From assembly GCF_000971195.1 (NCBI RefSeq), contig NZ_BBLZ01000002.1, positions 124,001 to 188,000 of the forward strand: a stretch of 64,000 bases of DNA. Reading direction: 5' to 3'. A program made the translations under genes and the position numbers. Below are positions 1 to 64,000 of this stretch, in pieces; positions within the stretch are counted from its first letter, which is position 1; the number at the start of each line of letters is the position of its first letter. Source of the stretch: Demequina soli. GTDB taxonomy: Bacteria; Actinomycetota; Actinomycetes; Actinomycetales; Demequinaceae. The notes under the pieces were generated by a model. That model saw only the letters and a list, made by a program, of their open reading frames with translations, had not been told where the DNA came from and did not search any database.

Positions 1-362
1 AGCGCCGCCTCGAGCTTCGCCGCGATGGCCGCGAAGGGGCCCTCGGCGAGGTCGCCGTGCTCGCGCGCGGCTGCGATGTCGTCGAGCGTGGGGATGAGCG
101 CCTCGACGGCCTTGGCGGTCGCGTTGGTGCCGATCAGCTCGCGGTCGCGGTCGACACGCTTGCGATAGTTGACGTACTCGGCCTGGAGGCGCTGGAGGTC
201 CGCGAGGTGCTCCGCGGCCTTGAGCTCGGCCTGGCCCAGCGCGTCATCGGCGCCGGCCTCGTCGGCCGCGAGGTCCGCCGCGCTCTCGTTCAGGATCCGC
301 TCGGCCTGGGCCAGCGCATCGTCCTGCGGCTCGTCAGGGGTCTCGTTCTGGTTCTCGGTCAT
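1..362 (-). CDS. grpE: GrpE nucleotide exchange factor, partial (3' end cut by the window)
   Basis: Nucleotide exchange factor for DnaK, promoting ADP release in the cytoplasmic Hsp70 cycle. About 120 N-terminal residues are visible, starting at the ATG at 362 (MTENQNETPDEPQDDAL). An acidic, disordered N-terminus is followed by a long alpha-helical stretch with the family signature LQAEYVNYRKRVDRD and then IPTLDDIAAAREHG. The C-terminal beta-domain lies outside the window. It is 82 bp downstream of dnaK on the same strand, the usual actinobacterial dnaK-grpE-dnaJ-hspR order, so it is probably under the same HspR control. The codons for Asp-Asp-Ala near the N-terminus carry one copy of the dispersed GGACGATGCG motif. 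Confidence 0.95.
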   Translation of the reverse strand, partial: MTENQNETPDEPQDDALAQAERILNESAADLAADEAGADDALGQAELKAAEHLADLQRLQAEYVNYRKRVDRDRELIGTNATAKAVEALIPTLDDIAAAREHGDLAEGPFAAIAAKLEAA

Positions 363-444
363 GGCTGCCTTCCCGTGAAGCGCCGAGGGCGGGCGGCCGC
401 GCGATCCTCGTGGATCCTGCGCCGCCGCCCGCCGTCGTGCCTCG

Positions 445-2295
445 TTACTTGGTGTCCTCGTCGTCGACGATCTCGGCGTCGACCACGTCGTCGTCCGACG
501 CGGCCTGCTCCGAGGCGCCCTCGCCCGCGGCGGCCTCGGCCTGCTGCGACGCGTAGACGGCCTCGCCGATCTTCTGGGCCTTCTCGACCAGCACCTCGTG
601 CTTGGCCTTGACCTCGTCGGTGTCGTCGCCCTCGAGGGCGGTCTTGACGTCGGCGATCGCGGACTTGACGTCCTCGGCCACCTCGGCGGGGACCTTGTCC
701 TCGTTCTCGGACAGGATCTTCTCGGTCGAGTAGGCGAAGGTCTCGGCGTTGTTGCGGACCTCGGCGGCCTCGCGGCGCTTCTTGTCCTCCTCCGCGTGCT
801 CCTCGGCGTCCTTGACCATGCGCTCGATGTCGTCCTTGGACAGGGCCGAGCCGCCGGACACGGTGATGGACTGCTCCTTGCCCGTGCCGCGGTCCTTCGC
901 GTGGACGTGGACGATGCCGTTCGCGTCGATGTCGAAGGTGACCTCGATCTGCGGCACGCCGCGCGGGGCCGGCGCGATGCCCGAGAGCTCGAAGGTGCCG
1001 AGCAGCTTGTTGTCGCGCGCGAACTGACGCTCGCCCTGGTAGACCTGGATCAGCACGGAGGGCTGGTTGTCCTCGGCGGTGGAGAAGACCTCCGACGACT
1101 TGGTCGGGATCGCGGTGTTGCGCTCGATCAGGGTGGTCATGACACCGCCCTTGGTCTCGATGCCCAGGCTCAGCGGCGTGACGTCGATGAGCAGGACGTC
1201 CTTGCGCTCGCCGCGGATGACGCCCGCCTGCAGCGCGGCGCCCACGGCGACGACCTCGTCCGGGTTGACGCCCTTGTTGGGCTCCTTGCCGCCGGTGAGC
1301 TCGCGCACCACGTCGGCGACGGCCGGCATGCGGGTCGAGCCGCCGACGAGCAGCACGTGGTCGATGTCCGACAGCTTGATGCCGGCATCCTTGATCACCT
1401 GGTGGAACGGCGCCTTGGTGCGGTCGAGCAGGTCCGAGGTCATCTGCTGGAACTGCGCGCGGGTGAGCTTGGTGTCGAGGTGGACGGGGCCGTTCTCGCC
1501 GATCGAGAGGTACTGCAGCGAGATGGTGGTCTGCTGCGCGGAGCTCAGCTCCTTCTTGGCCTGCTCGGCGGCCTCGCGGAGGCGCTGGACGGCGGAGCGG
1601 TCCTTGGACAGGTCCACGCCCTCGGTGTTCTTGACCTCCTTGATGAGGTGGTCGACGATGCGCTGGTCCCAGTCGTCGCCGCCGAGGCGGTTGTCGCCCG
1701 CGGTGGCCTTGACCTGGATGGTCGAGAAGTCGTCGTCGTCCTTGCCGACCTCGAGGAGGGACACGTCGAACGTGCCGCCGCCGAGGTCGAAGACGAGGAT
1801 GTGCTCGTCCTCCTTGCCCTTGTCGAGGCCGTACGCGAGGGCCGCGGCGGTGGGCTCGTTGACGATGCGCAGGACGTTGAGGCCCGCGATCTCGCCGGCC
1901 TCCTTGGTCGACTGACGCTCGTGGTCGTTGAAGTAGGCCGGGACGGTGATGACCGCGTCGGTCACCTTCTCGCCCAGGTACTCCTCGGCGTCGCGCTTGA
2001 GCTTGCCGAGGATGCGCGCCGAGATCTCCTGCGGCGTGTACTTCTTGTCGTCGATCTCCTTCGACCAGTCCGTGCCCATGTGGCGCTTGACCGACGCGAT
2101 GGTGCGGTCGACGTTGGTGACGGCCTGACGCTTGGCGATCTCGCCGACGAGGACCTCGCCGGTCTTCGAGAACGCGACCACCGACGGGGTGGTGCGGGCG
2201 CCCTCGGCGTTCGCGATGACGGTGGGCTCGCCACCCTCGAGGACCGACACCACGGAGTTGGTGGTGCCGAGGTCGATACCTACTGCACGTGCCAT
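445..2295 (-). CDS. dnaK: Chaperone DnaK (Hsp70)
   Basis: ATP-dependent Hsp70 chaperone that folds and refolds cytoplasmic proteins with GrpE and DnaJ. The 616-residue product has the usual length for actinobacteria. It opens with [18 protein letters not shown] (phosphate-1 loop) and contains the Hsp70 signatures [12 protein letters not shown] (about residue 170) and [11 protein letters not shown] (about 310). The substrate-binding domain follows from about 370, then a helical lid and the acidic tail [13 protein letters not shown]. The ATG at 2295 is preceded by a purine-rich Shine-Dalgarno (GGAGG). It is the first gene of the visible dnaK-grpE heat-shock operon, with HAIR boxes upstream. Confidence 0.99.
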
Positions 2296-2350
2296 GTCTG
2301 CTTCTTCCTCCAGTCGCGGCCTGCGCCGCGGTCAACTGTCTCGCTCAGGA

Positions 2351-2435
2351 CTTGAGCGACCATCACTCAACTTATGTCGGTCGATGGGGGCTGTCAAGCC
2401 GGGCGGTGCAAAGTTGAGCGGACTCTGCTCAACTT
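2351..2435 (-). promoter_or_regulatory. dnaK promoter with two HAIR (HspR) operators
   Basis: Two HAIR-type inverted repeats (family consensus CTTGAGT-N7-ACTCAAG) flank a sigma-70-like promoter read toward dnaK. The proximal box, CTTGAGC-N7-ACTCAAC, is at 2351-2371. The distal box, GTTGAGC-N7-GCTCAAC, is at 2413-2433 and is perfect and extendable to 2411-2435. On the minus strand TTGACA (2397-2392) and TAAGTT (2374-2369) are 17 bp apart, so the proximal box overlaps the -10 and start region while the distal box lies upstream of the -35. This fits repression by HspR, which is normally encoded in the same operon. No CIRCE element is seen. Confidence 0.85.
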
Positions 2436-2444
2436 CCCAGGTTT

Positions 2445-2548
2445 GACGATTCCCAATGACAAATGTGGCAGGTGGGACGGGCGCGCGGGGCGCGCGGAGC
2501 GCGCCGGCCGCGCGAGTCCCACGCGCCACATTTGTCATTGGCAGTCGA
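2445..2548. repeat. Intergenic palindromic repeat family A, copy 1
   Basis: About 104 bp between the divergent dnaK and rhodanese genes. Its ends are an almost perfect inverted repeat: CCCAATGACAAATGTGGC at the left and GCCACATTTGTCATTGG at the right. The centre is GC-rich, CG-alternating and can itself fold. Copies 2 and 3 are at 41282-41390 and 43942-44033. No transposase or target duplication is evident, so it resembles a REP/MITE-like element. The right end forms the -35 hexamer of the next gene. Confidence 0.85.
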
Positions 2549-2566
2549 CTGGCCGGTCCCTAGGCT
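2538..2566 (+). promoter_or_regulatory. Leaderless promoter of the rhodanese gene, partly inside repeat A copy 1
   Basis: TTGGCA (2538-2543), a 17 bp spacer and TAGGCT (2561-2566) form a good sigma-70-like promoter. The -10 ends six bases before the ATG at 2573, which is where transcription should begin, so the mRNA is probably leaderless. No Shine-Dalgarno is present. The -35 and part of the spacer belong to the right terminus of the palindromic repeat. The same TAGGCT-N6-ATG layout occurs at menC after repeat copy 2. Confidence 0.65.
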
Positions 2567-2572
2567 TGCCGC

Positions 2573-3055
2573 ATGGACACCGCCCCCGACCTGGCCGCGC
2601 ACCTCGCCGCCGCCCGCGCCCACTTCGCCGCGCGGCTCGCCTTCGAGACCGACGTGTCGGATGCGCACGCCGCGCTCGAGGCGGGGGAGCCGGGGCTCGT
2701 GTTGGTCGACACGCGCTCCCAGGAGGCGTGGGACCAGGGCCACGCGCGCGGCGCCGTCCACATCCCCAAGCCCGACATGCCGATGCGCATCCCCGCGGAG
2801 TACCCCGTGGGCTCGCGCTTCGTCGTCTACTGCTGGGGTCCCGGCTGCAACGGCGCGACCCGCGCCGGGCTGATCATCTCGGAGCTGGGCTACGAGGTGA
2901 AGGAGATGATCGGCGGCTTCGAGTACTGGGCGCGCGAGGGACTCCCGGTCGACGCGGTCGGGCCCGACGGGGAGACGGTCGACGTCACCTACCCCGTGGA
3001 CCCGCTCACGTCGCCGCTGCCCGTGGCCGGGAGCCGGATCGCCTGCGACTGCTGA
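2573..3055 (+). CDS. Rhodanese-like domain protein
   Basis: Single-domain rhodanese-like protein of 160 residues, probably a cytoplasmic sulfurtransferase or persulfide carrier. An N-terminal helical segment is followed by the rhodanese fold: LVLVDTRSQEAWDQGHARGAVHIP at about 42-65 and the active loop VVYCWGPGCNGATRAG with Cys87 and Cys92. A C-terminal part follows, with FEYWAREGLPV. The CxGPxCNG loop is typical of a subgroup of stand-alone rhodanese proteins; which cysteine carries the persulfide cannot be decided here. The ATG at 2573 is supported by the leaderless promoter just upstream. The physiological sulfur donor and acceptor are unknown. Confidence 0.88.
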   Translation: MDTAPDLAAHLAAARAHFAARLAFETDVSDAHAALEAGEPGLVLVDTRSQEAWDQGHARGAVHIPKPDMPMRIPAEYPVGSRFVVYCWGPGCNGATRAGLIISELGYEVKEMIGGFEYWAREGLPVDAVGPDGETVDVTYPVDPLTSPLPVAGSRIACDC

Positions 3056-3167
3056 GCCCCGTTCCGAACCGGCGCATCGATCGCCGCGGCATCACGCGGA
3101 CCAAGGTGGATGGTGCGCGAGCGTCGATCCATACGGCGGTTGGGGTGGATCACGGGTCGGCTGCCCG

Positions 3168-3848
3168 TCAGCCGGCGACCTTGACCCGCTGCACCACGTT
3201 GTCGCAGTCGCGGCGCTCGAAGCCGAGGTGCTCGTACAGGCGCAGCGCCGTCGTGTTGCCCGCGCCGGTGTGGAGGAACGCGCGTCGCCCCGCCTCGCCG
3301 ATGCCGTGCCCGACGACCTCCATGAGGCGCGTCGCGAGGCCGCGGCCGCGGTGCGAGTCGCGCGTGCACACGGCGCTGATCTCGGTCCACGACGGCGTGG
3401 TGAGGCGCTCGCCGGCCATCGCGACCAGGCGTCCGTCCTCCTTGATGCCGTAGTAGGCGCCGATCCGGTGGGTCTCGGAGAAGAACGGACCGGGGCGCGC
3501 CTCCTCGACCAGCGCGACCATCTCGGCGGCGTCGTCCGCGGTGAGGCGGACCACGTCGTCGTGGATCCGCCCGAAGCCCTCGGGCGCCATCATCTGGACC
3601 ACGTCGAAGCGGCCGAGCTCGTTCCAGCCCGCCGGGAGGTCCTGCGGCGTGCCGAAGAGGATCAGCTCGTCCTGGCCCGCGATCGCGGCGAGGTCGTCCC
3701 AGTCCGTCGAGGTCGGCGCCGGCGGGACCGCGGCGAAGACGGCGACGGTCGGCAGGTAGCGGGCGGCCTCGCCCTGGCGGATCGCGAGGGGACGATGCGC
3801 GCCGGACAGGGCGTGGAAGGCGGGGTGATCGAGCTCGGAGAGGGACAT
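3168..3848 (-). CDS. GNAT family N-acetyltransferase (FR47-like)
   Basis: Acetyl-CoA-dependent acetyltransferase of 226 residues if translated from the ATG at 3848 (MSLSELDHPAF). A longer frame begins at 3890, but its extra residues are arginine-rich and not family-like. The catalytic GNAT domain occupies the C-terminal half: FFSETHRIGAYYGIKEDGRLVAMAGERL, then ISAVCTRDSHRGRGLATRLM with the acetyl-CoA pyrophosphate loop RGRGLA, and the closing ALRLYEHLGFERR. The N-terminal half probably shapes the acceptor site. The substrate is not predictable. It is a lone gene converging on the rhodanese gene. Confidence 0.85.
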   Translation of the reverse strand: MSLSELDHPAFHALSGAHRPLAIRQGEAARYLPTVAVFAAVPPAPTSTDWDDLAAIAGQDELILFGTPQDLPAGWNELGRFDVVQMMAPEGFGRIHDDVVRLTADDAAEMVALVEEARPGPFFSETHRIGAYYGIKEDGRLVAMAGERLTTPSWTEISAVCTRDSHRGRGLATRLMEVVGHGIGEAGRRAFLHTGAGNTTALRLYEHLGFERRDCDNVVQRVKVAG

Positions 3849-3879
3849 GGCAACGATTGTCCCGCGTCGCCATGACCTC

Positions 3880-3974
3880 GTTCCACACACCGCCGCTGCT
3901 GTGACCGCTCCCGCGATGCACTTCGCGTGGTGAAGCCCGACCAGGGCGCCGCCAACTGCAGATCCTGTGTGGAG
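3880..3974. repeat. Intergenic repeat family B, copy 1, followed by a (GGGTCA)3 tract
   Basis: About 95-100 bp bounded by GTTCCACAC (3880-3888) and GTGTGGAG (3967-3974), with the shared internal block GTGAAGCCCGA. It aligns along its whole length with copy 2 at 16610-16704 and in part with 47376-47438. Directly after it, 3985-4002 is three tandem GGGTCA units ending in GGGG, a potential G-quadruplex. It lies between the start of the GNAT gene and the end of thiQ, which run in the same direction. Confidence 0.8.
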
Positions 3975-4023
3975 GAGGGCCTGGGGGTCAGGGTCAGGGT
4001 CAGGGGCGGCACGACGGCCAGGC

Positions 4024-4674
4024 TCAGACGAGCAGCCCGTCCTCCATGCGCAGCACCCGGTCCGCCATGACCTCGGCCTCGGCCGGGTCGTGCGTGACGA
4101 GCAGCCCCGTGGTGCCCGAGGCGCGCAGGATGTCGCGCACCTCGACCGCGAGGCGCGCGCGCAGGTCGGCGTCGAGGGAGGACAGCGGCTCGTCGAGCGC
4201 GAGCAGGCGCGGGCGCGGGGCGAGCGAGCGGGCGAGCGCGACGCGCTGGCGCTGGCCGCCGCTGAGCTCGGTGACCGCGCGGGCGTCGAGCCCGGACAGC
4301 CCCACGACGGTCAGCAGCTCCTCGACCCGCGCCTCGCGCGCCGGCCGCGAGACCCCCGCCATCTCGAGCCCGAAGGCGATGTTCGCGCCCACGGTGAGGT
4401 GCGGGAACAGCTGGCCGTCCTGGAACACCAGCCCGAAGCCGCGGCGGTGGACCGGCACCCGCGCGAGGTTCGCGCCGTCCCACGAGATGGAGCCACCGGC
4501 CAGCGGCGTGACGCCCACGACGGCGGACAGCAGCGACGACTTGCCGCATCCCGACGGCCCGAGCAGCGCGACCGTCTCGCCGGGGCCGACGTCGAACGAC
4601 ACCCCACGCACGGCATCGACGGGCGGGCGGCCCGGGTAGGTCACCCGCGCATCGTGCACCGACAGCCCGCTCAT
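4024..4674 (-). CDS. thiQ: Thiamine ABC transporter ATP-binding protein
   Basis: Cytoplasmic ATPase subunit (216 residues) driving the ThiBPQ thiamine/thiamine-phosphate importer. All ABC motifs are present: Walker A GPSGCGKS (39-46), Q-loop VFQDGQLF, signature LSGGQRQRVALARSLA, Walker B LLALDEPLSSLD and the H-loop LLVTHDPAEAE. The length matches short ThiQ-type subunits lacking a regulatory C-terminus. The ATG at 4674 overlaps the stop of the permease gene by 4 bp, so translation is probably coupled. Substrate assignment comes from the ThiB-like binding protein and the TPP riboswitch ahead of the operon. Confidence 0.9.
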   Translation of the reverse strand: MSGLSVHDARVTYPGRPPVDAVRGVSFDVGPGETVALLGPSGCGKSSLLSAVVGVTPLAGGSISWDGANLARVPVHRRGFGLVFQDGQLFPHLTVGANIAFGLEMAGVSRPAREARVEELLTVVGLSGLDARAVTELSGGQRQRVALARSLAPRPRLLALDEPLSSLDADLRARLAVEVRDILRASGTTGLLVTHDPAEAEVMADRVLRMEDGLLV

Positions 4675-6311
4675 ATCTCCGCCCCGACGGTGGTGCGCAG
4701 GCGCTCGGAGGCGAGCATGACGGCCGCCGTGAGGGCGGCGAGCAGGACGGACGCGGCGAAGGCCATGCCCACATTGTCGATGCCGGGGCGGGACAGCAGG
4801 CGCGCGATCGCGGTGGGCAGCGTGGGCCGGTCGGGGCGCGCCACGAAGGCGGTGGCGCCGAACTCGCCCATCGCGATCGCGAACGCGAACGCGAGCGACG
4901 CGGCGGTCGCCGACCGCAGCAGCGGCGCGTCCACGCGCCACAGCACCCGCCACGGCGACGCCCCGAGGGTCGCGGCGGCCGCGCGCAGGCGCGGGTCGAT
5001 CGCCCGGGCGGCCGGCACGAGCGCGCGCACCATGAGCGGCAGCGCGACCACCGCCTGCGCCACGGGCACCAGCCACCAGGAGCCGCGGAGGTCCACGCCG
5101 AGCACGGACCGATTGAGCGTGAGCAGCACGCCCAGGCCCACCACCACCGCGGACACGCCCAGCGGCAGCATCACCAGCGACTCGAGCGCGGAGGCCCGTC
5201 GCGCGCGACGCGACACCAGCACAGCGGTCACGAGCCCGACCACGGCGGCCATCGCGGTCGCCACGGCCGCGGTGAGCAGCGACGTCACCGCCGCGTGCCA
5301 CACGGGTGCGGACAGGGTCGACCGGGCCGGGGGATCCCCGAACAGGTCGCGGTAGTGGTCGAGGCCGTAGCCGTCGACGGTCCGCAGGGAGCGCTCGACC
5401 AGCGCGAGCGCCGGCAGCGCGAGCAGCAGCAGCGTGGGCCCGAGGGCGAGGGCGATCCCGGCGCGCTCGCGGCCCCGCGGCGCCCGCGCGGGCTCGACGG
5501 CGGCCGGGGGGCGGGGCGCCCGCGCCCGCGCGCTCACCCACAGCGCGATGCCGACGAACACCACCTGCACGAGCGCGAGCACGGCCGCCGCGCGCAGGTC
5601 GAGGAACTGGTTGACCTGCAGGTAGATCTCGGTCTCGACGGTCCGGATGCGGGACCCGCCGAGCACCAGCACGAGCGCGAACGAGGTCGAGCAGAACAGC
5701 AGCACCACCGCGGACGCCGATGCGATGGCCGGGCGCAGCGCGGGCAGCGTCACCCGGGCGAGGGCCCGGGCGGGCGAGGCGCCCAGGGTGCGCGCCGCAT
5801 CGTCCATGCGCGGGGACAGGGACTCCCACGCGCCGCCGACGATGCGCACGACCACGGAGATGTTGAAGAACACGAGCGCCAGCACGATGGCCGCCATCGA
5901 CTGGTCGAGCCCGAGGCCGCCGAGCAGGCCCGAGCGCGAGAACAGGGCCGAGAACGCGGCCGCGACCACGATGGTCGGCAGCACGAACGGCACGGTGACG
6001 AGGGCGCGCACGGTCCGCGCGCCGCGCCACGAGAAGCGCGAGAGCGCCCACGCGGTGGGGATCCCGAGCAGCAGCGACCCGAGCGTGCCCAGCACCGCCA
6101 GCACCACGGTCGTGCCGATGGCGTGGAGCGTGCGCGACCGGGTCAGCACCTCGAGCGCGCCCGCGAGGTCGCCCCCGCCGAACCCGTCGTCGCCCAGCAG
6201 GCCGCGCACGATCACGGTGCCGGCCGGCCACAGGAAGAACAGCCCGAGGAAGAGCACGGGCACGCCCGCGAGCGCCCACCAGAGGCGGGCGCTCGCGGGC
6301 CAGGGCTTCAC
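4671..6311 (-). CDS. thiP: Thiamine ABC transporter permease (fused two-domain)
   Basis: Membrane permease of 546 residues made of two tandem BPD_transp_1 domains, the layout typical of ThiP. The first half holds the coupling-helix sequence SPARALARVTLPALRPAI and the second SPWRVLWRVDAPLLRSA; both are EAA-loop contacts for ThiQ. About twelve hydrophobic segments are visible. Translation begins with GTG at 6311, ten bases after the thiB stop. It is encoded between thiB and thiQ, and its stop overlaps the thiQ start. Confidence 0.9.
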   Translation of the reverse strand: MKPWPASARLWWALAGVPVLFLGLFFLWPAGTVIVRGLLGDDGFGGGDLAGALEVLTRSRTLHAIGTTVVLAVLGTLGSLLLGIPTAWALSRFSWRGARTVRALVTVPFVLPTIVVAAAFSALFSRSGLLGGLGLDQSMAAIVLALVFFNISVVVRIVGGAWESLSPRMDDAARTLGASPARALARVTLPALRPAIASASAVVLLFCSTSFALVLVLGGSRIRTVETEIYLQVNQFLDLRAAAVLALVQVVFVGIALWVSARARAPRPPAAVEPARAPRGRERAGIALALGPTLLLLALPALALVERSLRTVDGYGLDHYRDLFGDPPARSTLSAPVWHAAVTSLLTAAVATAMAAVVGLVTAVLVSRRARRASALESLVMLPLGVSAVVVGLGVLLTLNRSVLGVDLRGSWWLVPVAQAVVALPLMVRALVPAARAIDPRLRAAAATLGASPWRVLWRVDAPLLRSATAASLAFAFAIAMGEFGATAFVARPDRPTLPTAIARLLSRPGIDNVGMAFAASVLLAALTAAVMLASERLRTTVGAEI

Positions 6312-6321
6312 GGGGTGACGC

Positions 6322-7398
6322 TCAGTCGAGGACCGTGGCGGTCCAGTCGGCGATCCACTCGTCGCGGTGGGCGTCGATCTCGGCGGGGTCCATCGTGTAC
6401 GGGTCCGTCGCGAGCGGCGCGTACTTCTTCCAGTCCGCGGGGACCTCGACCGACGTCGACACGGGGTAGACGTACATGTTCTCCGGAAGGGTCGCCTGGA
6501 ACGCGTCGGACAGCAGCCAGTCGACGACCTCCTGCGCGCCCGTGGGGTTCGCGGCGCCCGCGAGCACGCCCGTGTACTCCACCTGGCGGAAGCACGTGTC
6601 GAGCATCGCGGCCGTGGTGGGCTCGCCGTCGATGACCTCGTACGGCGGGGAGGAGGCGTAGCTCAGCACGATCGGGTACGAGCCGCCGTAGTTCGGCGCG
6701 GAGAAGTCCGTGTAGTAGCTGTCGGACCACGACGCGGTGACGCGGACGTCGTTGGCGCGCATGGCCTTCCACCAGTCGAGCCAGCCATCCTGCCCCTTCG
6801 CGTCGATGGTGGCGAGCATGAACGCGAGGCCGGGGGAGGAGGTCGCGGGGTTGGTCACCGAGACCTTGCCCTTGAACTCGGGCTTCGTGAGGTCGTCGAG
6901 CGTGGGGGCGCCGTCGGGGAACGCCGCGAGGTCGTAGTTGAGGCACACGTCGGAGTAGTCGACGGGCGTGAGGAGGTCCACGGCGCCCGGGATCGCGTAC
7001 TGGGCGGCGTCCGCCGCGGCCGGGGCCGCGGACGTGTACGGCGCGAGCACGCCGGCGTCGACGGCGCGCGAGGCGAACGTGTTGTCGATGCCGTAGACCA
7101 CGTCGCCCAGCGGCGCGTCCTTGGTCAGCACCAGCTGGTTGGTGAGCGTGCCGGCGTCGCCCGGCTGGACCAGCTCGACCGTGAGGCCGGACTCGGCCTC
7201 GAAGGCGGCCAGTACGTCGTCCGGGACCGCCCAGCTGTCGTGCGTGACGAGGCGGACGGTGCCGCCCGCCTCGGCGGGTGCCGCGGAGGAGCTCGCGCTG
7301 GACGATGCACCGGGCTCGGAGGCCTGCGAGCAGGCCGCGAGCGCGAGGGTCAGGCTGGCGAAGGCGGCCGTCGCGGCCGCGGTGCGCATGACGCGCAT
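6322..7398 (-). CDS. thiB: Thiamine ABC transporter substrate-binding lipoprotein
   Basis: Extracytoplasmic binding protein (358 residues) delivering thiamine to ThiPQ. It starts MRVMRTAAATAAFASLTLAL followed by the lipobox LAAC, so it is probably a membrane-anchored lipoprotein. A Ser/Ala-rich linker follows, then a type 2 periplasmic-binding fold with the ThiB-family stretches VRLVTHDSWAVPDDVL and DVVYGIDNTF. The ATG at 7398 has a good Shine-Dalgarno (GGAGG, plus-strand 7406-7410). That site can be sequestered by CCTCC at 7418-7422, next to the TPP riboswitch. First gene of thiBPQ. Confidence 0.93.
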   Translation of the reverse strand: MRVMRTAAATAAFASLTLALAACSQASEPGASSSASSSAAPAEAGGTVRLVTHDSWAVPDDVLAAFEAESGLTVELVQPGDAGTLTNQLVLTKDAPLGDVVYGIDNTFASRAVDAGVLAPYTSAAPAAADAAQYAIPGAVDLLTPVDYSDVCLNYDLAAFPDGAPTLDDLTKPEFKGKVSVTNPATSSPGLAFMLATIDAKGQDGWLDWWKAMRANDVRVTASWSDSYYTDFSAPNYGGSYPIVLSYASSPPYEVIDGEPTTAAMLDTCFRQVEYTGVLAGAANPTGAQEVVDWLLSDAFQATLPENMYVYPVSTSVEVPADWKKYAPLATDPYTMDPAEIDAHRDEWIADWTATVLD

Positions 7399-7432
7399 GG
7401 GTTTTCCTCCCGGAATAGGAGGGGACGAGACT

Positions 7433-7538
7433 CGACTCCCTACGCCGGTGCGAGCCGGATCAGGTTCGAGGGTCTGCGGCGTTCCGCACTCTCAGCGCCC
7501 TGGTTCCCCGGTGTCCCGGCGGAGGCGCTCCCCTGTCG
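7433..7538 (-). ncRNA. TPP riboswitch (THI element) upstream of thiBPQ
   Basis: Read on the minus strand, the element shows the conserved THI-box blocks: GGGGAGCGCC, GCGCTGAGAGTGCGG, CCTCGAACCTGATCCGG and CACCGGCGTAGGGAG. These are closed by a P1 helix CGAC/GTCG at 7538-7535 and 7436-7433. Between the aptamer and thiB, CCTCC (7422-7418) can pair with the Shine-Dalgarno GGAGG (7410-7406). This suggests that TPP blocks translation initiation rather than acting only through a terminator. No U-rich terminator is visible. Confidence 0.93.
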
Positions 7539-7609
7539 TGTCTGGCCAGGATAGCGCGCTGGGGCCTCTGTGGTGACAGGTCTCGGAGTGTCGTCTCGTC
7601 GGTTCTCAA

Positions 7610-7642
7610 ACTGTAGTGTGATTTGTCTGTGCACTGTAGTCT
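7610..7642 (+). promoter_or_regulatory. Direct repeats and likely -10 upstream of the DUF4143 ATPase
   Basis: ACTGTAGT occurs twice, at 7610-7617 and 7633-7640, 23 bp apart (about two helical turns). The second copy overlaps TAGTCT (7637-7642), a plausible -10 six bases before the ATG at 7649, so the transcript may be leaderless. No matching -35 or Shine-Dalgarno is seen. The repeats could be an operator, possibly for autoregulation. Confidence 0.4.
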
Positions 7643-7648
7643 TGCCTG

Positions 7649-8926
7649 ATGGATCAGCAGGACATGGCGGGCCGCGACTATCGACCGCGGATCATCGACA
7701 ACGTCCTCGCGCAGCGCTTGCGGTCAGCGGGAGCCGTGCTCCTCGAAGGGCCCAAGGCGAGTGGGAAGACCTCGACGGCGGCCCGCGCGACGGTCAGCCA
7801 GGTCTACCTTGACCGGGATCCCGCTGCACTTGAGGCGCTGCGAATCGATCCGTCGATCGTGCTCGACGGTGGCGCGCCACAGCTGGTGGACGAGTGGCAG
7901 CTCGAGGCCACCCGCGTCTGGAATCACGTTCGCGCCGAGGTCGATCGACGTGGCGCCCCGGGACAGTTCGTGCTGACCGGTTCCTCGGTTCCGACGGACG
8001 ACGTGCGGCGACACTCCGGTGCCGGCCGCTTCGCGCGGCTGACGTTGCGCACCATGAGCCTGGTCGAGAGCGGGCACTCCGGCGGCGAGATCTCTCTCGC
8101 CGCGCTGTTCGCGGGCGAGCGTCCCTCGACATCAGCCGGCCTGAGCGTTGCCGAGGTGGCGGAGTTGGTGGTGCGCGGCGGATGGCCGTTCAACCTCGAC
8201 CTCGGTGCCGAGGCCGCAGCGCAGGCCAACATCGACTACTTGCGCGGCATCGCCGAGGTTGACGTCGCACGCCTCGACGGCTCACGCCGCGACCCGGTGC
8301 TGGTGACGCGGCTCCTGCGCGCGCTCGCCCGGAACACCGCGATGGAGCAGAAGCTGGCGCGGCTCGCGTCCCAGGTCGAGACGGAGCAGGGCACGCTTGC
8401 CCGCAGCACCGTCTACGGCTATCTGGACGCTCTCGAGCGGCTCATGGTGGTCGAGGAGCTGCCGCCGTGGAGCACGCATCTGAGGTCGCGTGCGACGCTG
8501 CGCTCCGCGTCGCGCACCCACTTCGCCGACCCGTCGCTCGCGGCCGCGGCTCTGGGGGCGGGACCGGCTCGGCTCCTGGCGGATCCGAACTACCTGGGGC
8601 TTCTCTTCGAGTCGCTCGCCGTCCGTGATTGCAGGGTCTACGCGACGCCGCTCGGCGGGACGGTCCATCACTACCGGGACAGCGATGGGCTCGAGGTGGA
8701 CCTGATCGTGCAGCTCCGTGACGGGCGATGGGGCGCGCTCGAGGTCAAGCTCGGCGGCGAGCGCGCGATCGACGCCGCCGCTGCCGGCCTGCTGCGCTTC
8801 GCAGCCAAGGTCGACACCTCGAGGACCGGCCCGCCTGCCTTCCTCGGCGTCCTGACGGCCTCCGGCTACGGCTACGCAAGGCCGGACGGCATCCTGGTGA
8901 TCCCCATCGGGGCGTTCGGTCCCTAG
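7649..8926 (+). CDS. AAA-type ATPase with DUF4143 C-terminal domain
   Basis: 425-residue ATPase of the widespread AAA_14/DUF4143 family; the cellular function is not established. Walker A is GPKASGKT (34-41). A Walker B-like stretch, LDGGAPQLVDEWQ, follows at about 71-83, then the sensor region FVLTGSSVP and a basic RRHSGAGRFARL. A helical region precedes the C-terminal DUF4143 domain, with nuclease-like sequence VDLIVQLRDGRWGALEVKLGG. Codon use departs from the neighbours: CTT, GCT, GCA, CGA, TTG and GAT are frequent, suggesting recent horizontal acquisition. No partner toxin or antitoxin gene is adjacent. Confidence 0.85.
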   Translation: MDQQDMAGRDYRPRIIDNVLAQRLRSAGAVLLEGPKASGKTSTAARATVSQVYLDRDPAALEALRIDPSIVLDGGAPQLVDEWQLEATRVWNHVRAEVDRRGAPGQFVLTGSSVPTDDVRRHSGAGRFARLTLRTMSLVESGHSGGEISLAALFAGERPSTSAGLSVAEVAELVVRGGWPFNLDLGAEAAAQANIDYLRGIAEVDVARLDGSRRDPVLVTRLLRALARNTAMEQKLARLASQVETEQGTLARSTVYGYLDALERLMVVEELPPWSTHLRSRATLRSASRTHFADPSLAAAALGAGPARLLADPNYLGLLFESLAVRDCRVYATPLGGTVHHYRDSDGLEVDLIVQLRDGRWGALEVKLGGERAIDAAAAGLLRFAAKVDTSRTGPPAFLGVLTASGYGYARPDGILVIPIGAFGP

Positions 8927-9199
8927 CGGACCACCATGCGGCAGCCGACGGTCACGGCGCGCGCCGCGTACCCCGCACGATGCGCGGTGGCGGTGACCGT
9001 GAGCTCCGGCGGTGACGGCGACGAGCGTCGCGCCGACCACGGCGGACATGCGTGCGAGACGGCGCGGCGGTGCCACCGGACAACCCCCAGACGATGCGCG
9101 GCACGTCCGGGAGACGAAGCCTCACGCGCGCGTGCCGCGATGGCCGTGTCTGGAGGGCCCCGGGTCAGGCGGGTGTGAGGCGGCCGGGGCCGCGATCTC
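8927..9199. other. 273 bp spacer with a possible gene remnant
   Basis: This convergent spacer between the DUF4143 ATPase and dcd holds two copies of the GATGCG-type motif (8975-8984 and 9088-9097). On the minus strand a short signal-like stretch (MSAVVGATLVAVTAG, about 9050-9005) is followed in another frame by a tail TVTATAHRAGYAARAVTV ending in a stop near 8924. This could be a frameshifted small secreted protein. Evidence is weak and I do not call a gene. Confidence 0.25.
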
Positions 9200-9772
9200 T
9201 CACACGTCGATGCGGTGGAAGTTCTTCCAGCTGAGCGAGGCGGTCGGGCCGCGCTGACCGCGGTAGCGCGAGCCGTAGCGCTCGGAGCCGTACGGGTGCT
9301 CGGCCGGCGAGGACAGCCGGAAGAAGCACAGCTGGCCGATCTTCATGCCGGGCCACAGGTTGATCGGCAGCGTCGCCGTGTTGGACAGCTCGAGTGTGAC
9401 GTTGCCCTCGAAGCCGGGGTCGATGAATCCCGCGGTCGAGTGCGTGAGGAGGCCCAGGCGGCCCAGCGAGGACTTGCCCTCGAGGCGCGCCGCGATGTCG
9501 TCGGGCAGCGTGACGGACTCGTAGGTCGCGCCGAGCACGAACTCGCCCGGGTGGAGCACGAACGGCCCGTCCTTGATGTCGACGAGCCGCGTGAGCTCGG
9601 GCTGCTCCGCCGCCGGGTCGATCGCCGCGTACTTGTGGTTGTCGAACACGCGGAAGAAGCGGTCGAGGCGCACGTCGATCGAGGAGGGCTGGATCATCTC
9701 GGGGTCCCAGGGGTCGAGGGCGACCCTGCCCGCCGTGATCTCAGCGCGGATGTCGCGGTCCGAGAGAAGCAT
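9200..9772 (-). CDS. dcd: dCTP deaminase (probably bifunctional, dUMP-forming)
   Basis: Converts dCTP toward dUMP for thymidylate synthesis. The 190-residue protein closely follows the Mycobacterium-type bifunctional dCTP deaminase/dUTPase: [12 protein letters not shown] at the N-terminus, [16 protein letters not shown], the core [20 protein letters not shown], the catalytic-glutamate segment VTLELSN, and SEHPYGS-like [19 protein letters not shown]. The frame extends upstream to 9940, but the ATG at 9772 gives the family start. It is transcribed away from cellobiose phosphorylase. Bifunctionality is inferred from overall resemblance. Confidence 0.93.
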
Positions 9773-9970
9773 GGTGCCCAACCTAGTGCCCTCGGGCCCG
9801 AGTCGTGCCGTAGGAGGCGCCCCGTGCCCGAACTGTCCCGCCCTCGGGCAGCCGGCACCTCCCAGGGCGAGAACCCGGCGGACCCGACGCCGTGCGCGCG
9901 CCCGGACGCCCGCATCGATCCTCGCTGGGACCCGGGACATCAGGCGTCGCGCACGCCGAATCGTTTCGAT

Positions 9971-10005
9971 TACAGTAGGGCCAACACGCCCGAGAGAGCG
10001 CTCTC
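9971..10005 (+). promoter_or_regulatory. Promoter -10 and LacI/CebR-type operator before cellobiose phosphorylase
   Basis: GAGAGCGCTCTC (9994-10005) is a perfect 12 bp palindrome just downstream of a plausible -10 TACAGT (9971-9976). It resembles the TGGGAGCGCTCCCA operators of CebR/CelR cellobiose-responsive LacI regulators, with A replacing G in each arm. Its position after the transcription start suits repression. No regulator is encoded next to it; either LacI gene in this window, or one elsewhere, could bind. Confidence 0.6.
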
Positions 10006-10037
10006 ACGGCAATGCAGCCAGATGAAAGGCACCTCCC

Positions 10038-12461
10038 ATGCAGTTCGGCCACTTCGACGACGAGGCCCGCGAGTACGTCATCACGACGCCCCACACGCCG
10101 TACCCGTGGATCAACTACCTCGGCGCCCAGGACTTCTTCGGCCTCGTGTCCCACACGGGCGGCGGCTACTCCTTCTACCGCGACGCGAAGCTGCGCCGCC
10201 TGACCCGCTACCGCTACAACAACGTGCCGGTGGACGACGGCGGCCGCTACTTCTCGATCAACGACGGCGGCGACGTGTGGAGCCCCGGCTTCCGTCCCTA
10301 CAAGACGGAGCTCGACTCGTTCGAGACGCGCCACGGCATGGGCTACACGCGCATCACGGGCTCGCGGAACGGCCTCGAGGCGAGCGTCCTGCTCTTCGTG
10401 CCGGTCGACGTCAACGCGGAGATCCACCGCGTCGAGCTGACCAACACGTCCGACGCGCCCAAGTCCTTCTCGCTGTTCAGCTTCCTCGAGTTCAACCTGT
10501 GGAACGCCGAGGACGACCAGACCAACTACCAGCGCAACCTCTCCATCGGCGAGGTCGAGGTGGTCGACGGCGCGATCTACCACAAGACCGAGTACCGCGA
10601 GCGTCGCGACCACTACGCGGTCTACGGCGTGAACGCGGAGATCTCGGGCTTCGACACCGACCGCGACACGTTCCTCGGCTTCGGCAACGGCTTCGACGAG
10701 GCCGCGGTGCCGCACGCCGGGAAGGCGGGCAACTCGGTGGCGTCCGGCTGGTACCCCATCGCGTCGCACCAGCTCGAGGTCACCCTCGAGCCGGGCGAGT
10801 CGAAGGCCTTCACCTTCGTGCTCGGCTACCTCGAGAACCCGCGCGACGACAAGTGGGAGGCACCCGGCGTCATCCGCAAGGACGGCGCGCGCGAGCTGCT
10901 TGCGAAGTTCGCCACCGACGAGCAGACGCTCGCCGCGTTCGCCGAGCTCAACGCCTATTGGGACGGCCTGCTGGGCTCGTACACCGTCGAGTCGGGCCAC
11001 GAGAAGCTCGACCGCATGGTCAACATCTGGAACCAGTACCAGTGCATGGTGACCTACAACATGTCCCGTTCCGCGAGCTTCTTCGAGACCGGCATGGGCC
11101 GCGGCATGGGCTTCCGCGACTCGTCGCAGGACCTCCTCGGCTTCGTGCACCTCGTCCCCGAGCGCGCCCGCGAGCGCATCATCGACATCGCGTCCACGCA
11201 GTTCGAGGACGGCAGCGCGTACCACCAGTACCAGCCGCTCACCAAGCGCGGCAACCACACGCTGGGCTCGGGCTTCAACGACGACCCGCTGTGGCTGATC
11301 CTCGGCGTCGCCGCCTACGTCAAGGAGACCGGCGACTTCGCGATCCTCGACGAGATGGTCCCGTTCGACAACGACGAGACCAAGGCCGCCTCCCTCATGG
11401 AGCACCTCAAGCGCTCGTTCGACCACCCGCTCAACAACCGCGGCCCGCACGGCCTGCCGCTCATCGGCCGCGCCGACTGGAACGACTGCCTCAACCTCAA
11501 CTGCTTCTCCACCGAGCCCGGCGAGTCCTTCCAGACCACCGGCAACCGCACCGGCGGCGTCGCCGAGTCGATCTTCATCGCGGGCATGTTCGCCGCGATC
11601 GGCCCCGACTACGCGGCGCTCGCGCGCCGTCGTGGGGACGATGCGGAGGCCGAGCGGGCGGAGAAGGCCGTCGAGGAGATGAAGGCCGCCGTCATCGAGC
11701 ACGGCTGGGACGGCGAGTGGTTCCTCCGCGCGTACGACTACTTCGGCAACAAGGTCGGCTCGGCCGAGAACCCCGAGGGCCAGATCTGGATCGAGCCGCA
11801 GGGCTTCTGCATCATGGGCGGCATCGGCGTTGAGGAGGGCCTCGCAGAGAAGGCGCTCGACGCGGTGGAGGAGCGCCTCGGAACCGACCACGGCATCGTC
11901 CTCCTGAACCCGGCCTACACCGAGTACCACGTCGAGCTGGGCGAGGTCACGTCCTACCCGCCGGGCTACAAGGAGAACGCGGGCATCTTCTGCCACAACA
12001 ACCCGTGGGTGATCATCGCGGAGACCGTGGTGGGCCGCGCCGAGCAGGCGTGGGACCACTACAAGCGCATCACGCCCGCGTACCGCGAGGAGATCTCCGA
12101 GGTCCACCGCCTCGAGCCCTACGTCTACGCGCAGATGATCGCCGGCAAGGACGCCGTCCGCCACGGCGAGGCCAAGAACTCGTGGCTCACCGGCACCGCG
12201 TCGTGGAACTTCGTCACCGTCTCGCAGCACCTGCTCGGCGTGCGCCCTGACTACGACGGCCTCGTGGTCGACCCGTGCATCGGCGCCGAGGTGTCGGAGT
12301 TCACCGTCCGCCGCGTGGTCCGCGGCGCGACCTACGTCATCAAGGTGACCAACTCCGGTGGCAAGGGCGCGTCCCTCGTGGTCGACGGCCAGGCCATCGA
12401 GGGCTCGCTGGTGCCGTACGCGGCGCCGGGCTCCACGGTCGAGGTGGTCGCCACCGTCTGA
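10038..12461 (+). CDS. cbp: Cellobiose phosphorylase (GH94)
   Basis: Cytoplasmic phosphorolysis of cellobiose to glucose 1-phosphate and glucose. The 807-residue protein matches Cellulomonas-type enzymes in length and layout. The N-terminal beta-sandwich begins [24 protein letters not shown] and contains [10 protein letters not shown] and [10 protein letters not shown]. The (alpha/alpha)6 barrel has [18 protein letters not shown] (about 354-371) and the catalytic-acid motif [12 protein letters not shown], where Asp483 is the likely general acid. The substrate-binding stretch [19 protein letters not shown] follows. A Shine-Dalgarno (AAAGG) precedes the ATG at 10038. There is no signal peptide, so cellobiose must be imported. 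Confidence 0.95.
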
Positions 12462-12482
12462 CCCTTCCTTCCGTGGCCGTGA

Positions 12483-12507
12483 GGGCGTCGCAGCGGGTGC
12501 GGCGCCC
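12483..12507 (+). terminator. GC-rich hairpin after cellobiose phosphorylase
   Basis: GGGCGTCGC and GCGGCGCCC form a 9 bp stem (one U-G pair) around a 7-base loop, 22 bases after the cbp stop. There is no U-tract, as is common in actinobacterial terminators. Confidence 0.4.
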
Positions 12508-12568
12508 CCGCGCGCGCCCGGAGGGGGTTGACGCGCGTGACACACTGCCGGTGAGCGAGGGGGTGAGC

Positions 12569-13750
12569 ATGGTCGAGGAGCGCGTCGAGGAGGCCTACCG
12601 CGAGTCGGGGCCCCTGGTCCACACGCTCGCGCTGCGCGCGCTCGGCTCCGTCGAGGAGGCCGAGGACGTGGTGCGCCGCGTCTTCGCGTCCGCCGCGGCC
12701 GGCGGCTCCCTCGCGTCCCGCGACCTGCTGCACGATGCGGCGGACCGGATCACCGGCGACCTCGAGAGGCGCGTGCGCGCCAAGCTGACGGCGCTCGACG
12801 ACCCGGACGTGGGGGCCGATGCGGTGACCGACGAGCGCGCCGTGCTCGCCGAGGCCGACCGCATCCTGGTGCGCGCCGCGCTCGACCGCCTCGAGCCCGC
12901 CTCCCGGGACGCGCTCACCCGCGCGCTCGTCGACGGCGTCCCCCGGTGGGAGCTCGCCACCTCGCTCGGCCTGTCCGAGCCCGACCTCGAGTCGCTCCTG
13001 CGGGACGCCCTGCTGGCGCTGTGGCCGGGCCCGGTCCCCGCCGAGGGCCACGCATCCGCCCAGGGCCTGGCGTCCCGCGCGCTGGGCATCCGCGTCGCGG
13101 ACGGCGGCCAGCAGCACATCGCCGGGTGCGACGGATGCCGCGCGGCGTGGCGCTCGCTCAACGACCTCGTCGGCACCGTCACCCGGCTCCCGGCGACCGG
13201 GCCCGTGGTCGCGCCGCGCGCCGGCCTATGGGACGAGGTGCGCACCGCCGTCGAGTCCGGGCCGCCCGAGGCCGAGCCCGACTGGCGCGCGGAGGCGCGT
13301 GCCGACGCCGCGCGGGCGCAGCGCCGCCGCACCCTCGTCATGACGGTCGCGGTCGTCGCCGCGAGCGTGTTCGCGGGGCTCGCGGTGGTCCTGGGGCAGA
13401 TGCTCATCCAGCCCGACGGCCCGACGCTCGCGACCGCGACGCTCGTCGACCCGCGCGGCGGCTCGGACGAGACCGGGCACGCGAGCCTGCGCGCGGCGGG
13501 CGACGGCGGCGAGGTGCTCGTCCTCGACGGCCCGTACGCCGAGTACCCCGACGGCGCCCTCGAGGTGTGGCTCATCCCCGCGGTCGGCGAGCCGGTGCCG
13601 CTGGGCCAGCTCACGTCGTCGCACTACGAGGTCGAGATCCCGGCGAGCGTCGGCTCCGCCGTCGGTGCGATGCTCGAGATCAGCCGCGAGCCGTGGGACG
13701 GCGACCCCGGGCTCAACGGCGAGGTCGTCGCGCGCGGCACGTTCGGCTGA
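12569..13750 (+). CDS. ECF sigma-like / RskA-type anti-sigma fusion protein
   Basis: 393 residues with an unusual architecture. Residues 5-60 resemble sigma region 2 (YRESGPLVHTLALRALGSVEEAEDVV). Residues 100-152 resemble region 4 with a helix-turn-helix (LDRLEPASRDALTRAL, then WELATSLGLSEPDLESLLRDAL). Residues 183-190 carry the zinc anti-sigma motif H-x3-C-x2-C (His183, Cys187, Cys190). One transmembrane helix is at about 255-277, and residues 290-393 form an RskA C-terminal-like domain (LEVWLIPAVGEPVPLGQLTS). It thus looks like a membrane-tethered sigma factor joined to its own anti-sigma. The sigma half lacks some conserved aromatic residues, so it may be only an anti-sigma with a relic domain. 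ATG at 12569 follows GAGGGGG; a GTG at 12563 is the alternative start. Confidence 0.7.
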   Translation: MVEERVEEAYRESGPLVHTLALRALGSVEEAEDVVRRVFASAAAGGSLASRDLLHDAADRITGDLERRVRAKLTALDDPDVGADAVTDERAVLAEADRILVRAALDRLEPASRDALTRALVDGVPRWELATSLGLSEPDLESLLRDALLALWPGPVPAEGHASAQGLASRALGIRVADGGQQHIAGCDGCRAAWRSLNDLVGTVTRLPATGPVVAPRAGLWDEVRTAVESGPPEAEPDWRAEARADAARAQRRRTLVMTVAVVAASVFAGLAVVLGQMLIQPDGPTLATATLVDPRGGSDETGHASLRAAGDGGEVLVLDGPYAEYPDGALEVWLIPAVGEPVPLGQLTSSHYEVEIPASVGSAVGAMLEISREPWDGDPGLNGEVVARGTFG

Positions 13751-13894
13751 CCCGTCTCCGCTCGCACGGTCCGGCTCGGCCGGCAATTCGCTCAGCACGG
13801 AACCGGCGGCGACACGCGGGGGTGAGTGCCGCATCGTCCCCTCGCGCGCGGCGTGTCGCCGCGCGGACCGTGCCCAGCGAACCGGCCCGGGTGG

Positions 13895-14560
13895 CTACGG
13901 GCGCTGGGCGAACCGCTCGAGGAGCTCGCCCTCGCCCGCGACCACCAGCAGGTCCTCGGGTCCGACGATGGTGTTCGGCGTCGCGTACTCGAACTCGCGG
14001 CCGGCGCTCTTCACACCGATGACGTGCACGCCGTACGTGGCCTGGAGGTCCAGCTTGTCGAGGGTGAAGTGGTGCGTCTCCTTGGGGGCGCGCATCTTCA
14101 CGACGGTGAAGCCGTCCTCCACCTCGATGTAGTCGAGCATGTTGCCGCCGACGGAGTGGGCGATGCGCGCGCCTGCCTCCGCCTCGGGCAGCACCACGTG
14201 GTGCGCGCCGATGCGCTCGAGGATGCGCTTGTGCTCGGTCGACGTGGCCTTGGCCCAGATCTCGGGGATGCCGATGTCGACCAGGTTGCCGGTGATGAGC
14301 ACCGAGGCCTCGAGCGAGGTGCCGACGCCCACGACGGCGGCGGCGAAGTCGGCGGCGCCGATCTGGTCGAGCGCGCGTGGGTCGGCCCCGTCCGCCTCGA
14401 CGCACGGGATGCGCTTGGACCAGCGCTCGACCACGTCGGCGTCGCGCTCGACGCCGAGCACCTCCACGCCCATATTGTCCAGGGTGTCCGCGATGGCCGA
14501 GCCGAAGCGGCCGAGCCCGAAGACCAGGACGCCCGTGCCCGGGTTGCCGTTGCTAGCCAA
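13895..14560 (-). CDS. ktrA: Potassium uptake regulatory subunit KtrA/TrkA
   Basis: Cytoplasmic nucleotide-binding RCK subunit that gates the KtrB potassium channel-like transporter. The 221 residues contain an N-terminal Rossmann fold with VLVFGLGRFGSAIADTL (GxGxxG, about 11-27), the acidic ribose-binding end of the second strand (VLGVERDADVV) and GADPRALDQIG. A TrkA-C domain lies at about 140-221 (LDLQATYGVHVIGV and TIVGPEDLLVVAGEGELLERF). The start overlaps the end of ktrB by 8 bp, so the subunits are co-translated. Confidence 0.92.
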   Translation of the reverse strand: MASNGNPGTGVLVFGLGRFGSAIADTLDNMGVEVLGVERDADVVERWSKRIPCVEADGADPRALDQIGAADFAAAVVGVGTSLEASVLITGNLVDIGIPEIWAKATSTEHKRILERIGAHHVVLPEAEAGARIAHSVGGNMLDYIEVEDGFTVVKMRAPKETHHFTLDKLDLQATYGVHVIGVKSAGREFEYATPNTIVGPEDLLVVAGEGELLERFAQRP

Positions 14561-15926
14561 TGAGGGGCCTTTCTGACGGGTACCGGATGACCCGGCGCTG
14601 GCGGTTGAGCATGAGGGCCGAGGCGAGCGTGAGCGAGCCCACGCGGCCCAGGTACATCGTGATGATCAACGTCATCTTCGCATCGGACGGGAGGTCGCCG
14701 GTGATGCCCGTCGACAGGCCGCACGTCGCGTACGCGGACACCACCTCGTAGAGAGATCTGTCGAGCGGGATGTTCGTCTGGGCCATGAAGACGCCCGTAC
14801 CGACGAGCACGACGAGGAGCCCGAGCAGGGTGATGGAGACCGCGACGCGGAGCACCTCGGTGCCGATGCGCTTGCCGAAGGCCTCCATGTCGCGGCGGCC
14901 GCGGGCCTCCGCCCACGCGGCGAGCACGAGCACCGCGATCGTGGTGACGCGGATGCCTCCCGCGGTGCCGCCGGAGCCGCCGCCGATGAACATGAGCACG
15001 TCCTCGAGCAGCCACGTCTGCTCGCGGGCCGCGCCGATGTCGAACGACGAGAACCCACCCGAGCGCTGGTTGATCGACTGGAAGAAGATGTTGCCGATGG
15101 TGGAGGCGGCGCTGTGGTGGCCCAGCGTGTTGGGGTTGGTCCACTCGAACGCCATGAGGAACGTCACCGAGATGACCTGGAGCACCACGAGCGTCGCGAG
15201 CGTGAGCTTGGTGTGCAGCGTCCACTTCGAGGGGTGTCGCCACCGCTTGATGAGGTTGAGGTAGACCGGGTAGCCGAGCGCGCCGATGAAGACGCCGAGC
15301 CCGATCGGCACGAGCATCCACAGGTCGCCCGCGTACGGGTAGAGGCCCAGCGGGTCAGGGGAGAAGCCGGCGTTGTTGAACGACGAGACGCCGTAGAACA
15401 ACGAGTAGCCGAGCGACTTGGGCCAGCCGTAGTCGAGGGTGAGGAACCGCGGCACCAGGATCGCGGCGATCGTGAGCTCGACCGTGGTCGAGACGATGAC
15501 CACGGTGGTGAGCAGCGAGCGCAGGTCGCCCAGGCCGCTCGCGCGGGACTCGCCCGCGGCCAGGATGCGCGTGGTGAGACCCAGCCGGCGGGACACCGCC
15601 AGGCCCGCGAGCGACGCGAGGGTCATGATCCCGAGACCGCCGACCTTGATCGCGACGCCGATGATCGTGAGGCCCCACGGCGACCAGTACGTGCCCGTGT
15701 CGACCGTTGCGAGGCCCGTGACGCACACCGCGGAGGTCGCGGTGAACAGGGCGTCGACGAACGGCACGCGCACGCCCGAGCTGGTCGCAACGGGCAGGGA
15801 CAGGAGGCCCGTGAAGACGAGGATGGTGACCGCGAACGCCGCGAGGGTGAGCCGTGCCGGCGACTCGAGGGCGACCCGGTCGAACCACTCGTCGAACGCG
15901 TCGCGCAGCGTGCGCACGCTGGCCAT
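14553..15926 (-). CDS. ktrB: Potassium transporter subunit KtrB (TrkH family)
   Basis: Membrane K+ translocating subunit of 457 residues, with four M1-P-M2 repeats. The selectivity-filter glycines are visible in TSAVCVTGLATVD, GVSSFNNAGFSP, NQRSGGFSSFD and AYATCGLSTGIT. The intramembrane-loop region LMFIGGGSGGTAGGIRVTT is also clear. The frame extends to 16025, but the ATG at 15926 (MASVRTLRDAF) has the Shine-Dalgarno AGGAG five bases upstream and removes a charged, non-family extension. It forms an operon with ktrA; uptake is probably Na+-coupled, as in other KtrAB systems. Confidence 0.93.
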   Translation of the reverse strand: MASVRTLRDAFDEWFDRVALESPARLTLAAFAVTILVFTGLLSLPVATSSGVRVPFVDALFTATSAVCVTGLATVDTGTYWSPWGLTIIGVAIKVGGLGIMTLASLAGLAVSRRLGLTTRILAAGESRASGLGDLRSLLTTVVIVSTTVELTIAAILVPRFLTLDYGWPKSLGYSLFYGVSSFNNAGFSPDPLGLYPYAGDLWMLVPIGLGVFIGALGYPVYLNLIKRWRHPSKWTLHTKLTLATLVVLQVISVTFLMAFEWTNPNTLGHHSAASTIGNIFFQSINQRSGGFSSFDIGAAREQTWLLEDVLMFIGGGSGGTAGGIRVTTIAVLVLAAWAEARGRRDMEAFGKRIGTEVLRVAVSITLLGLLVVLVGTGVFMAQTNIPLDRSLYEVVSAYATCGLSTGITGDLPSDAKMTLIITMYLGRVGSLTLASALMLNRQRRVIRYPSERPLIG

Positions 15927-16027
15927 CCGTCTCCTCACCTCGGGGCGGGTCCGCCCTGCTTCTCGCCCTGCTTCAGGCCCTGCGCGCGAGCCTATCCCCC
16001 GCACCACGGAACGGGGGTTCCCCACAC

Positions 16028-16056
16028 TTCACAACAGTCACATCTGCCCCTACAGT
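16028..16056 (+). promoter_or_regulatory. Promoter of the BldC-like gene
   Basis: TTCACA (16028-16033), a 17 bp spacer and TACAGT (16051-16056) resemble a vegetative promoter and leave an untranslated leader of about 50 bases before the ATG at 16112. The site lies in the divergent spacer with ktrB. Confidence 0.5.
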
Positions 16057-16111
16057 TGAAGGTGCATCCGGCCGATACAAGCGCCAGACGCTTCGAGAGG
16101 GACGAGACGAC

Positions 16112-16345
16112 ATGGCCGAATCACCGCGCACCACCTTTCTCACCGTCGCGGAGGTGGCCGACATGGTGCGCGTCTCGCGAATGACGGTCTACCGGTGGGT
16201 TCACTCGGGTGAGCTCCCCGCGGTGCGCTTCGGAAGGTCCTTCCGGGTGCCCCAGCAGGCGGTCGAGCAGTTCATGGAGCAGGCCGCGCTCGCGGGAGGG
16301 TACCTCACCGAAGATGACGACAAGGGCACTGGCACGGTAGGCTAG
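16112..16345 (+). CDS. BldC-like MerR/excisionase-type DNA-binding protein
   Basis: 77-residue transcription factor consisting almost entirely of one winged helix-turn-helix (HTH_17): FLTVAEVADMVRVSRMTVYRWVHSGELPAVRFGRSFRVP at about 9-47, followed by the helix AVEQFMEQAAL. This is the BldC pattern: small actinobacterial proteins that bind DNA as asymmetric head-to-tail oligomers. The ATG at 16112 follows purine-rich sequence. It is the immediate upstream neighbour of the bS22 gene. The target genes here are unknown. Confidence 0.88.
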   Translation: MAESPRTTFLTVAEVADMVRVSRMTVYRWVHSGELPAVRFGRSFRVPQQAVEQFMEQAALAGGYLTEDDDKGTGTVG

Positions 16346-16360
16346 GTCCTTGTCTGTCGC

Positions 16361-16399
16361 GTCCAGCGCGGCCTGGACGCCGGCGTGCTACGGCACGCC
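16361..16399 (+). terminator. Tandem hairpins between the BldC-like gene and bS22
   Basis: Two stems are visible. GTCCAG/CTGGAC is at 16361-16378. GGCGTGC-TACG-GCACGCC is at 16382-16399, a perfect 7 bp stem with a UACG tetraloop. They follow the BldC-like stop by 15 bases and may terminate it or stabilise an mRNA end; no U-tract follows. Confidence 0.5.
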
Positions 16400-16432
16400 T
16401 CGCACTTAGTGTCAAAGAACGAGGTAGGTTCC

Positions 16433-16531
16433 GTGGGTTCCATCATCAAGAAGCGCCGCAAGCGTATGTCGAAGAAGAAGCACCGCAAGCTGCTTCGCAA
16501 GACGCGCCACCAGCGTCGCAACAAGAAGTAA
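16433..16531 (+). CDS. Small ribosomal subunit protein bS22
   Basis: A 32-residue, extremely basic protein starting at GTG 16433: it opens M/VGSIIKKRRKRMSKKKHRK and ends LLRKTRHQRRNKK. It is nearly identical to the actinobacterial AURKAIP1/COX24-domain proteins that were identified as an extra small-subunit ribosomal protein (bS22) in mycobacterial ribosome structures. GAGG about eight bases upstream can serve as Shine-Dalgarno. Its position next to a BldC-like gene and its own terminator indicate a separate, strongly expressed unit. Confidence 0.93.
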   Translation: MGSIIKKRRKRMSKKKHRKLLRKTRHQRRNKK

Positions 16532-16547
16532 GCGCCTCGCGCTTCGC

Positions 16548-16580
16548 ACGCCCGTTCCACCGCAAGGTGGGGCGGGCGTT
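16548..16580 (+). terminator. Hairpin terminator after bS22
   Basis: ACGCCCGTTCCACC, a GCAA loop and GGTGGGGCGGGCGT form a 14 bp stem including two U-G pairs, followed by TTCTGCGTTCT. This is a good intrinsic-terminator shape 16 bases after the bS22 stop. Confidence 0.75.
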
Positions 16581-16609
16581 CTGCGTTCTCGGTCTGTGTC
16601 CGTGACCGC

Positions 16610-16704
16610 GTTCCACACGCCGTCCGTGATGTGAACGTTCTCCCTCTGCAACTCCGGCAGTGAAGCCCGAGCAGAGGGCGCCCGAGTGCAGATCCGGTGT
16701 GGAG
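16610..16704. repeat. Intergenic repeat family B, copy 2, followed by a (CGGGG)5 tract
   Basis: Bounded by GTTCCACAC (16610-16618) and GTGTGGAG (16697-16704). It shares TGACC-x-CGTTCCACAC, GTGAAGCCCGA, GGGCGCC and TGCAGATCC with copy 1 in the same order and spacing. CGGGG repeats five times at 16711-16735, again a G-quadruplex-capable tract just past the right end. The spacer separates convergent bS22 and the HAD phosphatase gene. Confidence 0.82.
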
Positions 16705-16765
16705 CACGGTCGGGGCGGGGCGGGGCGGGGCGGGGCGCGGCGCGCGGGCGCCGGACGATGCGGCG

Positions 16766-17608
16766 CTACAGCTCGCGCGCGGCCTCGGCGTGGCCGCGCG
16801 GCCTGCGTCCGACGAGCCGGCGGCAGCCGGCCTTGACGCCGCGCGACACCTGGATGGTCATCCATGCCGCGCCGGTGACGGACGCCTTGACGATCCCGCG
16901 GCGGCCGCTCTTGCGTCGCTTGCGGAACTCGCGCACCGGCCAGCCGTGCTGGGAGGCGAGCCGGCGCATCTTCGGGTCAGGGTTGATCGCGCACGGGTGC
17001 CCGACCGCCTCGAGCATCCACGCGTCGTTGACCGAGTCTCCGAACGCGAAGCTCGCGGCGAGGTCGATGCCGCGCTCCTCGGCGAGCGCGTTCACCGCGG
17101 ACGCCTTGTGGGGGCCGTGCAGGAACTCGCCCACGAGGCGGCCCGTGTAGTGGCCGTCGCGGTGCTCGCCGATCGACCCGAGCGCCCCGGTCGCTCCGAT
17201 GCGGCGCGCGATGAGGCGGCCGATCTCGGCGGGGGACGCGGTGACCAGCCACACCTCGTGGCCGGCGGCCAGGTGCTCGTCGACGATCGCCTTGGTGCCG
17301 GGGAAGACGCGGCTCGCGAGGACCTCGTCGTAGACCTCCTCGGCCACGGCGACCATCTCGGCCACCGACCAGCCCTTGATGATCCCGAGCCCGTGCTCGC
17401 GCACGCGGTCCATCTGGTCCTTGGACTCGCCGAACATCACGTAGGTGGCCTGCTCGTAGACCAGCTTCACCAGGTCGCGCCAGTTGAAGTAGTCACGCTG
17501 CCACAGGGCGCGCGCGAAGTGGAAGGAGCTGGCGCCGCGGATCACCGTGTTGTCGACGTCGAAGAACGCTGCGACGCGCTTCTCGGGTCGCTCGGCATCG
17601 GTGGTCAC
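16766..17608 (-). CDS. HAD-IB family hydrolase (SerB-like phosphatase)
   Basis: 280-residue cytoplasmic HAD phosphatase. Motif I is FFDVDNTVIRG (nucleophile Asp17, acid Asp19). Motif II is LVTASPAEIG. Motif III includes the lysine in HKASAVNAL, and motif IV is FGDSVNDAWML. A helical cap lies between motifs I and II. The HAD-IB layout resembles phosphoserine phosphatase-like and phospholipid-phosphatase-like actinobacterial proteins, so the substrate is uncertain. The C-terminal 60 residues are rich in Arg/Lys and probably contact membrane or nucleic acid. Divergent from the glutaredoxin gene. Confidence 0.85.
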   Translation of the reverse strand: MTTDAERPEKRVAAFFDVDNTVIRGASSFHFARALWQRDYFNWRDLVKLVYEQATYVMFGESKDQMDRVREHGLGIIKGWSVAEMVAVAEEVYDEVLASRVFPGTKAIVDEHLAAGHEVWLVTASPAEIGRLIARRIGATGALGSIGEHRDGHYTGRLVGEFLHGPHKASAVNALAEERGIDLAASFAFGDSVNDAWMLEAVGHPCAINPDPKMRRLASQHGWPVREFRKRRKSGRRGIVKASVTGAAWMTIQVSRGVKAGCRRLVGRRPRGHAEAAREL

Positions 17609-17680
17609 CGTGCAACTCTACCGAGGCCCGGTGCGCCCCCGGCGGCTCCCGGCGCATCACGGCGCGCCTATCCTGACCGC

Positions 17681-17917
17681 ATGCCCCCCCGCGTGACCCT
17701 CTACACCCGTGCCGGCTGCCACCTGTGCGTCGATGCCCGCGCGGTGGTCGCGCGCGTGTGCGACGAGGCGGGAGAGACCTGGGCGGACGTCGACATCGAC
17801 GGCGATGCCGACCTCCGCGCGCGCTACGGCGACGACATCCCCGTCGCGACCGTCGACGGCGAGACCGTGGGCTTCTGGCACATCGACCCCCAGAGGCTGC
17901 GCGAAGCACTTTCGTAG
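17681..17917 (+). CDS. Glutaredoxin-like protein (DUF836 type)
   Basis: 78-residue thioredoxin-fold protein with the redox motif AGCHLCVDA (CxxC) near residue 10 after the first strand VTLYTR, the cis-proline loop DIPVATVDGE and a short C-terminal helix. It is probably a cytoplasmic dithiol reductase. ATG at 17681 lies seven bases after a -10-like TATCCT (17669-17674), so the transcript may be leaderless. It leads a run of genes that continues into the cytochrome c maturation operon. Confidence 0.85.
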   Translation: MPPRVTLYTRAGCHLCVDARAVVARVCDEAGETWADVDIDGDADLRARYGDDIPVATVDGETVGFWHIDPQRLREALS

Positions 17918-17936
17918 GCGGGTGACAATAGGACCC

Positions 17937-18554
17937 ATGTCCCGCGTGCACGTCCTTCGCCACGGCCATGTCCACAACCCCGACGGGGTGCTCTACGGAC
18001 GGCTGCCGGAGTTCCGCCTGTCCGACGCGGGCGAGCGCATGGCCCAGGCCGTCGCCGACCACCTCGTCGCCTCCGGCGAGCAGATCGGCCGCGTGGTCGC
18101 GTCCCCGCTCCTGCGGGCGCAGCAGACCGCCGCGCCCATCGCCGCCGCGTACGGCCTCGACGTCGCCACCGACGACCGCGTGATCGAGGCGGGCAACATC
18201 TTCGAGGGCGAGAGGATCCCGCGGCCCGTCGACTTCCTGCGCCCGCGCAACCTCTGGCGCGTGCGCAACCCCCGCACCCCCTCGTGGGGCGAGCCGTACG
18301 TCGAGCAGGCGGCCCGCATGCGCGCCGCCATCGCGGACGCCGCCGCGGCGAGCCCCGACGTGCCCACCGTGATCGTCAGCCACCAGCTGCCCATCTGGGT
18401 CGCGCGTTGCTCCGCCGAGGGACGCTCCTACGTGCACGACCCGCGCTCGCGCGAGTGCGCCCTCGCATCCCTCACCAGCTTCGACGTCGACGGCGACGCC
18501 CTCACCTTCGCCGGCTACTGCGCGCCCGCGGCGCACATCGAGGCCCCCAAGTGA
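17937..18554 (+). CDS. Histidine phosphatase family protein (phosphoglycerate mutase-like)
   Basis: 205 residues with the histidine-phosphatase signature RHG at 8-10 (VHVLRHGHVHNP), LYGRLPEFRLSDAGERMA, the second-arginine region VVASPLLRAQQTAAP, and the second catalytic histidine in VIVSHQLPIWV. Likely a phosphomonoesterase rather than a glycolytic mutase; the substrate is unknown. It begins 19 bases after the glutaredoxin stop. Its TGA overlaps the GTG of the following TlpA gene, linking it to the cytochrome c operon. This position before resA/ccdA is common in actinobacteria. Confidence 0.87.
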   Translation: MSRVHVLRHGHVHNPDGVLYGRLPEFRLSDAGERMAQAVADHLVASGEQIGRVVASPLLRAQQTAAPIAAAYGLDVATDDRVIEAGNIFEGERIPRPVDFLRPRNLWRVRNPRTPSWGEPYVEQAARMRAAIADAAAASPDVPTVIVSHQLPIWVARCSAEGRSYVHDPRSRECALASLTSFDVDGDALTFAGYCAPAAHIEAPK

Positions 18555-19141
18555 GGCCCGCCGCGCGGATCGCGATCCTGGTCGCGGTCATCGTCGCGAT
18601 CGTCATCACCCTCGCCGGCTGCGCGCCCGGCGACGCCCCCGACTCGCCCGGATACGTCTCCGGCGACGGCACCGTCACCATCTTCAAGGACGGCGCCGAG
18701 GTCGCGCTCGCGGGCACCGACTTCGCGGGCGACACGGTCGACATCGCCGACTACCGCGGCAAGGTGGTGCTCATCAACACCTGGTACGCGTCCTGCCCGC
18801 CGTGCCGCGCGGAGGCGCCCAGCATCGTCGAGCTCGACGCCCGCGACGACGTCCAGGTGATCGGCGTCAACGGCAGGGACGATGCGCCGACCGTCGACGC
18901 GTTCGACCGCACCTTCGGCGTGGAGTACCCGAGCATCGACGACTCGCAGGGCGCCGCGACGGCGACCCTGCAGGGCATCGTCGCGATGAACGCGGTCCCC
19001 ACGACCCTCGTCGTCGACACCGAGGGCCGCCTCCACGCGCGCATCATCGGCACCGCCGACCCGTCGACGCTGCGCTCGCTCATCGCCGAGGCCGGCGGCG
19101 CGCCCGAGTCCGTCGAGCCGTCCGCCGGGACCGCCGGGTGA
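18551..19141 (+). CDS. resA: TlpA/ResA-like thiol-disulfide oxidoreductase lipoprotein
   Basis: Extracytoplasmic thioredoxin-fold protein (196 residues) that keeps apocytochrome c heme-binding cysteines reduced. It starts with GTG at 18551, overlapping the previous stop. The signal sequence RIAILVAVIVAIVITLAGC ends in a lipobox cysteine, so it is probably membrane-anchored. The catalytic segment NTWYASCPPCRAEAPSI carries CPPC, and the cis-proline loop is AVPTTLVVD. Reducing equivalents should come from CcdA, encoded next with a 4 bp overlap. Confidence 0.9.
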   Translation: MRPAARIAILVAVIVAIVITLAGCAPGDAPDSPGYVSGDGTVTIFKDGAEVALAGTDFAGDTVDIADYRGKVVLINTWYASCPPCRAEAPSIVELDARDDVQVIGVNGRDDAPTVDAFDRTFGVEYPSIDDSQGAATATLQGIVAMNAVPTTLVVDTEGRLHARIIGTADPSTLRSLIAEAGGAPESVEPSAGTAG

Positions 19142-19902
19142 CGCCCCTCGCCTCCGACGCGTCCTTCGCCGGGATCGCGCTGTCGGGCTCCATGCTCCTG
19201 GCGATCCCCGTCGCGGTCGTCGCGGGCCTCGTGAGCTTCGCCTCCCCGTGCGTGGTACCGCTCGTGCCCGGCTACCTCGGCTACGTGTCGGGCATGGCCG
19301 GCACCGGCGGCACCGGCAAGGCGTCGAAGCCCAAGCTGGTCGCCGGCGCGCTGCTGTTCGTGCTCGGCTTCTCCGCGGTGTTCGTCACCTTCGGCTTCCT
19401 CGCCTCGTCGCTGGGCGCCACGCTCGCGCCGTACCTCACCCTCATCACGCGCCTCCTGGGCGTGGTGATCATCCTGCTCGGCTTCGCGTTCATGGGCGCG
19501 GTGCCGTTCCTCCAGGCGGAGAAGCGCATGCACGTGAGCCCGACCGCGGGCCTCGCGGGCGCGCCCGTGCTCGGCGTCGCGTTCGGCCTGGGGTGGACCC
19601 CGTGCATCGGCCCGACGCTCGCCGCGGTGTTCACGCTCAGCCTGTCGGAGGCGACCCAGGGGCGCGGCATCGCGCTCGCCGTCGCCTACTGCGTGGGCCT
19701 GGGCCTGCCGTTCGTCCTGCTCGCGGCGCTGTTCGAGCGCTCCGGTCGGGTGCTCGGCTGGCTGCGCCGCCACCGTCTCGCGCTCATGCGCGTCGGCGGC
19801 GCGCTGCTCATCGTGCTCGGCGTGCTGCTCGTGACGGGCATGTGGGACCGCCTCACCGCGGAGCTGCAGGGCTGGATCGACGCGTTCTGGGTGGCCGTCT
19901 GA
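19138..19902 (+). CDS. ccdA: Cytochrome c biogenesis protein CcdA
   Basis: Six-helix membrane protein (254 residues) carrying electrons from cytoplasmic thioredoxin to ResA. The two conserved cysteine sites are in FASPCVVPLVPGYLGYVSG (helix 1) and GWTPCIGPTLAAVF (helix 4). The start is GTG at 19138 inside the resA stop; the end shares a base with the resB start. It is the second gene of the system II cytochrome c maturation operon. Confidence 0.93.
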   Translation: MTPLASDASFAGIALSGSMLLAIPVAVVAGLVSFASPCVVPLVPGYLGYVSGMAGTGGTGKASKPKLVAGALLFVLGFSAVFVTFGFLASSLGATLAPYLTLITRLLGVVIILLGFAFMGAVPFLQAEKRMHVSPTAGLAGAPVLGVAFGLGWTPCIGPTLAAVFTLSLSEATQGRGIALAVAYCVGLGLPFVLLAALFERSGRVLGWLRRHRLALMRVGGALLIVLGVLLVTGMWDRLTAELQGWIDAFWVAV

Positions 19903-21512
19903 TGGCGCGCATGAAGCTCGACAACTACGTGGTCCCGGCGGCTCCTCGCCTGGGATTCCGCGGCTGGCTGCGGTGGATCTGGCGCCAGGTCACGTCGATG
20001 CGTGTCGCGCTCATCCTGCTGCTGCTGCTCGCGCTCGCGTCCATCCCCGGCTCGGTCCTGCCGCAGTGGCCGCAGAACGCCGCCAACACCCGCGAGTTCA
20101 TGTCCCGGCACGAGTTCTGGGGCCCCCTGCTCGACCGCCTGGGCTTCCTCGACGTGTTCGGCTCCGCGTGGTTCACCGCGATCTACGTCCTGCTGTTCGC
20201 GTCGCTGGTCGGCTGCATCGCGCCGCGCGCGGTCCACCACTGGCGCGAGCTGCGCCGCCCCGTCGCCGCGACCCCGCGCTCGCTCAAGCGCTACGACGGC
20301 GCCGGGCCCGAGGCCACCGACGTCCCGGTGGACGATGCGGTCGAGGCCGCGCGCACGGCCCTCCGCCCCCGCGCGGGGATCCTCGGCGCGATCACCGGCT
20401 ACCGCGTGCGCGTCGACCGCCGCGACGACGGCTCGGTCGCGCTCGCGGCCGAGACGGGCCACGTCCGCGAGCTGGGCAACCTGGTCTTCCACGCGTCGCT
20501 CGTGCTGCTGCTCCTCGCGGTCGCGTACGGCACTCTCTTCACCTACCGCGGTCAGGCGATCGTGGTCGAGGGACGCTCCTTCACCAACGCGGTGCTCGCC
20601 TACGACACCTACTCGTCGGGCAAGCTCTTCAACCCCGCGAACCTCGACCCGTTCACGCTGCGCCTCGACTCGCTCGACGCGGAGTTCTCCGACACGGGCC
20701 GCCCGCTGCACTTCCAGGCCAACGTCACCTTCACGGATCCCGGCGCCGAGCCCGTGCAGACCGACATCTCCGTCAACCACCCGCTCGACGCCGACGGCGC
20801 CAACGTCTACCTCCAGGGCAACGGCTACGCGCCGGTCATCACCGTCAAGGACGCGGCCGGCGAGGTCGCGTTCTCCGGACCCGTGGTGTTCCTCGCGAAG
20901 GACGCCGTGTACACGTCGACCGGCGTCATCAAGGTGCCCGACGTGAGCACGGGCGAGCAGATGGGCTTCAAGGCAACCCTGTACCCGAGCTTCGCGGAGG
21001 GGCCCTTCGCGGTCGGGTCGGTCAGCCCGAACCCCGACAACCCGGTGATCGAGATGCTCGCCTACACCGGCGACCTCGGGCTCGACGCGGGCGTCCCCCA
21101 GAACGTCTACACGCTCGACGAGACGCACCTCAGCCCCGTGCAGGACGCGGACGGCCAGCCCGTCACGCTGCGCCTCGCGCTGGGCGAGGCCGTCGAGCTG
21201 CCCGACGGGCTCGGCTCCGTGAGCTTCGACGCGCTGCCGCGCTACGGCGCGTTCGACCTCCGCTCCGACCCGTCGCTGCCGTGGCTGCTCACCGCGGCGA
21301 TCCTCACGCTCGCCGGCCTCGCGACGTCGCTGTTCGCGTCGCGCCGCAAGGTCTGGATCGTCGCCCGCGCCGAGGGCGGAACTACAGTGGTCACCGGAGC
21401 CGCCCACGCTCCCGCGCACGATGCGGGGGTCGGCGGCGTTCTCGAGCGCGCGATGGCGGCGGCCGTGGGCCGCGACGTCGTCGAGGACGCAGGGGAGAGG
21501 GAAGAGGAATGA
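19902..21512 (+). CDS. resB: Cytochrome c biogenesis protein ResB
   Basis: 536-residue membrane component of the system II heme-lyase complex, working with CcsB/ResC. Hydrophobic helices lie near the N-terminus (MRVALILLLLLALASIPGSVLPQ and FTAIYVLLFASLVGCIAPRA) and after residue 185 (LVFHASLVLLLLAVAYG). A large extracytoplasmic domain of about 260 residues follows, then the last helix LPWLLTAAILTLAGLATSLF. The ATG at 19902 overlaps the ccdA stop; MKLDN nine bases later is an alternative start. The C-terminal tail is Ala/Val-rich and acidic. Confidence 0.92.
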   Translation: MARMKLDNYVVPAAPRLGFRGWLRWIWRQVTSMRVALILLLLLALASIPGSVLPQWPQNAANTREFMSRHEFWGPLLDRLGFLDVFGSAWFTAIYVLLFASLVGCIAPRAVHHWRELRRPVAATPRSLKRYDGAGPEATDVPVDDAVEAARTALRPRAGILGAITGYRVRVDRRDDGSVALAAETGHVRELGNLVFHASLVLLLLAVAYGTLFTYRGQAIVVEGRSFTNAVLAYDTYSSGKLFNPANLDPFTLRLDSLDAEFSDTGRPLHFQANVTFTDPGAEPVQTDISVNHPLDADGANVYLQGNGYAPVITVKDAAGEVAFSGPVVFLAKDAVYTSTGVIKVPDVSTGEQMGFKATLYPSFAEGPFAVGSVSPNPDNPVIEMLAYTGDLGLDAGVPQNVYTLDETHLSPVQDADGQPVTLRLALGEAVELPDGLGSVSFDALPRYGAFDLRSDPSLPWLLTAAILTLAGLATSLFASRRKVWIVARAEGGTTVVTGAAHAPAHDAGVGGVLERAMAAAVGRDVVEDAGEREEE

Positions 21513-22498
21513 ACGTCACCGACCTGAGCGTGATGGCCCTGGGCGGCGCGACCGTCCTGTACGCGATCGCGATGTTCGCGTACGCGATCCGGCTCGCGCG
21601 CGTCGCCGACGAGAAGGTGGCCGCCAAGGCCGCGCGCGTCGTCGACCGCGACGCCGTGGCGGTCGGCGCGGGCGCCCCCGTCGCCGCGCCTGCCGCGCCC
21701 CTCGCCGCCGAGGTGACCGTCGCATCGTCCACCCCCAAGCGCTCCGCGAAGGCGGCGGGCATCGCCCGCTCGACCACGCTCATGGGCGCGCTGCTGCACG
21801 GCGTGGGGCTGCTCGCGCGCGGCATCGACGCCGGCCACGTGCCGTGGTCGAACATGTACGAGTACACGATCTCGGGCTCGTTCTTCGCGGTCGTCGCGTT
21901 CCTCGTCATCCAGCGCCGCAAGGACATCGCGTTCCTGGGCGCGGGCGTCACCGGCATGGCGACCATCGCGCTGGGGCTCGCGCTGACGGTCCTGTACAAG
22001 GACGTCGACACCCTGCCGCCGGCGCTGCAGAGCTACTGGCTGCTCATCCACGTCTCGATCGCGACCATCGTGACGGGCATCCTCACCGTGTCCTTCATCG
22101 CGACCGTCCTGCAGCTCATGCGCGACTCGCGGGCGCGGGGCACGCGCTGGACCGGCGACCGCGCGCGCTTCCTCGAGGCGGTCCCGACCGCCGCGAAGCT
22201 CGAGGCGCTGTCGTTCCGCATGAACGCGGTCGGCTTCGTGCTGTGGACCTTCACCGTGATGGCCGGCGCGATCTGGGCCGAGCACGCGTGGGGCCGCTAC
22301 TGGGGTTGGGACCCCAAGGAGGTCTGGTCCTTCGTGATCTGGGTCCTCTACGCCGCCTACCTCCACGCCCGCACCACGCAGGGCTGGGCCGGGCGCCGCT
22401 CCGCGTGGCTCGCGATCGCCGGCTACGTCGCGCTGATCATGAACTTCACCGTGGTCAACCTGTTCTTCCAGGGGCTGCACACCTACGCGGGGTCCTGA
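21509..22498 (+). CDS. ccsB: Cytochrome c biogenesis protein CcsB/ResC (heme lyase)
   Basis: Multi-helix membrane protein (329 residues) that binds and exports heme for covalent attachment to cytochrome c together with ResB. The tryptophan-rich WWD signature is WGRYWGWDPKEVWSF at about 267-281. Conserved histidines occur in ALLHGVGLL, LIHVSIAT and YLHARTTQGW. An Ala/Pro-rich linker after the first helix (residues about 45-75) is typical of actinobacteria. It starts at ATG 21509, overlapping the resB stop, and closes the operon. Confidence 0.93.
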   Translation: MNVTDLSVMALGGATVLYAIAMFAYAIRLARVADEKVAAKAARVVDRDAVAVGAGAPVAAPAAPLAAEVTVASSTPKRSAKAAGIARSTTLMGALLHGVGLLARGIDAGHVPWSNMYEYTISGSFFAVVAFLVIQRRKDIAFLGAGVTGMATIALGLALTVLYKDVDTLPPALQSYWLLIHVSIATIVTGILTVSFIATVLQLMRDSRARGTRWTGDRARFLEAVPTAAKLEALSFRMNAVGFVLWTFTVMAGAIWAEHAWGRYWGWDPKEVWSFVIWVLYAAYLHARTTQGWAGRRSAWLAIAGYVALIMNFTVVNLFFQGLHTYAGS

Positions 22499-22502
22499 CC
22501 GG

Positions 22503-23645
22503 ATGAAGATCGCGCTGGTCCTCGACGACTCGATCGACCGGCCCGACGGGGTCCAGCAGTACGTCCTCACCCTCGCGGGCTACCTCACGCGCGCCGGGCA
22601 CGACGTGCACGTGCTGTGCTCCACCGCGTCCCCGCGACCCGACGTCACGGTGCACTCGCTCGCCCGGAACGTCGGCGTGACGTTCAACGGCAACGGCCTG
22701 CGGATCCCGCTGCCGACGTCGCGCCGCGCGATCCGCGCGGTGCTCGCGCGCGAGCGCTACGACGTGATCCACGTCCAGACCCCGCACTCCCCGCTGTTCG
22801 CGGCGCGCGTGGTCGACGAGGCGCGGGCCCTCTTCGGCGACGCCGTGCGCATCGTCGGTACGTTCCACATCCTGCCCGACGGGCGCGTGTCGTCGTGGGG
22901 CACGCATGTCCTCGGGCGCGTGCTGCGGCGCAACCTCCGCCGGTTCGACGCGTTCCTCGCGGTGTCGGCGCCCGCGGCGTCGTTCGCCGCGTCCGCGTTC
23001 GGGATCTCAGCGCGCGTGGTGCCGTGCCCGGTCGACGTGGCCGGCTTCGCGGCGGCGGGATCCGGGGCCGCGGAGGCGCGCTCCGAGGCGGCCGTGCCCG
23101 GGGTGGACCGCCCGCTCGTGGTCGCGTTCCTGGGTCGGCTGGTGGAGCGCAAGGGCGTGCTGGAGCTGGTGCGCGCGCTCGCGGAGCTGCCCGACGAGGT
23201 CCAGGACCTCATCGAGGTGCGCCTCGGGGGCCGCGGGCCGCTGCTGGGCGAGGTCGAGGCCGCCGTCGAGGCGAACGGGCTCGAGCGGGTCGCCCTGCCC
23301 GGCTTCGTCGCCGAGGAGGACAAGGCGGCGTTCTACGCCTCCGCCGACATCGCGGTGTTCCCCGCGACGGGCGGCGAGAGCTTCGGCATCGTGCTGGTCG
23401 AGGCGATGGCCTCGGGCGCGGGCGTGGTGCTCGCGGGGGCCAACCCGGGCTACCTGTCGGTGATCGGGTCCCGGCCCGAGGTCAGCGTGGACGCGCGCGA
23501 CACCGAGGCGTTCGCGGACGCGCTCGAGCGGCTGGTGCTCGACGCGGACCTGCGGGCCGAGCTCCATGCCGCGCAGGCCGCCGGCGTGCTCCGGTTCGAC
23601 GTGGAGACCGTCGGCGCCCAGGTGGTGGAGGCCTACCGGGGCTGA
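22503..23645 (+). CDS. Glycosyltransferase family 4 (PimB-like)
   Basis: 380-residue GT-B glycosyltransferase. The N-terminal acceptor domain begins MKIALVLDDSIDRPDGVQQYV and includes YDVIHVQTPHSPLFAARV. The C-terminal nucleotide-sugar domain has VAFLGRLVERKGVLELVRAL and the GT4 E-x7-E motif in GGESFGIVLVEAMASG (about 294-306). The first domain resembles phosphatidylinositol mannosyltransferases, so a role in glycolipid or cell-envelope glycan synthesis is plausible. The start is four bases after ccsB. Confidence 0.85.
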   Translation: MKIALVLDDSIDRPDGVQQYVLTLAGYLTRAGHDVHVLCSTASPRPDVTVHSLARNVGVTFNGNGLRIPLPTSRRAIRAVLARERYDVIHVQTPHSPLFAARVVDEARALFGDAVRIVGTFHILPDGRVSSWGTHVLGRVLRRNLRRFDAFLAVSAPAASFAASAFGISARVVPCPVDVAGFAAAGSGAAEARSEAAVPGVDRPLVVAFLGRLVERKGVLELVRALAELPDEVQDLIEVRLGGRGPLLGEVEAAVEANGLERVALPGFVAEEDKAAFYASADIAVFPATGGESFGIVLVEAMASGAGVVLAGANPGYLSVIGSRPEVSVDARDTEAFADALERLVLDADLRAELHAAQAAGVLRFDVETVGAQVVEAYRG

Positions 23646-23763
23646 GCGGGCCGCGCCCGCGCTCCCGCGCAAGATTGAGATCCCGCCCACGAAAGCGGGG
23701 TGCTTTCCTCGGGGAGGATCAAAGTTCCCGATCGGGGCTCGCGCGACGTCCCTCCGCCCACAG
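23646..23763. other. Spacer with a possible hairpin after the glycosyltransferase
   Basis: GAAAGC-GGGGT-GCTTTC (about 23690-23706) and the overlapping CCCGC/GCGGG pairing give a small hairpin that may end the upstream transcript. Nothing else is recognised before the arabinofuranosidase operator. Confidence 0.3.
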
Positions 23764-23782
23764 GTGTAACGTTAAACTAACG
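23764..23782 (+). promoter_or_regulatory. Candidate LacI-family operator before the GH51 gene
   Basis: GTGTAACGTTAAAC (23764-23777) is a near-perfect palindrome centred on CG, the usual geometry for LacI regulators. It overlaps CGTTA-AAC-TAACG (23770-23782). TAAACT (23773-23778) could be the -10. The site lies 26 bases before the ATG at 23808. The LacI gene converging on GH51 from the other side is the obvious candidate regulator. Confidence 0.55.
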
Positions 23783-23807
23783 CCACCTCGCAAGGAAGCA
23801 GGGAAGC

Positions 23808-25331
23808 ATGAGCCGCACCGCCCGCGCCGTCATCGACCTCGACGTCACCGGCGACGTCATCAGCCGCCACCTCTACGGGCACTTCGCCGAGCACCTCGGA
23901 CGGTGCATCTACGGGGGCTTCTGGGTGGGCGAGGACTCGGAGCTGCCCCACACCGACGGCATCCGCCAGGACGTGGTCGACGCGCTGCGCGCGCTCGAGG
24001 TGCCCAACCTGCGCTGGCCCGGCGGCTGCTTCGCGGACGAGTACCACTGGCGCGACGGCATCGGCCCGCGCGAGGACCGCCCCACCATGGTGAACACCCA
24101 CTGGGGCGACGTGGTCGAGGACAACAGCTTCGGCACCCACGAGTTCATGCGGCTGTGCGAGCTGCTCGAGGCCGACCCGTACATCGCGGGCAACCTCGGC
24201 AGCGGCACCGTGCGGGAGATGAGCGAGTGGGTCGAGTACCTCACGCGCGACGGCGACAGCCCGATGGCCCGCCTGCGCCGCGAGAACGGCCGCGCCGAGC
24301 CGTGGCGCGTGCCGTTCTGGGGCCTGGGCAACGAGGCGTGGGGCTGCGGCGGGACGATGTCCGCGCGCCACTACGCGGACGAGGCGCGCCGCTACGCGAC
24401 CTACTGCAAGGACCACGGCGACAACCGCCTCTACCGGATCGCCGCGGGCGCCGCCGACGACGACCTGCGCTGGACCCGCGCCCTCATGGAGGCCGTCGCG
24501 TGCCTCGGCTGCGGCGGCAGCGACCGGCCGGTGTTCCAGGCGGTCTCGTTCCACTACTACACGCACTCCGGCGAGGGCATCAACACGGTGTCCGCGACCG
24601 ACTTCACCGACGAGCAGTACCTCCGCACGCTCGCGCACGCGTTCGCGGTCGAGCGCGTGATCGCCGGCCACGTCGCCGTGATGGACGCCTACGACCCGGA
24701 CGGCCGCCTCGGGCTCGTGTGCGACGAGTGGGGCACGTGGTGGAGCGTCGAGCCCGGCACCAACCCCGGCTTCCTGTACCAGCAGAACACGGTGCGCGAC
24801 GCGCTCGTCGCGGGCGTCCACCTCGACGTGTTCCACCGCCACGCGCGCCGCCTCACCATGGCGAACATCGCGCAGACGGTGAACGTCCTCCAGGCGATGG
24901 TCCTCACCGACGACGACGGCGGCCTGGTCCTCACCCCGACCTACCACGTGTTCGAGATGAACAAGGGACACCAGGACGCGACCGCCGTCCCGACCCACCT
25001 GGTCGATGCGCCCGCGCTCGCGGTCGACGACAGCAGCGTGCCCGCGGTGTCGATGTCGGCCTCGGTGCGCGGCGGCACGGCGCTCGTGTCGGTGACGCAC
25101 ACGGCGGCCGATGCGCCGCTCGACCTCGCGATCGACCTGCGCGGGCGCGCGGTGACGGTGCGGCGGGCGCGCGTGCTCACCGCGGACTCGGCCGCGGCGT
25201 TCAACGACGCTCAGGCGCCCGACCGGGTGGCGCCGCGCCCGCTCGACGTCGCCCTCGAGGGGGGCCTCCTGCGGCTCACCCTGCGACCGCACGCGTTCGC
25301 GACGATCGAGCTCGAGCTGCGCGAGGGCTGA
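23808..25331 (+). CDS. Alpha-L-arabinofuranosidase (GH51)
   Basis: 507-residue intracellular-type GH51 enzyme removing arabinofuranosyl groups from arabinoxylo- or arabino-oligosaccharides. The catalytic (beta/alpha)8 domain has YGHFAEHLGRCIYGG near the N-terminus, LRWPGGCFADEYHWRDGIG, the acid/base glutamate in FWGLGNEAWGCGG (Glu176) and the nucleophile in LVCDEWGTWW (Glu307). A C-terminal jelly-roll follows from about 385. There is no signal peptide. AGGAAGCAGGGAAGC precedes the ATG. Convergent with a LacI gene, stops one base apart. Confidence 0.93.
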   Translation: MSRTARAVIDLDVTGDVISRHLYGHFAEHLGRCIYGGFWVGEDSELPHTDGIRQDVVDALRALEVPNLRWPGGCFADEYHWRDGIGPREDRPTMVNTHWGDVVEDNSFGTHEFMRLCELLEADPYIAGNLGSGTVREMSEWVEYLTRDGDSPMARLRRENGRAEPWRVPFWGLGNEAWGCGGTMSARHYADEARRYATYCKDHGDNRLYRIAAGAADDDLRWTRALMEAVACLGCGGSDRPVFQAVSFHYYTHSGEGINTVSATDFTDEQYLRTLAHAFAVERVIAGHVAVMDAYDPDGRLGLVCDEWGTWWSVEPGTNPGFLYQQNTVRDALVAGVHLDVFHRHARRLTMANIAQTVNVLQAMVLTDDDGGLVLTPTYHVFEMNKGHQDATAVPTHLVDAPALAVDDSSVPAVSMSASVRGGTALVSVTHTAADAPLDLAIDLRGRAVTVRRARVLTADSAAAFNDAQAPDRVAPRPLDVALEGGLLRLTLRPHAFATIELELREG

Positions 25332-25332
25332 C

Positions 25333-26352
25333 TCAGCGCGTGGTCGCGCGCTCGAGGAGCACGGCGGGAGGCGCGACGTGCTCCGCCGGCCCCGTCTCGC
25401 CGGACAGGCGGCGCAGGAGCAGCCGCACCGCCTCGTCCGCCATCGCGTCGTTGCGCGGATCGACGGTGGTGAGGGCCGGCACGGCGAAGCGCGCGGCCTC
25501 GGTGGCGTCCCAGCCGACCACCTGCACGTCCGCCGGGACGCGCCGGCCACCCTCGGCCAGCGCCGCCAGGGCGCCGATCGCGGCTGAGTCCGTCAGCCCC
25601 AGCACCGCGTCGAAGGCGACGCCCGCGGCGCTCAGCCGGGCCACCGCATCGTGCCCCGCCTCCAGGCCGACGCCGCCGCCCACGACGAGCGCCGGGTCGG
25701 GCTCGAGCCCGCGCTCGCGGTGCGCCTCGAGCCAGCCGCGCGTGCGCAGGGAGGACATGGAGGGCTCGTCGGCGAGCGAGCCGCCGATCACCGCCACCCG
25801 GGTGGCGCCGCGGTCGAGCAGCAGGCCCGTCGCCAGGCGCGCGCCGCCGACGTTGTCCATCGCGACGTGGTCGAGCCGCGGGGACGAGGCACGCTCGCCC
25901 AGCAGCACCATGGGGCGCGCGGGGTCGAGCGCCTCGAGGTCGCGCGCGCTGCCGCCGGCGAGCGCGAGGAGCAGGCCGTCGTACGCGTCGAGGCGCGAGC
26001 GCTCGAGCACGGCGAGCTCCTCGGTGACGGCGCCGAGGGTGCGCTCGACCACGAGCCGCAGGCCGTGGCCCGCGAGCCGGTCCGCGAGCCGCGCCGCGAG
26101 CTCGCCGTAGTAGGGCGACGTGAAGTCCGGCACCGCGAGGGCGATGGTGCCGCTGCGCCCCTGCCGGAGCTGGCGTGCGGGCACGTTGACCCGGTAGGCC
26201 AGCGACTCGATGGCGGCGAGCACGCGGGCCCGGGTGTCGTCGCTCACGCGGCCCGCCCGGCCGTTGACCACGTTGGACACCGTCATCACGGAGACGCCCG
26301 CCAGCCGCGCCACATCTGACATCGTGGCGGGGCCGGCGGGCGTCTCGGTCAT
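25333..26352 (-). CDS. LacI family transcriptional regulator
   Basis: 339 residues. The N-terminal DNA-binding domain (MSDVARLAGVSVMTVSNVVNG, about 11-31) has the LacI helix-turn-helix and hinge helix; a type 1 periplasmic-binding-like effector domain fills the rest (IALAVPDFTSPYYGELAARL, DAVLGLTDSAAIGAL). The effector is probably a pentose or arabino-oligosaccharide, given the neighbouring arabinofuranosidase and GH3 genes. The candidate target is the CG-centred palindrome before GH51. It lies 46 bp downstream of the GH3 gene on the same strand, so it may be co-transcribed with it. Confidence 0.9.
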   Translation of the reverse strand: MTETPAGPATMSDVARLAGVSVMTVSNVVNGRAGRVSDDTRARVLAAIESLAYRVNVPARQLRQGRSGTIALAVPDFTSPYYGELAARLADRLAGHGLRLVVERTLGAVTEELAVLERSRLDAYDGLLLALAGGSARDLEALDPARPMVLLGERASSPRLDHVAMDNVGGARLATGLLLDRGATRVAVIGGSLADEPSMSSLRTRGWLEAHRERGLEPDPALVVGGGVGLEAGHDAVARLSAAGVAFDAVLGLTDSAAIGALAALAEGGRRVPADVQVVGWDATEAARFAVPALTTVDPRNDAMADEAVRLLLRRLSGETGPAEHVAPPAVLLERATTR

Positions 26353-26398
26353 GCGTGCATTCTTGCGTGCGCGTCGCTCGCGCGGCGCATCCCAGGGG

Positions 26399-28699
26399 TC
26401 AGAGCGTCGCGGCGGCTCCCCGGGTCACGGTCGTGGCGACCACGCGCGGGTCGGCCGTGGTCACCGCGTGCGTGTCGCCGATGAGGCGCAGGTGGGCCTC
26501 GGTCGCGCGGTCGGCGCACGAGCCGCCGACCCACAGCTCGACCGGGCCGGGCTCCACGACGCGCGTGTACGTGCGGTCCGAGAACGCGAGACGGCCGGCC
26601 GGCACGTCGAACGTCACGGTGGCGGACTCGCCGGGCTCGAGCGCGACCCGCGCGAAGCCGACGAGCTGCGCGACGGGGCGGGTGACCGAGCGGGACGGCG
26701 TGTGCGCGTAGAGCTGGACCACGTCCGCGCCTGCACGGCCGCCGACGTTGCGGACCGTCACCGTGACCTCGAACGCGCCCGCGGTGGAGGCCTCGGGTGC
26801 GACCGTGAGGCCCGTGTGCTCGAACGCGGTGTACGCGAGGCCGAACCCGAACGGGCGCACCGGGGTGCTGTCCGTGGACGTCACCTCGGAGGGCCCGCCC
26901 AGCGGGGGGTGCAGATACGAGAACGGCTGCGCCCCGGCGGAGCGCGGCATCGACACCGGCAGGCGGCCCGACGGACCCGTCTCGCCGGCGATGATCGCGG
27001 CGATCGCGCGGCCGCCCTCCTCGCCGGGGAAGAAGGCCTGGAGCACCGCGCGCGGGGTCGCCGCGCCGTCGAGCGCCCAGTCGAGCGCGTACGGGCGCCC
27101 CGTGAGGGCGACCATCACGGCCGGCGTGCCGGTCGCGACGACCTGCTCGACCAGCCGGCGCTGCACGCCGGGCAGGTCGAGGCTCTCCGCGTCGTTGCCC
27201 TCGCCGACGGTGCCGCGCCCGAAGAGCCCCGCGCGGTCGCCGACCGCGACGACCACCGCATCGGCCTCCCGCGCCGCCGCGACGGCCGCGTCGAGGCCCG
27301 ACGCGTCCGTGCCCTCGACGTCGCAGCCCTGGACGTACGAGATCTCCGCGTCGGGCAGCGCGTCGCGCAGCGAGTCGAGCAGCGTGGGCACCTCGAAGCC
27401 CATCGGCGTCCCCGGGTGGTGCGCGAGGACGTGGTTGGCGAACGAGTAGCAGCCCATCATCGCCGAGCGCGAGTCCGCGTTGGGGCCGATCACCGCGATG
27501 CGGCGGGGCCGCGCGGGGCCCGCGAACGGCAGCGTGCCGTCGTTCGACAGGAGGACCACCGAGCGCTCGGCGAGGGTGCGGGCGAGGGCACGATGCGCGG
27601 GGGAGTCGAGGTCGATGCTCGTGGGCGGCGCGGAGAAGTCCGCGTCGAGCAGGCCCAGCTCCTCCTTCTGCGCGAGCAGGCGCAGCACGGCGCGGTCGAC
27701 GAGCGCCTCGGCATCCGTGTCCCCGGCGAGCGCCAGATAGGCGTCGCCGGAGGGCAGCTCGACGTCGACGCCCGCAGACAGCGCGAGGCGCGCGGCGGCC
27801 GCCTTGTCCACGGCGACCCGGTGCATCGTCTCGAGGAACGCGACCGCGAAGTAGTCGGCGACCACGACGCCGTCGAAGCCCCAGCGCTCCCGGAGCACCC
27901 CGGTGAGGAGCTCGGGGTCGGACGCGACGGGCACGCCGTCGATCTCGGCGTAGGAGTTCATGACGGAGCGCACGGCGCCGTCGATGACCGCCATCTCGAA
28001 CGGCGGCAGGAACACGTCCTGCAGCTCGCGCCGGCCGGCGTGGACCGGGGCGTGGTTGCGTCCCGCCTGCGAGCCCGAGTAGCCCACGAAGTGCTTGAGC
28101 GTCGCGTGCACGCCCGCGGACTGGAGGCCGCGCACGTACGACGTGCCGATCACGCCGACCACGTACGGGTCCTCCGCGATGCACTCGTCGACGCGCCCCC
28201 AGCGGGGGTCGCGGATGACGTCGAGCACGGGCGCGAGGCCCTGGTGGATGCCGAGCTCGCGCATCGACCCGCCGATCGCGGCCGCCATCTCCTCGACGAG
28301 CTCCGGGTCGAACGACGCGCCCCACGCGAGCGGCGTCGGATACGTCGCCGCCTTCCAGGCCGCGAGGCCCGTCAGGCACTCCTCGTGGACCAGCGCGGGG
28401 ATGCCCAGCCGCGTCTCCGTCTGGAGCCGGCGCTGCTCGGCCCACAGCCACTCGGCGCGCGCGACCGGGTCGACCGGGCGCGTGCCGTACACGCGGGTGA
28501 GGTGGCCGATGCCGAGCGCGACGGCCTCGTCGTAGCGGCCGGAGGCCTTCATCTCGCCGGCCATCGGCGCGACGATCTCGTCTCCCTGGTCCACCCAGAA
28601 GCCGACGATCTGGGCGATCTTCTCCTCGAGCGTCATCCGCTCGTGGAGCCGCCTCACGCGGTCGGACACCGCGGGACGGTCGGTGGTGCTGCTGTGCAT
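26399..28699 (-). CDS. GH3 family beta-glycosidase (BxlA-like beta-xylosidase or beta-glucosidase)
   Basis: 766 residues. The N-terminal TIM-barrel domain includes IPALVHEECLTG, LAPVLDVIRDPRWGRVDE and LKHFVGYSGSQAGRNHAPV. The nucleophile is Asp282 in GVVVADYFAVAFL. The second domain spans about 390-620, with RRIAVIGPNADSRSAMMGCY. A fibronectin III-like domain follows at about 665-740. There is no signal peptide. It lies downstream of a sugar ABC transporter with a divergent LacI gene, as in Streptomyces bxlR-bxlEFGA, where the GH3 enzyme is a beta-xylosidase. That assignment rests mainly on context; cello-oligosaccharides are possible. Confidence 0.88.
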   Translation of the reverse strand: MHSSTTDRPAVSDRVRRLHERMTLEEKIAQIVGFWVDQGDEIVAPMAGEMKASGRYDEAVALGIGHLTRVYGTRPVDPVARAEWLWAEQRRLQTETRLGIPALVHEECLTGLAAWKAATYPTPLAWGASFDPELVEEMAAAIGGSMRELGIHQGLAPVLDVIRDPRWGRVDECIAEDPYVVGVIGTSYVRGLQSAGVHATLKHFVGYSGSQAGRNHAPVHAGRRELQDVFLPPFEMAVIDGAVRSVMNSYAEIDGVPVASDPELLTGVLRERWGFDGVVVADYFAVAFLETMHRVAVDKAAAARLALSAGVDVELPSGDAYLALAGDTDAEALVDRAVLRLLAQKEELGLLDADFSAPPTSIDLDSPAHRALARTLAERSVVLLSNDGTLPFAGPARPRRIAVIGPNADSRSAMMGCYSFANHVLAHHPGTPMGFEVPTLLDSLRDALPDAEISYVQGCDVEGTDASGLDAAVAAAREADAVVVAVGDRAGLFGRGTVGEGNDAESLDLPGVQRRLVEQVVATGTPAVMVALTGRPYALDWALDGAATPRAVLQAFFPGEEGGRAIAAIIAGETGPSGRLPVSMPRSAGAQPFSYLHPPLGGPSEVTSTDSTPVRPFGFGLAYTAFEHTGLTVAPEASTAGAFEVTVTVRNVGGRAGADVVQLYAHTPSRSVTRPVAQLVGFARVALEPGESATVTFDVPAGRLAFSDRTYTRVVEPGPVELWVGGSCADRATEAHLRLIGDTHAVTTADPRVVATTVTRGAAATL

Positions 28700-28757
28700 G
28701 GTCTCGATTCCTTGGGTCGTGCGTGGTCGATGGCCGCCGGGGCCGGGACGGCGTGCG

Positions 28758-29636
28758 TCAGCCCTTCACCGCACCGGTGAGACCGCCGACGATGCGACGC
28801 TCGAAGAGGCTGAAGAACACGAGGGCGGGGATCATCGACAGGGACGTGAAGGCAAGGACCTTCGCGGTGTCGACCGAGTACTGCGAGGCGAAGGCCTGCA
28901 CGCCGAGCGGCAGCGTGTAGGACTCCTCCTTGTTGAGGATGAACAGGGGCAGCATGTAGCTGTTCCAGCTCGCGATGAAGGCGAGGATGCCGACCGTGAT
29001 GACGCCGGGCTTGGACAGCGGGATCACCATGCGCCAGAAGAAGCCGAGCCTGCTGCAGCCGTCCATCGACGCCGCCTCCTCGAGCTCGCGGGGCAGCGAG
29101 CGGAGGAACGGCACCAGGATGATGATCGTGATCGACAGCTGGAACGCGACCTGCGGCACGATCACGCCGGCGAGCGAGTTCATCAGGCCGAGGCTGCGCA
29201 CCAGGATGTACAGCGGCGTGATCGCGACCGTCATGGGGAACATGAGGCCCGCGGCGAACACCGAGTACAGGACTCCCTTGCCCTTGAACGAGTAGCGCGC
29301 GAGCACGTAGGCCGCCATCACGCCCAGCACGACCACGAGGATGGTGGTCACCGCCGCCGCGATGGTGGAGTTGGCCACCTCGCGCCAGAACGTGGTCGAG
29401 CCGAGCACGTTGGAGTAGTTCTCGATGCGCCAGTCGGTGGGCAGACCCGCCGGATCCTGGGTGATCTCGGCGTTCGAGCGGAAGCCGCCGATGATGATGT
29501 ACGCGATGGGCGCGACGATCACGGTGACGAGCAGCAGCGCGACGAAGTAGATGCCGAGGTTGGCGCGCTTCTCGTGGCCGCCGCCGCGCGGGGCCTTGGC
29601 CGAGGAGGTGCGCGGGGCGAGGGTCGTGGCGGACAT
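28758..29636 (-). CDS. Carbohydrate ABC transporter permease (MalG type)
   Basis: 292-residue membrane permease with six predicted helices and the coupling motif EEAASMDGCSRLGFFWRMVIPLSKPGV (EAA loop) near 195. The cytoplasmic N-terminus is Ala/Arg-rich. ATG at 29636 shares one base with the stop of the partner permease. Together with that protein and the lipoprotein upstream it forms a CUT1 importer for oligosaccharides. No ATPase is encoded nearby, so a shared MsiK-type ATPase elsewhere is expected. Confidence 0.92.
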   Translation of the reverse strand: MSATTLAPRTSSAKAPRGGGHEKRANLGIYFVALLLVTVIVAPIAYIIIGGFRSNAEITQDPAGLPTDWRIENYSNVLGSTTFWREVANSTIAAAVTTILVVVLGVMAAYVLARYSFKGKGVLYSVFAAGLMFPMTVAITPLYILVRSLGLMNSLAGVIVPQVAFQLSITIIILVPFLRSLPRELEEAASMDGCSRLGFFWRMVIPLSKPGVITVGILAFIASWNSYMLPLFILNKEESYTLPLGVQAFASQYSVDTAKVLAFTSLSMIPALVFFSLFERRIVGGLTGAVKG

Positions 29637-30649
29637 CAGCGGGTCCCTCCGGTGACGGCGCCCTCGGTGTCGCGCCGGAGCACGAACCGCTGGTAGAGCA
29701 GGGCGACTGCGAGCGAGATGAGGAAGATCACGACGGCGACGGCGTTGCCGTAGCCGTAGCTGCCGGCGTTGCGGCCCGACGAGACCATGTAGGTCGCCAT
29801 CGTCGAGGTGCCCGCGGTCTCCGCGACGTATTGGCCCCAGATGATGTAGACGAGGTCGAACAGCTGGAGCGAGCCGATGATCGACAGGAACGCCCAGATG
29901 CGCAGCGTCGGGCCCATGAGCGGCAGCGTGATGCGGCGCTGGATCTGCCAGTAGGAGGCGCCGTCGATGGCCGCGGCCTCGGTGATCTCCTCGGGGATGC
30001 CCTGGAGGCCGGCGAGGAACAGGATCACCGCGAAGCCGATGTACTTCCAGGTGATGACCGCCATCAGGGTCCAGATGGCGATCGACGGGTCGGACAGCCA
30101 GTCCTGCGCGAGGCTGCCGAGCCCGACCTTGTCGAGCAGGCCGTTGAGCGCGCCGTTGGAGGACAGGATGAGCGCCCACCCGGTGCCGACGACGACCTCG
30201 GAGATCACGTACGGCGCGAAGATGAGGATGCGCAGCCCCGACTGGAACCGCATCTTGCGGTTGAGCAGCAGCGCGAGGCCCATGGCGATGGGGCCCTGGA
30301 TGACCAGCGACAGCACCACGATGATGACGTTGTGCTTGAGCGCGGCCTGGAACGCGTCGTCCTGGAGGATCACCTGGTAGTTGCGCAGGCCCACGAAGTC
30401 GGTGGCGGGGCCGTAGCCGCTCCAGCTGAAGAAGCCGTAGTAGGCCGCGATGATCACCGGGAAGATGACGAACGCGAGGAAGATGAGGAGGGCCGGTCCC
30501 GCGAGCAGCGCGATCTCGGCGCGCATGCCCCAGCGGCGGCGGGAGGTCCCGCGCGGGAGCGGGGACGATGCGTGCGCACCGTCCCCGCCCGTCGCGGGCT
30601 CCGTGGTGGTGGCGGGCGCCTGGGTGGCGCTGCCGTTCAGAGGAGCCAT
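29636..30649 (-). CDS. Carbohydrate ABC transporter permease (MalF type)
   Basis: 337-residue permease with a Thr/Ala-rich N-terminal extension and six helices. The EAA loop is EEITEAAAIDGASYWQIQRRITLPLMGP at about 225. The first helix (EIALLAGPALLIFLAFVIFPV) and the typical FVGLRNYQVILQDDAF loop are clear. ATG at 30649 is preceded on the minus strand by a weak purine stretch, 14 bases after the binding-protein stop. It pairs with the MalG-type permease. Confidence 0.92.
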   Translation of the reverse strand: MAPLNGSATQAPATTTEPATGGDGAHASSPLPRGTSRRRWGMRAEIALLAGPALLIFLAFVIFPVIIAAYYGFFSWSGYGPATDFVGLRNYQVILQDDAFQAALKHNVIIVVLSLVIQGPIAMGLALLLNRKMRFQSGLRILIFAPYVISEVVVGTGWALILSSNGALNGLLDKVGLGSLAQDWLSDPSIAIWTLMAVITWKYIGFAVILFLAGLQGIPEEITEAAAIDGASYWQIQRRITLPLMGPTLRIWAFLSIIGSLQLFDLVYIIWGQYVAETAGTSTMATYMVSSGRNAGSYGYGNAVAVVIFLISLAVALLYQRFVLRRDTEGAVTGGTR

Positions 30650-30663
30650 GACGTGTCCGCCGA

Positions 30664-31965
30664 TCAGCCCTTGAGGGCCGCTTCGTTGACGGCGTCGACG
30701 ATGTCCTGCGGGGTGCCGTTGCCGGCGAGCATGTCGACGACCGCGACGTTGAGGGCGTTGCCGACGTTCTGGCCGTACATCGTGTCGAGCCAGAGCACCA
30801 CGTACGGCGCCTCGTTGTAGGCCTCGAGGAGCTTGGTGAGGGCCGGGTCGGTGACCGCGCCCTGCGCCTCGCTGCTCGCGGGGATGGTCTGGAAGGCCTT
30901 GGCGTAGGCCTCCTGGTTGGCCTTCTCCGAGATGAAGTCGAGGAAGTCCACGCACTCCGCGGGGGCGTCCACGTAGCAGGAGTAGCCGTCGGCGCCGGAC
31001 ATCATGGCGCCGGCCTCGCCGTCACCGCCGTCGATCGCCGGGAACGGGAACCACGCGAGGTCGGGCAGCGCCTTCTCGTCGGGCGTGAGCGAGGCGATGA
31101 CGCCCGGGTCCCACGCGCCCATGAGCTCCATCGCGGCCTGGTGGTTGGCGACGAGGCCCGCCGAGGAGCCCGCGCCCTGCTGGGCCGAGGTGGTGAGGAA
31201 GCCCTTGTTGAACGGGTCCGTCTTGGCGAAGGTCTGGAGGTCGTCGCCGGCCCGCAGCCAGCAGTCGTCATCGAACGAGCGCGTGCTCGCGGCCTGGTTG
31301 ATCGCGTCCTGCGAGCACTCGCGGAGCGCGAAGTTGTAGTACCAGTGCGCCGCCGGCCACGCGTCCTTGGCGCCCACGGCGATCGCGTCGACGCCGGAGT
31401 CCTTGAGCTTGGTGACGTCGGTGTTGAGCTCGTCGAGCGTGGTCGGGGTGTCGGAGATGCCCGCCGCGTCGAACATGTCCTGGCTGTAGAAGAAGCCCTC
31501 GGGCAGGATCGCGGTGGGGACGCCGTAGACCTTGCCGTCGATCGTGAAGGCGCTCATGCCGCCGCCGAGCGCGGACTTGGTGGCGTCGCTGATCTTGTCG
31601 GTGAGGTCCATGACCTGGTTGGCCTTGACGACGTCGGCGAGCTTGCCGCCGCCGCGGGCCATGAAGATGTCGGGGGCGTCGCCCGAGTTGAGGGCGGTCT
31701 GGAGCTTGCCGTCCATGTCCTCGTTCTGGATGGACTGCACCTCGACGGTGACGTTCGGGTACTTCTCGTGGAACGCCGTCGCCATGTCCTGCCAGTACTG
31801 CATGCCGTCACCCGTGGTGGAGTTCTGCCACAGGGTGAGGGTGACCGGGCCGCCGTCGGCGCCCGAGCTCGAGCCGTCGGAGCTGCCGTCCGAGCTGCAC
31901 GCCGTCAGCGCGAGCGCGCCCACGGCCGCCAGAAGTGCGCCTGCGCGCATTCGGGTGGACTTCAT
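30664..31965 (-). CDS. Sugar-binding lipoprotein of the CUT1 ABC transporter
   Basis: 433 residues if started at ATG 31965 (MKSTRMRAGALLAAV); 31989 is an alternative start with a better-placed GGAGG. The signal sequence ends in the lipobox LTAC, followed by a Ser/Asp/Gly linker. The mature protein is a family 1 extracellular solute-binding fold: VTLTLWQNSTTGDGMQYWQDM, MDGKLQTALNSGDAPDIFM and GKVYGVPTAI. A xylo- or cello-oligosaccharide ligand is likely from the downstream GH3 gene. First gene of the operon behind a strong promoter and operator. Confidence 0.93.
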   Translation of the reverse strand: MKSTRMRAGALLAAVGALALTACSSDGSSDGSSSGADGGPVTLTLWQNSTTGDGMQYWQDMATAFHEKYPNVTVEVQSIQNEDMDGKLQTALNSGDAPDIFMARGGGKLADVVKANQVMDLTDKISDATKSALGGGMSAFTIDGKVYGVPTAILPEGFFYSQDMFDAAGISDTPTTLDELNTDVTKLKDSGVDAIAVGAKDAWPAAHWYYNFALRECSQDAINQAASTRSFDDDCWLRAGDDLQTFAKTDPFNKGFLTTSAQQGAGSSAGLVANHQAAMELMGAWDPGVIASLTPDEKALPDLAWFPFPAIDGGDGEAGAMMSGADGYSCYVDAPAECVDFLDFISEKANQEAYAKAFQTIPASSEAQGAVTDPALTKLLEAYNEAPYVVLWLDTMYGQNVGNALNVAVVDMLAGNGTPQDIVDAVNEAALKG

Positions 31966-32093
31966 CTGATGACACCTGTCTCTCTTCATTGAGCGGCGGC
32001 CCTCCGTTGGGTCGCCGTAGCGGTGCGGCCGTCGGGGCCTCCGTCGGCCCCGGCCTGTGTCACGCCGCCCCGCGGACGGGTTGGCGAGGTCGA

Positions 32094-32136
32094 GTATCAG
32101 TACGCCCCGGAAGGGGTGTCAAATGTTTTCGAAAAC
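32094..32136 (-). promoter_or_regulatory. Promoter of the sugar ABC/GH3 operon with a LacI operator
   Basis: On the minus strand TTGACA (32122-32117), a 17 bp spacer and TGATAC (32099-32094) form a near-consensus promoter toward the binding-protein gene. GTTTTCGAAAAC (32125-32136), a perfect CG-centred palindrome, sits directly upstream of the -35. It also lies in the promoter region of the divergent LacI gene, whose likely -10 is TAATCT at 32150-32155. The core CGAA/TTCG symmetry resembles BxlR-type xylobiose operators. One operator could therefore control both directions. Confidence 0.8.
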
Positions 32137-32162
32137 CTTTTTCATCCCGTAATCTACGGAGC

Positions 32163-33164
32163 ATGGGCCAACGTCCGACCATCCGTGACATCGCCGAGGC
32201 TGCCGGTGTCTCGATCTCGACCGTCTCGAAGGCGGTGAACGGCCGCTACGGCATCGCCCAGGAGACGGTCGACCGGGTGATGGCCGTCGTCGAGGAGATG
32301 GGCTACGAGTCGAGCCTCGTGGCGAGCCGCATGCGCGGCATGCGCACGGGCGTCGTCGGGGTGCTCGTCGCCGAGTTCGAGCCGTTCAGCGCCGAGATCC
32401 TCAAGGGCGTCGGCGCCGCCGTGGCGGAGGCGCACTACGACCTCCTGGCCTACTCGGGCGCGTACGGCGCCGAGCGCGTCGGCTGGGAGGTGAAGTCGCT
32501 GCGGCGGCTCAGCGGCAGCCTCATCGACGGCGCGATCCTCGTGACGCCGTCCGTGCTCGTCCCTGTCGCCGACGTGCCCATCGTCGCGATCGACCCCCAC
32601 CTGGGTCCGGTCGACATCCCCACCGTCGAGAGCGACAGCCTCGGCGGGGCCGTCACCGCGGTGCGCTACCTCATCGAGCTCGGGCACACCCGCATCGGCT
32701 TCGTGGCGGGCCGCCCCGACCTGCGCTCGTCGCGCGCCCGCGACGCCGGCTACCGCAAGGCGCTGTCGGAGGCCGGTATCGCGGTCGACCCGAACCTCAT
32801 CCGCGTGGGCTTCTACGACCAGGAGACGGCGCGCGACCGGGCGCGCTCGCTGCTGAGCCAGCCGCAGCGTCCGACCGCCGTGTTCGCGGCGAACGACGTC
32901 TCGGCGATCGCGATCGTCGACGTCGCCCGCGAGCTCGGGCTCGATGTGCCGCGCGACCTGTCGGTGGTGGGCTTCGACGACGTGCTCGAGGCCTCGCGCA
33001 TGGACCCGCCGCTGACCACCGTGCGCCAGCCGATGCGCCGGCTCGGCATCGCCGCCACGGAGATGCTCACGCGCCTCATGAGCGGCGAGGAGGTCACGGA
33101 CCGCCACGTGGTCCTGCCGACGCAGCTCATCGCGCGCGCGACCACGGCGCCGCCGCGCCGCTGA
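32163..33164 (+). CDS. LacI family regulator (BxlR-like)
   Basis: 333 residues: DNA-binding head RPTIRDIAEAAGVSISTVSKAVNGRYG (4-30), hinge helix and effector-binding core (TGVVGVLVAEFEPFSAEIL, LGHTRIGFVAGRPDLRSSRARDAGY, PTAVFAANDVSAIAIVDVA, LSVVGFDDV). Divergent from the sugar ABC/GH3 operon across a perfect palindrome, so it is the likely local repressor and autoregulator, relieved by a xylo- or cello-oligosaccharide. ATG at 32163 lies eight bases after a TAATCT -10, suggesting a leaderless mRNA. Confidence 0.92.
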   Translation: MGQRPTIRDIAEAAGVSISTVSKAVNGRYGIAQETVDRVMAVVEEMGYESSLVASRMRGMRTGVVGVLVAEFEPFSAEILKGVGAAVAEAHYDLLAYSGAYGAERVGWEVKSLRRLSGSLIDGAILVTPSVLVPVADVPIVAIDPHLGPVDIPTVESDSLGGAVTAVRYLIELGHTRIGFVAGRPDLRSSRARDAGYRKALSEAGIAVDPNLIRVGFYDQETARDRARSLLSQPQRPTAVFAANDVSAIAIVDVARELGLDVPRDLSVVGFDDVLEASRMDPPLTTVRQPMRRLGIAATEMLTRLMSGEEVTDRHVVLPTQLIARATTAPPRR

Positions 33165-33176
33165 CCCGGGGCCCGG

Positions 33177-33470
33177 CTACCGACCCTCGCCGGTGCCCTT
33201 CCGACGCCGCGCCTGCTCGCGCAGCCACGCGAGGTACTCGGGATCGTCGTCCGGCGCCACGGGTCGCCCACGCTGCTCGGGGGCGGGGTCCGGCCGGGTG
33301 CGGCTCAGCACGATCCACGCGAGCGCACCCACGTACGGCAGCAGCACGATGATCGCCGCCCACAGCCACTTCGGCAGCCCGTACGGGTCCCTCTCGGGGC
33401 GCTGCATCGCGTCCGACAGCGCGTACGTGACGAGCCCCAGGTACAGCAGGAAGGGAAGGACGCGGCCCAT
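33177..33470 (-). CDS. PLDc_N domain small membrane protein
   Basis: 97-residue protein with two transmembrane helices (VLPFLLYLGLVTYALSDA, WLWAAIIVLLPYVGALAWIVLSR) joined by a short loop, then a basic, Pro-rich cytoplasmic tail ending in YLAWLREQARRRK. This is the phospholipase D N-terminal-like (PLDc_N) domain found alone in many actinobacteria; there is no catalytic HKD motif. The ATG at 33470 is preferred over 33503 because it starts just before helix 1. Function unknown. Divergent from the DUF4229 gene. Confidence 0.82.
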   Translation of the reverse strand: MGRVLPFLLYLGLVTYALSDAMQRPERDPYGLPKWLWAAIIVLLPYVGALAWIVLSRTRPDPAPEQRGRPVAPDDDPEYLAWLREQARRRKGTGEGR

Positions 33471-33501
33471 CGTCCAAGCGTACGCCGGGTACCGTTGACG
33501 C

Positions 33502-33804
33502 ATGAGCGTTCTGTCCTACTGGGGTGCCCGCACGGGCATCTTCCTCGCCGTCCTCGGGATCCTGTGGGCGGTGGGCTGGCAGGACATCATGGTGTTCTTC
33601 GCGGCATTCGTGGTCGCGTGGCTCGTGTCGTACCTGCTCCTGCCCGGCATGCGGCTGCGTGCGGGCGAGCAGATGGACGGGTGGATCTCGCGGTCCGAGA
33701 AGGGCCTGCGCGAGGCCGACGCCGAGGAGGACGCCGAGATCGGCGCCGTGGACGATGCGGCGGAGGCGGCGGACGACGAGCGCCGCCCGCACGGGTCGCG
33801 CTAG
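33502..33804 (+). CDS. DUF4229 membrane protein
   Basis: 100 residues with two transmembrane helices (GARTGIFLAVLGILWAVGW, DIMVFFAAFVVAWLVSYLLL) and a highly acidic C-terminus rich in Asp, Glu and Ala. It matches the DUF4229 family of actinobacterial membrane proteins, commonly next to menaquinone or respiratory genes. Function is unknown. Its stop codon abuts the menA stop on the other strand. The acidic tail carries a GGACGATGCG copy as Asp-Asp-Ala. Confidence 0.8.
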   Translation: MSVLSYWGARTGIFLAVLGILWAVGWQDIMVFFAAFVVAWLVSYLLLPGMRLRAGEQMDGWISRSEKGLREADAEEDAEIGAVDDAAEAADDERRPHGSR

Positions 33805-34674
33805 CTACAGCGCGAGCCCCACGGCGAGCAGCAGGCCGTACGCGAGGCCCACGCCGCTGATCCCCTGGAACATCACCCCGAAGTTCCGGCCGGACGCGCC
33901 CATGCGCATCCCGAACGCGATGATGACGGACGGCAGCGCGACCACGGTCGAGATCAGCACCCACGGGTGCGCGAACGAGATCAGCACCGAGCACACGATC
34001 GGCAGCGTCACCGCGCCCGCGAACAGCTGGCGCGCGCGCAGCTCGCCCACCTTGACCGCGAGGGTGCGCTTGCCCGCGAGCGCGTCCGTCTCGAGGTCGC
34101 GGATGTTGTTGACCAGCAGCAGCGCGACCGCGTAGAGCCCCACGCCCACCGACGCCACCGCCGCCCACCACGTCACGTGCCCGGCCTGCGTGACCATCGT
34201 GCCCAGCAGCGCGATCGGGCCGAAGAACGCGAACACGCTCACCTCGCCCCAGCCGGCGTACCCGTAGGGGCGCGAGGTCCCGGTGTACGTCCACGCCGCG
34301 ACGATCGCGACGGCGCCCACCGCGAGCAGCCACCACATGCCGACCCACGCGACCAGCGCGAGGCCGAGCACGGCGCCCACGGCGAACGACAGGTACGCGG
34401 CGAGCTTGACGGAGCGCGGCAGCGCCTTGCCCGACGCGACCAGGCGCTCGGGGCCGATGCGGTCGATGTCGGTGCCGCGGATGCCGTCCGAGTAGTCGTT
34501 CGCGTAGTTCGACCCGACCTGCAGCGCGATCGCGACGCCCGCCGCGAGCAGCGCGGGGCCCAGGCGGAAGCCGTCCTCCGCGATCGCCGCCGCCGAGCCC
34601 ACGATGACCGGCACCGCGCCGGTCCACAGGGTGCGGGGTCGCGCTCCGGCGATCCAGTCGGCGGTCGTGGTCAT
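33805..34674 (-). CDS. menA: 1,4-dihydroxy-2-naphthoate polyprenyltransferase
   Basis: Membrane UbiA-family prenyltransferase (289 residues) that attaches the polyprenyl chain to 1,4-dihydroxy-2-naphthoate, giving demethylmenaquinone. The prenyl-diphosphate/Mg-binding motif is in GSNYANDYSDGIRGTDID (about 54-71). The second Asp-rich region is in VNNIRDLETDALAGKRTLAVK (about 188-208). About nine transmembrane helices are visible. ATG at 34674 overlaps the menE stop, so menE and menA are translationally coupled. Confidence 0.95.
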   Translation of the reverse strand: MTTTADWIAGARPRTLWTGAVPVIVGSAAAIAEDGFRLGPALLAAGVAIALQVGSNYANDYSDGIRGTDIDRIGPERLVASGKALPRSVKLAAYLSFAVGAVLGLALVAWVGMWWLLAVGAVAIVAAWTYTGTSRPYGYAGWGEVSVFAFFGPIALLGTMVTQAGHVTWWAAVASVGVGLYAVALLLVNNIRDLETDALAGKRTLAVKVGELRARQLFAGAVTLPIVCSVLISFAHPWVLISTVVALPSVIIAFGMRMGASGRNFGVMFQGISGVGLAYGLLLAVGLAL

Positions 34675-35678
34675 CGGTCCTCCTCGCTCGCCAGCACCCG
34701 GGCGGCCGGCCGGTCAATCTTCCCACCCGCGGTGCGGGGCACGGGCGCGTGGACGATGCGCTTGGGCCGCTCGTACGGGGCGAGACGTTCGAGCGCGGCG
34801 GCGAGCGACGCATCGTCCACCGTGCCCTCGACCACCGCGACGACGGCCTGGCCCCACTCGGGGTCGGGCACGCCGACCACCGCGGCGGCGGTCGCGCCGG
34901 CGCGCTCGAGCGCGAGCTCGATGGCCTGCGGGTGGACCTTGACGCCGCCGGTGTTGATGACGTGGTCGGCGCGGCCGAGCACGGCGAGGCGGCCGTCGCG
35001 CAGCTCGCCGAGGTCGCTCGTGACGAACCAGCGGGTGTCCTCGTCCACGAGGAAGGCGGAGTCGTCGCCGTCGGCGTAGCCGTCCGCGAGGGTCGGGCCG
35101 GACAGCAGGATGCGGCCGTCGTCGCGGAGGCGGACGCGCACGCCGTCGAGCGGGGCGCCGTCGTACACGCAGCCGCCGGAGGTCTCGCTCATGCCGTACG
35201 TGCGCACCAGGTTCGCGGGCTCCTCGCCGCGCGGCAGGGGGGCGCCGCCGACGAGCACCGCGTCGTAGGAGGCGAGCGCGTCGCGGCCCGCGGGGTCGTC
35301 GAGCAGGCGGCGCACCTGCGTGGGGACGAGCGAGACGTGGCGGCGGCCGGCGGGCATGCGCGCGGTGGCCTCGGCGAAGGCGGCGGCGGTGAACGGGCCG
35401 CCGGGCATCTCGACCAGCGCGGCGCCTGCGATCCGCGCGCGCGCCACGACCATCGCGCCGCCGATGCGCGTGGCCGGGATCGCGAGCAGCCATGCGGCCT
35501 CGCCGCCTAGGCGCCGCGCGGTGAGGTCCGCCGACGCGCGGATCGCCGCCGTGGGGACGAGCACCTCGCGCGGGGCGCCCGTCGACCCGGACGTCGCGGC
35601 GGCGACGCCGCGCGCCCGCCCGGCCAGCGCATCGTCCACGGCGGCGAGCGGATGGTCGGCGAGGCGCGCGTAGGTCAC
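34671..35678 (-). CDS. menE: o-Succinylbenzoate-CoA ligase
   Basis: AMP-forming ligase activating o-succinylbenzoate for ring closure by MenB. The protein has 335 residues, shorter than Bacillus or E. coli MenE, as in other actinobacteria: the N-terminal subdomain is reduced and the P-loop TSGSTGAPREV comes at about residue 30. The adenylation core motif is RTYGMSETSGG, followed by WFVTSDLGEL, LGRADHVINTGGVKV and the catalytic-lysine tail RTAGGKIDR. Start is GTG at 35678, facing the DUF3048 gene. A frame running on to 36494 is not used. Confidence 0.92.
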   Translation of the reverse strand: MTYARLADHPLAAVDDALAGRARGVAAATSGSTGAPREVLVPTAAIRASADLTARRLGGEAAWLLAIPATRIGGAMVVARARIAGAALVEMPGGPFTAAAFAEATARMPAGRRHVSLVPTQVRRLLDDPAGRDALASYDAVLVGGAPLPRGEEPANLVRTYGMSETSGGCVYDGAPLDGVRVRLRDDGRILLSGPTLADGYADGDDSAFLVDEDTRWFVTSDLGELRDGRLAVLGRADHVINTGGVKVHPQAIELALERAGATAAAVVGVPDPEWGQAVVAVVEGTVDDASLAAALERLAPYERPKRIVHAPVPRTAGGKIDRPAARVLASEEDR

Positions 35679-35701
35679 GCGGACCAGCCTAGGGTGCCCC
35701 C

Positions 35702-35707
35702 TACACT
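35702..35707 (+). promoter_or_regulatory. Likely -10 of the DUF3048 gene
   Basis: TACACT ends seven bases before the ATG at 35715, where a transcription start is expected; no Shine-Dalgarno is present, so a leaderless mRNA is likely. No clear -35. Confidence 0.4.
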
Positions 35708-35714
35708 CGTCGGC

Positions 35715-36800
35715 ATGACAGCGATGCACAAGGCCGGCGCCCTCGTGGCCGCCGCGGCGGTGACCCTGCTCGCGGCGTGCTCCCCGAGCACCGAGAGCGG
35801 TCCCCGCACCACCGTGACGCCCGAGTCGTCCCCGGCGGTGTCCGCCGTGTCGCTGCCGCCCGCGCCCGCGGACCCGCGGCCCGCGGTGACCTGGCCGCTG
35901 ACCGGGCTCGACGCCACCGACGCGACGAAGAAGGGGCTGGCCCGCGCCGCGCTCGCGATCAAGATCGAGAACACGGCCGACGCGCGCCCCCAGGAGAACC
36001 TCGACAAGGCCGACGTGGTGTTCGAGGAGTACGTCGAGGCGGGCATCTCGCGCTTCATCGCCGTGTTCCAGTCGAGCTACCCGACGTCGGTGGGCCCGAT
36101 CCGCTCGATGCGCCCCATGGACCGCAACATCATGGGCTCGTTCGGCGGCCCGCTGATCTTCTCCGGCGCGCAGAACCGCTTCATCGACGCGACGGTGGCG
36201 TCCGGCCAGGACATCATCACGCAGGACGTGGGCGACTACGGCTTCTACCGCACCGCGGACAAGGTCGCGCCGCACAACCTCCACGGCTACCTCGCGCAGT
36301 TCGCCGAGCAGACCGACGCGAAGGCGCCCGAGCAGCAGTGGGACATCGCCTACCCGGCGAGCCTCGCGACCGCGCAGGTCGAGGGCAAGGGCGCCTCGTC
36401 CATCGACATCGACATGTCGCGCTTCTCGCAGCCGCAGTGGCGGTGGGACAAGTCCGCGGGCGTGTGGAAGCGCTACGAGGCCGGCGCGCCGCACGTCACG
36501 ACGGACGGCACGCAGCTGTCGGCGTCCAACGTCGTGATGCTGTGGGTGACCGTGCAGTACACCAGCGGCTCGGCGACGTCGTCGGTGCCCGAGACGCTCG
36601 TGGCCGGGAAGTCCGGCAACGGGTTCGTGGTGTCGGGCGACAAGATGGTGAAGATCACGTGGAGCAAGAAGGGCCAGTTCAAGCCCTTCGAGCTCACCAC
36701 CGTCGACGGCGACCCGGTGGCGCTGGCCCCGGGCAAGACGTGGTTCGAGCTCATCCCGAACCGCGGCATCGCGAACACGACGTCGATCACCATCAAGTAG
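35715..36800 (+). CDS. DUF3048 domain lipoprotein (YerB-like)
   Basis: 361-residue exported lipoprotein: signal HKAGALVAAAAVTLLAAC with lipobox LAAC, a Ser/Pro-rich linker, then the DUF3048 N-terminal domain (ALAIKIENTADARPQENLDKADVVFEEYVEAG, SSYPTSVGPIRSMRP). The C-terminal half includes RYEAGAPHVTTDGTQLSASNVVMLWV. Biochemical function is not established; YerB-type proteins are extracytoplasmic. ATG at 35715 or 35724. It lies between menE and the rest of the men genes without an obvious link to quinone synthesis. Confidence 0.87.
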   Translation: MTAMHKAGALVAAAAVTLLAACSPSTESGPRTTVTPESSPAVSAVSLPPAPADPRPAVTWPLTGLDATDATKKGLARAALAIKIENTADARPQENLDKADVVFEEYVEAGISRFIAVFQSSYPTSVGPIRSMRPMDRNIMGSFGGPLIFSGAQNRFIDATVASGQDIITQDVGDYGFYRTADKVAPHNLHGYLAQFAEQTDAKAPEQQWDIAYPASLATAQVEGKGASSIDIDMSRFSQPQWRWDKSAGVWKRYEAGAPHVTTDGTQLSASNVVMLWVTVQYTSGSATSSVPETLVAGKSGNGFVVSGDKMVKITWSKKGQFKPFELTTVDGDPVALAPGKTWFELIPNRGIANTTSITIK

Positions 36801-36812
36801 CCCGCGGGCGGG

Positions 36813-36831
36813 CGCCTGCCGTGGGCGGGCG
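36813..36831 (+). terminator. Hairpin between convergent DUF3048 and metalloprotease genes
   Basis: CGCCTGCC-GTG-GGCGGGCG forms an 8 bp stem with one G-U pair, 12 bases after the DUF3048 stop. Its near-symmetry means it could also work for the opposite gene. No U-tract. Confidence 0.4.
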
Positions 36832-36872
36832 TCCCGGCGCGGGGTGCGAGAGCGCCGGCCCGGGCGCGCCGC

Positions 36873-39035
36873 CTATCGCGCGACGTACCGGGTGTCCGAG
36901 CGGCGCTCCTTGAGGTACGTGTTGCCGTAGTACCGGATCGCGATGCGGCCCTGGGGCAGCGCGCTCGTGGTCACCTTGGCCGTGTAGACGGAGCCCGAGC
37001 GCGTCAGCGTGACCTTGCCCGAGACCGCCGTCGTGCCCACGTACAGGCGCACGGCGCCCGACTCTGCGGCGACCGGGCTCGCGACGGTGACCACCAGCGT
37101 GGCCTTCGCGCCGCGCCGGACCGCGGTCGTCGCGGAGGAGCTCAGGGTCGGGGTGGCCTTGATCACGGTCGCGCGGACCGTGGTCGCGGACGCCTTCGCC
37201 TTGGCGGATCCCCCGTAGGCGACCGTGAGCGTGCGGGTGCCCGGCGCCCACGTCGCCGGCGTGGCGATCGTGGCCTTGCCCGACGCGAGCGTCGCGGTGC
37301 CCTTCCAGGTCCCCGCGGTCACCGTCACCTTGCCGGTGGGCGTGGGGGAGCCGACGACCGTGACGGTGACCTTCCCGTGCGTGCCGTAGGCGACCTTCGT
37401 GGCCGTCGCCTTGGTGGTGGTGGCGACCTTCGCCTTGACGGTGAGCGTCCGCGTCGCCGAGGAGCCGCTCACACCCGCGGCGCCCGAGTACACGGCGCGC
37501 ACCTGGTGGGTGCCCACCGCGAGGCTCTTCGACAGCGGCGCGTCGACGCTGCCGCCGCTCAGCCCGTACGTGCCGCGCTTCGCGCCGTCGACGTAGAACG
37601 TCACGGTGCCGCCGCCGACCGCGTGGGACGACGTCACGGTGGCGTGGGCCACGGCCCACGAGCCCGCGTACACGGCGGGCGCCGACATCGCGGTGGAGGA
37701 CGCCGCCGCGGTGGTTCCCGCGGTCACCTTGACGGTGGCGACGCCGTCCGCGATGGACACCACGTCGAGCGTGAACAGCCCGGTCGGGTCGACGAACTGC
37801 TCGCCGGCCTGGAACGACGTGTCCAGCACGCCGCCCGCGCGCTTCTGCGCGAACTGGTACAGCTCCGACGAGTCGGGGCCCCACGTCACGGTGACGCCGG
37901 GCTCGTAGCGAGCGGTCACGCCGTTCGGCGCGAGGTCGCCCGTCAGCGCGAAGAACGCCGTGGCGTCCTCGCCGGTGCCGGCGCGGTACTCGAGGGTGTA
38001 GGTGAACCGCTCCCCGTCGCGCGTCTCGCCGAAGGTGGCGGCCGTCACGCCCGTGCCGGACGCGCTGTCCGCCAGCGTGATGACCTTCGCGGCGCCGGAG
38101 CCGCGCGTCACCGTGATGGCCTGGGTGCCGTCGGCGTAGCCGGGCAGGTCGAGGAACCGGCGCGACTGCGCGGGCAGGGTCGCCGGCGCGAGCGAGCCGA
38201 TGCTCGCCGCCATGGGCCCGTACGCCGCGTAGTACTCGGCGAAGCCGCTGCTCGTGGCGAACGGGTCGCCCCAGATGAGGTCCGCGTGGCCCAGCCCGAG
38301 GTTGTGACCGAGCTCGTGCACGGTCGCCGACAGCAAGGGCTCCGGGATGTGCACGTAGCCGCCGCTCATGCCCGCGCCCACCGTCGCGATGCCCGCGTAG
38401 TCCCACGTGCAGCTCGTCGGCGTGTACACGAGGAGGTGGTTGGTGCCCGCGTCGAACGAGACGTTCGGGAACAGCGCCGCCGCCTGGGTCCACAGCGAGT
38501 ACGCGTCGACGGTGGCGCACGTGTCGGTGACGGTCATGGTCGCGGAGCCGGCGACCGTGAACGTGCCGATCGCGCCGCGTGCCTCCCGGACCCAGTAGTC
38601 CGCGGCGGCGAGCGCATCGGCCCTGGCGGTCGCGAGCGGCACGGCGCCGGTGGCGGCGGGGTCCGCGACGGTCACCACGTACGCGCGGTGCGCCGCGACG
38701 GTCGCGGTCGCGGCGGTCGGCTCGAGGACGGTGGCCGCGCGCACCTGGCCGTCCTCGACGGTGGTGCTCACGGTCGCGCCCGTGTCGATGCCGTCGAGCG
38801 CGTCGCCCGTGACGGGGGTCACCGTGCCGTCGTCCTCGACCAGGACGTGCGCCGGGGTGCTCTCGCCGGGGGTCTCGGCGATCACGTCGAGGACGCGGCC
38901 GTCGACCGCTTCGCCCGTGGAGGCCGCGATCGACGCGGTGGACGCCGTTGACGCGGCCGCGGTGGTGAGGGTGAGGGCCAGCGCGACCGTGGCGCTGACG
39001 AGGAGGTGGGCCGTCCGGCGCGGGGCGTGGGTCAC
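36873..39035 (-). CDS. Secreted zinc metalloprotease with Ig-like repeats
   Basis: 720-residue exported protein. An Ala/Thr-rich signal peptide covers about 1-30. The peptidase domain has HELGHNLGLGH (residues 240-250), the metzincin-like zinc motif HExxHxxGxxH, with flanking sequences like gametolysin (M11) proteases (NHLLVYTPTSCTWDYAGIA, YGPMAASIG). From about 455 to the end are three bacterial Ig-like repeats (TVTSSHAVGGGTVTFYVDGAKRG; KVAYGTHGKVTVTVVGSP; LSSSATTAVRRGAKATLVVT), probably spacer or binding domains. No sorting signal is seen, so it should be released. Cysteines 182 and 209 may form a disulfide. Substrate unknown. Confidence 0.87.
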   Translation of the reverse strand: MTHAPRRTAHLLVSATVALALTLTTAAASTASTASIAASTGEAVDGRVLDVIAETPGESTPAHVLVEDDGTVTPVTGDALDGIDTGATVSTTVEDGQVRAATVLEPTAATATVAAHRAYVVTVADPAATGAVPLATARADALAAADYWVREARGAIGTFTVAGSATMTVTDTCATVDAYSLWTQAAALFPNVSFDAGTNHLLVYTPTSCTWDYAGIATVGAGMSGGYVHIPEPLLSATVHELGHNLGLGHADLIWGDPFATSSGFAEYYAAYGPMAASIGSLAPATLPAQSRRFLDLPGYADGTQAITVTRGSGAAKVITLADSASGTGVTAATFGETRDGERFTYTLEYRAGTGEDATAFFALTGDLAPNGVTARYEPGVTVTWGPDSSELYQFAQKRAGGVLDTSFQAGEQFVDPTGLFTLDVVSIADGVATVKVTAGTTAAASSTAMSAPAVYAGSWAVAHATVTSSHAVGGGTVTFYVDGAKRGTYGLSGGSVDAPLSKSLAVGTHQVRAVYSGAAGVSGSSATRTLTVKAKVATTTKATATKVAYGTHGKVTVTVVGSPTPTGKVTVTAGTWKGTATLASGKATIATPATWAPGTRTLTVAYGGSAKAKASATTVRATVIKATPTLSSSATTAVRRGAKATLVVTVASPVAAESGAVRLYVGTTAVSGKVTLTRSGSVYTAKVTTSALPQGRIAIRYYGNTYLKERRSDTRYVAR

Positions 39036-39104
39036 AGCGCGAGGCTAGCGGCAGGCGAACAGGGATGATGCACGCCGTGCCGTGGGCGCGCGCATGATGG
39101 AGGG

Positions 39105-39815
39105 ATGATCACCGTCCTCACGGGCGCCGGCGTCTCGACCGGCGCGGGCATCCCCGACTTCCGCGGGCCGGACGGCGTGTGGACGCGTCATCCCGAGCGC
39201 GCGCGGCTGCTCGAGATCGACGTGTTCGTCGGCGACCGCGACGCGCGCATCGAGGGCTGGCGGGACTGGGCCGCGCACGGCGCGTGGTCGGCGCGGCCCT
39301 CGCCCGCGCATCGTGCCCTCGCCCGCCTGGTCGCGGCCGGCGCGTGCGACACGATCCTCACGCAGAACATCGACGGCCTCCACCAGGCCGCCGGCACCCC
39401 GGACGATGCGGTGGTCGAGATGCACGGCCGCCTCGCCACCACGACGTGCCTGGGATGCGGCCTCTCCCTCGCGACGCGCGAGGTGCTCGAGGTGCTCCCC
39501 GAGACCCCCGACCCCCGCTGCCCGTACTGCGGCGGCCTCCTCAAGCCCGACGTCGTCTACTTCGGCGAGGCGCTGCGCGCGCGGGACCTCGAGCGCGCGG
39601 ACCGGGCGGCGCGCTCGTGCGACACGTTCGTGGCGGTCGGCACCACGCTGCAGGTCTACCCCGTGGCCGCGCTCGCGGGCACCGCCGTCGCGGCCGGCGC
39701 GTCCCTCGTGATCGTCAACGCGTCCCCCACGGGCTACGACCGGGACGCGTCGCTCGTGGTGCGCGAGCCCATCGAGGAGGCCGTGCCGCGGCTCGTCGAC
39801 GAGTGGCTGGCCTGA
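39105..39815 (+). CDS. Sir2 family NAD-dependent protein deacylase
   Basis: 236-residue sirtuin (CobB type). NAD-binding loop LTGAGVSTGAGIPDFRGPDG (5-24), TQNIDGLH (86-93), catalytic His107 in EMHGRL, and an intact zinc site with Cys115/Cys118 and Cys139/Cys142. The segment YFGEALR and the SPTG-like end of the Rossmann fold are present. It should deacylate lysines of metabolic enzymes such as acyl-CoA synthetases. The ATG at 39105 sits directly after GGAGG, too close for normal use, so the exact start is slightly uncertain. Confidence 0.92.
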   Translation: MITVLTGAGVSTGAGIPDFRGPDGVWTRHPERARLLEIDVFVGDRDARIEGWRDWAAHGAWSARPSPAHRALARLVAAGACDTILTQNIDGLHQAAGTPDDAVVEMHGRLATTTCLGCGLSLATREVLEVLPETPDPRCPYCGGLLKPDVVYFGEALRARDLERADRAARSCDTFVAVGTTLQVYPVAALAGTAVAAGASLVIVNASPTGYDRDASLVVREPIEEAVPRLVDEWLA

Positions 39816-39881
39816 GCCTCGCGGGAGAGCGAACCACCTCGTAGGCGCGGTGGTACGGTGCCGCAACGGGAGGGGGTCCGG

Positions 39882-40304
39882 ATGCCTGGAGGCGGTGCGG
39901 ATGCGGAGCGGCGGCCGGGGCGGTCGCGCGTGCCGCGGGCGGTCGACGTCGCGTTCGCCCTGGGCATCCTCTCGCTCGTCGCGGGCCTGCTCTTCCTGCT
40001 CGCGCTTCCGGGTATCGCGTTCGGCCTCGGGTCCATGCCGTCCGCCACGGACGACCTGCGGCTGCCCGCGGACATGTTCCTCGTGCTCGTCGCCCTGCCT
40101 GCGCTGACGGGCATCGCCGTGCTGGTGCGCGCGCGTGCCGTGCGGGAGGGCGCGCGGGTCGGCCCGCACGCACCGGCGGCCGTGGCGCGCGCGACGCGGG
40201 CGGTCCGGCTGGCATGGGCGGGCATCGGGCTCGGCGCCCTGCCCTGGTGCGCGGTGGCGATGTACGTGCTGACGCACGGCGTCGGCGGCGTGTCCTGGGC
40301 CTGA
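39882..40304 (+). CDS. Small multi-pass membrane protein of unknown function
   Basis: 140 residues with three hydrophobic segments (AFALGILSLVAGLLFLLALPGIAFGL, FLVLVALPALTGIAVLV, WAGIGLGALPWCAVAMYVLTHG) and basic loops. I recognise no family. GGAGGGGG five bases before the ATG at 39882 decides the start over an upstream GTG at 39858. It follows the sirtuin by 66 bp on the same strand. Confidence 0.65.
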   Translation: MPGGGADAERRPGRSRVPRAVDVAFALGILSLVAGLLFLLALPGIAFGLGSMPSATDDLRLPADMFLVLVALPALTGIAVLVRARAVREGARVGPHAPAAVARATRAVRLAWAGIGLGALPWCAVAMYVLTHGVGGVSWA

Positions 40305-40332
40305 CCCGGGGGCGTCGACTGCGACGCGAGGC

Positions 40333-41262
40333 TCAGTACGCGTACGGGAAGCGCGTCCAGTCCGGGTCGCGGCGCTCGAGGAACGCGTCGCGGCCCTCCT
40401 GCGCCTCGTCCGTCATGTAGGCCATCCGGGTCGCCTCGCCCGCGAACACCTGCTGGCCCGCGAGGCCGTCGTCCGCGAGGTTGAAGGCGAACTTGAGCAT
40501 CCGGATCGCCTGCGGCGACTTGGTCGCGACGATGCGCGCGTAGTCGAGCGCCCGCGCCTCGAGCTCGGCGTGCGGGACCGCCTCGTTGACGCCGCCCCAG
40601 CGCTCCGCATCGTCCGCCGAGTACTCGCGTGCCAGGAAGAAGATCTCCCGTGCCCGCTTGTCGCCCACCTGGCGCGCGAGCAGCGCGCTGCCGTAGCCCG
40701 CGTCGAAGGATCCGACGTTGGCGTCGGTCTGCTTGAAGCGCGCGTGCTCGCGGCTCGCGATCGACAGGTCCGCGACCACGTGCAGGCTGTGGCCGCCGCC
40801 GGCCGCCCAGCCGTTGACCGCCGCGATGACGACCTTGGGGGAGTGGCGCATGAGGCGCTGCACCTCGAGGATGTGGAGGCGGCCGCCGTACGCGGGGGCG
40901 TCCTGCGCGGTGCCCTCGTACAGGTAGCCGTCCTTGCCGCGGATGCGCTGGTCGCCGCCCGAGCAGAAGGCGTGCACGCCGTCGGCGGCGGGGCCGTTGC
41001 CCGTGATGATGATCGCGGCGACGTCGACCGTCTGGCGCGCGTGGTCGAGCGCGCGGTAGAGCTGGTCCACGGTCTGGGGGCGGAAGGCGTTGCGCACCTC
41101 GGGACGGTTGAACGCGATGCGCACGGCGGGGAGGTCGCGCTCGCCGGCCTCGTCCCGCGACACCCAGCGGTGGTACGTGATGTCCGCGTCGGGGAAGCCC
41201 TCGATCGCGCGCCACTGGGTGGGATCCATGAGGTCGGAGACCTGCGCCGGGATGTCGCTCAT
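40333..41262 (-). CDS. menB: 1,4-dihydroxy-2-naphthoyl-CoA synthase
   Basis: Crotonase-fold enzyme (309 residues) closing the second ring of the naphthoquinone from succinylbenzoyl-CoA. Oxyanion-hole and active-site segments are IAFNRPEVRNAFRPQTVDQL, FCSGGDQRIRGKDGY, VIAAVNGWAAGGGHSLHVVADL and TDANVGSFDAGYGSALLAR. The C-terminal RRDPDWTRFPYAY is a MenB hallmark. ATG at 41262. It faces menC across a family A repeat, whereas many relatives have men genes in one operon. Confidence 0.95.
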   Translation of the reverse strand: MSDIPAQVSDLMDPTQWRAIEGFPDADITYHRWVSRDEAGERDLPAVRIAFNRPEVRNAFRPQTVDQLYRALDHARQTVDVAAIIITGNGPAADGVHAFCSGGDQRIRGKDGYLYEGTAQDAPAYGGRLHILEVQRLMRHSPKVVIAAVNGWAAGGGHSLHVVADLSIASREHARFKQTDANVGSFDAGYGSALLARQVGDKRAREIFFLAREYSADDAERWGGVNEAVPHAELEARALDYARIVATKSPQAIRMLKFAFNLADDGLAGQQVFAGEATRMAYMTDEAQEGRDAFLERRDPDWTRFPYAY

Positions 41263-41281
41263 GGCACCCGAGCGTAGTGCG

Positions 41282-41390
41282 GACGATTCGCAATGACATG
41301 TGTGGCTGGTGTGACGGGCGGCGGCGGCGCGGTGCCTGCGGCACCCGCACCCCACCCGTCCCATGCGTCACAAATGTCATTGGGAGTCGA
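41282..41390. repeat. Intergenic palindromic repeat family A, copy 2
   Basis: About 109 bp between divergent menB and menC. Left arm GATTCGCAATGACATGTGTGG, right arm TCACAAATGTCATTGGGAGTC; the middle is a GGCGG-rich palindrome around GGTGCCTGCGGCACC. It is more diverged than copy 1. It is followed by TAGGCT (41395-41400) and six bases later by the menC ATG, the same spacing as at the rhodanese gene. Confidence 0.83.
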
Positions 41391-41394
41391 GCCC

Positions 41395-41400
41395 TAGGCT
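41395..41400 (+). promoter_or_regulatory. Likely -10 of menC (leaderless)
   Basis: TAGGCT followed by six bases and the menC ATG. The context GAGTCGAGCCCTAGGCT parallels AGTCGACTGGCCGGTCCCTAGGCT at the rhodanese gene but lacks eight bases, so the TTGGGA in the repeat is not at -35 distance here. Regulation may differ between the two. Confidence 0.5.
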
Positions 41401-41406
41401 GAGGTC

Positions 41407-42294
41407 ATGGAGTTCCGCCCCTTCCGCGTCGCGCTGTCGACGCGCTTCCGCGGCGTCACGGAGCGCCACGGCGTCCTCATCCGCGGCACCGGGCCCGACG
41501 GGCGGGACGCGTGGGGCGAGTACTCCCCGTTCGACGACTACACCCCCGAGCGCGCCAACCGCTGGTGGGAGGCCGCGATGGAGGCCGCGCGCGGCGAGTG
41601 GCCCGCGCCGGTGCGCGACACGGTGCCCGTCAACAGCATCGTCCCCGAGCTCCCCGCCGGCCGCGCCGCCCAGCTCGCGACCGCGGGCGGGTGCACCACC
41701 GCGAAGGTCAAGGTCGCCGGCACGGTGTCCCTGAGGGACGATGCGCGCCGCGTCGAGGCCGTCGCGGTCGCCTTGGGCCCGGGCGGACGGGTGCGCGTCG
41801 ACGCGAACGGCGCGTGGGACGTCGACACCGCGGTGAAGGCGCTGCGCGAGTTGGACGCCGCTGCGCGAGCGGGCGGCGGGCCGGGCCTCGAGTACGTCGA
41901 GCAGCCCTGCCGCACCGTGGCCGAGCTCGCCGAGGTGCGCCGCCGCCAGGACGTGCTGGTCGCCGCCGACGAGTCCGTGCGCCTGCCCGGCGACGCCGAC
42001 GAGGTCATGCGCGCGGGCGCCGCCGACATCCTCATCCTCAAGGTCGCCCCCATGGGCGGCGTGCGCCGCTGCCTCGACGTGGTCGACCGCTACGAGGTGC
42101 CCATCGTGGTGTCGAGCGCGATGGAGTCCTCGGTGGGCCTTGCGGCCGGCGTCGCGCTCGCGCGCGCCGTCCCCGAGCTGCCGTACGCGTGCGGGCTCGG
42201 CACCGGGGAGCTGCTCGCGGACGACACCGTGCGCGAGACGATCGTGCCGCGCGGCGGCGTCATCGGGCCGGTCGCGCTGGACGTGACCGCGTGA
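41407..42294 (+). CDS. menC: o-Succinylbenzoate synthase
   Basis: Enolase-superfamily dehydratase (295 residues) forming o-succinylbenzoate. Catalytic-barrel elements are the KxK pair in TTAKVKVAG (about 99-107), the metal ligand in RVDANGAWDVD, Glu in YVEQPCRTVAEL, Asp in LVAADESVR and Lys in ILILKVAPMGGV. The N-terminal cap domain contains RGTGPDGRDAWGEYSPFDDY. The stop overlaps the GTG of menD by 4 bp. Start supported by the leaderless -10. Confidence 0.95.
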   Translation: MEFRPFRVALSTRFRGVTERHGVLIRGTGPDGRDAWGEYSPFDDYTPERANRWWEAAMEAARGEWPAPVRDTVPVNSIVPELPAGRAAQLATAGGCTTAKVKVAGTVSLRDDARRVEAVAVALGPGGRVRVDANGAWDVDTAVKALRELDAAARAGGGPGLEYVEQPCRTVAELAEVRRRQDVLVAADESVRLPGDADEVMRAGAADILILKVAPMGGVRRCLDVVDRYEVPIVVSSAMESSVGLAAGVALARAVPELPYACGLGTGELLADDTVRETIVPRGGVIGPVALDVTA

Positions 42295-43943
42295 GCGAGC
42301 ATCCGTCCGGCGCCTTCGCCCGCGCGCTCGTCGCGGCCCTCGCGGAGCGCGGCGTCGAGGACTACGTGCTCAGCCCCGGCTCCCGCTCCGGACCGCTCGC
42401 GCACGCGCTCGCGGAGGCCGGCGCCGAGAGCCCGCCGCTCGGGGCGCCGCGCGTGCGGCTGCACGTGCGCATCGACGAGCGCAGCGCGGGCTTCCTCGCG
42501 CTCGGCATCGCGCGGGGCCGCGCCGCCGCGGGCGACCCCCGGCCCGTCGCGATCGTCACCACCTCGGGCACCGCGGTCGGCAACCTGCTGCCGGCGGTCA
42601 TGGAGGCCCACCACTCGGGCGTGCCGCTGCTGCTGCTCACCGCGGACCGTCCCGCCGAGCTGCGCGGCGTCGGCGCGAACCAGACCACCGACCAGGTGGG
42701 CATCTTCGGCGCGTTCGTGCGGTGGGAGGCGGACGTGCCCGCGTCCGAGATCGGCGAGCAGCGCGACCGCGCCACCGCGCTGGCCGAGCGTGCCGTCGCG
42801 TCCGCCGCGGGCGACCGCGCGCGCGAGGACATGACCGCCGCTCCCGGCCCGGTGCATGTGAACATCGCGTTCCGCGAGCCGCTGGGCGCGGACGGCGGCG
42901 TCTGGCTCGACCCGCCGCGCCTGCACACCCCGACGGGCGGGATCCCGATCCTCGTGCCCGCCGAGGAGCCGCTGCCGCTGCCGCCCGTCGCGCGCGGCGT
43001 GGTGATCGCCGGCGACGGCGCGGGCGACGTCGCCCGGCAGGTCGCCGAGGCGCACGGCTGGCCGCTGCTGGCCGAGCCCACCTCGCTCGCCCGCTCCGGC
43101 TCGCACTGCATCCCCGACTACGTGAGGCTGCTGGAGTCCGCCCAGGGCGCCGATCTCGCGGCACGCGTCCACCAGGTGGTCGTGATCGGCCGCCCCACCC
43201 TCACCCGTCCGGTCCAGGCGCTCATCGCGCGGGCGCCGGCGCTGATCGTGGCGGCGTTCGGCGCGCGCTGGCGCGAGGCCCCGGCCCACGCGCAGGCGGT
43301 CCTGCGCGACGTGCCGCCGTCGTGGCTGTGGTCCACGGCCCCCGACGAGGCGGACCCCGGCTGGCTCGCCGAGTGGCGCGCGGGCGGGGCACGATGCGCG
43401 TCCCCCGAGGGCTGGGGCACGCGGGTGGTCGCGGCGGCCTTCGCCGAGTCGCTGCGGGACGGCGTGTGGGGCGTGGTCGGATCGTCGGGGCCCGTGCGGC
43501 TCCTCGACCGGCTCATGGCCGCCGCCCCCGCGGGAGCGGCGCCGCTGCTGGTCGCCAACCGCGGCCTCGCCGGCATCGACGGGACCATCTCGACCGCCGC
43601 CGGCGTCGCGCTCGGGTCGGGGCGCATCGTCCACGCCCTCATGGGCGACGTGACGTTCCTGCACGAGGCCGGCGGGCTGCTCGTCGGGCCGCGCGAGGAG
43701 CGGCCGCGGCTGCGGATCGTCGTGGTCAACGACGGCGGCGGCACCATCTTCTCCGGTCTCGAGCATTCCGCGGCTCCCGCCGAGAACCTGGAGCGGGTGT
43801 TCACCACGCCGCACGGGGCGGACCTGGGCGCGCTGTGCGCCGGCTACCGGGTCCCCCATCGTGAGGTGCGTTCGCGCGAGGAGCTCGCGGCCGCGCTCGC
43901 GGCGCCGGTCACGGGACTCGAGGTGATCGAGGCCGTCGTCTGA
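42291..43943 (+). CDS. menD: SEPHCHC synthase (2-succinyl-5-enolpyruvyl-6-hydroxy-3-cyclohexene-1-carboxylate synthase)
   Basis: Thiamine-diphosphate enzyme (550 residues) condensing isochorismate with 2-oxoglutarate. The PYR domain starts FARALVAALAERGVEDYVLSPGSRSGPLA and holds the cofactor-activating glutamate in RIDERSAGFLALGIA. The C-terminal PP domain has GDVTFLHEAGGLL and VVVNDGGGTIFSGLE (GDx-to-NDGG TPP motif). GTG start at 42291 overlaps the menC stop, so the two are co-translated. Convergent with menF. Confidence 0.96.
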   Translation: MSEHPSGAFARALVAALAERGVEDYVLSPGSRSGPLAHALAEAGAESPPLGAPRVRLHVRIDERSAGFLALGIARGRAAAGDPRPVAIVTTSGTAVGNLLPAVMEAHHSGVPLLLLTADRPAELRGVGANQTTDQVGIFGAFVRWEADVPASEIGEQRDRATALAERAVASAAGDRAREDMTAAPGPVHVNIAFREPLGADGGVWLDPPRLHTPTGGIPILVPAEEPLPLPPVARGVVIAGDGAGDVARQVAEAHGWPLLAEPTSLARSGSHCIPDYVRLLESAQGADLAARVHQVVVIGRPTLTRPVQALIARAPALIVAAFGARWREAPAHAQAVLRDVPPSWLWSTAPDEADPGWLAEWRAGGARCASPEGWGTRVVAAAFAESLRDGVWGVVGSSGPVRLLDRLMAAAPAGAAPLLVANRGLAGIDGTISTAAGVALGSGRIVHALMGDVTFLHEAGGLLVGPREERPRLRIVVVNDGGGTIFSGLEHSAAPAENLERVFTTPHGADLGALCAGYRVPHREVRSREELAAALAAPVTGLEVIEAVV

Positions 43944-44033
43944 TTGCCAATGACAGATGTGACGGGTGTGACCAGGCGTGAGGGATGACGCGGCCCCACC
44001 GTCACCTCAGGTCACATTTGTCATTGGGAGTCG
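43942..44033. repeat. Intergenic palindromic repeat family A, copy 3, overlapping the 3' end of menF
   Basis: Left arm GATTGCCAATGACAGATGTGAC, right arm GGTCACATTTGTCATTGGGAGTC, centred between convergent menD and the menF fusion. Read on the minus strand, the right arm encodes the last residues LPMTNVT and the stop of the menF fusion, so the element evidently inserted into or replaced the original 3' end. It may also work as a two-way terminator. Confidence 0.83.
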
Positions 44034-45974
44034 CCGCGCCCTCAGGACCGCGTCGCGGCGCAGGGCCGGCTCGCCGTCGTGGCCCACGACGTCGCGCTCG
44101 CGCAGCTCGGCGACCTCGACCTCCCACCCGTCGCCCAGACCGGCCGCGGCCTCCTCGGCGCGGAACGCCAGATGCGCGAGCCGCGGGTGCTCGAGCACGT
44201 GCGGGTCGCGGGGGTCATGGCCCACGACGAGCAGCGTGCCGCCGGGCGCGACCAGCCGCGCGAGCCGCCCCACGAGCACCGCGATGCCCGCCTCGGGATG
44301 CGCGAAGTGGGTGGTGACCAGGTCGAACGTGGCGTCGGGCAGGTCCGCGCGCATCGCGTCGTCCACGCGCCAGTCGAGCCGGGCGGCCACGTCCTCGCCC
44401 GCGCGCGACGCGCGCTCGACGCCGCGCGACACGGCGGTCGCGGACACGTCGATCGCGGTGACCTGCCAGCCCAGCGACGCGAGGTGCACCGCGTCGGCGC
44501 CCTCGCCGCACCCGACCTCGAGCGCCCGCCCGGGGGTCAGGCGCGCCGCCTCCTCCACGAGCTGCGCGTTCGCGGCGCCGGACCAGACGGCCTCCTGCGA
44601 CGAGTAGCGCTCCTCCCACGCGGTCGCGTCCCAGCCGTCCGCGGGCAGGTCGGCGCCGCCGGCCGGGCCGTGCGCGTGCCCCGCGACCACGGGGACCGCC
44701 GCGGTGACGGCCGGCAGCGCGGCACCGATGGCACGGCGCATCGGCTCGAGCTTCGCCTCCGACTCCGCCCACTCCGAGGCCGCCTCCGACGCCGCGACGA
44801 TGCCGCAACCGGCGAACAGGCGCAGGTCGCGCGCATCGTCCCGCGACACCTCCGCGGAGCGCAGGCCGATGCACCACTCGCCGTCGCCGCCCGCGTCGAT
44901 CCAGCCGACCGGCCCGGCGTAGCGCGCGCGGTCCAGCCCCTCGAGCTCGTCGATGACGCGCGCGGCGCCCACCGTCGGGGTGCCGCACACCGCGGCGCTG
45001 GGGTGCAGCTCGCGCACGAGCTCGAGCGCCGCGACGTTGTGGGACAGCACGCCCGTGACGTCGGTCGCGAGGTGCATGACGTTGGGCAGGTGCAGCACGA
45101 ACGGCTCGTCGGGCACGTTGACGGACCCGCAGTGCCCGGCCAGCGCCTGGGTCACCGAGCGCACGGCGTACTCGTGCTCCTCACGGTCCTTCGACGAGCG
45201 CGCGAGGGCGCCGGCGCGCGCGAGGTCGCGCATGTCGTCGCCCGTCATGCGGATGGTGCCGGCGAGCACGCGGGACGTCACGAGGCCGTGGTCGACGCGC
45301 GCGAGCAGCTCGGGCGTCGCGCCCACGAGGCCGTCGACGTGGAACGCCCAGCACATGGGGTAGTCGTCGGCCAGGCGGCGCAGCAGCACGCGCACGTCCA
45401 CGGGCCGCTCGGTGCGGGCCGCGACCGCGCGCGCGAGCACCACCTTCTCCAGCTCGCCGCCGCGGATCCGCGCGACGGCGGCCTCGACGGCGGCGGTCCA
45501 GGCGGCCTCGTCGCCGGCGTCGAGCGTCACCGCGCCCGGGTCGACGGGCGCCGTCGCCGCGGCGAGCGCCTCCTCGAGGGTGACCGCGCCCTCGTCCTCG
45601 CGCGTGACCTGCGTGAACCACGCGCGGCCGTCGCGCCGGCCCAGCACGAACCGCGGCACCACCAGCGCGCCGCCCGCGCGCGACGAGTCCGCGAACGCGA
45701 ACGAGCCGAACGCCACGAGGCCGGTGCCGCGCACCCGCACGTCGTCGCGCACCTCGGCGGTGCGGCACAGCAGCCGCCACCAGTGCTGGGCGGCGTCGAT
45801 GCGCTCCTCGCCCGCGGTGTCGATGCGCGCCGCCTCGCCCCACGCGACCATGCCCTCGCCGCGCCTCACCCACGAGATCCCGGCTTCGGGAAGGGCGGCG
45901 ATCAGGTCGCCCGGGTCCTCGATCTCGACGGTGCGGACGCGCAGGGGTCCCGGGGTGGCGGAGTGGACGGTCAC
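44007..45974 (-). CDS. menF: Isochorismate synthase fused to a class I SAM methyltransferase
   Basis: 655 residues with two domains in one uninterrupted frame. Residues 1 to about 415 are a chorismate-utilising isochorismate synthase: GELEKVVLARAVAARTE, RVLAGTIRMTG, FVLHLPNVMHLATDVTG, LHPSAAVCGTP, RYAGPVGWIDAGGDGEW and LFAGCGIVAASEAASEW. After an Ala/Gly/Pro linker, about 440-640 is a methyltransferase: WEERYSSQEAVWSGAANAQLV, SAM loop ALEVGCGEGADAVHLA (about 480-495), TAIDVSATAV and DLVTTHFAHPE. The second domain resembles free-standing TehB-like actinobacterial methyltransferases, not UbiE/MenG. The last residues come from a repeat. Confidence 0.93.
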   Translation of the reverse strand: MTVHSATPGPLRVRTVEIEDPGDLIAALPEAGISWVRRGEGMVAWGEAARIDTAGEERIDAAQHWWRLLCRTAEVRDDVRVRGTGLVAFGSFAFADSSRAGGALVVPRFVLGRRDGRAWFTQVTREDEGAVTLEEALAAATAPVDPGAVTLDAGDEAAWTAAVEAAVARIRGGELEKVVLARAVAARTERPVDVRVLLRRLADDYPMCWAFHVDGLVGATPELLARVDHGLVTSRVLAGTIRMTGDDMRDLARAGALARSSKDREEHEYAVRSVTQALAGHCGSVNVPDEPFVLHLPNVMHLATDVTGVLSHNVAALELVRELHPSAAVCGTPTVGAARVIDELEGLDRARYAGPVGWIDAGGDGEWCIGLRSAEVSRDDARDLRLFAGCGIVAASEAASEWAESEAKLEPMRRAIGAALPAVTAAVPVVAGHAHGPAGGADLPADGWDATAWEERYSSQEAVWSGAANAQLVEEAARLTPGRALEVGCGEGADAVHLASLGWQVTAIDVSATAVSRGVERASRAGEDVAARLDWRVDDAMRADLPDATFDLVTTHFAHPEAGIAVLVGRLARLVAPGGTLLVVGHDPRDPHVLEHPRLAHLAFRAEEAAAGLGDGWEVEVAELRERDVVGHDGEPALRRDAVLRARRLPMTNVT

Positions 45975-46035
45975 GTTCTCACATTAGGGCCGCGGTGCCG
46001 GGGGACGATGCGCGGGCCGGGGGCGCGAGGGCGGC

Positions 46036-47310
46036 TCAGCGGGCGGCGCGCACCCCGAGCGCCACGAGGTGGTCGTTGACGAACCGGCCCGCGGGGTCGA
46101 GCTCCTCGAACACGGCGCGCGCGTCCGCGACGCGGGGGTGCACGCGGGCGATCGCGGCCGCGTCGAACGCGTGCCACTTGCCCCAGTGGGGTCGCGCGTC
46201 GAAGGGCGCGAGCGCCTCCTCGACACGCGGCAGCAGCGCGCGCACGGCGTCGGGCCGGCGTGCCCACGTGAAGTGGATCGCGAGGGTGTCGCGGCCGTAT
46301 GCGCCGGACAGCCACAGCCGGTCGGCGGCGACGGCGCGCAGCTCGGACACGAGCAGGTGCTCGCGGATCTGCGGCGCGAGCGCGCGGACCGAGGCGAGCG
46401 CCTCGCCCGCGGCCTCCATCGGCACGAAGTACTCGGTCTGGATCTCCTCGCCGTTCGACGGCGTGTGCGTGAGCCGGAAGTGCGGCAGGCGGTCGATCCA
46501 CGGCCCGGGCGCGCCGCCCTGCGGGGTGAGCGCGTCGGGGTCGCCGTCGACCAGCCGCGCGTCGGACTCGGGGCTGCGCCGCGCGCCGTGCCACTCCTCT
46601 GGCGGCGTGCCGTCGAGCCCGATGCCGCTCTTGCGCCAGATCTGCTGCACCGTCGGCTCGTCCCACGTGGTGAAGATCGACACGGAGTACGCGTCCGCGA
46701 GGATCGCCGGGGTGTCGGACAGGAGCACCTCCCACGGCATCCCCGTGTAGACGTCCTGTCGCACGTCGTAGGTGGGCTGCACGCCGAGCGTGACGCGGGT
46801 GATGATGCCGAAGGCGCCCAGGCCGACCGCGAGCGCGGGGAACTGCGGCTCGCCGATGCGGGCGGTGCGCGGCTCCCCGTCGCCGTCGACGAAGTCGAGC
46901 TTGCGCAGCGCGGTCGACTGGCAGCCGTTGCGTGCGCCCGAGCCATGGGTGCCGGTCGCCGTCGCTCCCGCCACCGAGATGTGGGGGAGGGAGCCCGTGT
47001 TGTGCAGCGCCCAGCCGCGGTGCTGCAGCCACGCGCCGAGCACGCCGTAGCGCATGCCCGCGGGCGCGGTCACGGTGGGGTGCGCGGGGTCGGACAGGTC
47101 GATGTGCGGCTCGCCCGCGAGGGCCGTGGTGTCGACGAGCGTGCCGTCGGTGTCCGCGATCGCGTTGAACGAGTGGCGCGTGCCCAACGCCTTGACCCGG
47201 CCCGGCGCCTCCCGCACCGCCAGCGCCACCTCGTCCGCGTCGCGCGGCGTGATCAGCCGCCCCGCGATGAAGCGGTGGGTTCCGGCCCAGGTGACGCCCG
47301 CGTCGCTCAT
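46036..47310 (-). CDS. aldO: Alditol oxidase (FAD-linked, AldO/xylitol oxidase family)
   Basis: 424-residue flavoprotein oxidising the terminal hydroxyl of alditols such as xylitol or sorbitol with O2, producing an aldose and H2O2. It closely follows Streptomyces AldO: MSDAGVTWAGTHRF start, FAD domain VKALGTRHSFNAIADTDG with the histidine expected to bind FAD covalently, TGSLPHISVAGATATGTHGSG, and the C-terminal substrate domain with LPHFRLTHTPSNGEEIQTEYF, YGRDTLAIHFTW and HWGKWHAFD. ATG at 47310 is preferred to 47388. No signal peptide. It lies within the menaquinone region without a known functional link. Confidence 0.88.
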   Translation of the reverse strand: MSDAGVTWAGTHRFIAGRLITPRDADEVALAVREAPGRVKALGTRHSFNAIADTDGTLVDTTALAGEPHIDLSDPAHPTVTAPAGMRYGVLGAWLQHRGWALHNTGSLPHISVAGATATGTHGSGARNGCQSTALRKLDFVDGDGEPRTARIGEPQFPALAVGLGAFGIITRVTLGVQPTYDVRQDVYTGMPWEVLLSDTPAILADAYSVSIFTTWDEPTVQQIWRKSGIGLDGTPPEEWHGARRSPESDARLVDGDPDALTPQGGAPGPWIDRLPHFRLTHTPSNGEEIQTEYFVPMEAAGEALASVRALAPQIREHLLVSELRAVAADRLWLSGAYGRDTLAIHFTWARRPDAVRALLPRVEEALAPFDARPHWGKWHAFDAAAIARVHPRVADARAVFEELDPAGRFVNDHLVALGVRAAR

Positions 47311-47375
47311 ACGGCCACCGTAACAACCTGGTGCGACGGTGCGGAGGCGGCGCGGCGCATCGTCCCGTGGCACCC

Positions 47376-47438
47376 CGACCGCGCTCACACGCGGCGAGCC
47401 TCGAGAGGGGCGTGCTCAGGTGCGGATCGTGTGTGGAA
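47376..47438. repeat. Intergenic repeat family B, copy 3 (shortened)
   Basis: CGACCGCGCTCACACGC at the left and GTGCGGATCGTGTGTGGAAG at the right match the ends of copies 1 and 2. About 45 bp of the middle, including GTGAAGCCCGA, are missing. A weaker G-rich run (GGCCGGGGCGGAGGGG, 47442-47457) follows. Located between divergent aldO and menJ. Confidence 0.6.
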
Positions 47439-47507
47439 GAAGGCCGGGGCGGAGGGGACGATGCGCGGCAGGACCGAGCATCCCGCACGCGCCTTTACCC
47501 TTGTCGG

Positions 47508-48803
47508 GTGCGTACAGAGGCCGATGTCATCGTGATCGGGGCGGGTCCCGGAGGGGCCGCCGCAGCCCGCTACCTCGCGGTCGAGGGGTTCGACGTCATC
47601 GCGTTGGAGAAGACGCGGTTCCCGCGCGAGAAGGTGTGCGGCGACGGCCTCACGCCACGCGCCGTGCGCGAGATCGACCTCATCGGCCTGCCCACGCCGC
47701 GCGAGGAGGGGTGGATCCCCAACCACGGCCTGCGCATGGTCGGCGGCGGGCACCGCCTCGAGTTCCCGTGGCACGACCTCGAGTCGTTCCCCAGCTACGG
47801 CCTGTCGCTGCCGCGCTCGGAGTTCGACAGGCGCCTCGCCGACCACGCGCGCGCCGGTGGCGCCGACGTGCGCGAGGGCTGGCACGTCGAGTCCGTCATC
47901 CGCGACGAGCGCCAGGCCGGGTACGCCGGCGGCGGGCGCATCGTCGGCGTGGTCGCCCGCGAGACCGACGAGCGCGGCCGCAAGGTCGGCGAGCCCGTCG
48001 AGTACCGCGCGCCGCTGGTCATCGCCGCCGACGGCGTGAGCGCCCGCATCGCGCTCGGGCTGGGCATGGAGCGCAAGGTCAACCGCCCCATGGGCGTCGC
48101 GGTCCGCACCTACATCGAGACCCCCCGCCACGCGGAGGAGTGGATGGAGGGCCACCTCGAGATCTGGGACGGCGAGCGCGGGAGCAGCAACCTCCTGCCC
48201 GGCTACGGCTGGATCTTCCCGCTGGGCGACGGCACCGCCAACGTGGGCCTCGGCACGCTCAGCGCCAAGGGCACCCCGTCCAAGCTCGACCACCGCGCGC
48301 TCATGCGCGACTGGCTGGACCACTCCGCCGAGGACTGGGAGTTCGGCGAGCAGGTCGGCGACATCAAGGGCGCCGCCATCCCCATGGCCTTCAACCGCCA
48401 GCCCCACTACGTGCCGGGCATGATGCTCGTCGGCGACTCCGGCGGCATGGTCAACCCGTTCAACGGCGAGGGCATCGCCTACGCGATGCAGGCCGCGCGA
48501 CGCGCCACCGAGGCCGCCGTGGCCTCGCGCGACGCGGTCGGCGCGCGCGACACCGAGGGCGCGCTCGCGGGCTACGCGCGGATGATGAAGGACGACCTCG
48601 GCGGGTACTACTCGCTGGGCCGCGTCTTCGCCTCGCTGGTCGAGCACCCGGCCGTCATGAAGGTGTGCACGAAGTACGGGCTTCCTAGTCCTTTGGTCAT
48701 GGAATTCACGTCTAGACTGCTGGCAGATGTCTACGAGCCGCGCGGCGGCAACTGGGCCGACAGGCTCATGTCCGCCTTGACGCGGGTCGCGCCGGCGGCC
48801 TGA
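47508..48803 (+). CDS. menJ: Menaquinone reductase / geranylgeranyl reductase family flavoprotein
   Basis: 431-residue FAD oxidoreductase. N-terminal ADVIVIGAGPGGAAAARYLA (GxGxxG), LEKTRFPREKVCGDGLTPRAVRE, PRSEFDRRLADHA, and the second FAD motif MMLVGDSGGMVNPFNGEGIAYAM. It matches actinobacterial MenJ (Rv0561c type), which hydrogenates isoprene units of the menaquinone tail; archaeal-type geranylgeranyl reductases share the fold. GTG at 47508 is seven bases after TACCCT, probably leaderless. It lies 41 bp before nuoA, which ties tail reduction to the quinone-using complex I. Confidence 0.88.
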   Translation: MRTEADVIVIGAGPGGAAAARYLAVEGFDVIALEKTRFPREKVCGDGLTPRAVREIDLIGLPTPREEGWIPNHGLRMVGGGHRLEFPWHDLESFPSYGLSLPRSEFDRRLADHARAGGADVREGWHVESVIRDERQAGYAGGGRIVGVVARETDERGRKVGEPVEYRAPLVIAADGVSARIALGLGMERKVNRPMGVAVRTYIETPRHAEEWMEGHLEIWDGERGSSNLLPGYGWIFPLGDGTANVGLGTLSAKGTPSKLDHRALMRDWLDHSAEDWEFGEQVGDIKGAAIPMAFNRQPHYVPGMMLVGDSGGMVNPFNGEGIAYAMQAARRATEAAVASRDAVGARDTEGALAGYARMMKDDLGGYYSLGRVFASLVEHPAVMKVCTKYGLPSPLVMEFTSRLLADVYEPRGGNWADRLMSALTRVAPAA

Positions 48804-48844
48804 CGGGCATCTGGGTCCTCGAGGAAGACGGAAGGAAATTCGCC

Positions 48845-49204
48845 GTGAATCCGTACGTGCCGATCATCGTCATGATGGTGATCGCCGGTCTGCTCGCAGG
48901 CGCAGGCCTGTTCGTGAGCTCCATCCTCGGCCCCAAGAGGGCGAACGCCGCGAAGCTCGACAGGTACGAGTCCGGCCTCGAGCCGACCCCTGGCGCCGCG
49001 GGCGGCGGCCGCATCCCGATCAAGTACTACCTCGTCGCGATGACGTTCATCGTCTTCGACATCGAGGTCGTGTTCCTCTACCCCTGGGCGATCGCGCACG
49101 CGGCGCTCGGCTGGTTCGGGCTGATCGCCATCATGACCTTCCTCGCCCTCATCACGATCCCGTTCGTGTACGAGTGGCGCCGCGGCGGATTCGAGTGGGA
49201 CTGA
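48845..49204 (+). CDS. nuoA: NADH-quinone oxidoreductase subunit A
   Basis: 119-residue membrane subunit of complex I with three helices (YVPIIVMMVIAGLLAGAGLFVSSIL; FIVFDIEVVFLYPWAI; GLIAIMTFLALITIPFVYEW). KRANAAKLDRYESGLEP marks the loop near the quinone channel, and DIEVVFLYPW is the family signature. Start is GTG 48845 after the Shine-Dalgarno GGAAGGAAA. First of fourteen genes in canonical nuoA-N order. Confidence 0.97.
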   Translation: MNPYVPIIVMMVIAGLLAGAGLFVSSILGPKRANAAKLDRYESGLEPTPGAAGGGRIPIKYYLVAMTFIVFDIEVVFLYPWAIAHAALGWFGLIAIMTFLALITIPFVYEWRRGGFEWD

Positions 49205-49207
49205 CAC

Positions 49208-49759
49208 ATGGGTATTGAAGAGAGCGCTCCTCCGTTCATGCTGGGCATGGTCGAGGACTTCGTCGGCTACATGCGCGCGGGCTCGATGTGGCCCGCCACC
49301 TTCGGCCTCGCGTGCTGCGCGATCGAGATGATGGCGACCGGCGCCCCGCGATTCGACATCGCGCGCCACGGCTCCGAGGTCTTCCGCGGCTCGCCGCGCC
49401 AGGCCGACATCATGATCGTCGCGGGCCGCGTGTCCAACAAGATGGCGCCGATCGTCCGCCAGGTCTACGACCAGATGGCCGAGCCGAAGTGGGTGCTGTC
49501 GATGGGCGTGTGCGCCTCGTCGGGCGGCATGTTCAACAACTACGCGATCGTCCAGGGAGTCGACCACGTGGTCCCCGTGGACATCTACCTGCCCGGCTGC
49601 CCGCCGCGCCCCGAGATGCTGCTCAACGCGCTCCTCGAGCTGCAGAAGCAGGCGCGCGAGACGCCCATGGGCCGCAACCGTCGCGAGATCGCCGCCGCCG
49701 CCGAGGCCGCCGCGCTCGCCGCCACCCCGACCTCCGAGATGAAGGGCCTGCTGCGTTGA
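49208..49759 (+). CDS. nuoB: NADH-quinone oxidoreductase subunit B
   Basis: 183-residue peripheral-arm subunit carrying the terminal [4Fe-4S] cluster N2, which reduces menaquinone. Cluster ligands are the adjacent cysteines in [12 protein letters not shown] plus those in [14 protein letters not shown] and [12 protein letters not shown]. The C-terminal 30 residues are Ala/Glu-rich. ATG 49208 follows nuoA by three bases; its stop overlaps the TTG of nuoC. Confidence 0.97.
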
Positions 49760-50460
49760 GCGAGTCCCAGGACCTGACCGGCGCCGAGGACACCCCTCAG
49801 CCGGGCGACCGCGAGCAGATCACGCTCATCAACGTCCGCCAGGGCTCGTTCGGCGCCCTCGGCGACACCTCGGGCTTCGACGGGCTCGTCACGCCGGTGA
49901 TGATGCCCGGCGCGTCCGAGCGCCCGTACGGCGAATGGTTCGACGGCGTCGTCGACGTCCTCGAGGAGCTGCTCGGGGACGATGCGGCGGCCGCCATCGA
50001 GCACGTCGTGGTCGACCGCGGCGAGCTCACGCTGCACATCGCGCGCGAGCACCTGCTCGCGGTCGCGCGTCACCTGCGCGACGACCAGGACCTCCGCTTC
50101 GAGATGTGCCTCGGCGTGTCCGGCGTGCACTACCCGGCTGACGAGCGCCCGCTCCACGCCGTGTACCCGATGCAGTCGATCACCCACAACCGCCGCCTCC
50201 GCCTCGAGGTCGCGGTCACCGACGCGGACCCGCACGTCCCGTCGCTCACCGGGATCTACCCGATGAACAACTGGCACGAGCGCGAGACCTGGGACTTCTT
50301 CGGCATCGTGTTCGACGGCCACCCCTCGCTCGCCCGCATCGAGATGCCGGACGACTGGGTGGGTCACCCCCAGCGCAAGGACTACCCGCTGGGCGGCATC
50401 CCCGTGGAGTACAAGGGCGCGGAGATCCCCTCGCCCGACAACCGGAGGCAGTACCGATGA
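49756..50460 (+). CDS. nuoC: NADH-quinone oxidoreductase subunit C
   Basis: 234-residue hydrophilic subunit. The conserved block [11 protein letters not shown], then [27 protein letters not shown] and the signature [29 protein letters not shown], lie in the C-terminal two-thirds. The N-terminus is acidic and extended, as in other actinobacteria. The only start that matches its neighbours is TTG at 49756, within a TTGA overlap with nuoB; this weak start relies on re-initiation. Confidence 0.94.
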
Positions 50461-51800
50461 CCCAGACTGCACCCCAGGCCACCGGCGCCTTCGTCGACGA
50501 CCCGGACGCACCCGAGTACAGCGCCTACGGCGGCGACTGGAGCGAGATCGCGGAGGAGGCCGAGCGCCTCGCCCAGCAGCGCATCGTCGTCAACATGGGC
50601 CCGCAGCACCCGTCGACGCACGGTGTGCTCCGCGTGATGCTCGAGCTCGAGGGCGAGATCGTCAAGGAGGCCCGCGCCGGCATCGGCTACCTCCACACGG
50701 GCATCGAGAAGAACATGGAGTACCGCACCTGGACCCAGGGGGTGACGTTCTGCTCGCGCATGGACTACGTCGCGTCCATGGCCCAGGAGGCCGTGTACTG
50801 CATGGGCATCGAGAAGCTGCTCGGCATCACGGACGACGTCCCGGAGCGCGCGAACATCCTGCGCGTGCTCATGCTCGAGCTGACGCGCATCGGCTCGCAC
50901 CTCGTCGCGGTCGGCACGGGCGGCAACGAGATGGGCGCGACCACCGTCATGACGACGGCGTTCATCGCGCGCGAGGACACGTTCCGCATCGCGGAGATGA
51001 TCTCGGGCCTGCGCACCAACAACGCGTACATCCGCCCCGGCGGCGTCGCGCAGGACGCGCCCGAGGGCACGGTCGCGTACATCCGCGAGCTGATCCCGCA
51101 GATCAAGCAGAAGCTCGACGAGCTCGCGGACCTCCAGCTCGAGAACCCGATCTTCAAGGGCCGCCTCAAGGGCGTCGCGAACCTCGACCTCGCGGGCTGC
51201 ATGGCGCTCGGCATCACGGGCCCGATCCTCCGCTCGGCCGGCCTGCCGTACGACGTGCGCAAGGCCGAGCCGTACTTCGGCTACGAGACCTACGACTTCC
51301 AGGTGCCCACCTCGACGGACGGCGACGCGTACTCCCGCGTGGTCCTCCGCATGGAGGAGTGCTACGAGTCCCTCAAGATCGTCGCGCAGTGCTGCGACCG
51401 CCTCGAGGCGACCGAGGGCCAGCCCGTCATGGTCGCGGACAAGAAGATCGCGTGGCCGGCCCAGCTGTCCGTCGGCTCCGACGGCCAGGGCAACTCGCTC
51501 GACCACATCCGCCACATCATGGGCGAGTCGATGGAGTCGCTCATCCACCACTTCAAGCTGGTGACCGAGGGCTTCAAGGTCCCCGCGGGCCAGGTCTACG
51601 CCGCCACGGAGGGCCCGAAGGGCCTGCTCGGCGTCCACCTCGTGTCGGACGGCGGTACCAAGCCGTGGCGCGCGCACTTCCGCGACCCCGGATTCAACAA
51701 CCTGCAGGCGCTGTCCATCCTCACCGAGGGCGGTCAGGTCGCCGACGTCGTGGTGGCCATCGCCACGATCGACATGGTGCTGGGAGGCGTCGACCGATGA
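50457..51800 (+). CDS. nuoD: NADH-quinone oxidoreductase subunit D
   Basis: 447-residue quinone-site subunit related to the large subunit of NiFe hydrogenases. [22 protein letters not shown] holds the quinone-binding histidine; [18 protein letters not shown] and [25 protein letters not shown] are also diagnostic. The N-terminal 40 residues are acidic. ATG overlaps the nuoC stop by 4 bp; the end overlaps nuoE. Confidence 0.97.
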
Positions 51801-52450
51801 CCTACGACGAGACCACGCTCGCGCAGCTGACCGAGGACGCCGCCGCGATCATCGCGCGCTACCCGGTCAAGCGCTCCGCGCTGCTGCCGATGCTGCACCT
51901 GGTGCAGTCGGTCGACGGCTTCGTCAGCCCCGACGGCATCCAGTTCTGCGCCGACCGGCTCGAGCTGACGGCCGCCGAGGTGTCCGCGGTCGCGACGTTC
52001 TACACGCAGTACAAGCGCCGCCCCAACGGCGAGTACCAGGTGGGCGTGTGCACCAACACGCTGTGCGCCGTCATGGGCGGCGACCGCATCTGGGACGAGC
52101 TGTCCGACCACGTCGGCGTCGGCCACGACGAGACCACCGAGGACGGGAAGATCACCCTCGAGCGCCTCGAGTGCAACGCGGCGTGCGACTACGCGCCCGT
52201 GATGATGGTCAACTGGGAGTTCTTCGACAACCAGACCCCCGAGTCCGCGAAGCAGGTCGTCGACGACCTGCGCGCGGGCAAGGACGTGGCCCCGACGCGC
52301 GGCCCCGCCACGGTGTGCTCGTTCAAGCAGGTCTCGCGCGTCCTCGCCGGCTTCGACGACGGCCGTGCGAACGAGGACCAGGGCGCCGGAGAGGCGACCC
52401 TCGCGGGCCTCGAGGCCGCCAAGGGCCAGGGCTGGGAGGCATCCAAGTGA
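51797..52450 (+). CDS. nuoE: NADH-quinone oxidoreductase subunit E
   Basis: 217-residue thioredoxin-like [2Fe-2S] subunit (cluster N1a) of the NADH module. Helical N-terminus [23 protein letters not shown], then cluster ligands in [14 protein letters not shown] and [15 protein letters not shown]. The Ala/Gly/Glu-rich tail past residue 185 is longer than in E. coli, as usual for actinobacteria. Coupled on both sides by 4 bp overlaps. Confidence 0.95.
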
Positions 52451-53772
52451 CCGAGCTCGTCCCCGTCCTCACGGCCACGTGGGGCTCCGAGCAGTCGTGG
52501 AGCCTCGACACCTACACGAAGGCCGGCGGCTACGCGCCGCTGAAGAAGGCGCTCGGCATGGCGCCCACCGACATCATCCAGTCCGTCAAGGACTCGGGCC
52601 TGCGCGGCCGCGGCGGCGCCGGCTTCCCCACCGGCATGAAGTGGGGCTTCCTGCCCCCGGACGACGGCGGCCCGCGCTACCTCGTGGTCAACGCCGACGA
52701 GTCCGAGCCCGGCACGTGCAAGGACATCCCCACGATGCTGGCGGCGCCGCACGCGCTCGTCGAGGGCGTCGCGATCACGTCCTTCGCGATCGGCTGCAAC
52801 CACGCCTTCATCTACATCCGCGGCGAGGTGGCCCACGTCCACCGCCGCGTCCAGCAGGCCGTGCGCGAGGCGTACGAGGCCGGCCACCTGGGCAAGGACA
52901 TCCACGGCTCGGGCTTCGACCTGGACGTCACCGTCCACGCCGGCGCCGGCGCCTACATCTGCGGCGAGGAGACCGCGCTCCTCGACTCGCTCGAGGGCCG
53001 CCGCGGCCAGCCCCGCCTCAAGCCGCCGTTCCCCGCCGTCGCGGGCCTCTACGCGCGTCCCACCGTCGTCAACAACGTCGAGTCGGTGGCCTCCGTGCCG
53101 TCGATCATCGGCAACGGGGTCGACTGGTTCACCGCGATGGGCACCGAGCGCTCGAAGGGCATGGGCATCTTCTCGCTGTCCGGCCACGTCCAGCGTCCCG
53201 GTCAGTACGAGGCCCCCCTCGGCATCACGCTGCGCGAGCTCCTCCAGCTCGCGGGCGGCATCCGCGAGGGCCACGAGCTGAAGTTCTGGACCCCCGGCGG
53301 CTCCTCGACCCCGATGTTCACCGAGGACCAGCTCGACACGCCGCTCGACTACGAGGCCGTGGGCGCGGCCGGCTCGATGCTCGGCACGCGCGCGCTGCAG
53401 ATCTTCGACGAGACCACGTGCGTGGTCCGCGCGGTGACCCGCTGGACCGAGTTCTACAAGCACGAGTCCTGCGGCAAGTGCACCCCCTGCCGCGAGGGCA
53501 CGTACTGGCTCACCCAGATCCTCAAGCGCATCGAGGGCGGCCGCGGCACGCAGGCCGACATCCAGCAGCTGCTCGACACGTGCGACTCCATCGCCGGCCG
53601 CTCGTTCTGCGCGCTCGGCGACGGCGCCACGTCGTCGATCATCAGCTCCGTCAAGCTCTTCCGCGAGGAGTACGAGGCCCACGTCGAGCAGGGCGGCTGC
53701 CCGTTCGACCACGCCGCCTCGGCGCTCTTCGAGTACTCCGACACGCCCGCCACCGAGGAGGCGCACGCATGA
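52447..53772 (+). CDS. nuoF: NADH-quinone oxidoreductase subunit F
   Basis: 441-residue NADH- and FMN-binding subunit. Glycine-rich NADH loop [18 protein letters not shown] (about 51-68), FMN-binding [16 protein letters not shown] and [19 protein letters not shown], [4Fe-4S] N3 ligands in [13 protein letters not shown] plus the later Cys in [13 protein letters not shown] start at 52447 overlaps the nuoE stop. The end overlaps nuoG. Confidence 0.97.
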
Positions 53773-56243
53773 CCGCGACCGCGGACAAGCCGGCAGCGGC
53801 GGCCGTCGAGACCGTCACCCTGACGATCGACGGCACCGAGGTCACCGTGCCCAAGGGCACGCTCATCATCCGGGCCGCCGAGCAGGTCGGCATCGAGATC
53901 CCGCGCTTCTGCGACCACCCGGCGCTCAAGCCCGCCGGCGCGTGCCGCCAGTGCCTCGTCGACGTCGCGAGCCCCGGCCCCGACGGCAACCTGCGCGCGT
54001 TCCCGAAGCCGCAGGCCTCGTGCACCATGACGGTGTCGCCCGGGATGGTGGTGAACACGCAGCACACCTCCGAGGAGGCCGACCGCGCCCAGAAGGGCGT
54101 GATGGAGCTGCTGCTCATCAACCACCCGCTCGACTGCCCCGTCTGCGACAAGGGCGGCGAGTGCCCCCTGCAGAACCAGGCGATGAGCCACGGTCGCCCC
54201 GAGAGCCGCTTCGTCGACGTCAAGCGCGTCTTCGAGAAGCCCCTCGCGCTCAGCTCCGAGATCCTGCTCGACCGTGAGCGCTGCGTCCTGTGCCAGCGCT
54301 GCACCCGCTTCTCCAAGGAGATTGCCGGGGACGCCTTCATCGATCTGCAGAATAGGGGCGCGCAGCAGCAGATCGGCACGTTCGACGAGGACGTGCTCGA
54401 CTTCGACGGCTACCGCCCCGTGGGCGCCGCCGCCGTCGACGAGTCGGGCAAGGCGTTCTCCTCCTACTACTCCGGCAACACGGTCCAGATCTGCCCCGTG
54501 GGCGCCCTGACCTCCGCCGCGTACCGCTTCCGCTCGCGCCCGTTCGACCTCGTGTCCTCCGCGAGCATCTCCGAGCACGACTCGTCCGGCGCGGCCATCC
54601 GCATCGACCACCGCCGCGGCACCATCCTGCGCCGCCTCGCGGACAACGACCCGGTCGTCAACGAGGACTGGATCACCGACAAGGACCGCTTCGCGTTCGC
54701 GTGGCAGAACCTGTCCGACCGCCTCACCCGCCCGCTCGTCCGCAAGGACGGCGAGCTCGTCGAGACGTCGTGGCCCGAGGCGCTCGCCGCCGCGGCGGCC
54801 GGCATCAAGGCCCACACCGGGGACGATGCGTCGGCGGCGGTCCTCGTCGGCGGTCGCGTCACGCTCGAGGACGCCTACGCGTACCAGAAGCTCGCCCGCG
54901 TGGTGCTCGGCACCAACGACGTCGACGCGCGCGCCCGCGCCGCCTCGGACGAGGAGCAGGCGTTCCTTGGCTCGCAGGTCGCCGGCACCGGGCTCGGCGT
55001 GACGTTCGGCGAGCTCGAGAAGGCGCCCGTGGTCGTGCTCGTCGGCTTCGAGGCCGAGGACGAGGGCGGCGTGGTTTTCCTGCGCCTGCGCAAGTCTCTC
55101 GGCCGCCAGCGCGTCGTCGCCATCGCGCCGTACCTCACGCGCGGCGCGCAGAAGCTCGACGCGAGCCTCGTGCCCGCGCTGCCCGGCCGCGAGGCCGCCG
55201 CCCTGGCGGACCTGCCCGAGGACGTCCGCGAGGCGCTGTCGCAGCCCGGCGCGGTCGTCGTGCTCGGCGAGCGTGCGGCCGAGGCCCCCGGCTCGTTCAC
55301 CGCGGCCCTGGACCTCGCATCGTCCACCGGCGCGCGCCTGGCGTGGATCCCGCGCCGTGCGGGCGAGCGCGGCGCCGTCGAGGCGGGCACCCTGCCCGGC
55401 CTCCTCCCCGGCGGCCGCGCCGCGACCCTCAAGGGTGCGCGCGAGGCGGTCGCCCAGGCGTGGGGCGTCGAGTCCCTGCCGACCGCGAAGGGCCGCGACA
55501 CCGCGGGCATCGTCGCGGCGGCCGCCGAGGGCGCCATCGGCGCGCTCGTGGTCGGCGGCGTGAGCGCCTCCGACCTCACCGGCGACGTCGCCGCCGCGCT
55601 CGAGGCCACCGGCTTCGTCGTGTCGCTCGAGGTGCGCCGCAGCGAGATCGCCGAGGCCGCCGACGTGGTCCTGCCCGTCGCGCCGCCGTCGGAGAAGTCC
55701 GGCACGTTCGTCAACTGGGAGGGTCGCCTGCGCTCGTTCGCCACCGCGATCCACACCGACGCGATGTCCGACCACCGCGTGCTCGACCTGCTTGCCCGCG
55801 AGTGGGGCGTCGAGCTCGGCACCGCGACGGTCGAGGCCGTCAACGCCGAGCTCGCGGCCCTGGGCGCCGCCGACGCCGGTGAGCGTCCCGCGGCCCCCAA
55901 GGTCAAGGCCCCCGCGCGCAGCCCGCGCGCCAAGAAGGGCACCGCGCTGCTCGCCTCGTGGCACCAGCTGGTCGACGAGGGCGCGCTGCAGGACGGCGAG
56001 CCCTACCTCGCCGGCACCGGCCGCGCCGCCGTCGCCCGCATGTCGCAGGCCACCGCCGACGCGCTCGGCGACGCCGCGAGCGTGACCGTGTCCACCGAGG
56101 CCGGCGCCATCGAGCTGCCGGTCGTCGTGACCGACATGGTCGACGGCGCCGTGTGGGTGCCGCTCAAGTCCCCCGGCTCCTGGGTGGCGCGCGACCTGCG
56201 CGCCGGCGCGGGTGCCGTCGTCACCGTGAAGGGAGCGGCATGA
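53769..56243 (+). CDS. nuoG: NADH-quinone oxidoreductase subunit G
   Basis: 824-residue multi-cluster subunit. The N-terminal ferredoxin domain holds [2Fe-2S] ligands in [20 protein letters not shown] and a later Cys in QASCTM. Next come the His/Cys cluster segment [21 protein letters not shown], then [12 protein letters not shown] and [13 protein letters not shown] molybdopterin-oxidoreductase-like domain without active metal site fills about 240-680. A basic, Pro/Ala-rich linker [14 protein letters not shown] (about 713-726) precedes the C-terminal beta-barrel-like domain. Overlaps both neighbours by 4 bp. Confidence 0.96.
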
Positions 56244-57583
56244 TGGCCGGTCTCCTGGCCTCCGCGTCCGACGTCACCGCCGCCGAGGCGCTGGCGCAGG
56301 ACACCATCTGGGTGGTGATCGTCAAGGCGGTCCTCATCGTCGCGTTCCTGCTCACGTCCGTGCTGTTCGCGGTGTGGTTCGAGCGCCGCGTGATCGGCCG
56401 CCTCCAGGAGCGCCCGGGCCCGAACGTCCGCGGCCCGCTCGGCCTCCTGCAGTCGGTCGCCGACGCGATGAAGCTCCTGTTCAAGGAGGACATCACCGTC
56501 CGCGCGTCGGAGAAGATCCTCTACATCGCGGCGCCGATGATCTCGGTATTCTCCGCGCTGCTGATCTTCTCGGTCATCCCGTTCGGCCCCGACACACGCA
56601 TCTACGGCACCGACTTCTCGACGCCGCTGCAGCTCACCGACTTCCCGGTCGCCGTGCTGTTCATCCTCGCGTGCGCCGCCGTCGGCGTGTACGGCATCGT
56701 CCTCGGCGGCTGGGCCTCCGGCTCCACCTACCCGCTCATGGGCGCGATCCGCTCGACCGCGCAGGTGATCTCCTACGAGCTCGCGATGGGCCTCTCGCTC
56801 GTCACCGTGTTCCTGCTGTCGGGCACGATGAGCACCTCGGGGATCGTCGACGCGCAGGCCGACCGCTGGTGGGCCTGGCCGCTGTTCCCGGCGTTCATCC
56901 TCTACATCATCTCCATGGTCGGCGAGACCAACCGCCTGCCCTTCGACCTCCCCGAGGCCGAGGGCGAGCTGGTCGCCGGCTTCATGACGGAGTACTCGTC
57001 CATGAAGTTCGCGTGGTTCTTCCTCGCGGAGTACATGAACATGATCAACGTCTCCGCGGTCGCCTCGACCCTGTTCCTGGGCGGCTGGCGCGCGCCGTGG
57101 CCCGCCTCGTGGCCGGGCGCCGAGTTCCTCAACACCGGCATCTTCCCGCCCATCTGGCTCATCGCGAAGATCTGGCTCCTCATGTTCGTGTTCGTGTGGA
57201 TCCGCGGCTCGGTGCTGCGCTTCCGCTACGACCAGTTCATGAAGTTCGGCTGGAAGGTGCTCATCCCCGTCGGCCTCGGCTGGGTGGTGTTCTTCTCGGT
57301 CGGGCGCGCGACGTTCGACCACTTCGGCCGCGACCTCAACGTCTACGACGCGGTCGCCGGGCTCATCGCCATCCTTATCACCATCGCGGTGTGGAGCTTC
57401 ATCTCCGACTCGAAGGCCAAGGCCGAGGAGGAGAGCGACGCGGACGCCGAGCCCGAGGTGCTCGACGCGTTCGCCGGCGGCTACCCGGTGCCGCCCATGC
57501 CGCACCAGGTGCTGCCCCCGTCCCCGCGCTCGGGCCGTACGGTCGAGGCGCATGTCGGTTCTCGAGAGGAGGACTCCGAGTGA
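56240..57583 (+). CDS. nuoH: NADH-quinone oxidoreductase subunit H
   Basis: 447-residue membrane subunit forming the quinone-access channel. Signature [34 protein letters not shown]; also [11 protein letters not shown] and [28 protein letters not shown] with its conserved glutamates. About eight helices. The C-terminal tail beyond about 390 is a 55-residue Asp/Glu/Pro-rich extension ([14 protein letters not shown]), longer than in E. coli. ATG at 56240 overlaps nuoG; a second ATG follows immediately. Confidence 0.96.
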
Positions 57584-58338
57584 GCGGGTCCGACGAGGTC
57601 TGGAAGGTCAACCGCGAGCGCGACGGCAAGCGCGAGACCTTCGAGTCCAACCTGCCCAAGAAGGGTCCGATCGGCGAGGCGCTCGCGCCCGTCGCCGGGT
57701 TCGGCGTGTCTCTGCGCAACTTCTTCCGTCCGACGGTGACGGAGCAGTACCCGCGCGTGAAGACGCCCACCATGCCGCGCTACCATGGCCGCCACCAGCT
57801 CAACCGTCACCCCGACGGCCTCGAGAAGTGCATCGGCTGCGAGCTGTGCGCGTGGGCCTGCCCCGCGGACGCGATCTACGTCGAGGCGGACTCCAACACG
57901 CCCGACCACCAGGTCAGCCCCGGCGAGCGCTACGGCCGCGTCTACCAGATCAACTACCTGCGCTGCATCTTCTGCGGCCTGTGCATCGAGGCGTGCCCCA
58001 CGCGTGCGCTCACGATGACCAACGAGTACGAGCTCGCGGGCCCCACCCGCGAGGGCCTCATCTACGAGAAGCAGGACCTGCTCGCCCCCATGGGCGCGAA
58101 CATGCTCGCGGCGCCGCACCCGATGGTGCCCGGCACCACGGACGGCTCGTACTACCGCCAGGAGGTCACGGGCCCGGTCGACGAGCAGATCGCGTGGGTG
58201 CGTGAGCACCGCCCGTCGGACCCGACGCTGCCCGAGCACCGCGTCGACGCCGCGGCGACGGACGATGCGCCCCACCAGGTCCGCTACACGTCGCCGCAGC
58301 ACGCGGCCGGCGAGCGCCACGAGGGCGGTGCGGTCTGA
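57580..58338 (+). CDS. nuoI: NADH-quinone oxidoreductase subunit I
   Basis: 252-residue subunit with two [4Fe-4S] clusters (N6a/N6b): [20 protein letters not shown] and [20 protein letters not shown], each CxxCxxCxxx[17 protein letters not shown] and MTNEYELAG are family-typical. The C-terminal 80 residues are a low-complexity extension past the usual end. GTG at 57580 overlaps the nuoH stop. Confidence 0.96.
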
Positions 58339-59075
58339 TGGTCAACACGGTCATGTTCTGGATCATCGCCGCGCTGACGGTGATCCCCGCGCTGTCCCTG
58401 CTGTTCGCCCGCAAGGCGGTCCACGTCGCGATGTCGGTGGTGCTCGTGATGGTCGGCCTCGCGGCCGCGTACGTCACGCTCTCCGCGCCGTTCCTCGGCA
58501 TGGTGCAGATCGTCGTCTACACCGGCGCGGTCATGATGCTCTTCCTCTTCGTGCTCATGCTGGTCGGCGTCGACCAGCGCGAGGACCTCAAGGAGACCAT
58601 CAAGGGCCAGCGCTGGATCGGCCTGCTCGCGGCCGCCGGGCTCGGTGCGTTCCTCGTCTCGATCATCGGCCGCGTCACGCTGCCGACCGCGGACACCATG
58701 CCCTCGGGCGACCCGGAGGCCGTCGCGATCGCGCTGTTCGACCGCTACGTCCTCGTCATCGAGGTCCTCGGCTTCGTGCTCATCACCGCGGCCGTCGGCG
58801 CGCTCGTGCTCACGCACACGCCGCGCCTGCGCCCCCGCAAGACGCAGCTCGAGGTCCAGCGCGACCGCGTGCGCGTCGGCGCGGACCCTGTCAACAAGCC
58901 GATGCCGGGCGTCTACGCGCGTCACAACGCGCTCGACGTGCCCGCGCTCGACCCCGAGGGCAAGCCCATCGAGCACTCGGTGTCCCGCGTGCTCGAGATC
59001 CGCCACCAGACTCAGGAGGGCGCGGAGTTCCGCGCCGCGCTCGAGGACCCGTCGCGCAAGGAGGGCGACCGCTGA
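58338..59075 (+). CDS. nuoJ: NADH-quinone oxidoreductase subunit J
   Basis: 245-residue membrane subunit. The pi-bulge helix region [24 protein letters not shown] is clear, with five helices in the first 160 residues and a hydrophilic C-terminal tail of about 80 residues. ATG shares one base with the nuoI stop. Confidence 0.95.
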
Positions 59076-59374
59076 TGGACCCCATCAACTTCGTCATCCT
59101 CGCGAGCATCCTGTTCGCGATCGGCGCGGCCGCCGTGCTGCTGCGCCGCAACGCGATCATCGCGTTCATGGGCGTGGAGCTCATGCTCAACGCCGCCAAC
59201 CTCGCCCTCGTCGCCTTCTCCCGCATGCACGGTGAGATCGACGGCCAGATCATGGCGTTCTTCGTCCTGACCGTGGCGGCGGCGGAGGTCGTGGTCGGGC
59301 TCGGCATCATCATCGCCGTGTTCCGCGCGCGCCAGACCATCTCGCTCGACGAACCCGCTGAGCTGAAGGGCTGA
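59075..59374 (+). CDS. nuoK: NADH-quinone oxidoreductase subunit K
   Basis: 99-residue, three-helix antiporter-related subunit. Conserved glutamates for proton translocation occur in [18 protein letters not shown] and [22 protein letters not shown] shares a base with the nuoJ stop; nuoL begins two bases after its stop. Confidence 0.96.
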
Positions 59375-59376
59375 CC

Positions 59377-61257
59377 ATGCTTGATCTCACCTGGCTTCTC
59401 ATCGCCGTGCCCTTGGCCAGCGCCGCCTTCCTGCTCCTCGCGGGCAAGCGCGCCGACAGGTGGGGCCACTGGGTCGGCGTCGGCGCATCGTCCGCCGCCT
59501 TCGTCGTCGGCCTCGTCGCGCTCATCCAGATGCTCGGCCTCGACTCCGAGGACCGCGCCCATGCGGTGCACCTCTTCACGTGGATCCCCGGCGGCGAGCT
59601 CAACCTCGACGCCGGACTGCTGGTGGACCCCCTGTCGATGACGTTCGTCATGCTCGTCACGTTCGTGGGCACGCTCATCCACGTCTACTCCGTGGCCTAC
59701 ATGGAGCACGACGCCTCGCGCCGCCGCTTCTTCGCGTACCTCAACCTGTTCGTCGCGGCGATGCTGCTGCTGGTCCTCGCGGACTCCTACCTCCTGCTGT
59801 TCGTCGGCTGGGAGGGCGTGGGCCTCGCGTCGTACCTGCTCATCGGCTTCTGGAACCACAAGCCCGAGTACGCGACCGCCGCGAACAAGGCCTTCGTGGT
59901 CAACCGCATCGGCGACATCGGCCTCATCCTCGCGATGGGCCTGATGTTCACGTACTTCGGCGCGCTCGACTTCGGCTCGGTGTTCGCCGCGGTCCCGCAG
60001 GCCTCCACCGCGCAGCTCACCGCGATCGGCCTCATGCTGCTCGTCGCGGCGTGCGGCAAGTCCGCGCAGTTCCCGCTGCAGTCCTGGCTGGGCGACGCGA
60101 TGGCCGGCCCGACGCCGGTGTCCGCGCTCATCCACGCCGCGACGATGGTCACCGCGGGCGTCTACCTCATCGTGCGCTCCGCGCCGATCTTCGAGGGCGC
60201 CCCCGCCGCGCAGACCACGGTCGCCGCGATCGGAGCGTTCACCCTCATCCTCGGCGCGCTCATCGGCATGGCCAAGGACGACATCAAGAAGGCGCTCGCC
60301 GCCTCGACGATGTCGCAGATCGGCTACATGATGCTCGCCGCGGGCCTCGGCCCCGTGGGCTATGCGTTCGCGATCTTCCACCTCGTCACGCACGGCTTCT
60401 TCAAGGCCGGCATGTTCCTCGGCGCGGGCTCGGTCATGCACGGCATGAACGACCAGGTCGACATGCGCCGCTTCGGCGCGCTGCGCACCGCGATGGTCAC
60501 CACCTGGGTCACCTTCGGCCTCGGCTGGCTCGCGATCCTCGGCGTCCCGCCGTTCTCCGGCTTCTGGTCCAAGGACAAGATCATCGAGGCCGCGTTCATC
60601 GGCGACGACGTCCAGCCGTGGATCCTCGGCGGCGCCGCACTCATCGGCGCCGGCCTCACCGCGTTCTACATGTCGCGCCTGTTCTTCATGACGTTCCACG
60701 GCAAGGCCCGCTGGACCGACGAGCAGCACCCGCACGAGTCGCCGGCCCTCATGACGGTGCCGATGATCATCCTCGCCGTGGGCTCCGCCTTCCTGGGCCT
60801 CATCCTCGCGACGGGCGACCGCTTCGTCACGTGGCTCGAGCCGGTCACCGGCCACGCCGAGCACGGCGAGCCCGTCCTGCCCGCCGCGGTCATCATGGTC
60901 GCCACCCTGCTGCTCGTCGCGCTCGGCGCGTGGATCGCGTGGCGCAAGTACGGCGCCGCGGACGTGCCCGAGACGGCCCCGGCCGCCTCGCTGGCGACCA
61001 TCGCCGCGCGCAACGACATGTTCCAGGACTCCGTCAACAGGGGCGTGTTCGAGCGCCCCGGCACCCACCTCACGCGCACCCTCGTGTACGCCGATGCAGC
61101 GCTCGTGGACGGCGCGGTCGACGCGACCGCGCACGCCTTCGCCCGCACCGGCGAGGTCACGCGCAAGACGCAGAACGGCCAGGTCCGCTCCTACGCGCTG
61201 ACCATGGTGGTGGGGCTCGTCATCGTCATCCTCGTCGTGGTCCAGGGGGGTCTCTAA
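59377..61257 (+). CDS. nuoL: NADH-quinone oxidoreductase subunit L
   Basis: 626-residue Mrp-antiporter-like proton pump at the distal end of the membrane arm. [21 protein letters not shown] holds the conserved TM5 glutamate; [56 protein letters not shown] and [20 protein letters not shown] carry the lysine/histidine relay. A lateral helix and final anchor helix ([18 protein letters not shown]) close the protein. Confidence 0.97.
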
Positions 61258-61260
61258 ACC

Positions 61261-62757
61261 ATGTTCCCGATCCTGACCGTCATGGTCGCGCTGCCCGCGC
61301 TGGGCGCCGTCCTGCTCTGGGCGCTGCCCGGCGGGGCGCGTGCCCGTGCGCGCGAGGTCGCGCTCGCCGTCACGGCCATCGAGCTGGTGCTCGCCGTCGT
61401 CCTGTTCGCGCAGTTCGACATGTCGGCGGCCGGCTCCTTCCAGTTCTCCGAGACCTACGCGTGGATCCCGCAGATCGGCACCAGCTGGGCGCTCGGCGTC
61501 AACGGCATCGGCCTGCTGATGATCGTGCTGTCCGCGCTCCTCACGCCGCTCGCGATCCTCGCGGGCTGGTGGGAGGACAAGGACGACTCGCGCCGCACGC
61601 ACTACCTCGCGCTCATCCTGCTGAGCGAGGCGTTCATGATCGGCATCTTCGCCGCGCGCGACGTCTTCCTCTTCTACGTCCTCTTCGAGGCGATGCTGAT
61701 CCCGCTGTACTTCCTCATCGGCTCGTTCGGCGGCGCGCAGCGCCGCTACGCCGCGGTGAAGTTCCTGCTGTACTCGCTCGCGGGCGGCCTCATCATGCTC
61801 GTCGGCGTCGTCGCCCTGTACTTCCAGGGCCCCGGCGGCGACCAGGCGTTCCTCACGGACAACCTCACCGGGCTCGACATGTCGACCACGGCCGAGCGCC
61901 TGATCTTCCTCGCCTTCTTCCTCGCGTTCGCGATCAAGGCGCCCATGGTGCCGGTGCACACGTGGCTGCCCACCGTCGCCGAGAACGCGCGCCCGGGGAC
62001 CACCGCGCTGCTCGTCGCCGTGCTCGACAAGATCGGCACCTTCGGCATGCTCACGCTGTGCGTGGCGCTGTTCCCCGAGGCCGCGCACTGGGCGGCGCCG
62101 GTGATCATCCTGTTCGCCGTGATCTCCGTGATCTACGGCGCGCTGCTCGCCATCGGGCAGAAGGACATGCTCCGCCTCGTCGCGTTCACCTCGGTGAGCC
62201 ACTTCGGCATCATGGTGCTGGGCATCTTCGCGTTCACGCAGACCTCGGTCGAGGGCGCGGCGTTCTACATGTTCAACCACGGCCTGTCGACGGGCGCGCT
62301 GTTCTTCGTGGTCGGCTTCCTCATCCACCGGTACGGCACCGCCGACGTCACGCAGTACGGCGGGCTCCAGCGCGTCGTGCCCGTGCTCGCCGGCACGTTC
62401 CTCGTCATCGGCCTGAGCGCCCTCGCGCTGCCCGGCCTGTCGCCGTTCGTGTCCGAGATCATGGTCCTCGTGGGCGCGTTCTCGGCCGCCAAGGTCGCCG
62501 TGATCGTCTCGGCCGTCGGCGTGGTGCTCGCCGCGCTGTACGTGCTGCTGACGTACCAGAAGGTGTTCACCGGCCCCGCTCCCACCGGGAAGCGGGCCAA
62601 GGTCCGCGAGCTCACGCGTCGTGAGCGCATCGTGCTGTGGCCGCTCATCGCGCTGATGCTCCTGCTCGGGTTCCTGCCGGGCATCGCCATCGACGCCGTC
62701 CGTGAGCCGGCCCACGACATCGTGGCCACCGTTTCGAGCCAGGAGGCAGGCGCGTGA
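61261..62757 (+). CDS. nuoM: NADH-quinone oxidoreductase subunit M
   Basis: 498-residue antiporter-like proton-pumping subunit with about fourteen helices. LFYVLFEAMLIPLYFLIGSFGG (TM5 Glu), FLAFAIKAPMVPVHTWLPTVAENARPGTTALLVAVL (TM7 Lys) and GQKDMLRLVAFTSVSHFGIMVLG are typical; the Lys/His relay continues with YMFNHGLSTGALFFVVGFL. The ATG at 61261 is three bases after nuoL. Confidence 0.97.
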   Translation: MFPILTVMVALPALGAVLLWALPGGARARAREVALAVTAIELVLAVVLFAQFDMSAAGSFQFSETYAWIPQIGTSWALGVNGIGLLMIVLSALLTPLAILAGWWEDKDDSRRTHYLALILLSEAFMIGIFAARDVFLFYVLFEAMLIPLYFLIGSFGGAQRRYAAVKFLLYSLAGGLIMLVGVVALYFQGPGGDQAFLTDNLTGLDMSTTAERLIFLAFFLAFAIKAPMVPVHTWLPTVAENARPGTTALLVAVLDKIGTFGMLTLCVALFPEAAHWAAPVIILFAVISVIYGALLAIGQKDMLRLVAFTSVSHFGIMVLGIFAFTQTSVEGAAFYMFNHGLSTGALFFVVGFLIHRYGTADVTQYGGLQRVVPVLAGTFLVIGLSALALPGLSPFVSEIMVLVGAFSAAKVAVIVSAVGVVLAALYVLLTYQKVFTGPAPTGKRAKVRELTRRERIVLWPLIALMLLLGFLPGIAIDAVREPAHDIVATVSSQEAGA

Positions 62758-64000
62758 GCTTCACGACCCCCGAGATCGCATGGGCGCCGCTGACGCCCCT
62801 CCTCATCGTGCTCGGCGCCTCCGCCGTCGCGATCCTCGTCGAGTCGTTCGTCCGCTCGCCCGAGACGCGCCGCCGCACGCAGCTCGTGCTGTCGCTCGTC
62901 GCGCTTGTCGGCGCGGCCGGCGCGGCGGTCGTCCAGTGGGCGACCCTCGACGGCGCCGGCACCGTGGTGCTCGACGGCATGCTCACGGTCGACCGCCAGT
63001 CGCTCGCGTGGCAGGTCCTCATCCTCGTGTTCGGCACGCTCGGCACCCTGCTGTTCGCCTCGCGCACCCGCGCGGGCGAGGAGGCGTTCACGCCGCTCGG
63101 CGCGTCCGCGCCCGGCTCCTCCGACGAGACCCTCGCACGTCGCAAGGGCCTCCAGGTGACCGAGGTGTTCCCGCTCGCGCTCGTCGCGGTCGGCGGCATG
63201 ATGCTCTTCACCTCGGTGACGGACCTCATCTTCCTGTTCGTCGCGCTCGAGGTGTTCTCGCTCCCGCTGTACGTGCTGGTCGCGCTCGCGCGCCGCCGCC
63301 GCTTCCTCTCGCACGAGGGCGCCCTCAAGTACTTCCTGCTCGGCGCGTTCTCGTCGGCGATCCTGCTGTTCGGTGCCGCGTTCCTGTACGGCGCGACCGG
63401 CTCGACGTCCTACGCGGGCGTCGCGGCGGGCATCTCGTCCTCGACGGGCACCGACGCTCTCATCCTCGCGGGCGCCGTCATGGTGGTCGTGGGCCTGCTG
63501 TTCAAGATCGGCGCCGTGCCGTTCCACTCGTGGACCCCCGACGCCTACCAGGGCGCCCCGACCCCGGTCACCGCGTTCATGGGCGCCGCGACCAAGGCCG
63601 CCGCGACCGCCGCGCTGCTGCGCGTCATGTACGCCGCGCTGTACGGCCTCAACTGGGAGCTGTCCTGGCTGTTCTGGGTGGTCGCGATCGCGTCGATGCT
63701 GCTCGGCACCGTCGTCGCGCTGGTCCAGACCGAGCTCAAGCGCATGCTCGCCTACTCCTCGATCGCGCACGCCGGCTTCATCCTCGTCGCGTTCGCCGGC
63801 CTGCCCGACACCGCGCTCTCCGCGCTGCCGTTCTACCTGGCCTCGTACGGCCTCGCCACGATGGGCGCGTTCGCGGTCATCACGCAGGTGCGCGAGCGCT
63901 CCGACGAGGGCACCGTGCTGGGGGAGGCGACGCGCCTCGGCCAGTGGGCCGGCCTCGGCAAGCGCTCCCCGTGGCTCGCCGGCGCGATGGCGCTGTTCCT
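62754..64000 (+). CDS. nuoN: NADH-quinone oxidoreductase subunit N, partial (3' end cut by the window)
   Basis: About 415 residues are visible of the third antiporter-like pump. DLIFLFVALEVFSLPLYVLVALARR has the TM5 glutamate; LLFKIGAVPFHSWTPDAYQGAPTPVTAFMGAATKAA has the TM7 lysine and the family proline motifs; and ELKRMLAYSSIAHAGFILV follows. GTG at 62754 overlaps the nuoM stop. The last helices lie beyond the window. Confidence 0.97.
   Translation, partial: MSFTTPEIAWAPLTPLLIVLGASAVAILVESFVRSPETRRRTQLVLSLVALVGAAGAAVVQWATLDGAGTVVLDGMLTVDRQSLAWQVLILVFGTLGTLLFASRTRAGEEAFTPLGASAPGSSDETLARRKGLQVTEVFPLALVAVGGMMLFTSVTDLIFLFVALEVFSLPLYVLVALARRRRFLSHEGALKYFLLGAFSSAILLFGAAFLYGATGSTSYAGVAAGISSSTGTDALILAGAVMVVVGLLFKIGAVPFHSWTPDAYQGAPTPVTAFMGAATKAAATAALLRVMYAALYGLNWELSWLFWVVAIASMLLGTVVALVQTELKRMLAYSSIAHAGFILVAFAGLPDTALSALPFYLASYGLATMGAFAVITQVRERSDEGTVLGEATRLGQWAGLGKRSPWLAGAMALF

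Follow-up and report, generated by a model that had tools for sequence, protein, structure and literature searches.

That certain competent bacteria mark their own DNA, whereas the majority do not, has long called for an explanation, one sought mainly in two proteobacterial families. Eight DUS dialects have been described in the Neisseriaceae (PMC12616744), and in Neisseria the majority of the copies are reported to be intergenic, with closely spaced inverted repeats being frequent (PMC2397512). The neisserial DUS, whose receptor is ComP, requires a CTG core. In the Pasteurellaceae, two 9-mers, AAGTGCGGT and ACAAGCGGT, are found, with 500 to 800 copies per Mb for the Hin-USS and 200 to 500 copies per Mb for the Apl-USS (PMC12616744); this family has only these two dialect types, and its uptake includes an outer-membrane step. 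A literature search surfaced no uptake-sequence system outside the Neisseriaceae and Pasteurellaceae. For its part, the actinobacterium Micrococcus luteus is naturally transformable with ComEA and ComEC (PMC6370729), and the terms uptake sequence, uptake signal, and DUS are absent from the text of a paper on its competence (PMC12849477).

The 10-mer GGACGATGCG of Demequina soli was compared with these systems. It occurs 1,475 times in the genome of 3,002,692 bases (754 and 721 copies by strand), that is, 491 times per Mb, near the ranges quoted for the Hin-USS and Apl-USS, whereas the reversed word is present in only 3 copies. The reversed word contains TAG and is thus poor as a neutral null, so dialects were judged by their density and, where the sequence was at hand, by the Markov expectation as well. 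Like the neisserial DUS, the Demequina word is a 10-mer that occurs on both strands, hundreds of times in each Mb, with its highest density in permissive and intergenic DNA; it is frequently arranged in close inverted pairs and accompanied by related dialects with a strict common core and by type IV pilus and ComEC genes. In contrast to the DUS, its core is CGATGC and not CTG, and its host is a high-GC Gram-positive bacterium. With the Pasteurellaceae USS it shares a similar density per Mb and dialects that differ on a common core, although the words themselves are unrelated.

In the window, the whole stretch of 64,000 nt that was analyzed, GGACGATGCG occurs 27 times (15 copies on the plus strand and 12 on the minus strand), as follows:

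315..324, minus: in the gene ending at 362 (minus), GAC GAT GCG frame
3790..3799, plus: antisense in gene 3168-3848 (minus)
5796..5805, minus: in gene 4671-6311 (minus), GAC GAT GCG frame
11636..11645, plus: in gene 10038-12461 (plus), GAC GAT GCG frame
13830..13839, minus: intergenic
16753..16762, plus: intergenic
18877..18886, plus: in gene 18551-19141 (plus), GAC GAT GCG frame
20330..20339, plus: in gene 19902-21512 (plus), GAC GAT GCG frame
21721..21730, minus: antisense in gene 21509-22498 (plus)
30563..30572, plus: antisense in gene 29636-30649 (minus)
33750..33759, plus: in gene 33502-33804 (plus), GAC GAT GCG frame
34751..34760, plus: antisense in gene 34671-35678 (minus); oriented towards the copy at 34809, with 58 bases from start to start
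34809..34818, minus: in gene 34671-35678 (minus), GAC GAT GCG frame
35628..35637, minus: in gene 34671-35678 (minus), GAC GAT GCG frame
39401..39410, plus: in gene 39105-39815 (plus), GAC GAT GCG frame
40606..40615, minus: in gene 40333-41262 (minus), GAC GAT GCG frame
41736..41745, plus: in gene 41407-42294 (plus), GAC GAT GCG frame
43623..43632, minus: antisense in gene 42291-43943 (plus)
44832..44841, minus: in gene 44007-45974 (minus), GAC GAT GCG frame
46003..46012, plus: intergenic; site intact in G024, G019, and G014 among 13 aligned relatives
47356..47365, minus: intergenic; oriented away from the 47456 copy
47456..47465, plus: intergenic
49977..49986, plus: in gene 49756-50460 (plus), which we take to belong to a nuo-like operon; GAC GAT GCG frame
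54821..54830, plus: in gene 53769-56243 (plus), GAC GAT GCG frame
55316..55325, minus: antisense in gene 53769-56243 (plus)
58260..58269, plus: in gene 57580-58338 (plus), GAC GAT GCG frame
59484..59493, minus: antisense in gene 59377-61257 (plus)

A sequence-only reading of this DNA had counted at least 27 exact copies over 315..59493 and considered the word over-represented, and both statements were borne out: dinucleotide shuffles of the window rendered a mean of 0.90 copies and a maximum of 4, and 27 or more copies were reached in none of 100 shuffles. The GC content, given there as about 73%, was measured as 72.3%, a small correction. The GCACGATGCG variant was found in 9 copies (5 plus, 4 minus) instead of the 7 reported, and the split for both words together was 20 plus and 16 minus in place of 20 and 14. 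The claim that copies ignore the reading frame did not hold, given that 15 of the 22 gene-internal copies in the window, and 83 of the 143 coding copies in 447 kb of the genome, read GAC GAT GCG on the gene's strand.

The enrichment also withstood comparison with a Markov model, a check that the sequence-only reading had proposed for the complete genome. The 447 kb examined here (15% of the genome) contained 226 copies, against 11.3 expected under an order-4 model. The density was 5.5-fold higher between genes (1.95 copies per kb) than within them (0.354 per kb), and the 82 intergenic copies, against 0.41 expected, occupied 65 of the 263 intergenic stretches. Unlike the DUS, the Demequina word nevertheless has most of its copies in genes (143 of 226), where synonymous-codon shuffles left about 14, an approximately tenfold difference. 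The intergenic and the coding excess are both in agreement with the earlier proposal of selection or spread at the DNA level, and they support a force that targets the word as DNA rather than the protein sequence or codon usage. Nor is the word confined to one reading frame, which the sequence-only reading had named as an outcome that would refute it: the 60 coding copies that do not read GAC GAT GCG fall into four further strand and frame classes, and the word is densest between genes. A more than twofold excess of one-base variants over expectation was limited to positions 1, 2, 3, and 10 and was absent from the core CGATGC.

Sister species carry altered words, namely, GGCCGATGCG, GGCCGATGCT, GCCCGACGCTG, and GCCGATGCCG, and GGACGATGCG itself is also present in relatives. 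When these five words were counted in 47 genomes of the Demequinaceae, at least one reached about 200 copies per Mb or more in 28 genomes and none reached 200 per Mb in the other 19, these densities being approximate since the genome sizes of the relatives are rounded and one genome (G011) is only 50% complete. The dialects have in common an inner core, CGATGC or CGACGC. The word of G033, taken from 40 kb of sequence, was ACGATGCCGA, and no clear word of this kind was found in the 40 to 100 kb read of each of G004, G034, G043, and G044. In a one-locus tree, GGACGATGCG, GGCCGATGCT, and GCCCGACGCTG each appeared in separated lineages; the dialects do not cleanly follow the tree, a further difference from the neisserial DUS.

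Among 396 genomes of the order (35 of them in the family), a search for GGMCGATGCK gave a markedly high count in only one of the 361 outsiders, G351 (816 copies, versus 110 of the reversed pattern). In 40 kb of this genome, 35 of the 37 CCGATGC copies lay within genes and the excess of GCCGATGCC was partly a coding repeat, while none of 46 relatives searched was alike, the next highest count being 289 (G252). With copies mostly coding and relatives unlike, a second word system outside the family is not claimed.

Over 477 site comparisons, the word was intact in 29%, about twice the 15% of flanking 10-mers, and both the permuted 10-mers (37%) and all the 10-mers of the locus (40%) were above the word sites. 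Where the word was missing, the site was 1 base off in 57 cases, 2 bases off in 24, and at least 3 bases off in 183, with a gap or N in the remaining 75. The copies sit in fast-evolving DNA, and sites turn over from species to species.

The genome contains a type IV pilus operon comprising pilB, pilT, pilC, pilins, a prepilin peptidase, and pilM, and comEA adjoins comEC. ComEA and ComEC are features in common with M. luteus, whereas the latter employs Flp/Tad pili in place of a PilB/PilT/PilC/PilM operon like that of Demequina. N_methyl pilins were detected in 46 of the 47 family genomes, as was ComEC, which also matched in 10 of 14 control genomes. Since pilins and ComEC occur with and without a recognized strong word, these genes do not track the word. 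A widespread orphan minor pilin (L231:9589-9999), which matches 18 distinct PDB pilin sequences at an E value of 0.01 or better, was considered as a ComP-like receptor candidate but did not vary with the dialect. The word is at high density in G010 and G020, yet their versions of this pilin are only 42% identical. The alignment comprised 21 sequences, from 21 of 30 loci, with 9 loci yielding none.

The abundance of the word, its placement, base tolerance, site turnover, sister dialects, and the pilus, ComEA, and ComEC genes are the basis for reading it as a tag. We consider it quite probable that Demequina has a self tag resembling a DNA uptake sequence, spread by biased transformation, and that GGACGATGCG is its local dialect; the tag word would preferably include one more G in front. 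Among the possibilities listed in the sequence-only reading, a DNA-uptake-like signal fits best; a HIP1-like or methylation-linked word, which is its main rival, and a chromosome-organizing site keep a lower weight. We also lean towards the wider proposal that a sequence-specific uptake code evolved independently in Demequina, with five or more dialects on a CGATGC/CGACGC core, kept by type-IV-pilus biased transformation. From these data we infer that Demequina would be naturally transformable, with uptake biased towards the word, a pilin as the receptor, and drive as the cause of the abundance. The type IV pilus would carry a putative minor pilin that binds DNA, preferably double-stranded DNA in which the word is present, and would hand tagged DNA to ComEA and ComEC, after which the DNA would enter and recombine. 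Because tagged fragments would be taken up more often, biased uptake followed by recombination would multiply chance copies within the species at all places where they are compatible with coding and regulation. Drift in the receptor preference would then change the outer bases of the word genome-wide, giving rise to a new dialect that would discourage the uptake of other species' DNA.

If true, and as far as the literature search goes, no such system would be known before it beyond the Neisseriaceae and Pasteurellaceae or in any Gram-positive phylum. It would be a third and unrelated case, in a genus that offers several dialects and many named species. It would mean that tagging needs no outer membrane, and would allow tests of whether uptake codes originate from selection for self-recognition or from plain molecular drive, of the joint evolution of receptor and word, and of a role of dialects as barriers to exchange between species. 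The species' word on donor DNA might also ease the genetic manipulation of such actinobacteria.

Other explanations account for part of these observations. The cyanobacterial HIP1 is likewise a highly iterated GC-rich word, which gives way to alternates in some lineages and whose one-base deviations fall mostly at the outer bases (PMC4390886). By analogy, a putative methyltransferase would read the inner part of the Demequina word, and a mismatch-repair bias would make or keep the longer word. The inner CGATGC or CGACGC of the dialects provides candidate sites, for instance GATGC and, where the dialect is GCCCGACGCTG, GACGC, presumably the sites of SfaNI and HgaI, although a match of this sort within the word is not unlikely by chance. 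However, HIPs are palindromic and methyltransferase-linked, whereas GGACGATGCG differs from its reverse complement, and its intergenic preference and facing pairs would be left unexplained, which makes this origin unlikely; restriction avoidance, for its part, would predict too few copies and not too many. A site for a putative nucleoid-associated or chromosome-organizing protein, placed at intervals of about 2 kb on either strand and shifting with the specificity of the protein, would agree with the even spread over the chromosome stretches examined, the near-random spacing, and the intergenic preference (all in 447 kb), as well as with the strict core and looser ends. It appears quite improbable, since more than 1,000 sites would be altered per specificity shift, which is hard to explain without drive, while individual sites do not persist from one species to another (in 13 relatives, 0 to 4 of 9 were retained) and missing ones are often at least 3 bases off.

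The facing orientation was strongly favored in close pairs, 11 of the 13 with starts within 50 bases facing each other, and 56 facing pairs from 53 Demequina loci, chosen for having pairs, showed loops mostly of 8 or 13 to 16 bases. A small dispersed hairpin, terminator element, or tiny mobile repeat with the word as its stem would produce such pairs, but copies are mostly single, many are in genes (143/226), and the flanking sequence carries little information beyond the word, so that we find it very doubtful. Classical intrinsic terminators in particular are argued against by the presence of only 13% T after the pairs and of intergenic copies in all four gap types (447 kb). Polar guides of the KOPS or Chi type would share with the word its high copy number only, and have next to no chance of being the explanation: the 447 kb contained 118 plus and 108 minus copies, with both strands represented in 22 of 23 blocks of at most 20 kb, in accordance with the earlier argument against a KOPS-type guide, which is rejected for this 15% of the genome. 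A polarity suggested by one-stranded match listings was likewise dismissed as an artefact: in G001 (C1:100-140 kb), GGCCGATGCG appeared 10 times, always on the plus strand, among the matches listed, whereas the stretch has 19 copies with the strands combined.

Within the 447 kb, no acquired element came to light. The genes with the lowest 5% GC content (21 of 423, each of at least 60 codons) had no copies in or near them. The corresponding word-poor low-GC stretch was considered as foreign DNA and rejected as such, being a ribosomal-protein cluster with what we take to be rpoC, rpsL, fusA, tuf, and ribosomal-protein genes; it shows only the avoidance of strongly constrained genes by the word.

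The sequence-only reading had reported the 10-mer GGACGATGCG (hereafter the word) as over-represented in the window, and this was borne out: 27 exact copies were present, 15 on the plus strand and 12 on the minus strand, while 100 shuffles of the window gave a mean of 0.90 and a maximum of 4. Its variants, counted there as 7, were in fact nine copies of GCACGATGCG. The over-representation was confirmed to be genome-wide, extending beyond the window, with 754 + 721 = 1,475 copies in the whole genome (3,002,692 bases, 16 contigs) compared with 3 of the reversed word. In that genome the window corresponds to C15:124001-188000. A 447-kb set, made up of stretches of contigs C15, C9 and C8 plus the window (15% of the genome), contained 226 copies (118 plus and 108 minus), compared with 11.3 expected under an order-4 Markov model, and the distances between copies had coefficients of variation of 0.69 to 1.0, close to random placement.

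Genes in the 447-kb set were predicted with a simple codon-usage caller (428 genes, 89 to 91% coding). Genes contained 143 of the 226 copies (0.354 per kb), while 82 were intergenic and 1 lay on an edge (1.95 per kb outside genes). The intergenic copies, for which an order-2 model predicted 0.41, were spread over 65 of the 263 intergenic stretches. Synonymous-codon shuffling within genes (20 shuffles) rendered 4.2 same-strand copies (maximum, 8) against the 86 observed and 9.8 antisense copies (maximum, 15) against the 57 observed. The excess is explained neither by codon use nor by composition. The copies had also been said to ignore reading frame, which proved incorrect, since 83 of the 143 coding copies read GAC GAT GCG, followed by 37 in GCA TCG TCC, 17 in CGC ATC GTC and 6 across two other classes (codons deduced from the phase of each copy). 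The tripeptides DDA, RIV and ASS outnumbered their reverses (149 to 70, 74 to 35 and 94 to 50, respectively), and therefore protein sequence is apparently shaped in part by the word. The ribosomal-protein cluster was poor in the word, with 4 copies in C15:240-268 kb. Gene GC content in C15:243-268 kb, whose genes we take to be rpoC, rpsL, fusA, tuf and ribosomal-protein genes, was mostly 62 to 71%, compared with 72% for the genome, and copies there were few.

A G directly preceded the word in 68 of the 82 intergenic copies. One-base variants exceeded expectation more than 2-fold at positions 1, 2, 3 and 10 only, and intergenic ones were few (8 with C and 3 with A at position 2, 6 with C and 3 with A at position 10, and 0 to 2 for the rest). 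Close pairs (starts at most 50 bases apart) numbered 13 in the 447 kb, comprising 1 tandem, 1 outward and 11 facing (inverted) pairs, 2 of which flank an N run and may be a single pair seen twice. When named genomes were scanned for pairs of facing copies, at least 112 stretches matched; of the 80 that were titled, 53 were from Demequina and 27 from others. Among the matches listed, further copies averaged 2.9 per 8 kb in the 53 Demequina loci, and there were none in the 27 others. These Demequina loci, chosen for having pairs, held 56 facing pairs, whose loops favoured 8 bases (9 pairs) and 13 to 16 bases (31 pairs); T made up 13% of the sequence immediately downstream of the pairs. Loop lengths in these loci (L031-L110) were clustered rather than spread across 2 to 30 bases, which perhaps reflects a hairpin or a two-site binding geometry. 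Three contigs of a Saprospiraceae MAG (L065, L079 and L093) carried longer inverted repeats enclosing the same facing words, in surroundings of 41 to 44% GC with zero further copies; these repeats are a dispersed hairpin element, which is probably unrelated.

Among 47 Demequinaceae genomes, the word reached approximately 295 to 521 copies per Mb in 15 and stayed below 100 per Mb in the rest. Related words (dialects) were found by reading 20 to 100 kb of other family genomes and were then counted genome-wide. At about 200 per Mb or more, GGCCGATGCG occurred in 8 of the 47 genomes, GCCGATGCCG in 5 (2 of them also with GGCCGATGCG), GGCCGATGCT in 1 (G005, 736 copies) and the 11-mer GCCCGACGCTG in 1 (G037, 622 copies versus 5 reversed); G026 had 164 copies of GCCCGACGCTG versus 9 reversed. 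At least one of the five words attained this level in 28 genomes, and none did in the other 19 of the 47, including all 3 from the other two genera. In a one-locus tree of 41 genomes, the word corresponded to a 14-genome clade including the window's genome (weak for G023) and recurred outside it in G021/G028; GGCCGATGCT and GCCCGACGCTG were likewise scattered to separated places. GGMCGATGCK was markedly high in only one of 361 genomes from other families of the order, G351, and an excess of this kind was absent from all 46 relatives checked. In G351, which belongs to another family (L324 and L325), it numbered 816 versus 110 reversed, and 35 of 37 copies of CCGATGC in 40 kb lay in genes. Other short words that recur within a single species, AGTTCGTGAG, ACCACGGATCCCACC and GGGGTTGCGGAAC, were seen in G017 (L218, L219), G022 (L220, L221) and G034 (L154, L155), their 10- to 12-mers having 4 to 10 copies in 40 kb.

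Turnover of sites was followed at a locus of the window that, from its gene order, we presume to be nuo-like, fetched from 40 relatives. In the 13 relatives aligned, 0 to 4 of its 9 copies were intact. The protein encoded at window positions 50457-51797 was 94 to 95% identical to its counterparts in G010, G019, G024 and G020. With the predominance of Demequina among the facing-copy stretches, this suggests that the host is a Demequina or a near relative. Within the clade (10 species, 45 pairs, 53 sites), the word was intact in 138 of 477 comparisons (29%), compared with 37% for permuted 10-mers and 40% for all 10-mers of the locus. Flanks of the sites showed 72% identity, and flanking 10-mers were intact in just 15%. 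Places lacking the word were 1 base off in 57 cases, 2 off in 24, 3 or more off in 183, and a gap or N in 75. Copies occupy permissive DNA, outlast their immediate surroundings and are gained and lost between species. Thus, given the low intactness, the still lower intactness of the flanks and the missing places that differ by several bases, it is the supply of the word that is maintained rather than fixed sites.

Taken together, these patterns make it likely that the word is a self tag spread by biased uptake, similar to the uptake sequences of Neisseriaceae (DUS) and Pasteurellaceae (USS). Like them, it occurs at comparable density and evenly on both strands, lies in permissive DNA and between genes, forms facing pairs, tolerates changes at its ends more than in its core, has dialects and is better conserved than its flanks; the features compared are those described in PMC3630211, PMC2397512 and PMC12616744. 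The strongest rival is a methylation-linked word like HIP1, the iterated word of cyanobacteria, for which alternates and tolerance of outer bases are also known (PMC4390886). Three features of GGACGATGCG make that reading less likely: it is not a palindrome, it prefers intergenic DNA and it forms facing pairs. The word looks like a DUS and probably works like one; we call it DUS-like rather than a DUS proper, the defining property of a DUS being better uptake of tagged DNA. No such word was reported for this group among the matches listed from the open-licence literature, which is not proof of novelty, and the terms uptake sequence, uptake signal and DUS were absent from a study of competence in M. 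luteus published in 2026 (PMC12849477).

The genome carries a type IV pilus operon in locus L230 (C13:125001-145000).

Components of the type IV pilus operon in L230
PilB- and PilT-like ATPases, PF00437
PilC, PF00482
Pilins, PF07963
Prepilin peptidase, PF01478
PilM, PF11104
Two proteins at the PilN/PilO places, without a Pfam match

ComEA (SLBB plus helix-hairpin-helix) adjoins ComEC (PF03772) in locus L327, and N_methyl pilins and ComEC were each found in 46 of the 47 family genomes. The pilus and ComEA/ComEC genes make DNA uptake possible, yet they are non-discriminating evidence. A separate minor pilin (L231:9589-9999) had relatives in many species, and its versions in G010 and G020 were merely 42% identical despite the same dialect. 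The pilins of the operon (L230:10067-13542; relatives in L232-L243) varied greatly between species, the second being approximately 150 to 200 amino acids long in some and 600 to 650 in others.

A second dispersed repeat, TTCCCAATGACAGATGTGA, was observed at 5 places in the 447 kb.

Places of TTCCCAATGACAGATGTGA
C15:78747
C15:199614
C15:232255
C9:48103
C9:58706

A CRISPR array was ruled out because the copies lie kilobases apart. The copy at C9:58706 starts a long hairpin.
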